Of a DNA stretch of 64,000 nt, positions 1-64,000 are shown piece by piece; position 1 is the first letter of the stretch; each line of letters opens with the position of its first letter. A program made the translations under genes and the position numbers. The notes under the pieces are model-generated. The model worked only from the letters and a program-made list of their open reading frames with translations. It was not told the DNA's origin and did not search any database. Source of the stretch: Macrolepiota albuminosa (taxonomy: Eukaryota > Basidiomycota > Agaricomycetes > Agaricales > Agaricaceae); the NCBI GenBank assembly GCA_027475525.1, contig JAMWFC010000071.1:1-64000 (forward strand), written 5' to 3'.

Positions 1-458
1 TGCTACATCATCATTCAAGATAGATATGATGTCTATTTGCTTGGGGTGGGAAGCAGGCTGGGGCTCCTCAGCCATGCAGACTGTGCTAGTTGTGCAGGAC
101 TCACGAGTTGGGGATGATGATTCTACTGCGAGGTTGCATAATGCTAGTCGATCGCATATCTAGTTATCTTTGCAGACTTCATAGTGTTGTTGCATGATTC
201 TTGCAAATGCCTTTGACCTCAAATCCCAATAGTAATTGGGTTTCAATGTGTTTCTGCAGTATCCGAGTATATGAGATTAATATGTATTGCAATCATTGAA
301 TTTGAGTCTGTTTCCAATCATTTGGTAAGTTTTTCAGCTGCCCTTCTAGCATGGAATGTTAACATACCAATCTATATAATCCAGAATTCAACAGTATATT
401 TAAGCTTGCTTCTTAGCACAATAAAGAAAAAGAGCCTCAAGTAGCTGATACTACCTCA
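1..458. other. no gene recognised
   Basis: AT-rich sequence upstream of the alpha-kinase remnant. I see no convincing open frame, RNA gene or repeat. It may hold further decayed 5' exons of the neighbouring kinase copy. Confidence 0.4.
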
Positions 459-1480
459 TTGGTTTCTGCATTAAATTCTAAGAAGAGCTTAATCTCTCGT
501 TCTACAAATGATGAGTCCAACAAGCATATACTGGCAGATGCTCTGAAGGTTGTGCTCAAGAGTGCATTCAAGCCTCAAAATTTAGCCATGCCACCACCTC
601 CTCTACCAGTTTCAAGATGGACTCAAAACCCACCTATGCAGACGTATACATTTACTTGATCTACAGCTACTGTTCCCAATAATGGTGAGGTTGTTCTGAT
701 TCCATTGGAAGAAGAGGAAACAATTGAGATTGCCACAGATTGGATTGATGGAGAGACTGCTTCAAATTGGAATGAGTCCTATTGCCAAACTGGATATATT
801 GGTTGTGGAGCTACTAAATGCACCATCTATGTAAGCATTTTGTTTTGTAGTAGGATTGTGTTCAGCTTGTTGATATCTTGTGATTGTAGGCTCAATTTGA
901 TGGTAGAGAATTTGTCCTAACCCAAAATTTTGATGAGCAAACTACATGCGATGAACCGACAGAAAACTTGACTGGGGAGTACAAATTATTGGCTTTGTGC
1001 CATTGATTCAAAGGGAAGTTTGACAAGTATGCCAAAGCTCAAGGATTGAGGACAATTTTCAGTGAGCACTGTAGTCCTTTTGACTGTATACTGACTTATC
1101 ACTACAATGTTTAGAGTTCTACTTCAACTACTGAGACTCAATGCTTAGGACCCTTCAACCATCACTGACCTCTGGCAGTACCCCATTTCCTTTCCAGGAC
1201 TTTATTGCATCTCCATTACTCCCTTGTGGTCCTGTAGACCCAAAAGTTTGCAAATACACTGGTAATGACAATTTCGGTGAGGCATTGGATGATATGACAA
1301 AGGCTATTCATGCATTTGTCCATTTCTTGGTCATCTACTCTCAGGATTACTTGCTATTTTGTGATTTACAAGGTATATGTCTTGTTCTGAAGTCTTTGAT
1401 ATAGCTAACTGATGCTGAGGTACACTGGATTTAAATGGAGTGATGTGTCTGTTTGACCCACAAGCTTACACGTCAGTCTT
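459..1480 (+). pseudogene. decayed alpha-kinase (atypical protein kinase) gene
   Basis: Alpha-kinases phosphorylate Ser/Thr using a fold unrelated to ordinary kinases (eEF2K/MHCK family) and are expanded in mushrooms. Seen: an N-terminal Pro-rich stretch, an in-frame TGA at about 656-658, then an acidic region continuing in the same frame. A plausible intron (828-890) joins to a segment starting AQFDGREFVLTQNF and then LTGEYKLLALCH, broken by a stop near 1003-1008. Further on, KYTGNDNFGEALDDM and AFVHFL...LLFCDLQG match the family's (AF.HF..y.S...l..DLQG) core. After a possible short intron comes LTDAEVHW and then FDPQAY, the family's LTDPQIHT-like segment, with more stops. The C-terminal Zn/His-Cys part is not seen. 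Several stops make it a pseudogene. The family call rests on motif recognition only. Confidence 0.6.
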
Positions 1481-2318
1481 ATAAGTTTCTAAATTAATGC
1501 AAATCTTGATGATAGAAGCCTTGATATTTGATTCAGTTGTGAGCTTCTGTTTTCGGAACTCTTCCAACATTTTGTAGAGAGGCTTGCTGTGGTCAAAATG
1601 ACTCAATAAAGAGTAGTCATTGCTAGCTTCATTACAATCAGCTAGAAGCTGTATATTACCTCTAAGTATTGGCCAAATAATATTAATGACTTTTGTCGCA
1701 CACAATATATTTCCACATGCACCATGTAAGCTCATTGGCTTCAGCATGAACCTTGTGGTAATTATTCCTTATCTGTTCAAGCAATTCATTGAGGCACACT
1801 TTAGTCTCCCTCATTTTGTCAAAAGTTCAACAAACATGGACACCTGGCTGAACCTATATCACATTGTATCAGTATTTTGATACTAACATAGAAGTGTGAG
1901 TATAGCTTACCTCAACTAGCTTGGACTTCTTGTTGTATTTTCACAGAACAGTAATAATAGTGATACCTTTTTCTTCTTGGCAGAGCTTTGCTCCAGCCTT
2001 TTTCTGCTGCCATTCAAGGGTAATCTGGTGAGCTCTAGAAAGGTTGTTGAATTTATTGCTAGAACTAGTTGTCTGAACTGTGCAAGGAGGGCCAGCATGG
2101 AGTCTGGTATTAGATGCCTGTGCACAATAAATCCCAGCACGAGAGATTACAGCTGAGGCAAAGTCTGAGGTAATAGTGTTGCATTGTTCTTCAGAGTCTA
2201 GTGCCATGGCAGAAGAGTCTTTCTGCACAAGCAGATTTGCTATGCCCAGAAGTACAAATATTTCACATGGAAGATTTTCTTGATTTCCTGCCATTTGATA
2301 GTGTTCAGAAACTAACAA
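1466..2318 (-). other. unrecognised minus-strand ORF fragments
   Basis: Two open stretches on the minus strand, 1941-2318 (125 aa) and 1466-1747 (93 aa). The second reads like a helical protein (SNDYSLLSHFDHSKPLYKML). The first contains EIFVLLGIANLLVQKD, and a loosely similar LLLGIANCSIAMDM occurs in another orphan ORF at 34217-34783. They follow the integrase remnant on the same strand and may be its 3' neighbours in an older composite element. No family recognised. Confidence 0.3.
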
Positions 2319-2811
2319 TGCCTTTTATCTGAAATGAAGACTTACAATAATAAATGACACAACCGTTACAGATTCCAGCAGAGATTCTACTATACAGTAG
2401 ACCACACCCAGTGCATTGAGGCTTATCCTATAGTAGAGAAGTCAATAAAGGCCTCAAGATGTAATTTGGCCATGGGCTTACATTTATGGCTCATATTTTG
2501 GCTGCTGAAAGACCAGGTTTGCGAGATTGGCACTGGGAACAAATTTCACAGTCTAAATGTGCAAAGACAAATGAGCAGATTTTACAAGCAGCCATTTGAC
2601 TGAGTAGAAGAACTCAAACACTTAATTCACTCATATATACAGCAGCTTAAATACCATAAACTTGTGAATAGTAAAGTCAACAAAAAGATATGAGTTCAAA
2701 GGCTTGAGTACTCGTGAACTGGGAGAACCAATGTATATGAGGGGAGAATCAGGGGAACACAAGCGGGTAGAGATCCACAAAGACAGGCCAAACGTTCTCA
2801 AATGTCAAGTC

Positions 2812-4284
2812 TTAAACATCGAGTCTTTTATATGCTGCCTCGGCATGTTCTGCAAACTCTAACATTGAAAATGCAAGGAGTTGGTCCCCATCCATCTCCT
2901 TTTTAATTTCATGAATGACATTGACATCTACTGGAAGAAGGCAGTTCTTACCATCCCAGTGCTCTGGAGATTTGTATGCCTTGTTGCGTGATATACCAGA
3001 TGGACCAGACTTGTCAGAGTCTTTCCTTGACTTAAAACTATTTCGTTCTTTTATAAATTGCTTGAGAGTTTTCCATATAAGCTTGGCCCAGAGCCATCGG
3101 AACAGCTCTCTAAGAATAATGGCAGTTAACAAATCTTCTATTACATACTAAGGCCATGACTTACTGCTGATTCACATTGTTCTCATTATACAATCCTTCA
3201 GACTTCCCTCTTTCAAATACATCAACCATATTCTTTCCCCAATCAAGCTGCAAATGTCTCCAAGAACATTCAATGACAATATTGTGGACACTTCAAAGGT
3301 AGATGTGAGCAGGAAGTTCGTTTAATTCCATATCTGAGTGGAAGATTTTTCTAGAATGACATAATTAGCATGTATTGTGTTCTATGACTTTGCATATGAC
3401 TAACCATAAGGCATTCTGGAGACTATAAAGAAGAGTAGTCTCTGAACTGCAATCAGTAGAGAGTTGGAGAGGAATACCTAGACAGGAAAAGCAATAAGCC
3501 TGGCAACCTGATACTAGAAGAAAGACAAAGGCTCACCTCCATATTGTTCAACATAACAGAGAAACAGGTATCCAATGGTTTGGATATGACGGTTACTTGG
3601 AGCAATGTCAGCAAATAACCAGAATCCAGTAGCTTCATCTACAAAGCCATAGATAGGAAAGCCAATCTTATAGAGCTTGTCGTGTCTATTGCATGACCAA
3701 CACTCATGGATACCCAGCAGGACCTTGGAATGTCAAACAATTTTTTGTGCCAAGAGGTTCTGCATCTGAAAACCTTTAGGATTATGGATTTGCATAGTCT
3801 TGTGTACAAATGTATGAGGGAGATGTTGGGCTTGGTGTGCTGCAATGTGATGATGGATAGTCCAAGGTCCAGCATGACTTCCAGAGTCAAGATCAAGTTG
3901 TTCCAAAACAAGCTGCTCAGCATTGTGTTGACCTTTGTTCCTGAGGTTTTTTCCACCTCCCACAAACTCGTTGTGACTTCGAGCATGCTTGACAGAGCTG
4001 GTGCTAATTGTAGCCACCTGTTAACCAAATATAGCAAACATCAAACAGATTGGTGATTTATCTCAGATGTATATCATGATCACGGGCAAGATTTTAAGAA
4101 ATTTGTTTATTAGAATCTATGAGTTCTTCATGATACCCCTTCAGAGCAGCAACGAGTCATGGATCATCCTTCTTGACTGCATGGAATCTCATGAGGGCAA
4201 CGTAAGTGGAATCAAGTCTAGAACCTGACCTTTGTCACCATGCTGATTCTTCCCTGATGAATTGGAGTTCTGAGTACTAGACAT
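2812..4284 (-). pseudogene. decayed DDE integrase-core domain protein
   Basis: Resembles the multicopy 'integrase core domain' proteins of Agaricomycetes (retroviral-integrase-like DDE fold, Ginger-like). Read on the minus strand in changing frames: a start near 4284 (MSSTQNSNSSGKNQ), a helical segment, then WSCNRHDKLYKIGFPIYGF corresponding to the usual W.(D)GHDKL...G..IYG block, with the first catalytic Asp apparently replaced by Asn. VDEATGFWLF and PSNR follow, then DCSSETTLL (second Asp block), then HNIVIECSWRHLQLDWGKN carrying the Glu. The 3' ORF at 2812-3132 contains FRWLWAKL, KSGPSGISRNKAY and WDGKNCLLPVDVNVI, the typical C-terminal part. Frameshifts and stops separate the pieces, so it is inactive as it stands. 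Function (transposition) is inferred from the family. Confidence 0.6.
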
Positions 4285-4832
4285 GGCTAAAAGATTGGTG
4301 CGGTCCTGGTCATTCTGTTAACTATTTAAAAGGTCTCATACTAAGCCACATGACAATTAACTTACAAGTACTGCCATGCGTTAGAAATATGTCGGGCTTG
4401 CCATGCTGAATTATGCTGAGTAAGGATACATAAACAAGCTCAAGGAGAAAATTAGCTTATCAACTAATGGGTCCTTATAGTGTTTCAATTTCTTGGATCA
4501 TATGTGCATGCCTGTGAAGAACTGGACTCAGATACACCCTGTTGTTGCCACATATATAAAGTGTAAATGTTAGTTAATAGATAAATATTACATCAATATA
4601 AGACTTGCCTTGACCAAACCCACATGTTATTCACATTATTAAGCTGACCACACTGTCATTAAGCTGAACACATGGTACTGCAATGAAAAGCATATGGAAC
4701 ATTCTTGGAGATGTAATCAATCATATAAGACCTATTAAAGCATATTCATATTTAAGCAACTACTATGACCATATGTCTACTCATTGTAATAGGTGCACCT
4801 TCTCCATCTGGTGAAAACACACACTCGGCTCC

Positions 4833-7200
4833 CTAAGGTGTATCAAGAGCCAAGACTTTGCCAGATGTACTGATCAGCAAACCATCCATAATCATAATCT
4901 TTTTGCCCTTGACAGAGGGTCGTACTGGAGTAACATACTTTAGAGGCACACAGAGCTTATTACGATCAACTTGAATCAATGTCAAAGAGCTTTCTGTTCC
5001 AACCCATAACCCCCTTTTAGCTTTATAGTCACCATTCTTCCAGCCTGGATCGTTCAGTATAGGTTTTGTGTGGCATAATTGCACTTTAACCTTTTTTCCA
5101 CTGAAGTTTTTGTTGTCCATCCATGCACAATATGCTGATAGATTGTAAGACACGTCAAACCACTCAAATTTGAGAAAACATACAAAATGCAGAAGATGGA
5201 TTTGGAGTCTGCAAAGATGGATTCCATGCAGGACTAGCATACATGCTCGATGCAAAAGAAAGAGGAGTTGAAGCTGTTAAAGATGTAGATGACAGAGGTA
5301 TATCAAGTCCAGCCAGTGAAGCAATATTGGGAGGCGGTGGCTCAATGTATTTCCAACCAGCCTCTGCATTTTCAGAGATCAACAGTTTCATATTTTGGTT
5401 GTGACTGAGGGGGATCATTATACATAAAAGACTTGTTCAAATAGTTTAAACTTACTGGTAAGCCAAATTCCAAAGATGAAGAGGTTCTTAATGCAGAGTG
5501 GCATTAAGTTCCACTAGAACGTCGTTACCCTGCAGTGGCACTTTGATTATTCCCTCGTAATTTTTGAGGCGATAGGAACCAATGACTCAAATGTGATGTC
5601 CTACAAAATAGCAATTCCGAATTTTTACAAGTTAAAAGGGTTGGCTATTAATCTTATTGTCAGCAGGGAGGCCATGCATAATAACTATAACTCACTTAAT
5701 CAACGGATTGACCTCATTCCCACTGTGAGATACTAGCAGCACTACTTTCAGTTTGGCTATGTAAGCATCCAGAATAACTGGACTATGAAAGAAGTTGACT
5801 GAGTCTGTAGGTGCTTCAATCTAAAAAAGCAATCTATCAGCCCACTGTTTGAACAATTTGAACAAGAAAAAAAAATTCTGCACCTGCAGTGCAGCACAAT
5901 CGTCATATATTGAAACTGTGTCTCCATTTATTAAAGTCATCTAATCTGTGAAACCCTGTTGTTGCACTAATGCTACAATTACATGGTCTCCAACAGTTAT
6001 CCTCTTTCATAGATGTTTGACTGGTACTAATAAGTGTACATTTTGGTCATTGACATCTACTGTTGCTATCCTCCTATAATGCTGTACACCACACCAATAG
6101 CTCCTCAAGTATCTCTGTCTGTGATCTTCACATTGTCTCCAGCACATAAAAGCTGAGCACCTATTCTTTGCAAAGTGCATTCAAAACATTCTACAGGTAT
6201 GATTCGCAAGTTCTTGAAATGCACAATCTTAGCTGAGGTTGGGATGGCTTCTTCAGGTTGAAATTTGTCAGTAAATAAGCATAGATACCCATCCAAATAC
6301 ATCTGCCCATAAAATCTCCCTTCTTCTGAAGATAGCATGTGAATGGATTGATCTCTATAAGTTGCCTTGATTTCAGCCAGGTCAAGTAAAGCTGTGTCAG
6401 CATGGCATAGTCAATAAGATTGTGAAATAAATGACTCAACATCAATACGTTTCTGCTTTATAAGGTGTAAATGATTGTTCAAACAGGAGACAACATAAAC
6501 TTTGGCCTCAAAATTATAATAATCTGCAACATAGGCCAAGTCCCCATTAAAAGGCCCCTGTGTTAATCTCATCCAAGACCCACTTGAGGGAATAAAGAGC
6601 TTCTGTTCTCTGAGGTATGATGGCCAATCTGACGAGTCAATTGGGTAAGCCTGCCACCAGTAAACATCAGAAATGCCTCTGCAAAGATCCTGTACATTTT
6701 GTAGTCTCAAAGCCTCAACTACTATACAACCTGGTTGTGAAATAGAGCTGATAATTGATTTGACATCCCAAGTGCCACTGCGAATAACTTTTTCCATGAG
6801 AATAAATGTAGTGGTTTCCTCAGTTCCTGGCTGAAGAGAAGGAATATAAGAATATAATAGAATAAAAAAGAAGGCATACTTTTATGGAGACTGGCCAGAG
6901 TCCTGTTGCTCCATCAAAAGGTAAAATGTGACTTTAATAAGGCACTTTGACAGACAAAAGTTGTTGGCTGTGAGAGTGGGCATGAGCATGAGCAAGTATA
7001 GCATTCCATTTCATATCACTGTCCAATTTAATCTGTTCAATGGCAAGTAAGTGATGGGAAAGACTTCGATCCAATGCAACAGGTCCACTATCTTCAATTA
7101 AGTTATTTGTAGTCCATGCCTTGTCAGCTATAGGTATATGGAGTATCTGTACAAACTATCATTGTCGTCTCCTTCCACATTAAGATCTTCATCATCAGCT
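4833..7200 (-). pseudogene. Spt5-like NGN/KOW protein, decayed copy
   Basis: Spt5 is a transcription elongation factor with NGN and several KOW domains and a repetitive C-terminal region; mushrooms carry many divergent copies. On the minus strand the ORF at 6411-6797 shows an NGN-like stretch (CIVVEALRLQNVQDLCRG) followed by a KOW motif (GSWMRLTQGPFNGDLAYV). Downstream 6105-6338 contains LCAGDNVKITDRDT, a second KOW-like start. The 5164-5418 frame has a Ser/Pro/Thr-rich tail with an AWNPSLQTPNPSS stretch resembling the CTR. The 4833-5255 frame ends with a further beta-rich segment (KPILNDPGWKNGDY, VRPSVKGKKIMIMDG). The pieces lie in different frames separated by stops or unmapped introns, so I call it a pseudogene or badly decayed copy. 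The true Spt5 gene would be elsewhere. Confidence 0.5.
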
Positions 7201-7499
7201 TGAGCCTTGGTGTCTAGAAAAAGATTCTGCCAAGTGCAATAATTATCAGTCATGTCACCCACTCAATACTTCATATATACCTCATATCTAAACCTTTTCC
7301 TCGATTGCACACCTTTATTTCTATTTTTATTACCTTTAAACATGAATTGTAGTTCTAAGTCATATTCTCATTATCATTACCTTCACACATAAGTCTGCCA
7401 TTCTAAGTGGTATGTTTTTGTTAAAAGTCTAAAGACAGAACACGACACAAATGTTTTGTTACTATATACCTAAACAGAAATAATCAATATAAGGAAGAT
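7201..7499. other. no gene recognised
   Basis: AT-rich spacer between the Spt5-like remnant and the dispersed repeat at 7500. Nothing supported. Confidence 0.4.
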
Positions 7500-7640
7500 A
7501 AAGATAACAGGCAGTTCAACAGAAAGACATACAAAAGAACTTTGAAATGCAAATAATGTCCTTATAACCAACCCCTCAACTTCAGGGCGACCTTCTGAGT
7601 ATCAAGCTGGTTATGTGTGCAAGATCATGTGTGCAGAATC
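7500..7640. repeat. dispersed repeat, copy A
   Basis: Shares an imperfect stretch with 20565-20700. The clearest shared words are ACCAACCC, GGGC(G/A)ACCTTCTGAGTATCAA and CTGGT(T/C)ATG. It may be the 3' part of an old LTR followed by the internal start of its element, since TATCA precedes it; this is inference. Confidence 0.45.
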
Positions 7641-7788
7641 ATATGTGCAGGATCATATATGCAGGATCATGTGTGCAGGATCATATGCTGGAGGCCATGT
7701 GCACAGGATCATATGCAGCTGGGATCATGTGCGGTGGATCATGTGTGTGGGATCATGTGCAGCTGGGATCATATGCTAGGGATCATGT
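7613..7788. repeat. GATCATGTGTGCA-type minisatellite
   Basis: About ten degenerate copies of a 13-17 bp unit built on GGATCATGTGTGCA. The array ends exactly at the left LTR of the Gypsy element, and the flank beyond the right LTR resumes with ATGTGTGCCTAG, so the element landed in this array. Confidence 0.7.
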
Positions 7789-8744
7789 TGATGACGCCCA
7801 AAGTTTGGTCAGCAACAAATGTAACAATTGTGTTACCGTACCAAGAGTGTGCGTTGGGCGCGCTATAAGTGATGTGAGGAGTCCCGGGCAGGTCCCAGAG
7901 AACGCGTCTGTGAAAAAGGGTAAAAGTCGGTAACGGGGTCGGCAAGTGTCAAGCGCTAAGGTAAAGCGCCTAAGGAAAATGCGGTAAGTGAACACGGCAA
8001 GGGTGAGCGGCAAGAGCACGATAAGCTTAGCGAAGTTCTAAGCGTCGATAATGCCTGCCGTAGTTGCAAGGCGCGAGTATGTCGAGTGTTGGCGAACGTC
8101 TGTAACTACCGATGAGTTCGACGTTGCCGACCGTAGCGTAAATGAGCTCTTGAGCGTAAGGGAGACTGAAGTAAGGGGGAAACTGTGGTCTATTCGTCTG
8201 CTGATGTCCTGTCCTATGTACAAGTCGGTAAGTACTTTTATACTACAATGAGTTCGCCGTCGCCAGTGGCTAATGACGCCAGAGTGCGGTAAACTGGAAA
8301 ATTTCAAAGGGGTAGCTCCAACGGTTTCAGATCCCTACCGTCCATTCAAGAGCCTTAGCGACGCCAGGCGACAGATCGCGAAGCTAAACCATCACTCCAT
8401 CACCCTTCTGTCTGTCAGAACACCTAAGCGACGTTGGGCGCCAAATCGAGACGGTAAGCGGTGTCAGACGCCAAGGTCAAACGCCAAGCTGTCCGTCAGT
8501 TTTTGATAGATCATCAAGCTTCTCGCTAAGCGCTGTCGTCAGTGACTGATGCCATCTGTCAGTTGTCATTCTTGCTGCCGTCGGCGCTATCATTGATTGG
8601 ATCTGCTTCTTGCCGTGCGCGGCCGTCAGAAATGGCTTAAAATGGGTAGAACGCGTGCGCTAAGTTCGGAACGAGTGCGGCAAGGTTTCCGGAGCCGGTG
8701 CCGAGCCTGCCGTTGATGCGCCTAACCTGTATAGGGTCCTATCA
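7789..8744 (-). repeat. Gypsy 3' LTR (left)
   Basis: 956 bp, TGATGACGCC...GGGTCCTATCA, ending in a 4-bp terminal inverted repeat TGAT/ATCA. Nearly identical to 18863-19818, implying recent insertion. The sequence is rich in GGTAAG, GGCAAG and GCTAAG words on the plus strand. Confidence 0.95.
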
Positions 8745-8753
8745 TCTCCCCCC
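8745..8753 (-). promoter_or_regulatory. putative polypurine tract
   Basis: On the minus strand GGGGGGAGA directly precedes the left LTR, the position and composition expected for the primer of plus-strand DNA synthesis. Confidence 0.65.
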
Positions 8754-8913
8754 AACTGAAAAATTGACTGTCCTCAGTCACCAAATAAGGCTACCGTTAC
8801 CGCTTTTGTGACCAGTGGTCCGTGCGTTCTTGAGATTTGGTTTATAGTCCTGGCGCATGAGTGTGGACTTCGTTTCTTCTCCCCATTTTTACCTGGCGCT
8901 CCATAATATTAAA

Positions 8914-11330
8914 ATGTCTTTTCGAATTCCAACTCCGCCCCCTGTCCCATCCCGTGAGGCTCAAGAAGCCGCGTACGCCTATATCGCCAAGGCCAACAAG
9001 TTTATCCGGCATATCGAGGGCGTTGGCGCCGAGGCGTCTCAAAACTTAGTGGTTGGCGTGATGAAGCTGCTCGAGAAGTGGTATGAGGTGAGGGTCCTTG
9101 GCGTCGGGTGGGATCGCGAAATCGAGGTGCGGGAGTGGTGCCGCGCCCGGTATGTCGACAATCGTGGCGCTGAGTGGTTGGCGCCTTTCTCCCGTTTCGT
9201 AAGTTGCTTTTAGTTCTTGCCGAGTCGGTAGCTGATCGAGTTGCCAGGCGCCTCCTCCCGTCCCAACGATCGAGGACGAGTTGGAGGACATTCTGTCCGG
9301 TGCCTTGCCGATGACGGTAAGCGCGCCTGCGGCAGAGTGAGTATCTCTAACCACTTCTCATAACTTAGCTCTGGTCTGACTTGTCACCACACAGTAAACA
9401 AGAAGTGTTGGCGCCTTTGGCGCGCATGCAGGTTGCGGAGGAGGTCGCGGCAAGGCAGGAGGAGATTTCTCAGGACGCCCGTGAGATCACCAGGGCGCTA
9501 GAGGAGCGAGAGAGAGTGGCCGCATTGGCGGCAGAGATGGAGGACGTTGCCGCTGGGAAGGCGCCTGCCGTTGAGAGGCAGGCAGTAGCAGAGGGATCCG
9601 GCAAGGTAGGTCGCGCCGGTAGCACTTCGAGCCCAGTGCTGCCGGCTAGCAAGTCGGGCTCGCCGAGGAAGCCGGCAGGTGCTTCCAAACGTAAGGTAAG
9701 TGCTGATTTCACTTGCCGTTGCCGACAGTCGCTAACGACTTTTACAGAGTCGCAAGGCGGCTCCCCAATACGCGGTAAGTGGTCTCTTCTTTTTGAACTT
9801 GAATTACTAAATTCCTGTAGGCGCCAACCCAAAGCTCCTTTGACGACAAGGAGCTGAAAGGTTTGCTTTTGCCGCGTCGGGAGGAGGCTGTCCTTGACGA
9901 GGGACAGGAGGCCGGGGTCGTGATGGAGGAGATGAAGGGAAAGAAGACCGTTTCCCTGGCGACCCGGCAAGCGTTTAAGGAGGCACGGGGAGCGGTAAGT
10001 GGCTTTCCCGTTTCATTTATTTTTGGCTAACTTTTAGCGCTAGTGCGACAAGTGCTGGGCAGACAACGACCCAGAAGGCTGCTGGTTCCCGACTGGGGCC
10101 CAGCCGTGCTATCGTTGTGGTGCTCTTAAGCGCGCCTGCACCATCGACGGGGCGAAGAGTCGCGAGCGTGGCGGTGCGCCAGACACACTTGTCGAGAAAA
10201 CCTTTTCGCGCGCTGTCTTGGTTAGGAGGGCTAGGGAGTTTGTGGAGGGGCAGAGGGAGAAGGTCGCTGCCGGTGGTATGGCAGCCATTGGACGTGCCTC
10301 CTTGGCGTTGCCGACACGCCAAGGAGATGGGACGGAAACTGTCGGCCAACGAGGCGCTGGAGAGCGCCAAGGGACTTTGGTCCCAGAAAAACGACCAGCC
10401 CCTTCCCCCAGCAAAGGGAAGGGCAAAGCAAAACGACCTCGGGTAGTATCGTCGTCGCCTTCCCCCTCGCCGGCGCCAAAGGACACTGAAATGGAGGACC
10501 TGGAGAAGGCGTTGGCGGCTAGTCGCCTCCCGCCTCGTGACACAGAGGCTGGTCCAAGTGGCCTCTTGTCGCCTATCCATTTGGCGGCGAGGTCCCTTGG
10601 CGGGGAACAGGAGGAGGGAGAACGGGAAGCGGTTGGCGACGCGACGCCTCGAAAGGAGCTGGAAGAAGCCCCTGCCGACATCGAGATGGGGGAGGAGAAG
10701 GCAGAGGGAGCGGTAGCGGGGGGCGTTGAGGATCTGGCGGCCGACGAAACGTTGGCGACGCAGCGGGAGGTTGGCGAGGAGGAGGCATCGGCAAGGGAGG
10801 TAGTGGAGGGAGAGGAAGGGGCAACAGGGGTTACCCGGGAAGAGCCTGAGTGGCGTTGGCTGCCTCCCTATGGGAACATTGCCCCTTGGGAGGTATCTGA
10901 CCCCGAGGACGTTGCCGGATTGGAGCCCAGGCGACCTGTCGTCGCCAGGATAAACCCTGCCTGGACTCCCCAGCCGCAGCCAACGGTCACTGGCGACGCC
11001 TTCAACTGGCTGGGGCAGGACCTCGTATACCCGGTGGTGGCCCTCAACCCGCGGGAGATGCTGGAGAGGTTTGCCAGGAGGGCGGCAACGATGGAGGCGG
11101 CAATGGAGCGGGAACGGGAGCGAGTCCGGGGGCAGCTTATGGCGCTAAGGCTGCGCTACTCTAACTTGGGTCGCAGTCTCCACGTTCTTCGCGATTACCA
11201 AGGCGATTGCCAAGCCGCCATCGATTGGCAAACCGCCAACGACATCCAGCCTGGCGATCTTCTCCCTCTTCGCGATTCCTCTTTGCCACTAACCGACGAC
11301 TCCCTCTCCATGGACGACGTTAGCGAGTAA
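8914..11330 (+). CDS. spliced opposite-strand gene inside Gypsy, Cys-cluster protein
   Basis: Six exons on the strand opposite to gag-pol: 8914-9198, 9248-9316, 9369-9695, 9748-9774, 9821-9994, 10044-11330. Four of the five introns start GTAAGT and the fifth GTAAGC, and all are phase 0, giving 722 aa. I chose the ATG at 8914 (context AAAATGTC) over the in-frame ATG at 8857; both are near the left LTR. Visible parts: a Pro-rich N-terminus (TPPPVPSREAQEAAYAYI), an acidic coiled-coil-like region from exon 3 (EEISQDAREITRALEERER), and a cysteine cluster C295-x2-C-x8-C-x8-C-x2-C-x6-C326 starting CDKCWADNDPEGC. A long Glu/Ala/Pro-rich region and a C-terminal helical segment (EAAMERERERVRGQLMALRL) follow. 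The cluster resembles zinc-binding clusters of basidiomycete proteins of unknown role. Function unknown: nucleic-acid or Gag-like binding is inference. Expression is unproven. Confidence 0.6.
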
Positions 11331-11963
11331 ACGGACCTTAGCGTAGATAGGCCGTTTGTACATATCTTTTTGTTGGCGCTTCGATATTCTTTTTATATAA
11401 TTTTGGTGTTTCCCTGCCGAGTGGAGGTTTTGAGTCCAATAATCTGAGTTAGCGTAGCGGCTGAGAGCAAGAAAAGCATAGCAAAGAGAAAGCAAGCGGT
11501 AAGTATTCTGAGGTAGGTATTAGCAAGAACAGTAATATGTGAGGGACTTAGACAAATTTTTGAGAAAAGGGAAACGCTCAGTAAATCATCATAGCGAAAA
11601 ACCCTTGGCGAGAGTTGCGCAATGCGCTAAGCGTTGGCGACACGCTAGCGCTGCGACTTGACTATGTAAAGAATTGTCTGTTGGATATAGTACAGTAAGT
11701 ATCGGCAAGGGAGATAAGTAAAGTAAGTAATAGAAAAAGGAGCTTATCAATAATATTCTTTTCTAATCGTTTTCTTCTTCTTCAACTAAAGTCGGCAAGT
11801 CATCATCGTCCAATAGTTCGGTTTCTTCAAGTTCTCTCAGCTTGGCGGTGTCGATATCTAGCGCTTCAAGCGGCAAGTCGATTTGTTCTCTAGCGAGGTA
11901 TGGCAATAGGCGAAAAGCGGCAACAGGTCGATGCAGTACTGAACCATCTAATTCACAGAGCAC

Positions 11964-12118
11964 GTAAGCGCCTCCACGGTTACGAGAGATAACTACCAAG
12001 GGTCCTAGATAGCGCGGGCGCATTTTCTTATTGTATGAGGTGTAAGCGCCTCCACGGTTACGAGAGATAACTACCAAGGTCCTAGATAGCGCGGGCGCAT
12101 TTTCTTATTGTATGAGGT
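11964..12118. repeat. 78/77-bp tandem duplication
   Basis: Two copies starting at 11964 and 12042, differing by one G in a run. See the finding on k=77 overlaps. Confidence 0.9.
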
Positions 12119-12161
12119 CTCGATTTTGGAGTTGCGCATAAGCACTAGCGCACCCCTCGGG

Positions 12162-12315
12162 AAGTTGTAATCTTTGATAGTGGCGCTATGCTCGGTTTCG
12201 AATCGTAGGGCTGCTTGGCGACGTGCGCTAAAGACTACAAGTTGTAATCTTTGATAGTGGCGCTATGCTCGGTTTCGAATCGTAGGGCTGCTTGGCGACG
12301 TGCGCTAAAGACTAC
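12162..12315. repeat. 77-bp exact tandem duplication
   Basis: Copies start at 12162 and 12239; identical, in Gypsy integrase. Confidence 0.95.
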
Positions 12316-12330
12316 CTCGTGAAGTCGCTC

Positions 12331-12484
12331 CAAATCTTCTTTCCTTCGTTGGAGGTCAATAGCTCGTCTGGCGATAAGGTCGGTAGTCGCTAAGATACTG
12401 TTGGGTGCAAATCTTCTTTCCTTCGTTGGAGGTCAATAGCTCGTCTGGCGATAAGGTCGGTAGTCGCTAAGATACTGTTGGGTG
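12331..12484. repeat. 77-bp exact tandem duplication
   Basis: Copies start at 12331 and 12408; in Gypsy integrase. Confidence 0.95.
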
Positions 12485-12582
12485 CTGGTTGAAGATAGGT
12501 CGCTTCTATGATGTCGGCAGGGAGTAACGGATGGGTGCCAGTAGCCGCGTAATAGGGAGAACAACCCATGCGCTTACGAATA

Positions 12583-12736
12583 GTAACTCTTTCCGACCAA
12601 AATACTGAATATGTCGCTTCACTCCAACGAGACTCGTCGCCATCGACTGCCTTGAAAAGGTAACTCTTTCCGACCAAAATACTGAATATGTCGCTTCACT
12701 CCAACGAGACTCGTCGCCATCAACTGCCTTGAAAGC
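12583..12736. repeat. 77-bp tandem duplication
   Basis: Copies start at 12583 and 12660, with a G/A difference (CATCGACT versus CATCAACT) and a mismatch at the end. Confidence 0.9.
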
Positions 12737-13212
12737 GCTTGCCGAACGTCAAAGTGTGGTCTTTCTACCAGGCCATTGGCGCGCTTGTTGTAGCCAGATA
12801 CCGAATGTGGTGAATATTGTATTTCTTGGCGAGGTAAGTTAGCGCTTTGATGATGGGCGCACCGTTATCCGTGACGATTTCTCTTAGCGCTCCCCAACGG
12901 CAAATGACGTCCTCAAATAGCCACTTGGCGACCGCGTCGGTATTTTCTCTTTGGAGCATTCGAAATTCAGGCCAGTGGATTAGCGAACAACGACCTTGAA
13001 TGATGTACTTGTAGCGACCAGATTTGGGCATGTGCATGGTGTCGACGTAGATTTTGCTGAAGAGGGGAGCTGGCGTGGCAACGGTTGGCGGTGTGAGCAC
13101 TTGGCGTGTCTGTTGAATTTGGCAGAGGTGGCAAGTCCTGATGTACCATGCGATGTCGGCGCTAGCGTGTGGCCACCAAAAGCGTTCTAGCAGAGAAGCT
13201 CGGGTAGCGTAC

Positions 13213-13366
13213 AGACCTCTATGTCCTAGCTCGTCATGCATAGCGCGCAAGACTCGTAAGCGACCTTCTGGCTTGATGATCAGCTTGTGAGACCTCTATG
13301 TCCTAGCTCGTCATGCATAGCGCGCAAGACTCGTAAGCGACCTTCTGGCTTGATGATCAGCTTGTG
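13213..13366. repeat. 77-bp exact tandem duplication
   Basis: Copies start at 13213 and 13290; separates the RT-RNase H frame from the integrase frame. Confidence 0.95.
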
Positions 13367-15894
13367 TGCGCCATCTCGATTCGTCGCCAAAGTCGGTTGT
13401 CGGTAAAGAAGAAGTGGGTAGCATAGCGGATAAAGGTAGCGTATTGTTCGTCGGTAAGGTCTGGGGGTCGCTCAAGGTCTTGTATCCATTGCTCGACTAC
13501 CAATAGGCGACTATCTTCCGCCTTTGCCTTGGCGGATCGGGGAACGGCATCGTAGGTCAGGTTTTTGCTGTCTTCTCTTAGCGACTGAGGTTCCTGTACG
13601 ACTTTTACCGGAGGCAAGTTTTGACTGTGGATGCTTGCCGTGTAGAACGTGAGGGGTGCGCTAAAGGTCTCGGGGCGGTAAGGGACTATGGGATGTAACA
13701 GGATGCTGGTAGGCTGTTGCCGTCGTAGTAAGGGAATTGGCTGTTGAATGAGGTGCACGAAACCATGTAGTCTATCGATCCAGTCCTCGAAATCGCTATC
13801 AGCCTGTGGGTCCACTACCGGGTCGCCAGGCTGCCGTGGTCGCCTAGAGAGTCCATCTGGTCCGTGGAAAGAGCTCTTGACGTGTACCAACTCAAAGTGG
13901 AACATGAGGATGGCGACTACCCACCGATTCATGCTAGCGGATGGCTGGATATCGGGATTCTGCAGCATGCCTTTGATGTACCTAGCGTCGACTTCAACAA
14001 TAAGGTTGCGCACGCCAATCAAATACATCTTTAGCGACCGGAAGGCTTTGAAGAGTCCATAAAGCTCCAGCTTAGGCTGACTGTAGCGAGACTCTCTGTC
14101 GTTAAGCGTGATAGACCCAAAGCGGTTGTAGCGTCGCTGTTTTCGATTGTCGCTAAGGCATTGGCACAAGAAGTAGCCAACGGCAATGTACGAGGTATCC
14201 ACCGCCAAGATGACAGGGTCGGCAGAGGTATAATCGATGGGGACTAGGGGCTTGGCGTCCTGCAGAGCTTTTACTAAGTCGCGTTGGGCAGTGACCTGGT
14301 CTGGCCCAAATTCGAAGGGCTCGTTGGCGCGGGTGAGTCGGTTAAGGGCATGTGCGCGATGGGCAAAGTTTTTGACGAAGATCCTGAGAACGCCAACGGT
14401 GCCAAGAAAGGCGCGAACTTCAGATAAGTCGCGGCAAGGACCCCAGCGCTCTAAGAGTGCTAAGCGAGACTCGTCGGGAACACGACCGTCGGGAGTGCAG
14501 ATGTGACCAAGTATTTTGAACCTTGGCGCGCAAAGGAGAAGTTTGTGACCGCTAAACGTACCACCGCTATACTTCATACGCTGGAGAACTCGATTGAGCA
14601 GCTGGAAAAAGTCCCATAGCGCTAAGCGAATGTTGGAGTTGTCGGGATGTGTCGCCGGTAAGTCGTTCCCGAGTCGCCAGTCTTTGGGGCCTTTGACGCC
14701 AACGTCGTCGATGAAGCTAAGGACGTTATGCGGTATCTCGGGTTGGAGGATGAAAGTGATGTCGTCGTGGAATATGGGGACTGAGTTTGTCCAGCCCATC
14801 GGTAAGGTGACTAGGCGCAGTGCGCCAAACGGAGTTTGAAACGTAGTGAGGTCGCGGGAAGAAGGGTGAATCAAGCGCTCGTCGTAGCCAACGTAAAGAT
14901 CAAGGGTGGCGCCACAGATACGCCCGGCAAAGGACTCGGCAAAGTGGTCAGGGAAAGGCGGTACGCCAGAGTGTCGTATGGTGACTCTATTCAGCGGTTC
15001 AAGACTGTGAACTATGCGTAGATTGCCGTTCTTTTTGAGGACGCAAAACCAACGGGAGCGGTAAGAACTATTAGAGGGCTCGTAGACGCCAGCCTGTATC
15101 TTGGTCCTAATAATCTGGCAGACCTCGGCTTCGATCCCAGGCGGTAACGGTCGGTTGTGCTCAGTCCACGGCACGTGAGGAATAGTCGGGATTACAACAG
15201 GCGGGAAGAAATCTGTACGTAGGCTGCCGCGTTCTGAGTCCTCCCAAGCGAAGGCTTTGTCTTGCTTAGCGACAAGATCGGTAAGGACGTTTAACTCATC
15301 TTTGGTCAAAAATCCTGTGTCGTGCTCCTTGGCGAACTGCTGTTGGCGTTCCTCGGTAAAACGTCCTGTGGGCTGAAAGGGTGGCGGATTCGGTGATAAG
15401 GCCGGCATGTCGGCAAGAGGGTCGCCAATGATCTGGCGCTCGATTCTGAAAGTCTCGGGAGAGTGCGTAGCGATGGGTTTTGTTTTAAGCGCAACTGGCT
15501 TATATTTCTTTTTAACTTGTACCCCTTTCCTTTTGGGAGCGTTAGCTTGGTTATACACAGAGGTGGAAAGGGGAACTGTAGCCTGAGGGGCGGCAAGTCC
15601 AAGAACGGCAGGAGACGAGGCTCCGGGAAGAGTGGTGAGATAAGTATCGGTAGACGCAATATTTTGAAATGACTCGGAAGCGGTAAGATATAAGTAGGCA
15701 AGAGAGGAGTCGGTAATATTTTGATTTTTCTGGGAAAGCTCTGCGTCGGTAGTGGGTAAAGTAGTTAAAACATCTTCGTCAAGAAAAGCAGTAGACAAAA
15801 CAGTTACAAGACCAGTTGAATGGTCAAATTCCAGCGTTAGCGCTACATCTCCGTGATCGTCGCCAATCACCTCCTCGATGGTCTGTGAAAACAC
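13357..15894 (-). CDS. Gypsy pol: reverse transcriptase and RNase H
   Basis: An 845-aa open frame. Its N-terminal part is a linker after protease. The RT domain begins near PWTEHNRPLPPGIEAEV and contains SSYRSRWFCVLKKNG, LDLYVGYDE, LVTLPMGWTNSVPIFHDD and the catalytic FIDDVG. The connection shows LGTVGVLRIFVKNFAHRA. RNase H starts at PVILAVDTSYIAVGYFL and includes SRYSQPKLELYGLFKAFR. The tail leads into the zinc-binding part of integrase. The YxDD box reads FIDD, common in fungal Ty3 elements. The frame is cut at its 3' end by the 13213/13290 duplication. Confidence 0.9.
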   Translation of the reverse strand: MFSQTIEEVIGDDHGDVALTLEFDHSTGLVTVLSTAFLDEDVLTTLPTTDAELSQKNQNITDSSLAYLYLTASESFQNIASTDTYLTTLPGASSPAVLGLAAPQATVPLSTSVYNQANAPKRKGVQVKKKYKPVALKTKPIATHSPETFRIERQIIGDPLADMPALSPNPPPFQPTGRFTEERQQQFAKEHDTGFLTKDELNVLTDLVAKQDKAFAWEDSERGSLRTDFFPPVVIPTIPHVPWTEHNRPLPPGIEAEVCQIIRTKIQAGVYEPSNSSYRSRWFCVLKKNGNLRIVHSLEPLNRVTIRHSGVPPFPDHFAESFAGRICGATLDLYVGYDERLIHPSSRDLTTFQTPFGALRLVTLPMGWTNSVPIFHDDITFILQPEIPHNVLSFIDDVGVKGPKDWRLGNDLPATHPDNSNIRLALWDFFQLLNRVLQRMKYSGGTFSGHKLLLCAPRFKILGHICTPDGRVPDESRLALLERWGPCRDLSEVRAFLGTVGVLRIFVKNFAHRAHALNRLTRANEPFEFGPDQVTAQRDLVKALQDAKPLVPIDYTSADPVILAVDTSYIAVGYFLCQCLSDNRKQRRYNRFGSITLNDRESRYSQPKLELYGLFKAFRSLKMYLIGVRNLIVEVDARYIKGMLQNPDIQPSASMNRWVVAILMFHFELVHVKSSFHGPDGLSRRPRQPGDPVVDPQADSDFEDWIDRLHGFVHLIQQPIPLLRRQQPTSILLHPIVPYRPETFSAPLTFYTASIHSQNLPPVKVVQEPQSLREDSKNLTYDAVPRSAKAKAEDSRLLVVEQWIQDLERPPDLTDEQYATFIRYATHFFFTDNRLWRRIEMAHTS

Positions 15895-17496
15895 CGGTGT
15901 GGAGGCTCGTTGGCGTGCTGGTCGGTAAACTCCGGGGGCTTAGCGCGGGCGCCTTTTCGTTGTCCCCTAGGGAACGTTGGCACCGTTCGTCGGATTCCGG
16001 AATTGGGGTCGCTAATTGTGAGGGTCGTTTCCTCGTCGGTAACTGTCTTGACGACTGATCGCGCCAAGACGTCGAAGGGTCTGCCGAGTAGTAAGTCGTA
16101 TGCTGGGGAGCGTAAAATGTGGATCTGGAGGTAAAAGGTAATGTCGCCAAGGGTGCACGGCACATTCTTGGCGAGGCCGAGGGATCTGTCTACCGTACCG
16201 TTAGCGCTCTGCATGTTTAGTATCACCGTAGGGTCGTAAATGAGGCCTAGATCATTAGCGACTTCTGCTGCCATAGAAATAATCTGAGACCCGCTATCCA
16301 CGATTGCCTCTACTTCGTGCTTGTTGTCTACGGTTAGCGCTACCGAGCGGATAGCGTGCGATTCTTGGGCGACGGTAAGGATTGCTGGGTCTTCGCCGTG
16401 GTCGACTGACCTAAGGTAGGTCTCCACTGGGTCCACAGAGGTGGCGTTAGCGATGGGGTCGGCAAGAGTGTCTTCAGTGTCGGGAGGGTCGACGGTAACA
16501 GAGAAACCAGGAAGCGCGTCGTCGAGTTCATCAACCTCGGCAACGGCTGTCGCCAAGGGTCGTCGGGGAGTGACTGCCGTTTTCACCTGATTGCGAACGT
16601 CGGGAGCAATACTGCAAAGTTCTTCTACTGACAAGGTGACGGCGGTTTTCATGATACGGTTAAAAACGTGGTTAGATTTCTCTATGTCGAAAATTGGCGC
16701 AGTAGGTCGGTAACCACCCTCAGGACGTTTCTCGGGAGCGGCAAAGTTTCGTTGTGCTGGTGCGTGATAACGGTCGGGAATCCCTGAGTAGGGATGGAGA
16801 GGCGGCAAAGGCGGTTCGGGAAGTTTCGTTGTGCTGGTGCGTGATAACGGTCGGGAATCCCTGAGTAGGGATGGAGAGGCGGCAAAGGCGGTTCGGGGCG
16901 GTAGCGGTCGATGATGGTTCTGGAGCGGTAGCAGGGGCAGCGGCAGGCGGTGCGGTAGGAGCAGGTGTCGGTAACTTGCTAGCGGGAGGCATCGACTTGT
17001 ATCCTTTAAGAGGTTGTTTGGGCTGCTTAACTTCAACCCCATCAAAAACCTGGTTCTTTAGCGAATCCAACTCCTGTTGGAGCTTGGCGATACGCTCTTC
17101 CCGCGAGAAAGTAGGGTGGTCGCCAACGCTGTCGAAATGTAGGACCTCGTGAATCATCTGCTGTTGGGTCGCCTGTTCGGGGTCGGGGTTGGCGTTGCCA
17201 GATAGCGTGCCGGTAACGATTTGTCCTGGATTGCGCCTATGCCACTCATCAACTCGCTCCTGGAAGGACTTCTTGTCTGGGTAGTTGGGGATGGTGGCGC
17301 CAGTGGTGAGGACTATCTTGCCGTCGATAGCCCTTCGAATTCTACCTTGCCGAATGTAATTCTCGAGGGTAGCGCATCGTCCTCTAGTCATAGTATGGCC
17401 AATTTCCCCACAGAAGTGGCAAGGGCCAGGTGCGGGTACGTTAGCGGGTCGGTTAGCTGTGAGGTTGGTGGTGATCATGGTTTCGATACGTGTCAT
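15867..17496 (-). CDS. Gypsy zinc knuckle and aspartic protease (two broken frames)
   Basis: The frame 16720-17496 carries a CCHC zinc knuckle (CHFCGEIGHTMTRGRC), followed by GRIRRAIDGKIVL and a Pro/Ala-rich linker. The frame 15867-17045 carries the retropepsin: VDSGSQIISM with the catalytic Asp, then AYDLLLGRPFDVL as the second conserved block. The two overlap because the 77-bp copies at 16744 and 16821 put a shift between knuckle and protease. The protease would cleave the Gag-Pol polyprotein during particle maturation. Confidence 0.8.
16744..16897. repeat. 77-bp tandem duplication
   Basis: Copies start at 16744 and 16821, between zinc knuckle and protease. Confidence 0.95.
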
Positions 17497-17588
17497 AGCG
17501 GAAGCGACAGCGGTACGTTAGCGGGTCGGTTAGCTGTGAGGTTGGTGGTGATCATGGTTTCGATACGTGTCATAGCGGAAGCGACAGC
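17435..17588. repeat. 77-bp tandem duplication
   Basis: Copies start at 17435 and 17512, upstream of the knuckle. Confidence 0.95.
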
Positions 17589-17734
17589 GCGGTAATAGCA
17601 GCATTGAGCTCCTCCTTCTTAACGAAGTCGGCAGCGGAGGCGGGATGGGAATGATACCGTTAGTTCGCTCAGGTGGTGGGCTCGTTCTAGCGCGCTGCAG
17701 TCCAACGCCAGTGTCCGTTCCCTTGAGAACCCAT

Positions 17735-17888
17735 TTACCGGCTTCAAAGACGTCGGCAACGTTATAGGGCTCGTCTGGATGATGAGCCTGATGAACTATC
17801 TCTAGGCGACGTTACCGGCTTCAAAGACGTCGGCAACGTTATAGGGCTCGTCTGGATGATGAGCCTGATGAACTATCTCTAGGCGACG
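17735..17888. repeat. 77-bp tandem duplication
   Basis: Copies start at 17735 and 17812, in gag. Confidence 0.95.
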
Positions 17889-18608
17889 GCAATACGAGTC
17901 CACAGTGAAGTCGGGATGCCCTGCTGAAATAGGCGACGCTCCTCGTTAATATAGAGCTTGCCGTTCTGCAGCGAGTCCACAGTGAAGTCGGGATGCCCTG
18001 CTGAAATAGGCGACGCTCCTCGTTAATATAGAGCTTGCCGTTCTGCAGAGCCACCTAGCGATTTTCTGGAACTCGCGGTAATACGTAGAGAATGCGCCAA
18101 GCGACGATGTGCCACTGTCGAAAGATTCCTGTACTAGTTTCTGTAACTCGTTTACCGTGTATCGGGTAGCCTCCTCGGCGCCAGGGTACAGCTGGATAAC
18201 TGCCGTCTTCCAGTCCTCATACGAAGCGCCTTGAGCTGGAGCTGGCGGTGCGGCAGGGACAAAGGCGGCAAACTCGGTAAGACCTGTCCACGTTTCTGCC
18301 GTGTCATACGATACGTATCTTGCCGCGTACTCCTTCATCTGCGTGTGGTCGGTAATGTTACAATCTCTGAATAGATACTCCAACTCTTTGAAATACTGGG
18401 AGAGCTCCCGTGGCTTGGTCTCGTCCCATTTCGGTGCCGAGAAGTGGTTGCGTGGCGGCATGCGCTGAACTTGTTGTTCCATAGCGACTGTGTTGGCGAG
18501 TTCGGTTAGCGGTAGTGGGGAAGGAGTTCTGGAGATTGGCGACGGGGTAAGAGAAATGAGTTGTGAAAGAGGCGTTAGCGGAGTGATGGGAGTAACTGAT
18601 TGCGGCAA
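17839..18608 (-). CDS. gag: Gypsy gag, N-terminal capsid part
   Basis: Open frame of 220 aa from ATG at 18608: a Ser/Thr/Pro-rich head, then PKWDETKPRELSQYFKELE and QMKEYAARYVSY, the usual start of Ty3 capsid, and a helix (TVNELQKLVQESFDSG). Capsid forms the virus-like particle. The frame is disrupted after AFSTYYREFQKIARWL by the duplications at 17895 and 17735; the continuing capsid segment (YINEERRLFQQGIPTSLW) is found in the next frames. Confidence 0.75.
17895..18048. repeat. 77-bp tandem duplication
   Basis: Copies start at 17895 and 17972, in gag. Confidence 0.95.
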
Positions 18609-18838
18609 AGTAAAGGGCGACGCTAAGGGGTCGTCGGCACTATAATCGAGGGAGTGCGGGAAGAGATCAGGAAAAGCGTCTACAGTGGCGTTCTGTAGTT
18701 CCTGGGCTAGAGAGAGACCCGGTAAGGCACCAGGTGGTTGTGGAGTTGATGGGTGGGAAGGAGCAATGCCTTCTGCCGACTGGTCTAGCAGGCGGCGCCT
18801 ACGCTGGAGACGGGTTTCTGGCGGAATTCTGCCCTAGA

Positions 18839-18859
18839 GATCCCTCGCGGTGGGCTCCA
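18839..18859 (-). promoter_or_regulatory. putative tRNA primer-binding site
   Basis: Minus-strand TGGAGCCCACCGCGAGGGATC starts three bases inside the right LTR. Its complement ends in CCA and looks like a tRNA 3' end with a CCTCGC T-stem part, as expected for a primer-binding site. I cannot name the tRNA. Confidence 0.65.
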
Positions 18860-18862
18860 ATT

Positions 18863-19818
18863 TGATGACGCCCAAAGTTTGGTCAGTAACAAATGTAACA
18901 ATTGTGTTACCGTACCAAGAGTGTGCGTTGGGCGCGCTATAAGTGATGTGAGGAGTCCCGGGCAGGTCCCAGAGAACGCGTCTGTGAAAAAGGGTAAAAG
19001 TCGGTAACGGGGTCGGCAAGTGTCAAGCGCTAAGGTAAAGCGCCTAAGGAAAATGCGGTAAGTGAACACGGCAAGGGTGAGCGGCAAGAGCACGATAAGC
19101 TTAGCGAAGTTCTAAGCGTCGATAATGCCTGCCGTAGTTGCAAGGCGCGAGTATGTCGAGTGTTGGCGAACGTCTGTAACTACCGATGAGTTCGACGTTG
19201 CCGACCGTAGCGTAAATGAGCTCTTGAGCGTAAGGGAGACTGAAGTAAGGGGGAAACTGTGGTCTATTCGTCTGCTGATGTCCTGTCCTATGTACAAGTC
19301 GGTAAGTACTTTTATACTACAATGAGTTCGCCGTCGCCAGTGGCTAATGACGCCAGAGTGCGGTAAACTGGAAAATTTCAAAGGGGTAGCTCCAACGGTT
19401 TCAGATCCCTACCGTCCATTCAAGAGCCTTAGCGACGCCAGGCGACAGATCGCGAAGCTAAACCATCACTCCATCACCCTTCTGTCTGTCAGAACACCTA
19501 AGCGACGTTGGGCGCCAAATCGAGACGGTAAGCGGTGTCAGACGCCAAGGTCAAACGCCAAGCTGTCCGTCAGTTTTTGATAGATCATCAAGCTTCTCGC
19601 TAAGCGCTGTCGTCAGTGACTGATGCCATCTGTCAGTTGTCATTCTTGCTGCCGTCGGCGCTATCATTGATTGGATCTGCTTCTTGCCGTGCGCGGCCGT
19701 CAGAAATGGCTTAAAATGGGTAGAACGCGTGCGCTAAGTTCGGAACGAGTGCGGCAAGGTTTCCGGAGCCGGTGCCGAGCCTGCCGTTGATGCGCCTAAC
19801 CTGTATAGGGTCCTATCA
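18863..19818 (-). repeat. Gypsy 5' LTR (right)
   Basis: 956-bp partner of 7789-8744, TGATGACGCC...CCTATCA. Being upstream of gag on the minus strand, it should hold the element's promoter. Confidence 0.95.
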
Positions 19819-20184
19819 ATGTGTGCCTAGAACCATATGCGTCCACTTGACTGTGCGTCCACTTATGTCAGGGGACTCCTCATTTCTTCCTTCTCTCACT
19901 CCTTATCTCTTCACTCTCCTTCCATTCATTCTCTTATTTCTTCTGACATTATTTCATTTCACTGTTTCTATTCTTTCAACACTATCTGTTAGTACTACTC
20001 TCAGCCCTTGAGATGCTCTGGTTCTTTAGCCACCATTCAGACAAGTGTGGGCCCACTCAGCACCGCTTTCAGACTGCTTATATAAGCCAGAGTTTGCCAG
20101 AGTTTGCCCCTTATTTGTACAAGTATTTGTGTAGGCAATTTTCAAGTTTTTAAGGTTTTGTTGTACTGTACAGTTGTTTCCCAC

Positions 20185-20338
20185 GCTTCAGAGGCCCCAG
20201 AAGCGTCCAACCTGGCATAGGGAATCCCTAGACTTGTTCTCTTTGGATCTCCCTCTGCCAGGCTTCAGAGGCCCCAGAAGCGTCCAACCTGGCATAGGGA
20301 ATCCCTAGACTTGTTCTCTTTGGATCTCCCTCTGCCAG
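20185..20338. repeat. 77-bp exact tandem duplication
   Basis: Copies start at 20185 and 20262, each beginning GCTTCAGAGGCCCCAG; outside any element frame. A shorter CTTTGGATCTCCCTCTGCCA recurs at about 20381-20400. Confidence 0.95.
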
Positions 20339-20564
20339 ATGAGTAGCTACCTTGATATTGTTAGTATATATTCTAATACACTTTGGATCTCCCTCTGCCA
20401 GCTGTGTGACTGAGCCACAGCCTCTAGAGGTCGCCCTTACAACTTGACAGAACATGACAAAAGACTGGTTAATATATTACTAAGAAGCCATCCACCTATA
20501 CTAAAAGTGCTAGCTAAGGACATATCTATAAAGATACGCCTTGATGGACTATTAATAGTTGTAT

Positions 20565-20700
20565 GTTAAATATGCCAGACTGTTCAATGGAGAGACATAT
20601 AAAAGGACATGTAAGTCAATGACATCTATATAACCAACCCATTAACTTTAGGGCAACCTTCTGAGTATCAAACTGGTCATGGATGTCCGGAGTCATGTGC
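20565..20700. repeat. dispersed repeat, copy B
   Basis: Imperfect direct copy of 7500-7640, sharing ACCAACCC and CCTTCTGAGTATCAA. Confidence 0.45.
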
Positions 20701-20781
20701 ACCCAGGAAATCCCATTGATTTCAAAGGCCGTTGACATGCCAAATAGTGCCATACAAATCAATTTAAATTAACATACTATT

Positions 20782-21103
20782 TGTTAGAACTAATGCTCTA
20801 TAGTCCTTGTATAGCATTCAGTGACACTAGATAATGTATGCGTTTAGTATGAATCCCATTTAATATATAAATGGAACTATATTGAAGTACCTAGATAAAG
20901 TATACATTTAGTATGAATCTAGGTATGATTGTAAGCTAGTGTGTAATTGGTAGTATATGACTTGGCAACATACTCCAGTTAACGTATAAATGGAACTGAG
21001 GTATGTCTGCAATTTGCCCTGCTTATAAGTGTATGTAACAAAGGTGGCCATTGGCCCTAGCATCATTGTTTGTAATACAATGCGCTTTGACTTGGTCTCA
21101 ACA
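20782..21103 (-). repeat. Copia 3' LTR (left)
   Basis: 322 bp, TGTTAG...CAACA. Partner of 25878-26199. Confidence 0.95.
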
Positions 21104-21181
21104 CTCCTTCTTGCCATGAACTATGATCTCTCCTCCTTGCATGAAGTTGTGGCACTATGATATTCCAAGCATCTGGTGCAG

Positions 21182-22480
21182 TCAAGTGAAGAGGGGTTTA
21201 TAAAGTGCTTTTGTAAATACGTCAGCTATGTTGTCTTTTGTGTTTATATATTTGATGATAATTTTGCCATTTTGTGCCTGTTCATGAATGAAGTGATACT
21301 TGATGTCGAAGTGTTTGACTCTCATGTGTGCAGTCAGGTCTTCAGACAAGACAATGGTGGCTTTGTTGTTGCAGAATAAAGTAGTTGGACTATCCATAAA
21401 ATTCCATCTGATAGCCTTTATTAGCGCATGTAACCATATTCATTCTTGAGTCAATTCATATGCCACCATGTATTCTGCTTTGCATGATGAGGTCGCAACC
21501 ATTTTTTACTTATGTACCGACCACAAGATTGCTCCAGATTCCAATAACCAAGCATATCCCCTGGTACTCCTTCTGGTGTCTGGGCAACTAGCCCAGTCTG
21601 CATCAGTAAAGCCTCTAAGTATGATGGAAGGACCCCCTAGATATAGTTTAAGGTCTCTTGAGCCTTTGAGGTAGCGTAGTAGTCTGATTCCTGCATTCTA
21701 ATGTGAGCGGTTGTGGTTGTTAAGGAACTGAGACAACTGTTGGACCATGAGTGCTATGTCTGGTCTCGTGGTGATGGCAATGTACAATAGGCATCCTACT
21801 AGTAATCAGTAGGGAAGTTTGGCAATGTCATTTTTTTTCTCTTGAGATAGCATGTCTGGCTTTGGGTGTCGGAGCTTTGTACCTGGATCCATGGACAGTG
21901 ATAGAGGGTGTGCTTCTTGTTGGCCAAATTGTTGTACCACTCAGTCTATGAACATGGTTTGTGATAGGGATATGGTTTGACTCTGCTTGTCCTATTCAAC
22001 AGATATGCCAACAATGTATCTAAGTGTTCCGAGGTCTAAGATTGTCCAGAAGTCTTGCATTTGCATTTTGAAGTGTTTGTTTTCTTCTTTTGAGTCTGAA
22101 ATTGATAGAAAGTCATCTACATGTACTGTGGCAATGATGGTGCTGATATTAGACTTCCTATAGTATATGCATGACTCACAGGCAAGACGAAAGAACCCCC
22201 AAGACATCATCTTCTCATTAAGTGTCTGGTTCCAAATTCTCCTTGCTTGCTTCATTTCATAAAGTCCTCTTACCAGTTTGCACACTCATTCTTCCTTTCT
22301 GGGTTCCTCAAACCCTTTGGGTTGTTCCATGTATTGGATTTCATCTTCAGGCAGGATCCTATAAAGGAAGGCTGTTTTCATGTCTATCTGTGTCACATCC
22401 CATTCCTTGGCAGCAGCTATATATAACAGAATACACCACTACTCTATGCAGGCTGTAGGCAAAGTAGTTTTACTGTAGTC
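21182..22480 (-). pseudogene. Copia reverse transcriptase and RNase H remnants
   Basis: The 21992-22285 frame is the RT palm (CKLVRGLYEMKQARRIWNQ and ATVHVDDFLSISDS, with the usual Y/F-VDD box reading VHVDD). The 21182-21397 frame is the end of RNase H (LFCNNKATIVLSEDL, HMRVKHFDIKYHFIHE, NIADVFTKAL), typical of Ty1/Copia. Stops and shifts lie between. Confidence 0.85.
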
Positions 22481-22954
22481 TTTGCCATATACTTGTTCAT
22501 ATCCTTTGAATATGAGACGTACTTTGTAGTGAGTTGGCTTCCCATTTTCATCCCATTTTATCTTAAATATTAGGCAGCCTTTTTATACCTTTTGGCCTTG
22601 TGGAACCTGAGACCTGGGTATAAGTCTGTAAACACCCATCTGGTGCAGTGACCTGATCTCTTCTTCATATGCTGTGCACCATTTGGCAGCATCCTAACAG
22701 GCTTGTGCTTCTTTCCAAGTTTGTGGCTCCTCTTCAAGGTCTATTTGCAGAGGTTCAAAATCACTGAGCCTAGATATTGTGGCCAGTATTTGGTCATAAT
22801 TAATTTTGGGGTCAACCACTGCAGGTGCTGCAGGTTCGTTGTGCCTCAGTTCCTCATTTTGAGTATGTGCTGGTTTTTCTTCTGCTCTCCTTTCTTTGAC
22901 CCTCCTCTCTCCTTCCTATACCTCCTCCATTACTCTTTCTAGCCTAGTTGGTGG

Positions 22955-24183
22955 TCAGTTCCTGTTTGGGTTGGCTCTCTCAGTAGAGATATGTGTGCAT
23001 ATTGATTTTTGGGGTAGAATGTCATCATTCTGAGGGTCATGACAAGATACATTGTTGTTTTGGGCGTTGATTGGCTCTGTCTCTAGTGTGGGTGCATATA
23101 TTTCGACGTTGATATCCCTGTCATTGCTGGGAGTCAGGAATGCTGATTTGTCCAGATCATGTAGTGATGGGATTCTGTCATGAGGTTCTTCAGTCGGTTG
23201 CTCATCAGTTGTTGACTGCTGTTCATGATGTTCAATAAACTTGATGTGAAACAACTAATACACCTTATTGTTCTTTTTGTCCCAGCATCTGTAAGTTTTT
23301 GATTGCTGTCTATACCCAATCAAAATACACTCTATCGACCATGGGCATATCTTAGAATTATGAGTGGGGATCCAGACAAAGGCCTTGCAACCAATTTCAT
23401 GCATGTAATCATAGTTGGATGATCATCTGTGCCATAGTTCATAAAGAGTTTTTCTGTTAAGTGATTTGGTGGGAGTCTTTGTGTGAAGGTGTGCAGCTGT
23501 GAGATAGAATTTATCCCAGAGAAAGTCTGGGCACTTGGAGTTGATTCTCATAGTCCTGGCTTTTCCCATTAGAGTTCTATGCATCCTTTTAACTCTTCCA
23601 ATGTGTGCTGACATGTACAGGGCACCTTGCTCTTTAGACATACCTCTAGACTCAAGCCAGTCCTTCATTTTATGGCTATGGAGTTTCCCATCGAACCCAG
23701 TTTGATACTTCCTGATTTTCAGCCCAGTCTTGTTCTCATGCACTAGTTTCTAAGTCTTTAATGCTTGAAAGGCATCTGCTTTGCTCTTAACAGCATATTT
23801 GTATAGTTGTCTACTATGTCTAATATATAGTGATTGCCAGATTGCAAACATACGTTCACTGGCCCCATCAAGTCTGCCCAAACAATTTCCAACCTATGTG
23901 TAGCCCTGTACCCCTCCTGCCTTATCTTCAGAACAGGCGATCTGGTCTGTTTTCCAATGATGCAACTGTTACATTTTGGTGGCAGGGTAGATGATGAAGA
24001 GGGTGCACTTTTGATCTTGTGGTCATGGACTAGCTGCATGATGGCCTTATAGTTTGCATGGCCAAGGCAGTGGTGCCAGGTTTTCAAGTTTGCATTTGAC
24101 TGCGTCATGTAAATGTGTTCTGGGGTCTTTTTAAGCAGATTAATGGTATAGAGTCCTTTTTTGGATACAAGTAGTCTGTTCAT
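22955..24183 (-). pseudogene. Copia integrase remnants
   Basis: The 23758-24183 frame is the GAG-pre-integrase zinc domain (WHHCLGHANYKAIMQL, CNSCIIGKQTRSP) and the start of the core (VWADLMGPVNV, the first catalytic Asp). The 23423-23743 frame continues the core (MHRTLMGKARTMRI, FLWDKFYLTAAHLHTKTP), where the Glu region is degraded. The 22955-23254 frame is the acidic linker toward RT. Confidence 0.8.
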
Positions 24184-24282
24184 GAGTGTCCTCTTGGTAA
24201 CGCAGTCAATGATTGAGACTTCTTTGTGGTTGAAATGAGAGTATGTGTTGTTATTTCTGGAGATTTGGCTGACTGATATGAG

Positions 24283-25770
24283 TCACACCATGGATTGAGA
24301 TATGTATAATGCTTTCTGAAGTATAAGCATGTTCCCCTGAGCTGTGAACAGCTTGATACTTCCAATTCTGCAGGCTGAGATTGAGGATCCCCCTACTCCT
24401 TGTATGACTTTTGGCACTATAGGTTGCAGAGTGGCAAAGTCTGACTTGTATGGCAATATGTGTATAGTGGTGCCAGAATCTATAAAGAAGGAATTTTCAA
24501 TCATTGCAGATAGCACAGTGTCATTTTCAGAATGGTCAGTCCAGTCAATGGATGTCTTCATCTCCTCCTCAACAATTGTGATCCAATTCTCCCACTTGAC
24601 CTCATCTGTGGCGGTGGCAGCTGGGATGTTGTCAGTGACTAGTCCAGCAAAGTTTGCCATAGGCGTTGTGGTCGTAGAGGTTGACTCTGCACTCAACAAT
24701 TGGAGTTTCTCTAGGTCAGCTTCTTCAACAAAGTATACTTTTCCCTTTGGCCTGATGAGTTGCATGTAGGTTTTCATCCCACCAGTAGCTTTATTTTTCT
24801 GACCTTGGCTGTTAGTGGCTGCTTGTGTAGTGTCATGTGCTGTACTGAAGCCTTCTTTCACCATTGCCCCTCCTGGATGTGCACAGAATTTTGCATCATA
24901 ACCAGCACATGGACAGTTGTGTGAGGTGCATGTGGTACAACACTTTACCCCTGCTGGGTGGTTGTGACCTGAAAGGTGAGGCCTATCTGAGTGGGATCAA
25001 CTTGTTGCCGTAGCACTGAGTGCAGTATCTGTGGCAGGGTTCAAGCCAGAGCTGAACTTCAGGTTGTAGAGGTTCTGAACTGTCTCCAGGAGATTCCAAA
25101 TGTTGTTGGACATGTAGGGTCTGGACTTGGTGGCATTGGCAAGGCCCCATCATACTTGGGCCTGGATTGGCTTGTATTTCAAGTTGTTAAGGCTATTCAG
25201 TAGTACAACACATTTAAACAAGTCCTTGTCCAGCTCTTTGATCAAGAAGATGTGGTTAACGATGTCATATATGCATTTTGCAGTGATTGTAAGGGGCTCT
25301 GTCAAGGAGCATTGGATTCTGAGCACCTCCTGGATGAGCATGACCTGCCGTACTGGTCCTTCTCCCTCTGCTCAAGTTTTGATCTGACTATAGACGTTTG
25401 CTGCAGTTTTAGATTTGTTGATGCCTTCATATTTGGCCTTGTCCAATGCGGTGAAGATTATGGCGTGGGCAAGATCCTCATTGGCAAGCCAATTGCGGTA
25501 TGCTACCAGCTCTGAGCTCACGCTTGGTGTTAGGACATAGGGTGCAAAGACATAGAACTTTAATCTGAGGAGTGATAGATGGATGCTGAGGTTTTTTGAC
25601 CATTGTTCAAAGTTTGCAGTAGGTGAGTTGCGACTAAACTTATCATGTTTCCAGTCAGCACCATGGATAGCAATAGCATGGACCAAAGGGGTTGTCAAGA
25701 TGAGTAGCCAGTACAGATAATTGATCTTTGCTCTGATAAAAAGAGGACCACAATCAGGAGAAAGTTCCAA
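24283..25770 (-). pseudogene. Copia gag and protease remnants
   Basis: The 25372-25770 frame is gag (NFEQWSKNLSIHLSLLRLKF, AHAIIFTALDKAKYEG). The 24283-24864 frame carries the protease with FFIDSGTTIHILPYK (catalytic DSG) after a Lys/Gly-rich tail. A Cys/His-rich knuckle region lies near 24880-24970 in another frame. Interrupted by stops. Confidence 0.8.
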
Positions 25771-25877
25771 ATATAGTAGTCCAGTGTGATCAGTGCCAAG
25801 ACTTTAAGGACAAAGAGGCAGTTCTAGCAAGTGGCAGTACTGTGTATTAAGTAGTCCGCAAGGTAAGACCCATAACC

Positions 25878-26199
25878 TGTTAGAACTAATGCTCTATAGT
25901 CCTTGTATAGTGTTCAGCGACACTAGATAATATATGCATTTAGTATGAATCTCAGTTAACATATAAACAGAACTATATTGAAGTACCTAGATAATGTATA
26001 CGTTTAGTATGAATCTAGGTACGCTTGTAAGTTAGTGTGTAATTGGTAGTGTATGACTTGGCGACATACCCCAGTTAACATATAAACAGAACTGGGGTAT
26101 GTCTGCAATGTGCCCTGCTTATAAGTGTATGTAACAAAGGTGGCCATTGGCCCTAGCATCATTGTTTGTGGTACAATGCGCTTTGACTTAGTCCCAACA
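25878..26199 (-). repeat. Copia 5' LTR (right)
   Basis: 322 bp, TGTTAG...CAACA, followed by the TSD CTATT. Confidence 0.95.
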
Positions 26200-26204
26200 C
26201 TATT

Positions 26205-27030
26205 TACTGCGCTTGTCACAGGTATATGAGGTTTAATGGTAATGGGGTGCCAGATACCCCAGTCACTCCTCAAAATGACTGATCTGCTAAGCTTCTATAA
26301 CCTGACCCTAGAGGGCAATGGTACACCACGTACATTCCCAGATGCACCAGTCATATGCTGTCAAACCTGCCACACACTGACAGTTGGTCAGTCAATTGGT
26401 CTTACTTGATCCCATCAAACAATCACCGACTGTTACTATGTTACTATATTGATATCTACCTATGCCAAGAAGGCATCACGGGAGACCTAAGGCTACATAA
26501 CAAAGTGCAAGGGGTTAGCATCAAAACCCCCACAGGAGAAAGCTTGCCACCACTGCCTTTGGATACACTCATTTGCGCACTGTCTAAAGTAGGGACAACA
26601 CAGTGCCACGAGATCAAGGGTATTTCCAACCACAATACGTTGAACCAAGCCCCAAATAGAGGTAGTGTCAAACAAGAAGAGTAAATTGTCTTGAGATTAA
26701 ATAGTAATAAACACAAGATTTTCACAGTGTCAGACCGCAAATCATTAATCAATCATTGCTTGCTTATCTTTTTCCTTGACTTTACCTTCAAAGTATGTTG
26801 AACGACAGTGTCAGTCTTACCTGAACCCATTTTTGGCTGACGTCTTGAAGCAATTTTCAGGCTGATGCTAAGCAGGGTCACCAATGCATTTCATTTTCTC
26901 CTGTGTCCCTGAGTTCAGCAGTGAGTTTAGGGATCTTCCTGGTCCAACTTGGCCTGAAAACCCTGGCTTGTACCAACACCAGGCCGTGGCTTTCAGCAGT
27001 AAATAATTAATGCATTTTATATCTTTTATA
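26205..27030. other. no gene recognised
   Basis: Right flank of the Copia insertion. A 109-aa plus-strand frame (26355-26684) has no recognisable domain and is overlapped by equal minus-strand frames. I see nothing supportable. Confidence 0.4.
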
Positions 27031-27039
27031 CTACTGAAT

Positions 27040-27460
27040 GAAAGACATACTTTTTTTGCTAGTTGGAGACAAGATAGATATCTACATCAAAATTATTTCC
27101 ATCTTCATTCAAAAGCAGTTTATCCCAACCCTTATCATCTTTAGACCCTTTGCCAGATCTACCATCATTTTCATTGTTCTCCAGCCTCTTTAGCTTAGTC
27201 TCTTCATGTGAAGTAGGTCCAGGTTTGGAAAGAATATCATGTTGAATAGTGCATTCAAAGTATTGTAATGCCTTGACTATGTCTCCTTTCAGTTGATTTT
27301 GTGATGGTTAAGCCACCCACTGGAAAGACATGCTTACTATAAACAGAGGATGCCATAATTGCTAGATAATTGTGAACTAGAAAGCTGAAGTGGGATAAAA
27401 GCAACAAGGGTTGATCTATAATGTAGAAATAAACAAATGCAATCTTCACCATAAAGAATA
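27040..27460 (-). pseudogene. hAT transposase C-terminal remnant
   Basis: On the minus strand, NYLAIMASSVYSKHVFPVGG matches the hAT dimerisation segment (usual DYLsimASSvsSERaFS.gG), followed by LTITK and, after a frameshift, QLKGDIVKALQYFECTIQHD (usual RL..DIVEALqclk...rdd). A charged tail follows (KGSKDDKGWDKLLLNED). The catalytic parts upstream are not recognisable, so it is a dead hAT fragment. Confidence 0.65.
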
Positions 27461-28245
27461 TAAAAACTTATCCCCTACTATTTGACTTTTGAACAGCCTG
27501 TCAGCACTTGTTTTTTTGCATAAATATATTTGTCAAAGTACCACCACCAAGGTTGTTTAAGATCCTCAGAAATATTGAAGGCTGAATTCTTATCTATCTG
27601 TGACATATTTTCCTCATTTTTCATTGTCACTAAGTTCACATATCAATATCAGGACTGTTATGTATGTTGCACATTGATGGCCAATAAAAACAACTTACAA
27701 CTTTCTCAGCATATTTCAAGACAATTCCTGAAGTTTTTTTTGGCCAGTACTAGGAAACTAGGGTAATTTCTCCTGTGGACTAAAAACTGAGTATTGATGA
27801 TAAGAATGCTAGATATAAGAAAGCAATTGAGTATACATACCCATACTCATGATGTATGTAAATGGCAGTGAGGTACCTTCTCCATTAAGATCAGACTTTT
27901 TTGAAGTTGCTGAGCATGCAGAACAAACTGAAGAAAATGAATTTGATCCAAGCCATGCATATACGTTGTGCTCGGGCTTTGCATCTTGTACATGAAGAAT
28001 CGTTTGCTAGTAGCAGCTCGATTATATGCGTCATGATTGACCTTATCAATATTGTGGATGAAAGGCTCCTGGTTGATCCCGTTTAGAGAAGTCAAGTGCC
28101 GTGATGCCCGTGGTTTCATCTCCGATGCCCGCTTGGGCAGATCAAATAGCTGCGCTGTGATTTGTCAACTGGTAATTGTTGAAATTCAATTTATTAGTGA
28201 CTACGTCACCGCATTGGTTTTGAATTTCTTTGTACTCCTACCACG
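27461..28245. other. no gene recognised
   Basis: AT-rich DNA between the hAT remnant and the metal transporter. The last part must hold the transporter promoter; no clear TATA box picked out. Upstream hAT parts may lie here on the minus strand but are too decayed to show. Confidence 0.4.
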
Positions 28246-29346
28246 ATGTCCTCTGTCCCTCTTCCTTCTCGCGAACCAAACCCTACAAATGCCGCCCCTG
28301 TATGGCCCATAACTTCGTCACGTTCGGGCGTCACTGTTCCTTTACCAGCCAACTGTGCCAGGCCTAACCGCCAGGATGGCATCTGCTGCAAAGAACTAAA
28401 AGCAGAGGAGCGAACACTCATTGACCCCGACATAGTGCGCGACGTGTGAGGCCTTTTCAACCGTTTTTTTCTTGAATCTTTTTGTCCTCATACAAGCCTA
28501 GTGTCATTGGTCTTTCCGACGGCCTCACAGTACCCTTCGCCCTAACAGCAGGCCTATCTTCCCTTGGCGAATCAAGACTCGTAGTCCTAGGAGGTGTCGC
28601 GGAACTCATTGCGGGTGCAATATCAATGGGCATCGGCGGTTTCCTCGCGTCTCAGTCTGAGCGAGATCATTACAGGTATCTCCGACATCAGACCGCGGCG
28701 AGGGTCGTTCGGAGTTGCGATGGAGAGATGGAACGCGAGGTTTCTGAGGTGCTTGCGCCCGTTGGTGTCGATGAGAAGACGTGCAGGTCCGTTGCGCAGT
28801 CTCTCAGGGAGGTCGAGATGCAGGTGCATGCACACGAGGGCGGACATCCAACGGACGAGGAGATGGCGTTGCGCTGGAGCGGCCAGGTCGGGCTTACGGC
28901 ATTTTTACTCAAGTTCGGTCTCGGATTAGGTGAGTCCGGGTCTCGTGCTTTCATGTCCTACGTATCTTCGGTGTTCTATATCCGTTGGCTTTGTTGCTCC
29001 TATTTTTGTAATGATGAACACCTGGCTGATCTTCGTATCTTAATTTTCAGAGGAAGTTCCGACTCGCAGATTGTACATCTCGGCTTTTACCATTGGAATG
29101 GGATACCTTATCGGTGGCCTTATTCCCCTCTTGCCGTACTTCTTCATACCGCGAGCACACGTTGCATTAATATACTCATGCATTGTGACCGGTGTTGTTC
29201 TGCTTGTTTTCGGAGCGGTCAAATCCCATGTGACAGGTGCAGGTATGGGAGCTAAGGGATATGTATACGGAGCGTTTAGCACGCTGCTTGTAGGAGGAGT
29301 TGCAGCGGGTGCAGCGTTTGGGATTGTCAAAGCGTTGGAAACGTGA
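28246..29346 (+). CDS. CCC1/VIT1-family vacuolar iron/manganese transporter
   Basis: Members move Fe2+/Mn2+ from cytosol into the vacuole in exchange for protons and so protect against metal excess. Three exons: 28246-28445, 28502-28929, 29051-29346, giving 307 aa. The first junction restores VVIGLSDGLTVPFALTAGLS, the family's first transmembrane signature; the second gives LGLEEVPTRRLYISAF. Next come GGVAELIAGAISMGIGGFLA (helix 2, with the conserved Glu and Met residues) and a hydrophilic metal-binding loop rich in Glu and His (EMEREVSEVLAP, HAHEGGHPTDEEM). Three C-terminal helices are visible: IGMGYLIGGLIPLLPYFF, ALIYSCIVTGVVLLVFG, FSTLLVGGVAAGAAFGIVKA. Length and layout match the family. 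Direction and metal are inferred from homologues. Confidence 0.93.
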
Positions 29347-29584
29347 TACAAAAGCCTTTCCCCTTTCTTTCTTTCCCTTCTTCCTTGATTTTCCACACCC
29401 GTTTGACTTTCTCCCTTTGTAGCCCATGTAGAAAAGTATTACCCCAATTTAAATTAATCCTGACTAAAGGAAGATAGATAAGGTTTTTTTACTGCATCTT
29501 TCTAACCACGAGACTAAACTACCTAACGATTTTTTTTAAAAAAAAGAAAAAACAGGATATGAACTGATAATGAAAAAAGTTGTC

Positions 29585-29666
29585 TGTCCCGGAGAGACTT
29601 GAACTCTCGATCTTCCGATTGAGAGTATTAACAGTCGGACGCCGTAACCAACTAAGCCACGGGACA
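29585..29666 (-). tRNA. tRNA-Asn (GUU) with short intron
   Basis: On the minus strand TGTCCCG pairs with CGGGACA as acceptor stem. The D-arm has GCTTAGTTGGTTACGGC, the T-arm GAGAG-TTCAAGT-CTCTC pairs perfectly, and the anticodon stem TCCGA/TCGGA encloses CTGTTAA with anticodon GTT. Nine extra bases (TACTCTCAA-like) after position 37 form a canonical tRNA intron. 82 nt in all. Confidence 0.95.
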
Positions 29667-29941
29667 TGGGTGATGTTGTTACCTCCATGTAGGATATATT
29701 CTGGTGGTGACATCCTTCCGCCCAGACAATTTATAAATGATGCATAGGTGACACATTTCTTTAACCCTCAACCTTCTGCTGCTTAAAAAAGCTTGGTCAT
29801 CGATTTACGATTATCGACAAGGTCAAAAATGGCGCCCACGCCCTATCAATTGCTGGACTCACTCGGGTTGTCAACATAGCAGCATCAAACTAAAATTACT
29901 AGCGATTGTCCTATCTGGTTGTTCAGAGAAGTTTGTTCGTA

Positions 29942-30670
29942 ATGTTCGGCTGTTGTGTCGCTGGGCGGTTGCTTCAAACCAATCTTACGAAAATTGACGA
30001 GACCCACGCGTATTTTGAGCTGCCAGCTGCAAGTACAATCAACCATTTGACAGTTTTTCTGCTTGGAACTGGTGCGTCACGATGTGCTTTGCCCATGTCC
30101 ATATATGCTGACGGTTTCTCTTGACATGAAGTGCCATTTCCAGATGGCTATGGTGCGACGGTACACTTTTTCTGGCCCGGAAAAGGCTTCCAGCTGCTTG
30201 GAATGTGTGTTTGTCTGCCCGAATGCACTTAAAGTCTTTAATACTACGTTCGAAATAGGCTATCCAACGAGAAACCCTCAGCAATATTCCGTCTTCGTGG
30301 GACCTTCAACCAGCCAGGGTCTTCCTCTGCAGCCCACACCGCTTTCTCGACCACTGGAGCTTCTACACCCGCCGGTGCGAACGATGTTACTGCCGTTCTC
30401 GGTCTAGCGATAGAACCTCTGTCCCAAATTCAGCTCGAACTAGAAGCCCTGCCCCACTCACTCGCCAAGCCAACCTCTAATCTGGGACAAGATCCGACAT
30501 TGCTCGCGGAGCGCATTGTAAAACATCTATTCAACTATATTTCGGGATTTGTAGGAGGTAGTGTGACACCCGAACTATTCGTGCCGATGAGTGTGTTTGC
30601 GAAGTGGTATGACATCTTTCTGGGAAAAGTGAGGGCTGGTGGTATCGGATTCTTGGAAAGGATAGAGTAG
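29942..30670 (+). CDS. OPI10: Hikeshi/OPI10 family protein
   Basis: Hikeshi carries Hsp70 into the nucleus during heat stress; yeast Opi10 is its homologue. Three exons: 29942-30071, 30132-30204, 30259-30670, giving 204 aa, near the family's usual 197-200. The start MFGCCVAGRLLQTNL is the conserved N-terminus, followed by FELPAASTINHLTVFLLGT. The junctions restore GTVPFPDGYGATVHF and GFQLLGMLSNEKPSAIFR, both strongly conserved. The C-terminal domain has AERIVKHLFNYISGF and FAKWYDIFLGKVRAGGIGFL. An upstream in-frame ATG at 29906 would add 12 residues, but MFG is the family start. It lies about 275 bp from the tRNA gene. Confidence 0.93.
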
Positions 30671-31155
30671 GGTGTGTCTGGTTCGCGATTTGTTCGTGAT
30701 CTGTGATTAGTGCCTGACCAGACCCACATATGTTGTCGTGTACCACGTATGCTACGTCCTCTGTCCCCTTCGACCACTGTGGTAACCATTACCTACGATC
30801 ATGATACTCGTCCTACCCTTTATCTGCACCTGCGCTGAATGCGAATATAATATTTGGGTCGCACAAGAGAATCAACTGAAGCCATTAGAGATATTGATAT
30901 GACGGAAGAATGCCCTAACATTATCCAACCGTAATACTTTATTTCTTGACTGTGAGAATAGGTAGATGCAGGAATAGAGTTTTACCAATTGATTCTTGCA
31001 CATTAGCACATATTCTGAGCTATTCTGCGGAGTACACGTGACCCAGCTTTTGCAAGGTATCGACTGCAAGTAATATATTTTTAGCGGCATGCGTTCCATC
31101 AAGCTACATCTGTCTTGCCTCTTTTGATGATCCTTCAATCTAAGAACCATATATC
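30671..31155. other. intergenic
   Basis: Terminator region of the Hikeshi gene and promoter of the next gene. No ORF or repeat supported. Confidence 0.5.
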
Positions 31156-32960
31156 ATGATGTCTAGTCCATTCGAACTTGTCTCTCAGAACCTCAGAAAC
31201 TTAGGCGCGATTCCCGTTCGCGAATATCTAGCATCATGGCGGCCTGCCCAAGTCCAAATTGAGACTCACACTACCCAGCCCAGTCTATGTTTATTGGAGG
31301 AGTCTCGAATGCACATAGACGAGGAAAACAGCGAACCGGAGATGAAGGCTGTTAAGTTAGAATTTGCGGAAGATGAAGATGTAATGGCTATCGAACACGC
31401 ATGTGAAGGCCGATGTGCGCATCCCACGTGGGTATATTATTGCCCACTGGACTCTAATTCAGCTGTTCGTAAGCTTTGCGTCTCGCATAATTGTTTACCG
31501 AGTCATGCTGAGGGTATTACAGAATGGGGCGCAGCCTTTCGTGTCGACCTCCCTCTTCCTCAGTTTTACGCGACGGACCAGATTTACCCAAATGAGAAGG
31601 AAGCACAGTCCGCTTGTGCTCGGATCGCAATATCAGAAGGCGTTTTGAAGGAGATTAAAGCCTTGCACCCGTCCTCACAAAGTTCAGGCGCCATTAACGA
31701 GTCGTCTTGCGACATGTCGTTACAGATGTGGTTTGACAAACTTCCGCGGCCTTTACCATCTTTCTTCGACGACAAGGTACTTACAGAGATACACGGTGCC
31801 GTGACGTTGGATTCTTGGGCTGGGAAGGCACGGGGTGCGCGCTTCAAGATGCATTACTACTTTCCAACTTTTGGCCTGGAGCCTCACCGCTGTAGGTGCT
31901 GTTGTCTTTTCTGAGTCCATTCTCTGATTTAAAACGTTTAGTGTACGGTTGCGTACTTCGTATACATCGACCAAAAGAGTGTCGTTCCTTCTTCGTTGAC
32001 CCCGTATTTTCTAAACGTTTTGACGCTAAGACCGCGGTCTGCCTCTTGGCGATCTCTCGAGGCGTGGAAGATTACTTCTCATCGGTTGCAAACGAAGTTG
32101 CCAACATCATCGCGCCAGATCTACGAGCCTTCGCAAGCGAGCAGATCATCCCCCTCCTCAATCAGATGGCACCCGGCGACTCACGTCACTACTCTTACCC
32201 AATGGACAGGAATGGTTTTCAATTTCAATTCTGTGTCAATCAGCAGCTACTCATCTATCTGATTTTAGCATTCGGATGCACTCTAACCGTTGGCGTCGGG
32301 CCTGATGAGATAGAATACTCCACCGAACCCGAGTTTAGTAGCAAAGCAGATGCCAAGATCGCACTTCTGCTCGTCGCTGCTACATATGGTCTCATCGAGT
32401 TCATAAATTACGGTCACACTCCTCAAGACTTCCGAGCCCGCTGGGTGGCCGTCGAAGCTCAAGTGTCTAGCATGCCAATCACTTTTACAACCCCAATACG
32501 ACGGAAACGTGATCGCGTTGAGCCTCAACCGATACCAGTCATGAAAGAGTCAAAGAAGTCCAAAAAGAAAAGGAAGCAAACGCAAGCCACAGCAGTGAAG
32601 AATGGCGAAACTGCTGCGCTCCTCATCAAGGAAGCCACCTCCAGGACCTCACATTCCTCAAGTGGTATGCCGGGCGAGAATTCCCTTACCACGATATCAA
32701 TGCCATTTATCGGTGGTAGCCGTCCTCTCGCGTCCTCCACATACTTGCCTCCCATCCATGCACCTCATCTCCAGCAGGCGGGGACGTGGCCCACTTCGTT
32801 GCGGGATACTTCGAGGTTAAATTCCAACTCGATGTGCTTACAAACGTACTCGCAGTATTCACATCGTCCTACCCAGAATCAATATGAGCGTTTTGCAGGA
32901 CATATGGATCCTTCGTCTCAGCAGATAAAGTATGGGTACTGCGATGCTGGGCCTCGGTAG
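31156..32960 (+). CDS. hypothetical protein with three dsRBD-helix-like repeats and an NLS
   Basis: Two exons (31156-31891, 31942-32960; intron GTAGGT...TTTAG) give 584 aa. I do not recognise the full protein. It contains three spaced segments with the pattern of the last helix of a double-stranded RNA-binding domain (..K.eAk..aA..A...l): PNEKEAQSACARIAISEGVL, SKRFDAKTAVCLLAISRGV and SKADAKIALLLVAATYGLI. Before the first lies a Cys/His-containing stretch (CEGRCAHPTWVYYC). The C-terminal third is disordered and holds a strong nuclear-localisation-like KKSKKKRKQ, then Ser/Thr/Pro-rich sequence. An ATG two codons into the ORF (MM) makes the start slightly uncertain. RNA binding is inference from the repeat pattern only. 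Confidence 0.7.
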
Positions 32961-34216
32961 ATTAAGGATTTGCTGCATCTCCTAGCAAACTTTAGGCCAC
33001 TATTATTAGTTGCTTTTAATTAGCATGAATGTACTGCTGAAGGTGAAGGGTAGACTTCTTATTCGTTGTTATAGCATGTCCCGGGGTGTATGTAAGTGAG
33101 CCACGTATAGTCTTTCCATCCTTGCTCTCACAGAATGGAAACTGAGAAAGCCAACCTTCGACTAAGTGTTGAGTGTCCTCTACGGATACGGACTTTATAG
33201 GTTTCTGTTTTTAGTTGGTATTTCCTTTTTCATCCTCACCGTATTTCCCGCCACCCTTGGGAAGATTATCATTCTTTATTCCGAACCTTATTTTCCCCTG
33301 TAAATTACTACCTAGCTTCCTTCAGCTATCTACGCTTCTGCGTCTGACTCCTGAGGACTTATGACTTAATGCGTACCCTGTTCTACAGAGAGGTTCAGTC
33401 TTGGTCACTGTGGCTGCTAGCAGTAACAACTTGAATGGGGAAGACAATGGTCACAAGGAAAGACAGAACATTGAGAGATCGATGACTTGGAAATCATGAG
33501 AAGTGAAGTGGTCACAGGGTGAAGTCTTTGTCTGAGATGGCGGTGTTCACAGATCGATTTCTTCTCATGACCACATGTTATTGCAAGTCTCACCATGCCT
33601 CTGCCATCCTCAGCTGGTTGACTGCTCAGATATCACTATAGAACTTAAGGTAATTTGCAACATTCTGACATTCATATCCTGCATTTCTGATGAAGCCCCC
33701 AGAGTTCCATTGTCAATTTACATGTTGAGCATTGTGTCTGTGGGCTATCCTCTCTTAGTAGTGGTCTCACCTTTGCTGTACATTTAGGTCTTTTGTCTCC
33801 ATGATTTTCAATACCTTGCAAGTAACTAAATAGTCACCCCCGCTTCTTAGCTCCGTAGGGTAGCTTGCCGGTGGTTAAATTTCATTCATTCATTCATTCA
33901 TTCATTGTCATTGCTCTCAGAATCTAGGAACCCAGGGTTTCTCCGCAGGCCATATAGTCAGTTTGATATATTAAAGTCTTGTAAGTACAAGTCAAGCCAT
34001 GATATATTACAGCTTGTCGTTACAAGTACACGTGACATGACCATGCAGGACCAAATAGCATGCTTGCACACCGGCTGCTTTCCGACGCTCTGGCCAAATA
34101 TAGGTGTTCCTTGTATGTCCGCCTGCTTACAGCGCGCCCTTCCCGCCACTTCTCACGTGCAGCGGTTCCTGGATCTCATTTCAGATCAGTCGATCTCATT
34201 CTAAATCTCTAGATGG
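32961..34216. other. gene-poor stretch
   Basis: No gene recognised. A 70-aa plus-strand frame (33575-33787) has no family match that I can see. The stretch ends in a retroposon-like tail (33824-33906). Confidence 0.4.
33824..33906 (+). repeat. retroposon-like 3' end with (ATTC)n tail
   Basis: Sequence CACCCCCGCTTCTTAG...TAGCTTGCCGGTGG runs into about six TTCA units. A diverged copy of the same end lies at 46634-46705. Shared body plus short tandem tail is what LINE or SINE 3' ends look like. No 5' end identified. Confidence 0.55.
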
Positions 34217-34783
34217 TCACAGGGCACAGATCTTCGCAACATATGTATTCTTTGTTTTACAATGCAAATGACATGAGAAAATGACAAGCACAGCATTGGA
34301 TGATGATACAGATAGTAGTAGTGCTATGCAAGAGTTTCTCCGAATAGATGACAGACAGCGAGAATGATGCAAGAGAGAAATTGTATGAGTATTGTTATTA
34401 TTACCAACACTGAGGTGACTATGTATGCAAAAACTATACTTACTTGTGATAACTCTGCTTGTTTCTGGCATTCTGAGCAAGTCTTTGTTCTTCTGAAGTG
34501 TTGTATATTGGAGGCTGAGCCATGTATTTTCACAGATGGAGGGGGTCGGAGTAAAGATTAAAGCAAAATCATGAGCAGACTTGGGCACATATTTAGCTTC
34601 GTCTGACGAAAACTCAAAAACTCTGTTTAATTTAAAATTTCTATCAGAATAGTTATTAGGGTACATGCACCACTCTGTAAGATTGGTTGGGACATGATAC
34701 TTCAAGAGACCTATTCTCATGTCCATTGCAATACTGCAGTTGGCTATGCCCAACAACAGGTGGCTCTCGATCATATATAACAT
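34217..34783 (-). CDS. hypothetical ORF, possibly decayed
   Basis: 188-aa open frame from ATG at 34783. The first half (HLLLGIANCSIAMDMRIGLL, FEFSSDEAKYVPKSAHDFAL) looks protein-like; the second half is low-quality and overlapped by frames on both strands. It has weak similarity to the orphan ORF at 1941-2318. It might be a fragment of a repeated gene family. No function proposed. Confidence 0.3.
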   Translation of the reverse strand: MLYMIESHLLLGIANCSIAMDMRIGLLKYHVPTNLTEWCMYPNNYSDRNFKLNRVFEFSSDEAKYVPKSAHDFALIFTPTPSICENTWLSLQYTTLQKNKDLLRMPETSRVITSKYSFCIHSHLSVGNNNNTHTISLLHHSRCLSSIRRNSCIALLLSVSSSNAVLVIFSCHLHCKTKNTYVAKICAL

Positions 34784-34928
34784 GTGAACAAAAATAGGCA
34801 GGCCTGAGCTCTCAGCTCAATATTGGCATCGGTGTGCCAAATAGAGACCAATATCATGTTGAACATCCTATGTCATAAAAACTTTTATGTTATTCTATGT
34901 TGTGAAAACTTCATGTTTTTCTAAACTA

Positions 34929-35252
34929 TCATAAACAGTGGACATTACAATTGATAGTGACAACATTGCGATTCTCTAGCAACAATTTACGTATAATGCC
35001 AACCAGAGAAAGATGAAATAATGCCGAGAGAGATAAAGTGCCTGAGATCGAATCAATCTTTGATGGATGTGTGCCATGATGGGGTGAGTGATGAGCTGAG
35101 GCAATCGGAGTAGTCTGAGCATTGTCTACCACAACGTGAGCAGGTATTTGGACGTCGCCGGAGAGCAGGTCATCAACCGTGAGAAGGATTTCAGCTACAC
35201 GTGAGGCTACAAGGCTTTCATATATCAGATCGGTCTTGTAGTTAGAAGCCAT
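34929..35252 (-). CDS. hypothetical small ORF
   Basis: 107-aa frame starting MASNYKTDLIYESLVASRVA, with acidic and hydrophobic residues alternating in a helix-like pattern at the N-terminus and a His/Ser-rich middle (ASAHHSPHHGTHPS). No homologue recognised. The bases before the ATG are AT-rich. Could be a real small gene or an exon of one. Confidence 0.3.
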   Translation of the reverse strand: MASNYKTDLIYESLVASRVAEILLTVDDLLSGDVQIPAHVVVDNAQTTPIASAHHSPHHGTHPSKIDSISGTLSLSALFHLSLVGIIRKLLLENRNVVTINCNVHCL

Positions 35253-35311
35253 AATATATCATGCTTAGCTTCTAATCACAAGTGTGTGATATATCACCCT
35301 GCCAATATCTG

Positions 35312-35483
35312 GTGTTCTCCGAGAAAGGGGGTTTCCAAATAGTTTTATCTGCCCTTGATTATATAAATATCTCAAGAACGTGGGTTTCTCCGAGGAAGAG
35401 GGTTTACAAATAGTTTTATCCTGCTATACAAATTATCGCAAGAACCTGAGTTTCTCCGAGGAAGGGAGTTTCCAAATAGTTTT
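35312..35483. repeat. three imperfect ~70-bp tandem repeats
   Basis: Three units, each containing TTCTCCGAG(G/A)AAG followed by GTTT(C/A)CAAATAGTTTT, at about 35314, 35383 and 35450. Unlike the 77-bp copies, the units are diverged, so they are biological. Confidence 0.75.
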
Positions 35484-35664
35484 GTTGGTTTATTCTTACT
35501 ACTGTCGTGTGGTCTGGAAGTAAATTTTTTGCCATTTTTTTGTCGCTCTATCCCTATGTCGTATAGTCTTCAAATTTTCAATTCATCTTGAATACCTTTG
35601 TTTGACACAAGACTAATATATGAGTTGATTGATATGATATCGTATCGTAGGGTAACTTAATACA

Positions 35665-35695
35665 CACCTCAGTCGGGTAGTAAACGACTGAGGTG
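35665..35695. other. 11-bp perfect inverted repeat
   Basis: CACCTCAGTCG and CGACTGAGGTG separated by nine bases. Could be a protein-binding palindrome, a hairpin, or the end of a small element. Confidence 0.6.
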
Positions 35696-35864
35696 CCATT
35701 GTCTCCGTTTCCGATCCGTATCTTGGAACTGTATAGTTCTATTTTTTCTCCCCTTACTTCCCTCTGCGGCGCACTTGCGGTTGGTCACGTGTCCTCTACG
35801 CGTGCCGCGATTCCCAACCAATAACCTTCTGAGCTAGTATGAAATAATTTTTTTAGGTGAAACT

Positions 35865-35987
35865 GTAACATGTGAGAGACGTCGGCCCATGACCGAGGGA
35901 GAGGTACCAAAAAACCGGGAAGTGAAATTGTTGTCACAGTCGGGTCACAAGCTATGCTCCGCTTGAAAGCCGACTTGTCGAATCGTC
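35865..35987 (+). repeat. dispersed repeat upstream of terpene synthase
   Basis: Shares GT(C/A)GGCCCATGACCGAG, GAGAGGTACCAAAA, AAGTGAAATTG(T/C)TGTCAC and CGAATCGTC, in the same order and orientation, with 38430-38534 downstream of the gene. Confidence 0.75.
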
Positions 35988-36783
35988 GAAGATTTGTCCT
36001 TAAATATGCAAGGTTCGTCATATTTAATACAATACTAATGCCACATGTTTCAAATTACTCATACTGGTCTCAAATTATATAGAAGTATCTGAAGTTCGAA
36101 ATTTGTTTCATTGTCGCTTACGATCAGTTATTGACTTGATTCATTTCGAATTTCAGATTTCTATTGGGTCAACGGATACAAAGCTTTATTTTGTACAATA
36201 TCAACAATTGCGTCAAACCAATCATGGGCTTGATGTTTCTCGAAAGACCTTCTCTGATCCTCTATACAACTATGTATGGCCTTAACAATCTTCCTAATAT
36301 AAAATTGAGGTAGTATCCGGCATGATTTAATGGTGATGTCGCGAGATGTCTGTTCTTGTCCCGTTTCCATACCTGCAGATAGTTCATGATAATTATTTCC
36401 TTATTGATAACTTTATAATTTCTTTAAACTTACAGTCCACCCACGATGTCTATAGATGAGAGAATAACCAATGAAAGTCGAGTATGCGAGCAGCTAACTA
36501 GAAACACTTAGTAATACTCAGTGTTGGCACGCTATACAGGAGCAACAGCTGAGGTGCAACATGGTGTAAAAAGGTATACAAAATGTTCTATGTTACGGAA
36601 TGACTGGGACGTTGCAAGTAAACTTTCTGCATGTGTCAAAGTAAAATAACGTGTGACGTACACGTCCACAGTACGGGTCAGCTTGCTATTCCAACAATAG
36701 ATTTGCACTTGGTGATAAAAATGAAGGCTCTAGCGTTTTACTATAAATTCCGGCCAAGCTTCGACAGCAATTTATCGTGAAAG

Positions 36784-38022
36784 ATGCCTACTCACTTCTC
36801 AGAATCTGGGTCCATTATCTTCCCTGACGACATTCTTGCGGAATGGCCCTGGAAGCGCAATATCAATCCTCACTCCCTTCAAGTTGCAGCAGAATCATCA
36901 GCATGGATTGATGCTTTTCTTGGATACACGTCCCTTCATGTGCGACGAACCTTTGACATTGGTCATTTTGGTGAGTTTACCTGCTGGCTGGTCAGTGAAT
37001 GGTCCAGAAGTAATAGTTTTATTAATCAGGCTTACTCGCATCTCTGGGATATCCTCTGGAGAATGACGGTCAGTATCCACGCCATCATTCTTCTTTGAAT
37101 TACGACATACTTTGGATGCAGATGTCTTTCGCGTGGGCTGCGATCTCATTAATCTCCTCTTCTTACTTGATCTTAAGACTGACAATGCGACGCCTCATGA
37201 GGTTCAGCAGCTGGCTAGTATAGTCATGGATGCTATACACAATCCTGACAGGATAAGGCCAGCTGATGAGGATATTGTCGGAGAGGCTTCTCGACAGTAA
37301 GTTCTGAGTCTATTTTGATGACTGAAAGTGATTGCTTTACTCGCTCGTTCAGGTTTTCCAAGTTGTTATCGTCGAAGTGCTACAGTGGAGGGGCACACCG
37401 TCGGCTCATCAAGGAATTCGAGAGATTCGTCACTTCGATTACTCAACAAGCTCATGACCGGGCTCAGAATTATATCAGGAATTTTGATGAGTATTTTTCG
37501 GTCCGGCGTGACACAATTGCCGCAAGGCCGCTATTTGCACTTTGTCAATCGAAGCTCAATCTTCCGGACGAGTTCTTCGATCATCCTGTCGTTCAAAAAC
37601 TTTCCAATTCATGTGTGGACCTAATCATTCTCGGTAATGTAAGCTTTAGATCTTCTCTTATTTTTTGCATTTTCATTTTGGTCTAGGACTTGTATTCGTA
37701 TGATGTCGAGCGAGCTCGTGGCGATGATAACCATAACCTCGTCACCATTTTGATGCGTCATGAAAATACTAGCCTGACTGAAGCAATCGAACGGATCGCC
37801 AACTATTGTTCAAACCTTTTGCATGATTTTCTGGATAACCTCGGCCAAGTCCCGTCATTTGGTGAGGGCTTCCAGGACGACGTAAAACGCTATTTGGATG
37901 ATCTGGGTAACTGGGTTAGGGCAGCTGATTGTTGGAGCTTAGAGAGTCCCATGTACTTTGCCGCGGGTGGAATGGCAATCCAACAGAGTGGAAAGGTCGT
38001 ACTGACTTCCAAAACCTTTTAG
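36784..38022 (+). CDS. sesquiterpene synthase (class I terpene cyclase)
   Basis: Class I terpene synthases ionise farnesyl diphosphate with bound Mg2+ and cyclise it. Five exons, 36784-36970, 37030-37068, 37122-37296, 37353-37638, 37687-38022, give 340 aa, normal for basidiomycete enzymes. IIFPDDILAEWPWKRNINPH is the usual N-terminus and VGCDLINLLFLLD leads into the first metal motif, which reads D92-L-K-T-D96 rather than DExxD. The NSE motif is intact: N229-D-L-Y-S233-Y-D-V-E237 followed by RARGDDNHN. Near the C-terminus WSLESPMYF has Met318 where most relatives have Arg of the RY pair. The fold is clearly conserved, but the altered first motif and lost Arg may change or reduce activity. No cluster partners adjoin it; the P450 is about 23 kb away. 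Confidence 0.93.
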
Positions 38023-38333
38023 ATCCGATCCAATGCCCTGGCCTTCTTTTTTATGTTTTGCTACCTTGTAAGATTACAAGACGATATTGAAGACAGACAC
38101 ATACAGTATGCATCCGTATAGTCTAAATGTAAACAACCATGGACACATGTACACATAAGAAGCACGTACAGCAAATAAAGGCAAACAAATGTGCTATGAC
38201 GAGCGCTCTTTTACTGTCATGTGTCCGGGAGGTGAAATTTTAAGCCGTTTTTTTTTCTCTAGCTCTATCCCTTGGGTGTAAAGTCTCTCGACTCTCAGAT
38301 CATCTCAATTTGTATCTAGTCTAGTATATTGCA

Positions 38334-38487
38334 TTTTTTTATAGAGGGATTCGTAACGTGTGAGGGATGTCGGCCCATGACCGAGCGAGAGGTACCAAAA
38401 GATCGGTAAGTTTTTTTATAGAGGGATTCGTAACGTGTGAGGGATGTCGGCCCATGACCGAGCGAGAGGTACCAAAAGATCGGTAAG
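38334..38487. repeat. 77-bp exact tandem duplication
   Basis: Copies start at 38334 and 38411, both TTTTTTTATAGAGGGATTCG. Confidence 0.95.
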
Positions 38488-38534
38488 TGAAATTGCTGTC
38501 ACGCCGGGGTCAGTTGCCGACTTGCCGAATCGTC
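38430..38534 (+). repeat. dispersed repeat downstream of terpene synthase
   Basis: Direct-orientation copy of 35865-35987. Part of it is present twice because of the 77-bp duplication. Confidence 0.75.
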
Positions 38535-38645
38535 TACCCCTCGTTGCTCGTCCTTGCTGGTCTCGGTCATTGCTGGTCTCAGTTCATGTCAATTATGGAG
38601 TGTATATCTCACAAGTTAGTTACTCATATAAGCTAGGTGGGGATA

Positions 38646-39110
38646 TCAAGCCCTGACTTGAGTACTATGGGCATGGGTGATGGATTGGCAGGGAGCTGAG
38701 CAGGATAAGGGTGACTTAGGGAAGATGGGTGTATAGGAGGTACAGAAGGGGAGAGGGGATGAGGTAATGTTGGTCATGTTTACAGTTTGCTTGAATCCAA
38801 GCCTTGATTGATTAAAATGCCTCCTCAATTAGATTTAAATCAGGTGAATAGACAAAAAGGAAAATAATATGCATTCCACTACCCAGTGTCAAAATCATAC
38901 TACTGTTCAACCGTTTCTCATATATAATTTCCCTATTATACTTGCATGGTCTATCCACAAGCACAGAAATTTCATCTGGCCAAGGGTTCATTTGATCTAG
39001 GACACTATCAATGAGATTGCTGAGTATTTTTTCTGTAATTAGACAATCTTGGATATTAAGTGTTAATATTCCATCAAGAAAAAGTGCTAGCTGAATAAAA
39101 TACATTGTTT
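38646..39110 (-). pseudogene. Tc1/mariner-type transposase remnant
   Basis: The minus-strand frame 38812-39105 contains LDQMNPWPDEISVLVDR (usual SVLVMDN block, catalytic Asp context) and IIFLFVYSPDLNLIEEAF, the DDE_3 signature LPPYSPDLNPIE(E)AF with the third acid. QSRLGFKQ follows after a shift. The N-terminal DNA-binding half and the terminal inverted repeats are not seen. Confidence 0.7.
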
Positions 39111-39380
39111 CAACAAGTTTAACTCAATCTGTTTCTAACTGAATAAATAAAAACCTAGTATTTTCCTCTGATAAAGAAGTTATGGCACCTTGCATGTATT
39201 CCATTACTAGACTATGCAAATAGATGACTGGTAACTCAGTGATCACACGCACTCTCATTTGCACAAACCATTTGCCAAGACTCGTAGTATGTTCCAATCA
39301 TTAATTGGTGTTTTGCTCAATCAATTTCATTTCTTTCTTTAGCTGGGTGAGTAATCTGAAACTAACTAGTTATACAGCAA
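39111..39380. other. intergenic
   Basis: AT-rich sequence without supported features; likely holds the promoter of the next gene and more decayed mariner DNA. Confidence 0.4.
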
Positions 39381-39542
39381 GTGATTGGTTTTATACCTTA
39401 TGATCTTGAGGAAGCCCAATCCCCAGTGTACGATCGAAATTGCAAACACGGTCATGTGATGCTATCGTTAAATACAACGCCCATGATTGTCAGCGTCATA
39501 TATTCACTTTCTTCCTTCCCCTCTGCGAAACACACATACAAT

Positions 39543-40302
39543 ATGCTTCCACTCGTCCACGCCGCCCACGCTCTTATTATGAATGCGATGGGTTTCATAA
39601 CCCAGTTCTATAACAACTCGAGCTCCTCCGCTGCCGTCCTTGCCCTCACATCCTCGACCACTACAGGCATCTGCTACATCCTTGAGCGTGCGATGACAAC
39701 TTTTGACGCAATACCAAAACATGTCGCGGCCGCCTATGCACATGTATTCACAAGTACGAATTCAACACTTCACCAGCGTCCCCCAGTCATCAACCCTGGC
39801 CCTGGACCACGCAGTCAAACGTTCTCCCAAGACATGCACTCTGTTTTTCGTCTTCTTGTTGAGATGCTATATGCCCAAAATGAATATCAGCGTTTTGTCA
39901 TGGAACGACAGGAGCGACGGGATTCAGAACTGATGGGTCACATCCGCACATCGATCTGGGTCCTGATCTTTATCGCCGTATTCGTTTTTTTCGCATTCAT
40001 TTTACTATATCGAGGCATTAGACATTCCACGCCAATACAAACCTCACCACAGCAGAACCTCATGCCCGCCATTACAGAGTCTTCTTATCGACGACGTGAC
40101 CAAAGGGTGAGTGATGCACACAGCCTTTTTAGCTCCGGGCCATAACCTGATCGCCTTCATCTTTGGTTTTATATCCAAGGTTCAGACTAATGATAGAAAC
40201 AGAGATACTGCAAAAAACAGGACTAGGGCGAGGGCTGCGGAGCCAGAGGGGTCAAGATTATATGTGCCTCCTGGTCGTCGCCGGGCATCAGCCACTCAGT
40301 GA
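39543..40302 (+). CDS. hypothetical single-pass membrane protein
   Basis: Two exons (39543-40106, 40180-40302; intron GTGAGT...CCAAG) give 228 aa from the ATG MLPLVHAAHALIMNAMGF. The frame is open back to an earlier ATG at 39381, but that added stretch looks non-coding. The protein has a Ser/Thr-rich N-terminal half, a helical segment (HSVFRLLVEMLYAQNEYQRF), one clear membrane helix (TSIWVLIFIAVFVFFAFILL) near residue 150, and a basic tail ending in RLYVPPGRRRASATQ. Topology and role are unknown. Confidence 0.6.
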
Positions 40303-41772
40303 GTTTTGGTGACGGTAACAGCTGGTCTTCTACGCCCACGGACAGTTGATTTGTTCTCAATTCGATTTGTATACAATCATTTTCCAGACATTCTTTCGCT
40401 GCGGTCAACTGTACACGAAAAGACTACAATTGTACATTAGACCCAACACATACTCTAGTTTGTACCACTATAGACTCCGGCAAATTTGCTTGACATACTT
40501 GTCTGTTTCCGCAGCACAGCCAAATTTGAAGCATCCTTTGATATCTTGATGCTTTCACGGCGTACTCCCCGTGGCATGCCGAAGTACAGGTCCTCAAACA
40601 GTTCGGAAGCATTATATATGCGCGTCGTTCAGGTGATCTGTAACAGGCCGTGCCTTACTGGGGCTGAACCCATCGCCATCTGGCAATAATCATTGTACTC
40701 TCAGGTCCTACTACCTAGAAGTATCATTATTCGACTTCGTCACGTGATGACAAGATTTTGTGTATTTTCATTTGTTTTACACAGCGCTTGGTGAACAACC
40801 GTTTCTAAAGTAGCGGTATATTCTGCTATGTACAAGTGAGAATGTCAGCTAGGTGCCGCGTGCTCCGACCTTCTGCAAAGTTCTGCAAAAGCGGAGATTA
40901 ACCGCGATTCGGGTGGGTGGGTAGGTGAACATATATCTGAAGACTGTTTTACCGATTGTCCGCTTCAGAATCTCTTCCCTTCACGGAGGCCACTATGGCA
41001 CTCTAAGACGTCTTCCGGTCTTTTGTTGTTTTTCTTCTTCTTTTATCTTAACTCCGCGCTTGGGCTGCCTCGTGGGTGGAGCGGAAGGGAAAAATAGTGT
41101 TCTTTTCTGCAGGCAGACCCGATGCTAGGACAGGGGAAAAGGAGTTCCCGTGGACAACACAGCCACCCTCATTCAGTCCCCTCTGATCATGTGCACGTGA
41201 TTTACCAGAGTCACGAAAAACTCTTCAGCCTCGACCTGCCGCCACAGTCTATCTGCCATATGCAACAATGCGGTCGATTCAAATGAACTCAAATCACTCT
41301 TGAACACAAATAAGGATCCTTCATGGTGAAACCTCTGTATTTCTGGCATTCTATGTTGTCCCGAATTTCCATCCGATCTTGTTCTACATGTGAAGCGTTT
41401 CCGACCATGAGCTGGTACTTGCGCTGGGTCAGAAAGAAAACGACATGGACGTGGTACATTCACAGGGTGAAATAACGAGGATTGAAGAAAACTTGTGGTT
41501 CGAAAACAGTCCTCTCGCGTCTGACGTGCCAGCGTAGGACAGCCACGTGCTGGAGGAATTTTGTTGAGTCACCTATCAGTGCCGCTTCCCTCTGTCCAAG
41601 AAATGGCTGATGTTAACGTTGTTCATGCTTATCAATGTTTAAATCCACGTCATCCGTGCAATCGTTTAAATCGTTTAACGATCGAAAACATGTCTTGGGT
41701 GGGATCACGTGACCGCGTCCTGATAAAATGCCCTGCTCAGTGGCGCTTCTTCCTTCATACTCGACCACCATC
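40303..41772. other. gene-poor stretch
   Basis: Several 60-97 aa frames on both strands overlap each other and none shows a domain. A 96-aa minus frame (41173-41463, MNVPRPCRFLSDPAQVPAH) cannot be assigned. The final part is the promoter region of the next gene. Confidence 0.4.
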
Positions 41773-44336
41773 ATGGCGATTTCTAATTGCACCCTCGCGC
41801 TCTTAGCTAGAGCATACGAGCTTAGCGTTCTTCTTATTTCAACTCTGGAAAACATGTATCAAGTCCCTCAGCTAGATCCAGTCCAGTTTGCTCCTCTTTT
41901 ACTTCCTCCTCCTCCCTCGCCTTCACCAACTCGCACCATAACGTCCCTCCAATCCACGCCTACTATCCCTTCACTGCCGCCAACACCTACATTATCTACC
42001 CGCCCTCTCCCCGCAGGCCCTCTCGTGTGTGGCCTCATGGTCATGCTCGCAGCTGTGGCCAGTGGACTTGTCATAGGCAGCCTGTTAGTTTGGCATCGGA
42101 CAACCCATCGAGCTCAAAAGCATCCCGCTCAGTGTAACTCCCTCAGAACTCGCTCTCCTGCGACTTCTAAAGAGATTTCGTCCCCGACAAACCACCTTCC
42201 CTTTTCCCAATGGCCTGATGTACCTCACGTCCCCGTTGAACTCTTCTCTCTCCGAAGGATCTTTTTAACCGCTCCCTCAGCTCTCTTGGACCCTCTTGGA
42301 AATGACCGTATCGTCATGTTCTTAGCTGTGGTCACTCGCTTCGTTATAGACAAGCTTTTAGAAATCCGCGAAAAGTACATGGAATTCACAACATTCGCCA
42401 AGCGCCTTCTGTCGATTGCTCGCTTGAAATCATCGTCGTCTTTTGCATCGGCTCTCACACATCTCCATCAGCTCTTCAAGTGGTGTACTCTACCTATCAA
42501 ACTCCAGTTTCCTTTCGCTCTTCCAGGCCCTCTTCGATATGACTGTATGGTCAAATCCGTAGTCGTGGCCACCAACCTTGCTTGCGACAAGATATTGGAA
42601 TTTGGGCGAAAGGCGGTGCACCTTAAGTTTGTAACCGCCAAGCACCTTCTGACTGCAGGATCACTCGCTATTACTTCTTGTGTCGTAACCACCCTCCCAA
42701 AACTCCTTTCCTCTCGCCAAATGATGACAGGCTTTCGGTTCATCAGACGGTCTATCCTCATCCCGCTTGCAAAACTTTATTCATTCCAGGATCTTTCCCG
42801 ACAACTGGGTGTACCTAACGCTTCATTTATGGTTGTGCTTAGGCGCATCCCATACGGGATGGAAATTGTAATCGCCGTCCATTGCGGCGTTGGTCTAAGC
42901 GCTTTTTGTGGGTATTATATCCTAAAAAGACTTGACGACTACATCGATGAACCCCAGTACGACTTCGGAGACTACGATGATCCCTGGGTTCAGCACCGTT
43001 TCGACATTCCTGATGGCCCTGACAACGATGACTTTGAAGAAGAAGACGATCAGCTTTTCCAGTCCGTCGACGATTTACCAGCTGGACTCTCTCACAAGTT
43101 TGGAAACGCCGAGCACCTTTGGATTGCAGGATTACTCGCTATTACTTGTGTCGTAACCTGCGGGCTTTGGTATTCTATTCCCTTTCTGGACATCATTGGC
43201 TCCTTCGCCGCGCCTCGCATCCGAACCATCCTCGCAAAACTCCTTTCCACTCGCCACATGATGACCGGCTTCCGGTTCATCAGACGTTCTATCCTCATCC
43301 CTCTTGCAAATCTTTATTCATTACAGCATCTTTCCCGATACATGGGTTTACCTAACGCTTCATTTATGGTTGTGCTTAGGAGCATCTCAAACTGGAAGGA
43401 AATTGTAATCGGCATTCATTGCGGCGTTGGTCTAAGCGCTTTTTGTGGGTATTATGCCATAAAAAGAGGACTTGACTACTACATCGATGAAACCCCCCAG
43501 TACGACTTCGGATACTACAATGATCCCTGGGTTCAGTACCGTTTCGAAATTCCTGATGACCCTGACAACGATGACTTCGAAGAAGATGACGATGAGCTTT
43601 TCCAGTCCGTTGACGGGGTTCAGTACCGTTTCGAAATTCCTGATGACCTTGACAACGATGACTTCGAAGAAGATGACGATGAGCTTTTCCAGTCCGTTGA
43701 CGATATTTTATCTGGACTCCCTCGCAATGAAGCGGACGAAGAAGAGTTTCAGAGAGGAGTCGAAACGATCTTGAACAGTATCGAAAACGTTATCGCGGAA
43801 CGTGATGATGCTCGCAGTCGTGCCAGCAACCTCAACCAGACACTCCGTTACTTGGCAGCACGGTGTACCGACCTTGAATCGATGATACGTACCCTTTCTG
43901 ACGTTGAAGACGTTGGAGAGCCGCTTGATTGTACGTTGGCATTCACATCTAAGATGGAGGCTCTTTGCTCATATTTACATAGATGATCAAGCTATTCAAG
44001 AAGGTGCCTTCGACGAGTGGTCTGCTGCAGTTGTATCTGGTGCAGCTGCATTCGCTCCTCCTCCTCGCTGGGAAGCGCCACCAGACTGTGAGTGTTTTTG
44101 TAACTCCTCGCATTTTCACTTCTCAAATCGACTTGTTTTTAGATGCTGAAGTGGGTGGACCGCACCCCACCAACGTAGTAGAGCCATCCAATCAGCCCAT
44201 TGGTGAGTTTTCTCGATCCTTCCTTTTCTTCTTTCGGGACTTATGTGCTTCACGCAGCCGTTGAGAATGATCATATAGCACCTCAGGACAACGGTCCCCC
44301 TCAACCTCAAGTCGTGCGCGTAGATTGTGAGTGATC
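41773..44336 (+). CDS. hypothetical membrane protein with internal duplications
   Basis: A long first exon (ATG 41773; an in-frame ATG at 41728 would add 15 residues) ends at 43930 and is followed by short exons 43983-44087, 44143-44202 and 44258 to about 44336, with regular GTGAGT/GTACGT donors. About 800 aa. The N-terminal third holds hydrophobic segments (CGLMVMLAAVASGLVIGSLL) in three loosely repeated units of type GPL..D.MV...VVAT....DKLLE. The middle holds two long copies (about 42640-43080 and 43085-43620) sharing MMTGFRFIRRSILIPLA, PNASFMVVLR and CGVGLSAFCGYY, each ending in an acidic DNDDFEE block. The acidic block is duplicated again as an 87-bp in-frame repeat at 43530 and 43617. 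A coiled coil (ENVIAERDDARSRASNLNQ) follows. No known family recognised. Confidence 0.7.
43530..43703 (+). repeat. 87-bp in-frame tandem repeat
   Basis: Copies start at 43530 and 43617, differ by a C/T, and are 29 codons long. Not 77 bp and in frame, so biological rather than an assembly overlap. Confidence 0.85.
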
Positions 44337-44827
44337 TCTCGTACTCCTCATCTTGTTGATATCTAATCTCGATTTATCGTTCTCAGAGAGACGGCCACAC
44401 CATAGCTTGCAGCCTGAATTGCCCCTTTAGTGATTCAATCTACACAGTTCTGCTTTATTACCCGGGGCTGCACGCTCCATGCATTGCCCGAATGCCATGC
44501 TCCTACTATATACCGGTTTACTTTTTGCTTCCTTGACAGATCGACCACTCAGATTAACGACACTTCATATATTCATATCTTATACACCCATATGTACCTT
44601 TTTCATTCTCAGCGAAAGCTGTATCACATTTTTACCATACAGACTTCTTTTATACCCAAGATATCCCATACCTATAGGATTTAGTTTATAATTGTAAAAG
44701 TATGAATTGATATATATATCATTGTAGTACATAGCAGTTACATTAGTATGTAGCATATCTAGAGATATCACGATAGCCAACACGTGCTTTCCACTTGAAA
44801 CTAAAAATGTGAAATTGCAGCTATCAC
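44337..44827. other. convergent intergenic region
   Basis: Very AT-rich 3' region between the membrane-protein gene and the convergent purine nucleoside phosphorylase gene. No gene or repeat supported. Confidence 0.5.
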
Positions 44828-46066
44828 CTACTGCAAGTCAGCCACAGTGGGTATCATCTCGACGATACTCTCGACGAGCTTCTTCATGACCTCAGCTTTC
44901 TCCTTTCCTATCGCTAGCACCTCTTCGTGCGATACTGTTGCCATTTGGGGCAACTCCACAGGCTTACCTGCAAGCTAAGAAGTTTTTTAGCGTGAAGTGC
45001 TGGGAGACAAACGGAATTCTTACCTCTTGCTCGACTTCGTCCCTGATACTCCGATACGTATCAGGAATTACCACGAAATTCGTCACCAAGCTCAAAACGA
45101 CGACGTTCATACCCTCTTCTCGGGCGACCACAACCTCAGGTACGGTGCTCATGCCCACCACGTCGGCGCCCGCAGACCGGAGGAGCCTGCCCTCCGCGGG
45201 CGTCTCGTACGTCGGGCCGCCGACCCACGCGTAGATACCTTCTGCGAGCGCACTGCGCTCGAGGGAAAGTCTGTGTGCGGAGAGGAAGACAAGGCGGCGT
45301 AGAGAGGGGGAGTAGGCGTCTGAGAGGGGGAGGAAACGGGGGTGGGCTGGCGAGATTTGTGGGCCCAGAAGTGGGTTCATGCCTGTTAGATTTGGGAGAG
45401 CGAGGTGGTCTTGGATTACTACGACTAGAGAAAAATGAGGTACCATACTTGATTGTGTTGATGCGACGTACTTGTTCCTACTGGGACCTTGGGATTGAGC
45501 GATCCAGCCGCGTTGGTGACTGCATTCAAGGAGCCAGATTGGTTATTATGTGGTGAGGTCGGGACGCGTACATACTGATGACATTTTTCACACCGAGTCT
45601 CGCCATGACTCTAATCGGGTATGTGACAATCGGAAATGAATGTCCTTCGTAAGCATGCAACTGGATATGACACTGCTTTTAGCAACAGTATGAGAAATAT
45701 TCGTTGAAACCCACACGGCCAAGCATCGCAACGGCTGGTACACCATTCCCAGAGCCCAATAGTCCAAAGGCAAGAGCGCTTCTATGCCCCGGCACTTATC
45801 GTAGCATGCTATTAGCCATAGACACGTTAGTTCCCAAAGGTCACACACTCACCAGTACTCTTAGCGAAACCAGGAAGCTTATCATAAGGAACTATCACAA
45901 CCTCTCTAAACGAGTCCACTAGACCACTCAGCCCAGATCCACAAACGATCCCAATGCGAGGTTTTTGGAGCTTTATAGGCAAGAAAGACTCGATTGCTTG
46001 AAGAGTCTCGACAAATGGAGGAAAGGCTTCTTTTTCATGGCAGTGGTTCAGTGTTGTTGAATACAT
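44828..46066 (-). CDS. PNP1: purine nucleoside phosphorylase (inosine/guanosine)
   Basis: Cleaves inosine or guanosine with phosphate to free base and ribose-1-phosphate in purine salvage. Six exons on the minus strand: 46066-45853, 45794-45715, 45660-45576, 45519-45472, 45424-45024, 44962-44828, giving 320 aa, near the trimeric PNP family length. Visible: PRIGIVCGSGLSGLVD (phosphate loop, GSG), GHRSALAFGLLGSGNGVPA, then HAYEGHSFPIVTYPIRVM across the exon 2/3 junction, TNAAGSLNPKVPVGT, DHLALPNLTGMNPLLGP, WVGGPTYETPAEGRLLRSAG (Glu and purine site) and GADVVGMSTVPEVVVARE with the conserved Met-Ser-Thr and purine-binding part. The last exon has SHEEVLAIGKEKAE. The first metal-free residues (HH) of the phosphate site could not be checked. 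Splice sites were chosen to keep the frame and match the family. Confidence 0.93.
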
Positions 46067-46633
46067 TCGTGCAGCAGAGTAGTTGGGTCAGTAATAAGGG
46101 TATTCATAGACTATCCTGAAGCTCAAACAACCCCTTCAGGTCGGACGTCACGAACTGGTCACATTATCATTAAGCTCCGCTCCGACAACCGTTTGAGTCG
46201 GACGAAGTACCACAAGTTATGGCACGTCGGCGGTGTCCCTTGAAACGCGGGAGAAAAGCTTTGGCTGACTACGATGAAACATCAAAGACGCGTGTCGTAG
46301 TATCTTTTCAATGGACATTTCCACTCCGCTTGGTTCCACGGCAAGCGTGACGGGAAGATCAAATCAAGGCCGCATCCGATCAGGCACGAGCTGCTAAGAG
46401 TATGAAACAGTCATAGAACGCCACAGACCAACGATTCACCTCCAATACGACTCAAGGTCACACCACCAACAATCCATTCTCGCCGATAAACCACCCAACC
46501 CAACTATGACCGTCTGGAACGGTTCGCGAGGTAACCAAGCCTGTCACAAAAGCTGCGAGGACAGTTCTATCACAAATTACTAGATACAAAGCAAACCAGG
46601 AGAAAGCACAACATCACATACAACCGGCGTAGA

Positions 46634-46705
46634 GTACTTAGATTACTTTACCCCCACCTCTTATCCCTGTATTGTGGCTTGCCGGCGGCAAAAAATTCAT
46701 TCAAT
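46634..46705 (+). repeat. retroposon-like 3' end, second copy
   Basis: TTACCCCCACCTCTTAT...GTGGCTTGCCGGCGGCA ends in two TTCA units. Diverged copy of 33824-33906. Confidence 0.55.
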
Positions 46706-47325
46706 CGTACCGAATTGATATTAATATCGGGCCGTCATCCCATGAGCTTGAGTTCTTTCGATAGTCATAACTGTGCGGTCGGCGGTTCGACTAAGCAGTG
46801 ACAAGCATTTGTAAAACCTACAGCTTGGCCTAAGTGTATCTGAAGTTTGTATTCCATCTTCATGCATGGGTGTTCCTCAAGTGACATTGACGCCTTTCTA
46901 GGATTTGACGTCTAGGATCACCAGATGTAGACAGAGTAATGCATTATTTACTCCATACTTACAGTAGAATCATGATACATTCTTCTCTGGGGTTAACAAG
47001 AATCAATAGAGACGACACAATTAAATGTGTTGGCATAACCAGCACACTCCAGTCGGAGCTGAATAAACCAAGCACCGTCGGCTGTCGGCGAAGTTAGCTT
47101 AGGGAACAGTTTACATTCCATTGACCCTTAAGACAGGGGTATCTATCCATAATGAGCGTCCTCTTCTTGCTCAAGCTCACTTCGGCCTAGCGTCAAGAGG
47201 TCATTAAATTATGTGTTTCGGAAACACAGTCTTGGTAATGTGTTGCATATCATTCGGTAATGCCTGTAATGCATTTTTCGTACCCATATTGCAGCCCTCT
47301 TCCCCGGATGACGGACCAAGGCTCT

Positions 47326-47339
47326 CACGAGTAGCCGGT
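47326..47339. repeat. LINE target-site duplication, left copy
   Basis: CACGAGTAGCCGGT, identical to 53593-53606. Confidence 0.85.
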
Positions 47340-47573
47340 GATGATGATGATGATGATGTATTCCTATACCCGCTGGGGCCTTGCCCTATGTCGGGTTCTA
47401 CCAGTACTTGGCTTCCTACGTATATGCTCTGTCGTATATAATCACTACTATGCCTGCACCCTTTCAGGTGCCAATTGCGCGCCCGGATCCTGGGCTGGTG
47501 ACCGTATTATGCCCTTTCGGGCTTCTGTACTGTAAGATTAGAAGTCGTGAGTAGTGATTCGTCGCCCCCTCCT

Positions 47574-50500
47574 TTATCTTCCCTTCCCCTTCTTCCTCTT
47601 CCTCTTTCCTCCCGACTGGGCCTTCGCTGCGTCCCCCTCAATTGCCAGGTCTCCGTATGTCCTCTCGAATCGCCTCGTACTGTTGATGTATTTGAACAGG
47701 GCTTTTGTCGCTTCCGCATCGCTCAGGGCTCCCGCGTCCAGCTCTACTGTTCTGGCTAACTCGCGTCGCTGCTCCTCGTATGCGCTGCAGTGAAGCAGGT
47801 AGTGTTCGACGGTTTCTTCAGCATGTCGGCATGCGTTGCACAGCGGCGACTCGGCTCTCTTGAACCTGTGCAGGTATTGGTTTAACGGGCAGTGCCCTGT
47901 CCGTAGTTGCGTTAGGATGGATGCGTGTCTCCGCGGTAAGCTTGCCAGCGTTTGGAGGATCTTGCTCATCTTGGGTGCGTCTGGGTCGATTGCCTGGAGC
48001 CTCGCAAACCTGGGTGACTTGCGGATGTGGTCTTCTGCGTCTTTCCTCCACTGCTTCTTGTGCGTCGCCAACACCGCTGCTTTGGAGGCCTTAAGGGTTT
48101 TCCGGAGGAAAGGCAACCCCCTCGTTTCCGTCTCCTCGCCCGCCGCCGCCCGTTTTGCTTCTCTGTCTGCGCGCTCATTGCCTGGTATTCCCACATGCCC
48201 CGGTGTCCAGTACACCGTGATGTCTAAGCTCGAGTCGATTTCCTTGACCTTCTGGATCCCTTCCAATACTTTGTCCACCAGATACCTCGCCGTCCCACGC
48301 CCTGGCGCCCCCAACCCTTTCATTCCCGCCTGATTATCAGTCCCCACCGTCACCGTCTTCACTCGTCTCCTGCCTCTGTTCCCTCCCCTGATCTCCCTCC
48401 TCAGCAGCTCGAACCCCAACACCTGTCCCACGCATTCGCCCTCGTATACCGTGTGCTTCTCCTCGGCCCCTAAGTACTTCCTCATAACTCTCACTCTCTC
48501 CATTCCCCTATATAGCACCGCTGCTGCGCCGACCCCCCCACTGTGGCCCGACCCGTCCGTGTAGATCCGTATGTCCGCCTCGGTGTTTCTCTCCCTCTCC
48601 TGCGCTTCCTCCTTTGACTCACCGCTGATGACGTCCACCGGGCACTTCCAGTCCGGTGGCTTCCGCACAATGTCTATTGTCTCCACTTGCTTCGGATGCT
48701 CACCCAAGGCCTTCATAATGTAATGTAGCGGTGCTCTGTGTCGCTTGACGTACCTGGCTGCTCTCTCGGCTGTCTTCTGGAGCGGGTGCGTTGCTGGCAG
48801 TGTAGCGATCCGAGCCGCTGCCGTCACGCAGATCCTCCGTATCCTTACGGTCATTGGTTCCAGCCCTGCGTGTGCTTCTAGCAAGTCGTTTGGTGTTGTC
48901 CTCAGAGCACCTGTGATCTGGAGGGCCCCCATCCTCTGCACCCGGCATAACTTGTCCACTATACCCTTCGATCCCCTCGACGTCTCCCCCCCTCCTACCG
49001 CACTCGGCACGCACCACACCTCTGCTGCGTAGACCATGTTCGGCACCACTACTGCTTCATATAGTCTCCTTGCCAGCGTTCCTTTCACTCCTCCGTTCGT
49101 CTTCGACAGGCGTCTCATCTGCATCGCTGCTGCTGTCCCTTTCCCATGTGCATATGCAGCGTGTTCCTTGAAGCGCAGCTCCTGGTCCAGTATCACCCCC
49201 AGGAACTTGTGGGACGCCTCCACCTTGATTGCTGTTCCCCCTATCGTGATTGTCGGCCTCCTCGCTGGCTTCGTCTTTCTCCCCTCTCCCCCCCTTTCCC
49301 TCTCCCTCCTCCTGGTGAACCCCACTCCTACAAACTTCTTTATCTCATAAATCAAGTGGTGTTCATCTGCCCATCTGCTTGCTCCCCTCTTCCTTTCCAT
49401 CATGCTCTCCACCTTCCTTGCTGCCTCCTCTAGGTTTCTTCCCTCCGCTGCAATGTATGCGTCATCCGCAAATGACCCCGCGATCTCTCCTTCGTGCTCG
49501 TCTGCTCCTTCTATTTGGCCCGCGTTATAGAAGTTGTAGCACAACCCCGATGTGTTGCACCCCTGATCTAGTCCGCTGCCCACCGGAATCAGCTCCGACT
49601 TGTAGTCGTCGAATGCAATCACCGTTTTTCTCCCTTCCAGCTTCCTCTCAATCCATCCCACTACCTCCTCCGGCACTCCCCTCTTTCTCATATCCCTCGC
49701 CAGTACCCTCGGCACCATGTTCAGGAACGCCCCTTTCACATCCATGAAGACCGCCACCACCTCTCGTCCCTTCCGCCACGCGTCCTTGATGAAGGACGTC
49801 AGTACGTGTATTGAGTCAGTTGTCGATCTTCCTGGCCTCCCACCATATTGGTGCTTCGGTAGTAAGTTCGCCTTTTCTGCGTGGTATGCAAGTTTAGTTT
49901 TGACACATGATGAGAGAACTTTAGCTACGGTGTCCAGCAAGGCGATCGGCCGGTACGAGTTGGGGTTACTGTAATCGTCGCGGCCTGGCTTTCTTAGCAC
50001 TACCGTTTTGAATATCTTCCATCGCTCTGGGTATACCTTGTGTTCAAAGGTTGCACGGAAGATCGGTCCGAGGTATGGGACTAGCGTGTACTTAGCTTTC
50101 TTCAATACAATGTTCGGTATGCCGCTCAGCCCTGGCGCCTTGTGTGGCTTGAGCTTATCAATCGCCGCGTATATCTCCCGATTTGTGATGCCCAACCATT
50201 CGAATGCCTGCTCCGTGCTTTCATCAGCCTCCCCCCCCTGCCATTCTCCTGGGTCGCTGTAAAAGAAGGCTTTGTGGAACAGCCTCGCCTTCCCCTCGTT
50301 ATCGTCCACCTCCCGTTGTCTACCCCCCACCTCCTCCTTCAGCGCTGGTGTTCTAGCCTTCCCTCCGTCCCCTGGTGCTGCAGTCACAAAGGCCTTTGCG
50401 TCCCAAATTGTCCTGGCATCGACCGTCTCTAGCCATTCCTCCCAATGTTTGCGCTTTGCGTCCTTGATTGCCTGTCCGTACGTGTTGCGCGCCCTCCGGT

Positions 50501-51776
50501 AGGCTTCATGCGCTGGGTGGCCCTCTATGTCCACGACCTCATACGATGCTCTGCCGCATGCTCTTGCCTTCTTCCTTAGCTCTGTCAACTGCTGCGTCCA
50601 CCACCTCTTCATCCCCATAGACTCCCTCCTCATCGGCACCTTCTCCTCCACTGTCGCCTTCAGAGCTTCCATGACCTGGTCTAGCCTCACTTCCACCTCT
50701 CCCCTCCTCTCAATCCTTCCCCTCCCCACTCCCTCCAATTTTGATCCCAGCACCTGTTCAAACTCGTCCCAGTCTACCTTCCGGAAGTCTCTGCTCTTTT
50801 CAGACTTGAACCTCTCCACTGCTACCTCGCACGTTGTGACAATCGGGAAGTGATCAGCCTTCGGTAGTTGCTCGCAGTACAGCACCTCACATCTCGTGAT
50901 TCTGTTCTGAAAAGAGCCTGTAACAAAAACATTGTCTGGTCTCGTTAGATTTTTTGTGCTCTTTGCCCTCAGCGTAGGCACGTGGGGTCTCAGTGCCATA
51001 CTCATCCTGTGCCGTGCCGTCATAGCTAGCAGCTCTTCTGCCGCATCCACGTTCCTCCTCGTGAATAGGTGCGAGTTTCGCGGGTTGTCCCACATTGGGT
51101 GATGCCTGTTGAAGTCTCCAACCCATATGTCTGCCGTGTTTCTACCTCCCACTTGCCCATTTCCCGCTCCTCGTAGGTAGAAGTCCAGAGCCTGTAAGCT
51201 TCTGGAATGCTCACAGTCATTGTATATGTTGAATATACGCACCGTCCTTCCCCGCGTCTCGATGCTTATCCCCACCACGTCAGCACACTCGATGTCTAGC
51301 CTCTTCCACTTGTCGGTTGCGATCCTCTTGTTTACCAGCATGATCGCCCTCGTCCTGCTCGCGTCCCTCTTGTCATGTCGCTTTGGGTATACCGGTCGCC
51401 AGATCTGCGTGGCTCTCGATTTTTTGTTGAAATCGAAGTAAGGCTCCTGCAGGCATATAATATCAGTTGTCGCATCCATTGAGTTCAGTAACGCATGCTG
51501 CGCTATTAGGGATTTGTCCACATTCTGCTGCCATATGGTTAGTCTTTCACCTCCACCTCCCTCTAAATGTCCGCCTTCGCTATTCCCCCTTCCATCATCT
51601 CCTTCTACGGCGTCACTCATTGTGTCGATCTCGGTGATAACTGCCGTGCCTGCGCTGCTAGGGTTTCTAACGATGCCATGAAGTCGCTGTATTGTTTGTC
51701 GTTCCAGTTTCCTTCCTGTTGTGCTGGTTCCTCCTCCGTCATTCCTGCCACCTGGCTGCATGGTTCGCTGCTCCAC
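47574..51776 (-). CDS. LINE ORF2: endonuclease, reverse transcriptase, RNase H
   Basis: 1400-aa open frame. APE-type endonuclease: LTIWQQNVDKSLIAQHALL, DIICLQEPYFDF (catalytic Glu), IWVGDFNRHHPMWDN and KADHFPIVT (DH). Reverse transcriptase: KPHKAPGLSGIPNIVLKKA, SYRPIALLDTVAKVLSSCV, HQYGGRPGRSTTDSIHVL, FMDVKGAFLNM and the catalytic SFADDAYIAAEG. RNase H: IRIYTDGSGHSGGVGAA (first Asp), YEGECVGQVLGFELL (Glu), VGTDNQAGMKGL and YWTPGHVGIPGNERADREAK. The C-terminus has a Cys/His motif (CNACRHAEETVEHYLLHC). The endonuclease nicks target DNA and RT copies the RNA there. The start overlaps ORF1 by 160 nt in another frame, so the first residues before the endonuclease may not be translated or may need reinitiation. 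Confidence 0.95.
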   Translation of the reverse strand: MEQRTMQPGGRNDGGGTSTTGRKLERQTIQRLHGIVRNPSSAGTAVITEIDTMSDAVEGDDGRGNSEGGHLEGGGGERLTIWQQNVDKSLIAQHALLNSMDATTDIICLQEPYFDFNKKSRATQIWRPVYPKRHDKRDASRTRAIMLVNKRIATDKWKRLDIECADVVGISIETRGRTVRIFNIYNDCEHSRSLQALDFYLRGAGNGQVGGRNTADIWVGDFNRHHPMWDNPRNSHLFTRRNVDAAEELLAMTARHRMSMALRPHVPTLRAKSTKNLTRPDNVFVTGSFQNRITRCEVLYCEQLPKADHFPIVTTCEVAVERFKSEKSRDFRKVDWDEFEQVLGSKLEGVGRGRIERRGEVEVRLDQVMEALKATVEEKVPMRRESMGMKRWWTQQLTELRKKARACGRASYEVVDIEGHPAHEAYRRARNTYGQAIKDAKRKHWEEWLETVDARTIWDAKAFVTAAPGDGGKARTPALKEEVGGRQREVDDNEGKARLFHKAFFYSDPGEWQGGEADESTEQAFEWLGITNREIYAAIDKLKPHKAPGLSGIPNIVLKKAKYTLVPYLGPIFRATFEHKVYPERWKIFKTVVLRKPGRDDYSNPNSYRPIALLDTVAKVLSSCVKTKLAYHAEKANLLPKHQYGGRPGRSTTDSIHVLTSFIKDAWRKGREVVAVFMDVKGAFLNMVPRVLARDMRKRGVPEEVVGWIERKLEGRKTVIAFDDYKSELIPVGSGLDQGCNTSGLCYNFYNAGQIEGADEHEGEIAGSFADDAYIAAEGRNLEEAARKVESMMERKRGASRWADEHHLIYEIKKFVGVGFTRRRERERGGEGRKTKPARRPTITIGGTAIKVEASHKFLGVILDQELRFKEHAAYAHGKGTAAAMQMRRLSKTNGGVKGTLARRLYEAVVVPNMVYAAEVWCVPSAVGGGETSRGSKGIVDKLCRVQRMGALQITGALRTTPNDLLEAHAGLEPMTVRIRRICVTAAARIATLPATHPLQKTAERAARYVKRHRAPLHYIMKALGEHPKQVETIDIVRKPPDWKCPVDVISGESKEEAQERERNTEADIRIYTDGSGHSGGVGAAAVLYRGMERVRVMRKYLGAEEKHTVYEGECVGQVLGFELLRREIRGGNRGRRRVKTVTVGTDNQAGMKGLGAPGRGTARYLVDKVLEGIQKVKEIDSSLDITVYWTPGHVGIPGNERADREAKRAAAGEETETRGLPFLRKTLKASKAAVLATHKKQWRKDAEDHIRKSPRFARLQAIDPDAPKMSKILQTLASLPRRHASILTQLRTGHCPLNQYLHRFKRAESPLCNACRHAEETVEHYLLHCSAYEEQRRELARTVELDAGALSDAEATKALFKYINSTRRFERTYGDLAIEGDAAKAQSGGKRKRKKGKGR

Positions 51777-53428
51777 CTGTATTCGTCCAGGGTCGTCTGC
51801 GTCCCGCCCGTTGGCCTGTCTCGTTTCTCACCCCCTCCTTCGGCGTTGACATCCTCCGTCTGCCCAGTTCCCAGTGGCCAGCCTCCTCCCTGCCCTGTCC
51901 GGCCCCCAGCGAGTCTGCCTTGTCCACTGCCCTGTACTGCTGCTGCCATGGTGTTTTTGCCTCCTGTAGTCAGTAGGTCGTCATCTTTCCTCATCCATGT
52001 CCACTGCTGATCCATGGGGTAGAACCTATATTTCATCTCCGGCGCTCTCTCTGTCAGTCTGTTCTTAGCCTCTATGAATGCTGGACAAGTCCTCGCTACT
52101 GCCGGATGGTCATGCCTGAGGCCTCTCGCTTTGCAATTGATGCAACAGAAGGCTCTCGGATCGTTCTCCTTGCAATCTCTCGTTCTGTGTGCTTTGGCGC
52201 ACATGCTGCAGGTGTCATTCTCCTGCTTGCATTCGTTAGCAATGTGACCCTTGCCAAACCTTTGGCACTTCAGACAGCGCTTGGGCTCGTAGTCCAGCTT
52301 CCTCGCATTCACCCTTTTGCCTTCAATGATCAGTCCTTGTCTTATGATCGCGTTTGCGCCCCTGTCTGTGGCGCACAACAGTATCAGGTGTGCTACCTTC
52401 TGGTTTTCGTGCCTCATCCGCGGTGCCCTTGCCCACTTCGCCGATACCAGTTCCCCTGGGTGCAGCCCGTTCCTGCCTTCAATCATCTCTAGGCCCTCCG
52501 TCGGGTCGTCGCCTAGGCCCACTGGTACGAATTCCACAAATATGTTGTAGACTCTGTCGGCTACCTTGGCTCCCACTCCAAACTTGTCGAGGAAGCTCGT
52601 CCTCACGTCTGGCATGGCCAGCCATTCCGCCACATCTGTGGAGTTCAGTTCATACATCACGCCCCCGTTCTTCAGCTTCCTCGCCGATATGAACTTTACC
52701 TCTGGGCTGTCGAGGCCCTGAATGCCCATCAACTCTTTCGCCATCCTCGCCTTCTCCACCAGTTCTCTCTCTGTCAACCCCTTCCACCCTTCTCCTCCTT
52801 CCCCGTTGTCGATAATCATCTGCCTCGACCTGTCCTTCGCCCTTTTCACGATGTCCTCCCGCTCGGCTCTGCGGGCTGCCTGTGCGTAGTCCATCTTCGT
52901 GGTCGGTGGCTCCTCTGCTCCCCTTACGGTCCCTTGGATACCCGCTTGCCTGAGCTTCGCCTCTACTACCTGCCCTTCCTCTACACTCTCCACCAGTTCC
53001 CTAGTCTGATCTGCCATCCCTTTCACCGTCTTCACTGTTGCTTCAGCCATACTTTCCAACACCTCCCTGTACTCCTCCATCGCCCGTCCCACTGTCTCCA
53101 GTACCATCCTCTCTGCTTCTCCGGCTCTCACCTCCTCCATTCCTATCGCGATCGCCCTCAGTCCTTCCTTTACCTCTTGCATTACGTCCTTCCGAGCCGT
53201 CAGCAAGAGTAGTGCAGCCTTGAGTACGTCGGCGTCCACGGGGTCCTCGGCCTCGGACAAGGCTCCTGCGTCTAGGAGCCACTCCCTGGCGTCCTCCGCT
53301 GTTTGGACTTTCGGTACGTATTCCTTGTTTCCGCTGGCTCTCGTGGTCACACCTGGTGCTGTGTTTGCCTGTTTGCGCCCTGTCTGACCGACGTTCTTCG
53401 CTGCGATGCCTCCGCTATTGGTTGACAT
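51617..53428 (-). CDS. LINE ORF1: nucleic-acid-binding CCHC protein
   Basis: 603-aa open frame from ATG at 53428. The N-terminal half is helical and acidic (ESMAEATVKTVKGMADQT), possibly multimerising. A central domain follows (LVEKARMAKELMGIQGLD, WARAPRMRHENQKVAHLI), RRM-like by position. Three zinc knuckles end it: CLKCQRFGKGHIANEC, CSMCAKAHRTRDC and CCINCKARGLRHDHPAVARTC. A Gly/Gln-rich tail and a short Trp-rich segment close the protein. ORF1p binds the element RNA to form the retrotransposition particle. 3' end overlaps ORF2. Confidence 0.93.
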   Translation of the reverse strand: MSTNSGGIAAKNVGQTGRKQANTAPGVTTRASGNKEYVPKVQTAEDAREWLLDAGALSEAEDPVDADVLKAALLLLTARKDVMQEVKEGLRAIAIGMEEVRAGEAERMVLETVGRAMEEYREVLESMAEATVKTVKGMADQTRELVESVEEGQVVEAKLRQAGIQGTVRGAEEPPTTKMDYAQAARRAEREDIVKRAKDRSRQMIIDNGEGGEGWKGLTERELVEKARMAKELMGIQGLDSPEVKFISARKLKNGGVMYELNSTDVAEWLAMPDVRTSFLDKFGVGAKVADRVYNIFVEFVPVGLGDDPTEGLEMIEGRNGLHPGELVSAKWARAPRMRHENQKVAHLILLCATDRGANAIIRQGLIIEGKRVNARKLDYEPKRCLKCQRFGKGHIANECKQENDTCSMCAKAHRTRDCKENDPRAFCCINCKARGLRHDHPAVARTCPAFIEAKNRLTERAPEMKYRFYPMDQQWTWMRKDDDLLTTGGKNTMAAAVQGSGQGRLAGGRTGQGGGWPLGTGQTEDVNAEGGGEKRDRPTGGTQTTLDEYRWSSEPCSQVAGMTEEEPAQQEGNWNDKQYSDFMASLETLAAQARQLSPRSTQ

Positions 53429-53590
53429 CCTGAGTTCGACTTTGTATGGTAGGTATGAGATGTAAGCAGGTGTTCTAGCAATGATATTTTACTTCTAATC
53501 TATCGCCCTCGTCTGTCCTGTGGTCTGTCGAGCCTATAAGACCCGAGTTCCCACGGTGGTCAGATGGTGGTTTAAGATCAAAAGCGGTCC

Positions 53591-53744
53591 CCCACGAGTA
53601 GCCGGTAAAACGAACCATTCAAATTGTACGCGAATCCGTTACACGAAAGGCTTTTCTAGGCATCGAGCCCACGAGTAGCCGGTAAAACGAACCATTCAAA
53701 TTGTACGCGAATCCGTTACACGAAAGGCTTTTCTAGGCATCGAG
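53591..53744. repeat. 77-bp exact tandem duplication over the LINE 5' flank
   Basis: Copies start at 53591 and 53668, both CCCACGAGTAGCCGG; the target-site copy is therefore present twice on this side. Confidence 0.95.
53593..53606. repeat. LINE target-site duplication, right copy
   Basis: CACGAGTAGCCGGT, matching 47326-47339. Confidence 0.85.
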
Positions 53745-54110
53745 CCTATGGTAAGAGTGGATCGAATCAACTACTGATACGAGCGCAGGATAGATTGTAT
53801 GAGACCGCGCTCGTATAGGTTATGTGAGATTTACAGAGCCGCAAATAGGGATATATCATGATAATATAGACACTGACCCATGCCTTGATCACCAACATCG
53901 TGTCAATATTCAGTCGAGACTGGGAAAATTCAGTCTAAAATCCGAGACTGATTATAATTAATTAGTTCCGCCGTGTTCCGTGAGCCTTCTAGATCGGAAC
54001 TCTGACTTGAGTGCCCCATGGTTGGAAAAATCACTCAGTTGCTGGGTGGCTGATATCTCATTGGATAATGGACAAGGTTGGGAAAGCTGACTATCCAACA
54101 ATATATATTG
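53745..54110. other. no gene recognised
   Basis: Spacer upstream of the hairpin block. Nothing supported. Confidence 0.4.
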
Positions 54111-54172
54111 ACGAGCTACGATTCGTGCCTTCGGCACGAATTTCGTAGCTCGTTGGGGGCTTCGCCCCCAAA
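54111..54172. repeat. double hairpin element
   Basis: ACGAGCTACGA...TCGTAGCTCGT enclosing TTCGTGCC-TTC-GGCACGAA forms a near-perfect long hairpin (54111-54153). Directly after it TTGGGGGC-TTC-GCCCCCAA forms a second one, then a C-run. Two back-to-back GC-rich hairpins suggest the end of a non-autonomous mobile element. Confidence 0.75.
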
Positions 54173-54185
54173 CCCCCCCCAACTA

Positions 54186-54985
54186 AGCCTCCACCCTAAC
54201 CTCACTTCGTTCGGTTAGGGCTCCAAGTATGTATAGAGAACTCAGTGCTTAATCCCAGCCTCAACCTCACTTCGTTCGGTTAAGGCCTCGGTATTTCACA
54301 ACTCAATGCTTAATCCCAGCCTCAACCTCACTTCGTTCGGTTAAGGCCTCGGTATTTCACAACTCAATGCTTAATCCCAGCCTCAACCTCACTTCGTTCG
54401 GTTAAGGCCTCGGTATTTCACAACTCAATGCTTAATCCCAGCCTCAACCTCACTTCGTTCGGTTAAGGCCTCGGTATTTCACAACTCAATGCTTAATCCC
54501 AGCCTCAACCTCACTTCGTTCGGTTAAGGCCTCGGTATTTCACAACTCAATGCTTAATCCCAGCCTCAACCTCACTTCGTTCGGTTAAGGCCTCGGTATT
54601 TCACAACTCAATGCTTAATCCCAGCCTCAACCTCACTTCGTTCGGTTAAGGCCTCGGTATTTCACAACTCAATGCTTAATCCCAGCCTCAACCTCACTTC
54701 GTTCGGTTAAGGCCTCGGTATTTCACAACTCAATGCTTAATCCCAGCCTCAACCTCACTTCGTTCGGTTAAGGCCTCGGTATTTCACAACTCAATGCTTA
54801 ATCCCAGCCTCAACCTCACTTCGTTCGGTTAAGGCCTCGGTATTTCACAACTCAATGCTTAATCCCAGCCTCAACCTCACTTCGTTCGGTTAAGGCCTCG
54901 GTCGGTTAAGGCCTCGGTATTTCACAACTCAATGCTTAATCCCAGCCTCAACCTCACTTCGTTCGGTTAAGGCCTCGGTTTTCCA
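54186..54985. repeat. 61-bp satellite array
   Basis: About 12 near-identical 61-bp units containing CTCACTTCGTTCGGTTAAGG and ending in TTTCACAACTCAATGCTTAAT. Each unit contains an AACCTCACTTCGTTCGGTT-type inverted core. The first and last units are diverged, as in a tandem array growing from the middle. At 54903 the register jumps by 16 bp, explained by a 77-bp duplication (copies at 54826 and 54903). Confidence 0.95.
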
Positions 54986-55034
54986 CCACTCAGTGCTCAA
55001 TCCTAGTTTGCCTCAACTCTCAGAGCATTATTGT

Positions 55035-55345
55035 AAGCTAAATTGAATTTTTCTTGAATATTTCAAATTTTTAAGCATTTATAAATCTCAAAACAAAACT
55101 GAAAAGTAGTGTATCAGTAGCCTCTGAATTTTCTCTGATTTTTGAGTTATTTTCCTGGAATCTTTGAGCATTTTCTACTAACATCTTCTGAAAAACAGAC
55201 CAATTGAGATTTTCTGGAATTCTTCACATTTCCTGAGCATTTATAAATCTCATAAAAACTCAAGTCAGTGTATCAGTAGGCCTCGAATTTTTTCTGATTT
55301 TTCAGTGATTTTATCTGAATTTTCTAAGCATTTCTAATGCTGAAA
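55035..55345. repeat. two diverged ~160-bp AT-rich direct repeats
   Basis: Both copies share GAGCATTTATAAATCTCA-like, TGTATCAGTAG and TTTTCTGATTTTT words in the same order (about 55070-55180 and 55230-55345). Probably an older tandem duplication. Confidence 0.6.
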
Positions 55346-55579
55346 TGAGCCAACTCTTATGTTATTACCCAAAAAGGAAGGTTCTTGGTCAGCCTTGGTC
55401 AGCATTAGTTTTTCCCAGGCGTCGTCGCATTATATAGAGATTATCATAGCGTAAGCCATTTTGCACAGCGTTTGCTCGGCAAAAAACTTTCGAAAAATAG
55501 GATCAGTGGCGTGGGAATACGCATTTCCGGGAGAACGGCCGACATTGTTCAGTTTATTGGCCTCCTTCAATTGACCATC
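55346..55579. promoter_or_regulatory. RTF1 upstream region
   Basis: Contains TTATATAGAG at about 55430, a possible TATA box 150 bp before the start codon. Confidence 0.35.
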
Positions 55580-57690
55580 ATGTCCGACCTAGAGCTCGAA
55601 GATGAGCTCCTCGCTCTCGCCGGTGTCGACAAGAAGCGCAAGAGGTCGCAAAACTCTTCCAAGGCGTCGTCGTCCAAAAAGAGGAAGGCAGAGTAAGCGC
55701 GCCATTCAATTTTGGTCAAGCTCCATTTTATGCCGAGCTGCGGATCTTTCAGAATGTCTGATTCTGAAGGCGAGGGACCGGAGAGTGAAGAGGGAGAGGA
55801 GGATGAGTCGTATCCTCTCGAGGGCAAGTTCATCGACGAGGAGGACAGACTCCGGTAAGCATGCTCCGTCGCATCACCCCTTTATAATCCAGCGTCGCCT
55901 GTTTGGCTGAAGCATGGCTTTGTCTTCTCCTCAACCGTCACTCATGGATATGAATAGTCTCATGGAGATGAACGAGATCGAACGGGAGAATATTATTGCT
56001 TCGCGACTTGAGGAGAAGCAGCGCAAGCACGATCAGCGTATGATCTCGCAGATGTATAATCAGCAGCAACGCGGGGCGGATGTGGATGCAGTGTCCAAGG
56101 CTGCCAAACGTACGTAGTCTTTCATGACTCACTCCCATTCTGACTTAATTTAAATGCAGGTGCGCACACTGTTCGTGGTGCGACAAAGGAAAAGTCTCGC
56201 AAACTGGACGAGCTGAAGGCAAGGCGGAAGGCGAAAGACGAGAAGCAACGGGTATGTGAACGTCCCCTTTCCTCCTTGATCTTGCTTTTGATGACTCCCA
56301 TTTATCTTAGACAAGAGGATCTCCGAAACGAGACCGCTCTTCCTCACCGATGGATATGGAGATCTCTGACGATGAGTCAGAAGATGGCCAGATATCCAAG
56401 TATGAGCAAGAGGAAGAGAAAGAGCGCAAAATGTTCAGCAAGCCAGTCTCGCCCGATGATCAACCTGCCACTATAGAGGACCTCGAAAAATGCCGGCTAA
56501 CGCGAGATTTGCTGGCGAAACACTGTATGGCGCCATGGTTTCAGGATTATGTCCACAGTGATTTATTTCTATTTTTCGTTGTCTTTTTTGCTGATACCTG
56601 ACGGCAGGCGCGTGGGTTCGCTACCTCATTGGCCAGGAGAATGGTGCCCCCGTTTATCGCATCTGTCAGATTGCGAGTGGGTACTTTTGTTGGCATGCTT
56701 CTTATGCTGTTGACGAGTCTTGAAGATATCGGTGCCGATGCGGTTAAGACATATCGTATCAACGATAAACAGACCGACCAAACCCTTGAGCTCATGCATG
56801 GGAAATCGGTAAGACCTTTCCCAATGGACAAAGTGTCCAATGGATCTTTCCAAGTGGTTCGTACTTTGTTGTCTTTCTTTATATCGTACTCATAAATCTT
56901 TCATAGAAAGAATTTGAGCGTCTTGTCAAAGTATGCAGTACAGAAGATGTCAAGCTCCCAACCAAGCGGCAATTGGAGAAGAAGATTGCAGAGATGAACA
57001 AGTTGGTTACTCAGCCCATAACGGAGGTGATCGCCATCGTTTCCCGTCTCGACCTCGGCCTCATGCGAATCTGTAGGGCGACATAACCGCTATGCTGGCC
57101 CGAAAGAACCAGCTTAACAAGAAAACTACTGCCATATCGGCGACGATGGAGAAGTCTCGCTTAATGCAAGCGCGTACTCTTGCTCAGCGTCGAAACGATT
57201 TTAACGAAGTTGCCGAAATTGATGCTAAACTCGCCGAACTGGTACCTTCACAAACCCAGAAGGAGGAAACCGTTGACCTCCTGGCCAAAGTGAATGAGCG
57301 CAATCGCAAGGCCAACATGGAAGCCGTGCGTAAAGCAGAGCTCGCTGAGGCGGAGCGCAAGCGACGAGAGCGTAAACTCGTCGCATCTGGGACATCCACA
57401 CCGGTTGATCCCAGTGCAAGACTCAAAATCAAGCCACGTGTATTTGATATTGCTACACCTACGTCGAGGTTTGTCTTCCGCATCAATCTTTGTCTTGTTT
57501 CAGTTCACCCATCGTAATTTCTGTCCTTGCTAGACCTGGAACTCCTGCGGTTGGCGTGCCAGCAGGACAGTCTGACTCTCGACAGATTTCACCTCTTCCT
57601 CCTCTCCCGGTCCCGGCCCTTGGTGTGCCTGGCAAATCCTTTGAGGCAAGCATTATCGACTCTATAGAGATCGATCTAGGCGATTTTTAG
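55580..57690 (+). CDS. RTF1: RTF1, Paf1-complex subunit (Plus3 domain)
   Basis: Rtf1 links the Paf1 complex to elongating RNA polymerase II and promotes H2B ubiquitination. Ten exons: 55580-55692, 55753-55854, 55958-56109, 56160-56251, 56311-56557, 56608-56676, 56726-56853, 56907-57026, 57077-57468, 57534-57690; 523 aa, all phases consistent. N-terminus acidic and basic (MSDLELEDELLALAG, KKRKR), then YPLEGKFIDEEDRL and MEMNEIERENIIASRLEEK, the conserved HMD/pre-Plus3 region. The Plus3 domain starts IEDLEKCRLTRDLLAKHC and has AWVRYLIGQENGAPVYRICQ, GADAVKTYRINDKQTDQ and LMHGKSVRPFPMDKVSNG. The C-terminal coiled coil (MEKSRLMQARTLAQRRNDF, AELAEAERKRRERK) would contact the Paf1 complex. The first exon codes for a short acidic start typical of the family. 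Confidence 0.95.
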
Positions 57691-60600
57691 AAACCCACCC
57701 TGAATATGTTGATGCCCGTGTTTCTTTCTAAATTGTCTTCATGCACTGACTCGCCATTGCACCTACTCATTCATCTTCTAAGTAATCTCAAAGCGCTTTG
57801 CTTTCATCGTTGTATCGTTGTATTTTATTATTAGTTGTCGGCTTGTATATCGTGTTGCGGCTGTTTTATTGAATAGGATGCCGTAGAACGCATGCATATC
57901 GTGGAAGGGTACGATTGGATCCATTGCATTTGCTGAAGCTGGTGAGCTCTTGTGTACATTCGAGGTGGGCATTGAGTGCACTCACGTTTCGTCATGCTAG
58001 GTATTCGTGAATCCGTGCGATTCGCATTAACGGCAACAAAACGTTACTATTACTAGCTGGGACGTGCGTTTTGGACCAGCGAGCGGTATAATACCGATTG
58101 TTCTTGAGGATCGGAACAATTGGCTGTGTGTATCACAGTTATAATGGACACACTCGGTTTTGTATTCGGTGTCCCGCTTTGTCTTTTCAAATGTCGTATT
58201 GTTATGAATTTGCATGTTCTTCCCAGGATGTACCGTGGCGCAACTTGTCCGTAGGTATTGTTATAATAAATGTCTCATGGCTTGGCCGGTCTCATCTATA
58301 TTCACCATATCTATTCCATAGGCCGCATTCGAGGACTGTTCAGGGACTGCCAAGCACTTGTCGTGGCTGCTCTGCTGACCTGTCATGGCACGTCATGCGG
58401 CGACATCGTGTTGTTTTCTTTGCCACCGGCTGTGTGTGATTTGTTCTTTTGCCTTCCATATTATTCCGGATTAGTATGTTCTTTTGTTCTTTTGTTCCTT
58501 GTTTGTCTGGAGAATATTCGGAGTCTTGGAGCGCCCACAAACCAACTTGTCTATATAATCTCACATCCTCTCTCGTTCAATTCCCCAATATGCTGTTGTT
58601 CTTTCCTGCTACCGCCTCTTTCGCATGTCCAGCGACGTCCCTATGGCAGGCATTTGTCTGACCCATACGCACATCCCAGCCCCAGCTACCTCTTTATCTT
58701 CCCATCATGAGGTGGAGATACGCCTTTGAACGCAGGCGCATCCTTCCGTCATCGACACTGGTCGTCTGCTCAGTTGGTAAGTGTCATTGACCATTGTCTA
58801 CGTTTAGCTGAATGTATCTCCTTGTAGACTGACTGACTGATGCTCGATAACCTTTACGCATTGGCATGTGAGTTCATCTCGTTTTCTTGACGCCGATCTA
58901 TGTTTTAATAGTAAGGTTTTATAGAAGCTTGCCACGCCACCCATGGCATATACTTCTCTTGTGGAGACCCTTTCGTCGAAGTGCCCTTGCCTGTACATAT
59001 TGTGTGCCTCAAGGCAAGTTTTGCACACTCGTGTCATCTATGTATAGGGCTCACGTTCAAGTTTCAACTCAGACCTTCAAGCTCTCAAGTTGCAAGTCGT
59101 TTGAATTCCAAGATCAAGGTATTTCAATCAAGTTTGAATCGTTTACTTCATTTCCTGACATGATTTCTCCGCCAGACCTCAAGAATCAAAACTTTTGCGT
59201 GATTGTGTGATTTGCGTGAACCCTTTTATCCTTCATCCGTCTTATTCGCGCATTTTCTTTCTTATACCCTTTCTTCTTACTTCCTTTAAACTATGTAACT
59301 CAAGATCCACACATCCCATCGTCACAATTGTCGTTGTCCTGCGACGTTCGTCATCACTTTCGATTACTCCTACCTCGCCAAGCCACATTTCTATGCCTCG
59401 CTGCGAGAGGGAGGAACTCATGGATAGCCTTTTCCATTCAGTAAGCCCTTATAGGTTGCGTTTCTGTGGTACGATTGCTAACGCTTACTTTCTAGTATTA
59501 TGGAGTTCCACAAGTTTCTGTACCCAAAATCAACTCGTCGTTTCCACCATTGGCCGCTGATTCAAGCGCCTATTTGGATATTTGTTTTGTCCACTCGTTG
59601 TTTGGCAAGTCGGTTTAGTTTACCAAACTTTCTGTTTCTCACTGTACCCAACAGCCTGATTCGAAAATGCCTTAGTCGACGCCGACTTTACACATTGATC
59701 CCTGATGCTGCAATAGTAGATGTACCTTGAAGCCAATATGATAAACCCAGACATTGCTTCCTAAATGGGATGATAGTACACGATTTAGTACATATAGATG
59801 AAGATACAGAAATGAATTATGATGATGGTGTCGAGGAGGCCAACAGTTCAACGCTTCAGTCAGGGGTGTTAAACATCTCCCATTGATCCGTCTGCCTCGA
59901 TCTGAGGCAGTCAATAAAACAATAAAGTAACTAAGTCCCCGTAATATACCCTTAAATGATGCCGAAAATCGTAAGCATCCGTCAAAAACTGTAGACGAAG
60001 GGGGACTCACCTCAAAAACGCACCCCAAACTATGAATCGACGAGCCAGTAGTATGAGCACACTGCCATCAAGGGATTTGGCAGTGCTCGGCAGAAAGGAA
60101 AAATAGTTACAATTTCTGATACGATCTGACATTCTGCCGAAAACCCAGACACACTAAATTTAGATTCGATTACTGCATGGTGGCAGTGGAGCGCAACGTG
60201 TTTCCCACTTGCTTCTCCCCAATACATCCTCTCTCATCATGCCTAAGAGATCTTGCGACTGCAATGTCTGCTGTGGTGCTGAAGTGTTTTCTACCATCTT
60301 TTGGAAGCATAAAGATCGTTCCAGGCACTAGCCACACAACACATATTCCTATGATGACTTCATCCGCAATCAACAAGGCACTGGGCAGTGGAGCGCAACG
60401 TGTTTCCCAAATACAGGCATCTAGAGCCACTTCGCACATTCTGATCGGAATACTGACAGTGATTGGAATACTGATAGTGATTTGATCGGAATACTGATTT
60501 GACGAGGAACGCCAACTCGCAGTCGAAAAGGATACTTTCTTTAGGAACCGAGAAATATTTCCTATCTCCAAGAACTGATTTGTTCCATCTTGTCGGCTTT

Positions 60601-60936
60601 GCCGTGACATGGAAATCAGTCTTATAGGAAATAATTTAATTCTTACGATCCGCGTCCGGCCTACGGCCTTAGAGATTTCGAATTACTACAAAGTATTTGC
60701 GTCCCGAGACAAAAGATCCTCGGACACGGACTTGAACATATGTCTACGGTTGCGGTATTCTGAACCAGTGGGTAGCAGATGTCTCCATATCTATGTTGCT
60801 TTTGATGACAGATATAATTATTCCCATCATGGTTCTGTTGAGCGGAATCTATATATACCTATGGTTCGTTGCGCTGGGCTCTCTCTACTGTGACACTCGG
60901 TATTGCCCATTATCTGGGCCTGTTTACGCCATCAGA
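57691..60936. other. long gene-poor stretch
   Basis: Over 3.2 kb with many 60-146 aa frames on both strands that overlap and show no domain. A 26-bp word GGCAGTGGAGCGCAACGTG occurs at 60181 and 60383, and GATCGGAATACTGA recurs near 60440-60500. I cannot support a gene; a non-coding transcript or strongly intron-rich gene cannot be excluded. Confidence 0.4.
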
Positions 60937-63277
60937 ATGCTCGTCAGTCGATTGACTGCTGCAATTATCAGTATCATTCTCGTTGTCCTCGGGCTGTATG
61001 CACGGCGCAGATCTTATCGCGACCGTGTCTTACCACCGGGCCCGACTGGAATTCCGCTTTTTGGGAACCTCCTACAAGTACCCAGAAGGGTACGCTCTCT
61101 GTTCTCACTTAAGCTGAATTACAGAATCAATGGGACACCACAGCATCTTGCAACCTATTTCAGGACCCTCCTCGAAAAATATGGGGGTTTGGTGTCATTG
61201 AACTTGGCAGGCTTTGTAAGATTTCGCAATTTGTGTAAACTCACCATTGTCCTCATCGAACTCTCTCGGAGACCGTTATTTTGATTGGTAATATGGATGT
61301 GGCAAAGACTCTGCTTGAAAAGCACTCGGCCAAGAATTCATCGCGACCAAGTCTTCACTACGTCGTCAGTCCCTGTTCGTTCCATTGCCACCTAGTTCCT
61401 GATGAATGGTGATTCAGCGCAATCACGTTGATCCTCTGAATGATATCTGGGCTTTTAGTGACGAGTACGCTATAGGCCGCAAACTTACAAACCACATCAT
61501 GTCTGTCGTCAAAACTGGGAAGACAGAATTGCTTCAACGATTCGAAGCCATACTAAATGTGCAGCATCTGCTCGACGACGGCGGGAAAAACTGGCATCAC
61601 CACATTGAAAGGTAGCTGTTTGTTCCTGTGGGAGGATTTGAAAACCTCATCAAACTTCCCCAGAGCTATATCAAGTACCGTACTTACAGCAGCATTTGGA
61701 TTTCACTGTCCAACAGGGCACGAACCTGAACTTAGGCAGATTCTTTTCGTGAGTACAATCTAGGGTTACCTGTAGACCGTCGCAATCATCACTTGCCAGT
61801 AGACCATTGATGAGCTAGCCGATCTCGCATCTCCTACTGCCAGTATCACTAACTTCTTCCCCTTCCTGGACTTGTTACCTGGTCCGATGCCATGGCGGAA
61901 TCGTGCACGGTCATATCAGGAACGGATGGATGCAATCTACGAAAAACTCATTGATCATGCTATGAGGTGCAAAGCTGCTGGCATGGATACGCAAGTCCGT
62001 TTTCTCTTGCTCTGGACAATTTGGCAAATTTACCTTAACAGATGGGCCTGCACCTTTGTAAATGACGACAAACCTGAAGAGGATCAGCGTCGTATGATGA
62101 GACAATTTTCCGTGGTACGTAATTTATCGAAATATAGCCAAACTTCGTAGCTAACATAAATACAGGCCGCCATTGAAACGGTAGATACACTGTAGACATT
62201 CTTTGTTGCTCTTCTTTCTTATTCGTCTACAGTCCATAACAGCCCTGGAAACCTTTGTCCTCGCTTGCATCCGTTATCCTGATTGGATTGTCACAGCACA
62301 AAGAGAGATCGACAGTGTCGTAGGCCTGATCGCTTGCCATCTTTCAAGGATCGACCCTTCCTTCCCTATATAGAAGCTATCGTTCGGGGTGCGTCCTTGG
62401 GCCTGATCGCTTGCCATCTTTCAAGGATCGACCCTTCCTTCCCTATATAGAAGCTATCGTTCGGGGTGCGTCCTTGGAATTTAACCACTTTCTTTTCTAT
62501 CTTGGGAAACATTTTACATTGGAATATTTGCAGAGACTCTCCGCTGGCGCCCTACAGGCATGTTCATACGTCACGCAAATGCATTTTGAGGCTGACTTGT
62601 AAGCATAGTTCGGGCTGGCGTCCCCCATTTGTCAACTGCCGAGGACACGATTGAGCATAATGGCCAAACGTATTTTATCCCCAAGGGTAGCCTCATATTT
62701 GCAGTTACATGGTAAGAGAACACTCGTAAGTGATTACAAATGAGCTAACCTCCTCAGGGCAATTGAACATGACCGGTCAAAGTTCAAGGATGAGGATAGA
62801 TTCATGCCTGAACGGTATCTCGACTCTGAAGGCCAGCTGAAGCCAGATTACGAGACGAGTGCCTTTGGTTTTGGTCGACGTGGCTAGTATCCTCATCTCA
62901 ATTTGATTCAGTCTAGCGTCTGACTAGCCTTATAGTTTGTCCGGGTATTCCGTTTGCCGAGCGATCTCTGTGGATAAATATCGCCACAATGCTATGGACT
63001 TTCAATATCCGTGCTACCAATAAAGTTGATCCTGATACTGGTCTGCCATTTGAATATGACGACAGTGATGCGTCATTCTGTGGTCTAGATGTGAGTGGTC
63101 CATTTCCTTGCTGCTTGATATTCATAATTGATTGTTGTGCTGGTTACATAGCTTGGTAACCCGCCGTTCAAATTCCCAGCCATCTTCGAACCTCGCTCCC
63201 CGCAGCGAGTGGCGGTGGCCAGCAGGGAGTGGGCAGAGTTGGAGAAGAATTTAGGCGTGTTGATGCCGGGTGCATGA
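60937..63277 (+). CDS. cytochrome P450 (basidiomycete family), 13 exons, with a frameshift
   Basis: A microsomal haem monooxygenase, probably in secondary or xenobiotic metabolism. Exons: 60937-61215, 61272-61364, 61418-61611, 61664-61748, 61803-61990, 62042-62114, 62166-62180, 62233-62465, 62534-62557, 62609-62711, 62758-62882, 62936-63090, 63152-63277; about 538 aa. N-terminal membrane anchor (AAIISIILVVLGLYARR), hinge LPPGPTGIPLFGN, GRKLTNHIM, I-helix IETSITALETF, ExxR as ETLRW, PERF-like FMPERYLD, and haem loop FGFGRRVCPG. Exons 5, 9 and 11 end at GC-AG donors (GCAAGT, GCATGT, GCTAGT); exon 7 is only 15 nt. Exon 8 contains the 77-bp duplication 62323/62400 and, even after discounting it, is one base short in GTCGTAGGCCTGAT, so it is a pseudogene or an assembly error at that junction. 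Exon assignment is by frame and family motif only. Confidence 0.85.
62323..62476. repeat. 77-bp exact tandem duplication inside the P450
   Basis: Copies start at 62323 and 62400; interrupts exon 8. Confidence 0.95.
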
Positions 63278-64000
63278 ACATTCAAATGTGTTTTCCTCTG
63301 ATGCTTTGATACAGCGTTCTGCAGCAGAGTTTATACGTCGTCAACTCGTCATACATTTCTTTCCATATTCTCTTTTGCAATTGCTTTCTGAGAGAAATGC
63401 ATACAGAATAAGATAATTGTTTATTGAAGTTTAAAACGGGTTCGGAAAGTTTGAATGACGGAAGTGGATGATAGAGTATAGCTAATGATAATTAAATACA
63501 GAAGGAATGTAGAATGATGACTATGAACAGATTCTGGGATACCATTTCAGAAATGTAAAAGTACTCTACGACTTTGCGTCATTCAATGCTATTCGTCGAT
63601 TCCTCAACACTGATACCATCAGTAAATACCTGAACTCAATCATATACTCGTTCTGCATATTTGGATAATTATCGTACCTTTAACACATAATGTACATGCT
63701 GTTACGTGGCTAACACAGAAAAGGGAGAATGCCGTACCAACTTTAAAAGTGATTCTTGCCTTTGTAGAGGCGCCTCCATTCTAGCTCCTGTCGGAGGGCT
63801 AGAGCGAAAAAAGCTGACCGTGGAGAATGCGAGGGTGGCCACAAGAGGTGGGAGAGCTGACCGAAGACGAATAATAACTGACCGTCGAAGAAGAACGCGA
63901 TGAAACACAACTTGTTCATTTGGCTACGAATGCGGGCGACACTAACTTGTAATTACATAATTATAATGTGATGCACCTCTTGCCGAATCCAACCTTTGAC
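63278..64000. other. no gene recognised
   Basis: 3' region of the P450 and unassigned sequence. Two mirrored frames near 63702-63908 on opposite strands have no domain. Confidence 0.4.

What the first reader, a model, noticed from the sequence alone, without database searches (positions are those of the whole stretch)
11964..62476. Fourteen tandem duplications, 13 with a period of exactly 77 bp: unmerged k=77 assembly overlaps
Copy starts are 12162/12239, 12331/12408, 12583/12660, 13213/13290, 16744/16821, 17435/17512, 17735/17812, 17895/17972, 20185/20262, 38334/38411, 53591/53668, 54826/54903 and 62323/62400, plus 11964/12042 at 78/77 bp. They lie in unrelated sequence (Gypsy, satellite, terpene synthase flank, LINE flank, P450). 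Constant length irrespective of content is not a biological signature but is what contig ends sharing a k-1 or k overlap would leave. In the satellite the 77-bp copy shifts the 61-bp register by 16. Each copy adds 2 mod 3, so every one causes a frameshift; most Gypsy breaks and one in the P450 follow from this.
Basis: partly seen in the sequence, partly recalled or inferred. Interest (0 to 1): 0.8.

Follow-up and report, generated by a model that had tools for sequence, protein, structure and literature searches.

The report
Genome-wide 77-base assembly stutters

Summary
The repeats are in the file: 12 exact tandem pairs of period 77, one with three mismatches (12583), one at 78/77 (11964). 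They are genome-wide: 20 stretches of 10 kb from four other contigs hold 22 period-77 events; among runs of 30 bases or more no other period occurs more than twice. Run lengths of 55 pooled exact events (35/15/4/1 for 77/78/79/80+) fit an exact 77-mer with chance flank matches. Refinement: the 77-mer often ends where the sequence parts from its relatives. At 17 of 28 testable duplications at least 75% of relatives differ at its edge, against 46 of 725 control positions. In 7 of the 17 a base is missing there, which cleanly overlapping contig ends would not give; but six of those seven lie in two very similar element copies. Eleven of 28 show no edge difference. A Nup133-like gene with no second DNA copy has five such pairs in or beside it. 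The word was probably pasted at forks or uncorrected errors of a k=77 graph. Reads were not available. Low interest.

The parts
11964..12118 (.). tandem pair, copies 78 and 77 bp, one indel between the copies
   Evidence: copy 2 lacks a base that copy 1 and seven relatives carry (copy 1 has G there, the relatives A)
   Evidence: 77-mer found exactly at two other places and with one mismatch at nine more; no edge difference against 6 held relatives
12331..12485 (.). exact tandem pair, run 78, same repeat
   Evidence: no edge difference against 7 held relatives
12583..12736 (.). tandem pair of 77 bp with 3 mismatches
   Evidence: at the internal mismatch copy 1 agrees with 7 of 8 relative rows shown, copy 2 with one; three of three relatives listed have one extra base at the right edge
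13213..13366 (.). exact tandem pair of 77 bp
   Evidence: 6 of 6 single-copy relatives differ at the base right after the 77-mer
16744..16897 (.). exact tandem pair of 77 bp in a retroelement polyprotein region
   Evidence: 12 exact occurrences listed in the genome, the two copies here included; one base missing at the right edge against 4 of 5 relatives, shared by the relative L038
17435..17589 (.). exact tandem pair, run 78
   Evidence: one base missing at the right edge against 5 of 5 relatives
17735..17888 (.). exact tandem pair of 77 bp
   Evidence: one base missing at the right edge against 6 of 6 relatives
17895..18048 (.). exact tandem pair of 77 bp
   Evidence: one base missing at the right edge against 5 of 5 relatives, placed there within an A run
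20185..20338 (.). exact tandem pair of 77 bp in a dispersed repeat
   Evidence: 8 of 8 relatives differ at the base after the 77-mer
38334..38488 (.). exact tandem pair, run 78
   Evidence: the one other genomic match with up to 3 mismatches differs only in the first base of the 77-mer, in a T run
53591..53746 (.). exact tandem pair, run 79, LINE flank
   Evidence: no further exact occurrence in the genome (no mismatch allowed)
54246..54902 (.). 61-bp satellite array, exact units
54825..54979 (.). 77-bp tandem pair (run 78) at the exit of the 61-bp satellite; shifts its register by 16
   Evidence: within the array the 77-mer is followed by TATT, at the exit by TTTT
62323..62477 (.). exact tandem pair, run 78, beside a cytochrome P450 profile match
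   Evidence: one base missing at the left edge against 3 of 3 relatives; P450 profile matches 62744-62887, the only one of the seven pieces from 61406 to 63159 to do so

Best explanation
The duplications are assembly artefacts, not DNA of the organism. A step that used a de Bruijn graph (or k-mer table) with word length 77 wrote a 77-mer twice where it should have overlapped it. The word is often the last one before the sequence leaves the path of its relatives: at a variant between repeat copies, at the exit of a satellite, or at a missing base. Shown here: constant length 77, a peak at 77 across the sampled genome, and a difference from relatives exactly at the edge of the 77-mer in 17 of 28 cases. 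Inferred: that the step is a graph step. Least certain: whether it was contig joining without trimming, or a failed patch or polish of a draft; the missing bases favour the second. Eleven of the 28 show no edge difference and are covered only by the constant length.
For: Length 77 in unrelated sequence. 22 events of period 77 in 200 kb from four other contigs; other periods at most 2 at runs of 30 or more. Run lengths 35/15/4/1 against 30.9/15.5/5.8/2.8 expected for an exact 77-mer with random flanks, p 0.52, n = 55. The seven other loci that match the whole duplicated query at 12583 each carry a 77-bp pair there, six at shifted positions and one (L002) at the same position as the window (strands allowed for); the other 32 of the 40 scored matches cover only one copy (capped list). 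Edge difference in 17 of 28 duplications against 46 of 725 controls, nominal p 6e-13; one-base losses to substitutions 7:10 against 2:38, nominal p 0.002. Taking only the 20 duplications whose run is exactly 77, where no slack was allowed, it is 11 of 20. A fork at the exit of the satellite. Five pairs in or beside a Nup133-like gene that has no second DNA copy; at one of them a protein profile fits better if one base is missing there (38.5 against 28.5 bits).
Against: No reads and no second assembly could be consulted. 11 of 28 testable duplications show no edge difference against the relatives held, among them 12162 and 12331; for 53591 no other exact copy exists, so no fork can be shown. 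In one search duplications with runs of 78-79 (8 of 28) were allowed 1-2 bases of slack, controls none. Neighbouring controls and duplications share relatives, so the p values are nominal. Six of the seven one-base losses lie in two closely similar element copies (window 16.7-18.0 kb and L038, 99.7% alike over one 295-base stretch), so they are not independent. A version with nearby controls showed no excess of losses (5 del, 10 sub against 8 del, 18 sub, p 1.0); I lay this to controls that straddle the same junctions, and changed the control distance and the placing of indels in homopolymers. At 16744 the single-copy relative L038 shares the missing base, so that loss may be a true variant. 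Four events have copies that are not identical (12583, 11964, L025 9101, L029 5357), which needs later editing or a copy taken from elsewhere. The window's pair at 12583 and that of L002 are at the same place of the element, as an inherited duplication would be.
Confidence: 0.95

Rival explanations
1. Plain unmerged contig overlaps: graph segments that share a 77-base end were laid end to end without trimming.
For: Exact length 77, identical copies in most events, forks at many edges. Graph contigs of an assembler such as SPAdes at k=77 overlap by 77 bases (recalled, not from a call).
Against: 7 of 28 lack a base at the edge, and one junction near the Nup133-like gene also seems to by protein profile. 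A variant inside a repeat has a fork on either side, so naive joining should give pairs of duplications one base apart; among the gaps between neighbouring duplications listed the smallest is 6.
Confidence: 0.4
2. Failed k-mer patch or polish: a draft was corrected with a k=77 graph, and where the path from the last trusted 77-mer failed, that 77-mer was written again in front of the uncorrected base.
For: Differences and one-base losses sit exactly at the edge of the 77-mer, on one side; at 62323 the lost base is in a G run, against 3 of 3 relatives.
Against: No named program is shown to do this; the 10 edge substitutions may be true variants between repeat copies; 11 of 28 have no edge difference; six of the seven losses are in two similar copies. 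After this recount I lowered it from 0.55 to 0.5 and raised plain overlap from 0.35 to 0.4.
Confidence: 0.5
3. Real tandem duplications made by the cell (slippage, template switching, end joining).
For: Tandem duplications of tens of bases do occur in genomes (general knowledge); the pair at 12583 has a counterpart at the same place in L002.
Against: One length only, in unrelated sequence; shifted places in six of seven copies of one element; five in or beside one conserved gene. No cellular process with a 77-base ruler is known to me.
Confidence: 0.02
4. Target-site duplications of a transposon.
For: Several lie in retroelement-like sequence.
Against: The two copies abut with nothing between them; 77 bases is far longer than usual target-site duplications (recalled).
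Confidence: 0.005

Closest known systems
Homotype false duplications of genome assemblies (Ko et al. 2022, PMC9516828; passages seen)
   Same: Sequence written twice in an assembly though present once; laid there to accumulated read errors and under-collapsed sequence; can be mistaken for gene gains.
   Different: The passages name gaps between the copies on a scaffold as a mark and mention no fixed length; here the length is fixed at 77 and the copies abut without gap.
k-mer end overlaps of de Bruijn graph contigs (SPAdes and similar; recalled)
   Same: Neighbouring graph segments share exactly one k-mer; 77 is one of the usual k values of SPAdes (recalled).
   Different: A pure overlap keeps every base; here one base is missing at 7 of 28 edges.
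Tandem repeats such as the 61-bp satellite at 54246-54902
   Same: Head-to-tail copies.
   Different: The satellite has many units of one sequence; the 77-bp pairs have two copies each and unrelated sequences.

Membership tests
k=77 graph artefact | one constant length whatever the sequence | tested here: met
   22 events of period 77 in the 200 kb sample, no other period more than twice at runs of 30 or more
k=77 graph artefact | copies identical, with only chance extension beyond 77 | tested here: met
   run lengths fit chance, p 0.52, 55 events; four further events have one or a few differences
k=77 graph artefact | the 77-mer ends at a fork between this sequence and its relatives | tested here: inconclusive
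   strong excess, 17 of 28 against 46 of 725 controls, but 11 of 28 show none; only some of each repeat's copies were held
k=77 graph artefact | reads carry one copy | not testable with these tools
   no reads held
plain unmerged contig overlap | no base lost at the junction | tested here: not met
   one base missing against relatives at 7 of 28 edges, six of them in two similar copies; one more junction suggested by a protein profile
plain unmerged contig overlap | the two copies abut without N | tested here: met
   no N in the window
homotype false duplication (Ko et al. 2022) | low read depth over the copies | not testable with these tools
   no reads held
target-site duplication | an insert between the two copies | tested here: not met
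   copies are adjacent
slippage-type tandem duplication | broad spread of lengths | tested here: not met
   single peak at 77

The most novel reading that the evidence does not exclude
The cell itself makes tandem duplications of a fixed 77 bases next to variant or missing bases, by some measuring repair process. Without reads nothing here excludes it outright.
Probability: 0.01. Interest if true: 0.9.

Novelty: not a real feature. Interest (0 to 1): 0.12.

Why it matters
If the 200 kb sample is typical (it is very uneven: 12 of 20 stretches have none, one has nine), there are about 110 such errors per Mb, roughly 11,000 in 100 Mb and some 0.85 Mb of false sequence; this is an extrapolation. 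Each one in a coding stretch shifts the frame, so genes and transposons of this assembly would look more broken than they are. A scan for exact tandem repeats of one single period is a quick test for this fault in any assembly.

Tried and rejected
Real biology was considered and rejected: target-site duplication (no insert), slippage (one length only), inherited duplication of the element (six of seven copies have it at shifted places; L002 has it at the same place as the window).

The edge test went through four versions. One search counted loci that cover the window itself as relatives and so missed deletions: 8 of 30. One search left those out: 18 of 28 with a majority fork against 34 of 220 nearby controls (all relatives: 11 of 28 against 11 of 220); 15 of 28 against 29 of 479 nearby controls, without excess of deletions. 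One search, the version quoted, used controls 250-1500 bases from any junction and placed deletions in homopolymers at the edge. Alignments suggest further losses at L006 568, L038 1347 and window 12583; these are not in the count of seven. Only duplications with a run of 77 or more and at least two single-copy relatives with at most 8 mismatches were counted (28 of the 55).

I tried to find the organism and its assembly method in print: one protein search gave nothing, and paper searches for an assembly of this size or for this artefact gave no match that I recognised (listings and abstract starts only, apart from passages of PMC9516828). So I cannot name the organism or the program. A search of solved structures with the nucleoporin read-through gave none; the piece L021:2364-3023 matched Nup133 chains weakly (E 0.001 and 0.002).

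Full report
Observation. The window is bases 1-64000 of contig 57 (77,822 bases) of a 100.1 Mb genome in 129 contigs. Twelve are exact over 77 to 79 bases. The one at 12583 has 74 of 77 matches, and the one at 11964 has copies of 78 and 77 bases. Apart from these there are only the 61-bp satellite with its multiples and one run of period 87.

Across the genome. I took 20 stretches of 10 kb at even steps from four large contigs. They hold 22 events of period 77: 21 exact and one with a single mismatch. Other periods give at most two runs of 30 or more. Eight of the 20 stretches have events, twelve have none, and one (L021) has nine, so the fault is clustered. The seven other loci that match the whole duplicated query at 12583 each carry a 77-bp pair there; allowing for strand, six are shifted by 6 to 31 bases and one (L002) is at the window's own position. 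These loci were returned because they match both copies; 32 of the 40 scored matches cover one copy only.

Length. Pooled over the window, the positional stretches and the relatives, 55 duplications with a run of at least 77 show 35, 15, 4 and 1 runs of 77, 78, 79 and 80 or more. For an exact 77-mer with unrelated flanks 30.9, 15.5, 5.8 and 2.8 are expected (p 0.52).

What lies at the edges. For 28 duplications at least two single-copy relatives are held. At 17 of them at least 75% of relatives differ from the locus at the edge of the 77-mer: 10 by substitution, 7 by a base that the locus lacks. Of 725 control positions at 250-1500 bases from any junction in the same records, 46 do so (38 substitutions, 2 deletions, 6 others); nominal p 6e-13 for the difference and 0.002 for the excess of one-base losses. 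Runs of 78-79 were given 1-2 bases of slack; among the 20 with a run of exactly 77 it is 11. Six of the seven losses lie in two closely similar element copies, the window at 16.7-18.0 kb and L038; the seventh is 62323. In the satellite the 77-mer is followed by TATT within the array and by TTTT where the array ends. At 38334 the one other genomic match differs in the first base of the word alone. At 12162 and 12331 no edge difference was seen against the relatives held, though 12162 has two exact copies elsewhere whose flanks I did not see. For 53591 no other exact copy exists.

Genes. L021 carries pairs at 2243, 3183, 4270, 4606 and 5518, within or beside a gene on the minus strand whose pieces 2364-3023 and 4952-5449 match Nucleoporin_C and the Nup133 N terminal profile; the first piece matches Nup133 chains weakly. 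That these pieces are one gene spanning all five pairs is my inference. The DNA of 1900-6400 has no second copy in the genome. The N-terminal profile finds one other gene, on contig 85, with a better score and an identity that I did not test. At 5518 a read-through that allows one lost base at the edge scores 38.5 bits and spans the junction, against 28.5 for the part from the junction on; the upstream piece read straight on into the first copy has no match to the profile. At 4270 the frames suggest a lost base and at 3183 none, by eye only. In the window the pair at 62323 lies upstream of a P450 profile match, and one base is missing there against 3 of 3 relatives; the frame break is read by eye.

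Explanation. One length in all contexts points to a word length of a program. In more than half of the testable cases the 77-mer ends where the sequence leaves the path of its relatives, as a node of a k=77 graph would. Lost bases at some edges are not expected if two contigs merely overlap; they fit better if the word was written again where a draft base was wrong or rare and the path could not be closed. I give 0.5 to the failed patch and 0.4 to plain overlap; both are artefacts. Which program did it is not known.

Limits. No reads, no second assembly, no name of the organism (introns, P450 and retroelements by eye suggest a fungus; not tested). The relatives are those that capped searches returned, not all copies. 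The density for the whole genome is an extrapolation from 200 kb chosen at even steps on four of 129 contigs.

Noticed in passing
L034:2274-2373: A run of exactly 100 N in a repeat, either a scaffold gap or a withheld stretch.
   Followed up: no
47574-53488: A LINE-like element with two long open frames on the minus strand (1417 and 623 aa; the first with endonuclease, reverse transcriptase and RNase H profiles), without a 77-bp pair inside.
   Followed up: no
28476-29255: Open frame with a VIT family profile.
   Followed up: no
43563-43702: Exact 53-base run of period 87 inside the 757-aa open frame 41713-43986, which has no Pfam match and no homologue at E 0.001 in one search.
   Followed up: partly
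L018:8952: Exact 152-base run of period 172 in contig 114, the longest tandem run of another period in the 200 kb sample.
   Followed up: no
L029:5357-8340: The tail of contig 57 has three more period-77 pairs (5357 with a mismatch near its end, 7553, 8187), two of them over retroelement-like frames by eye.
   Followed up: partly
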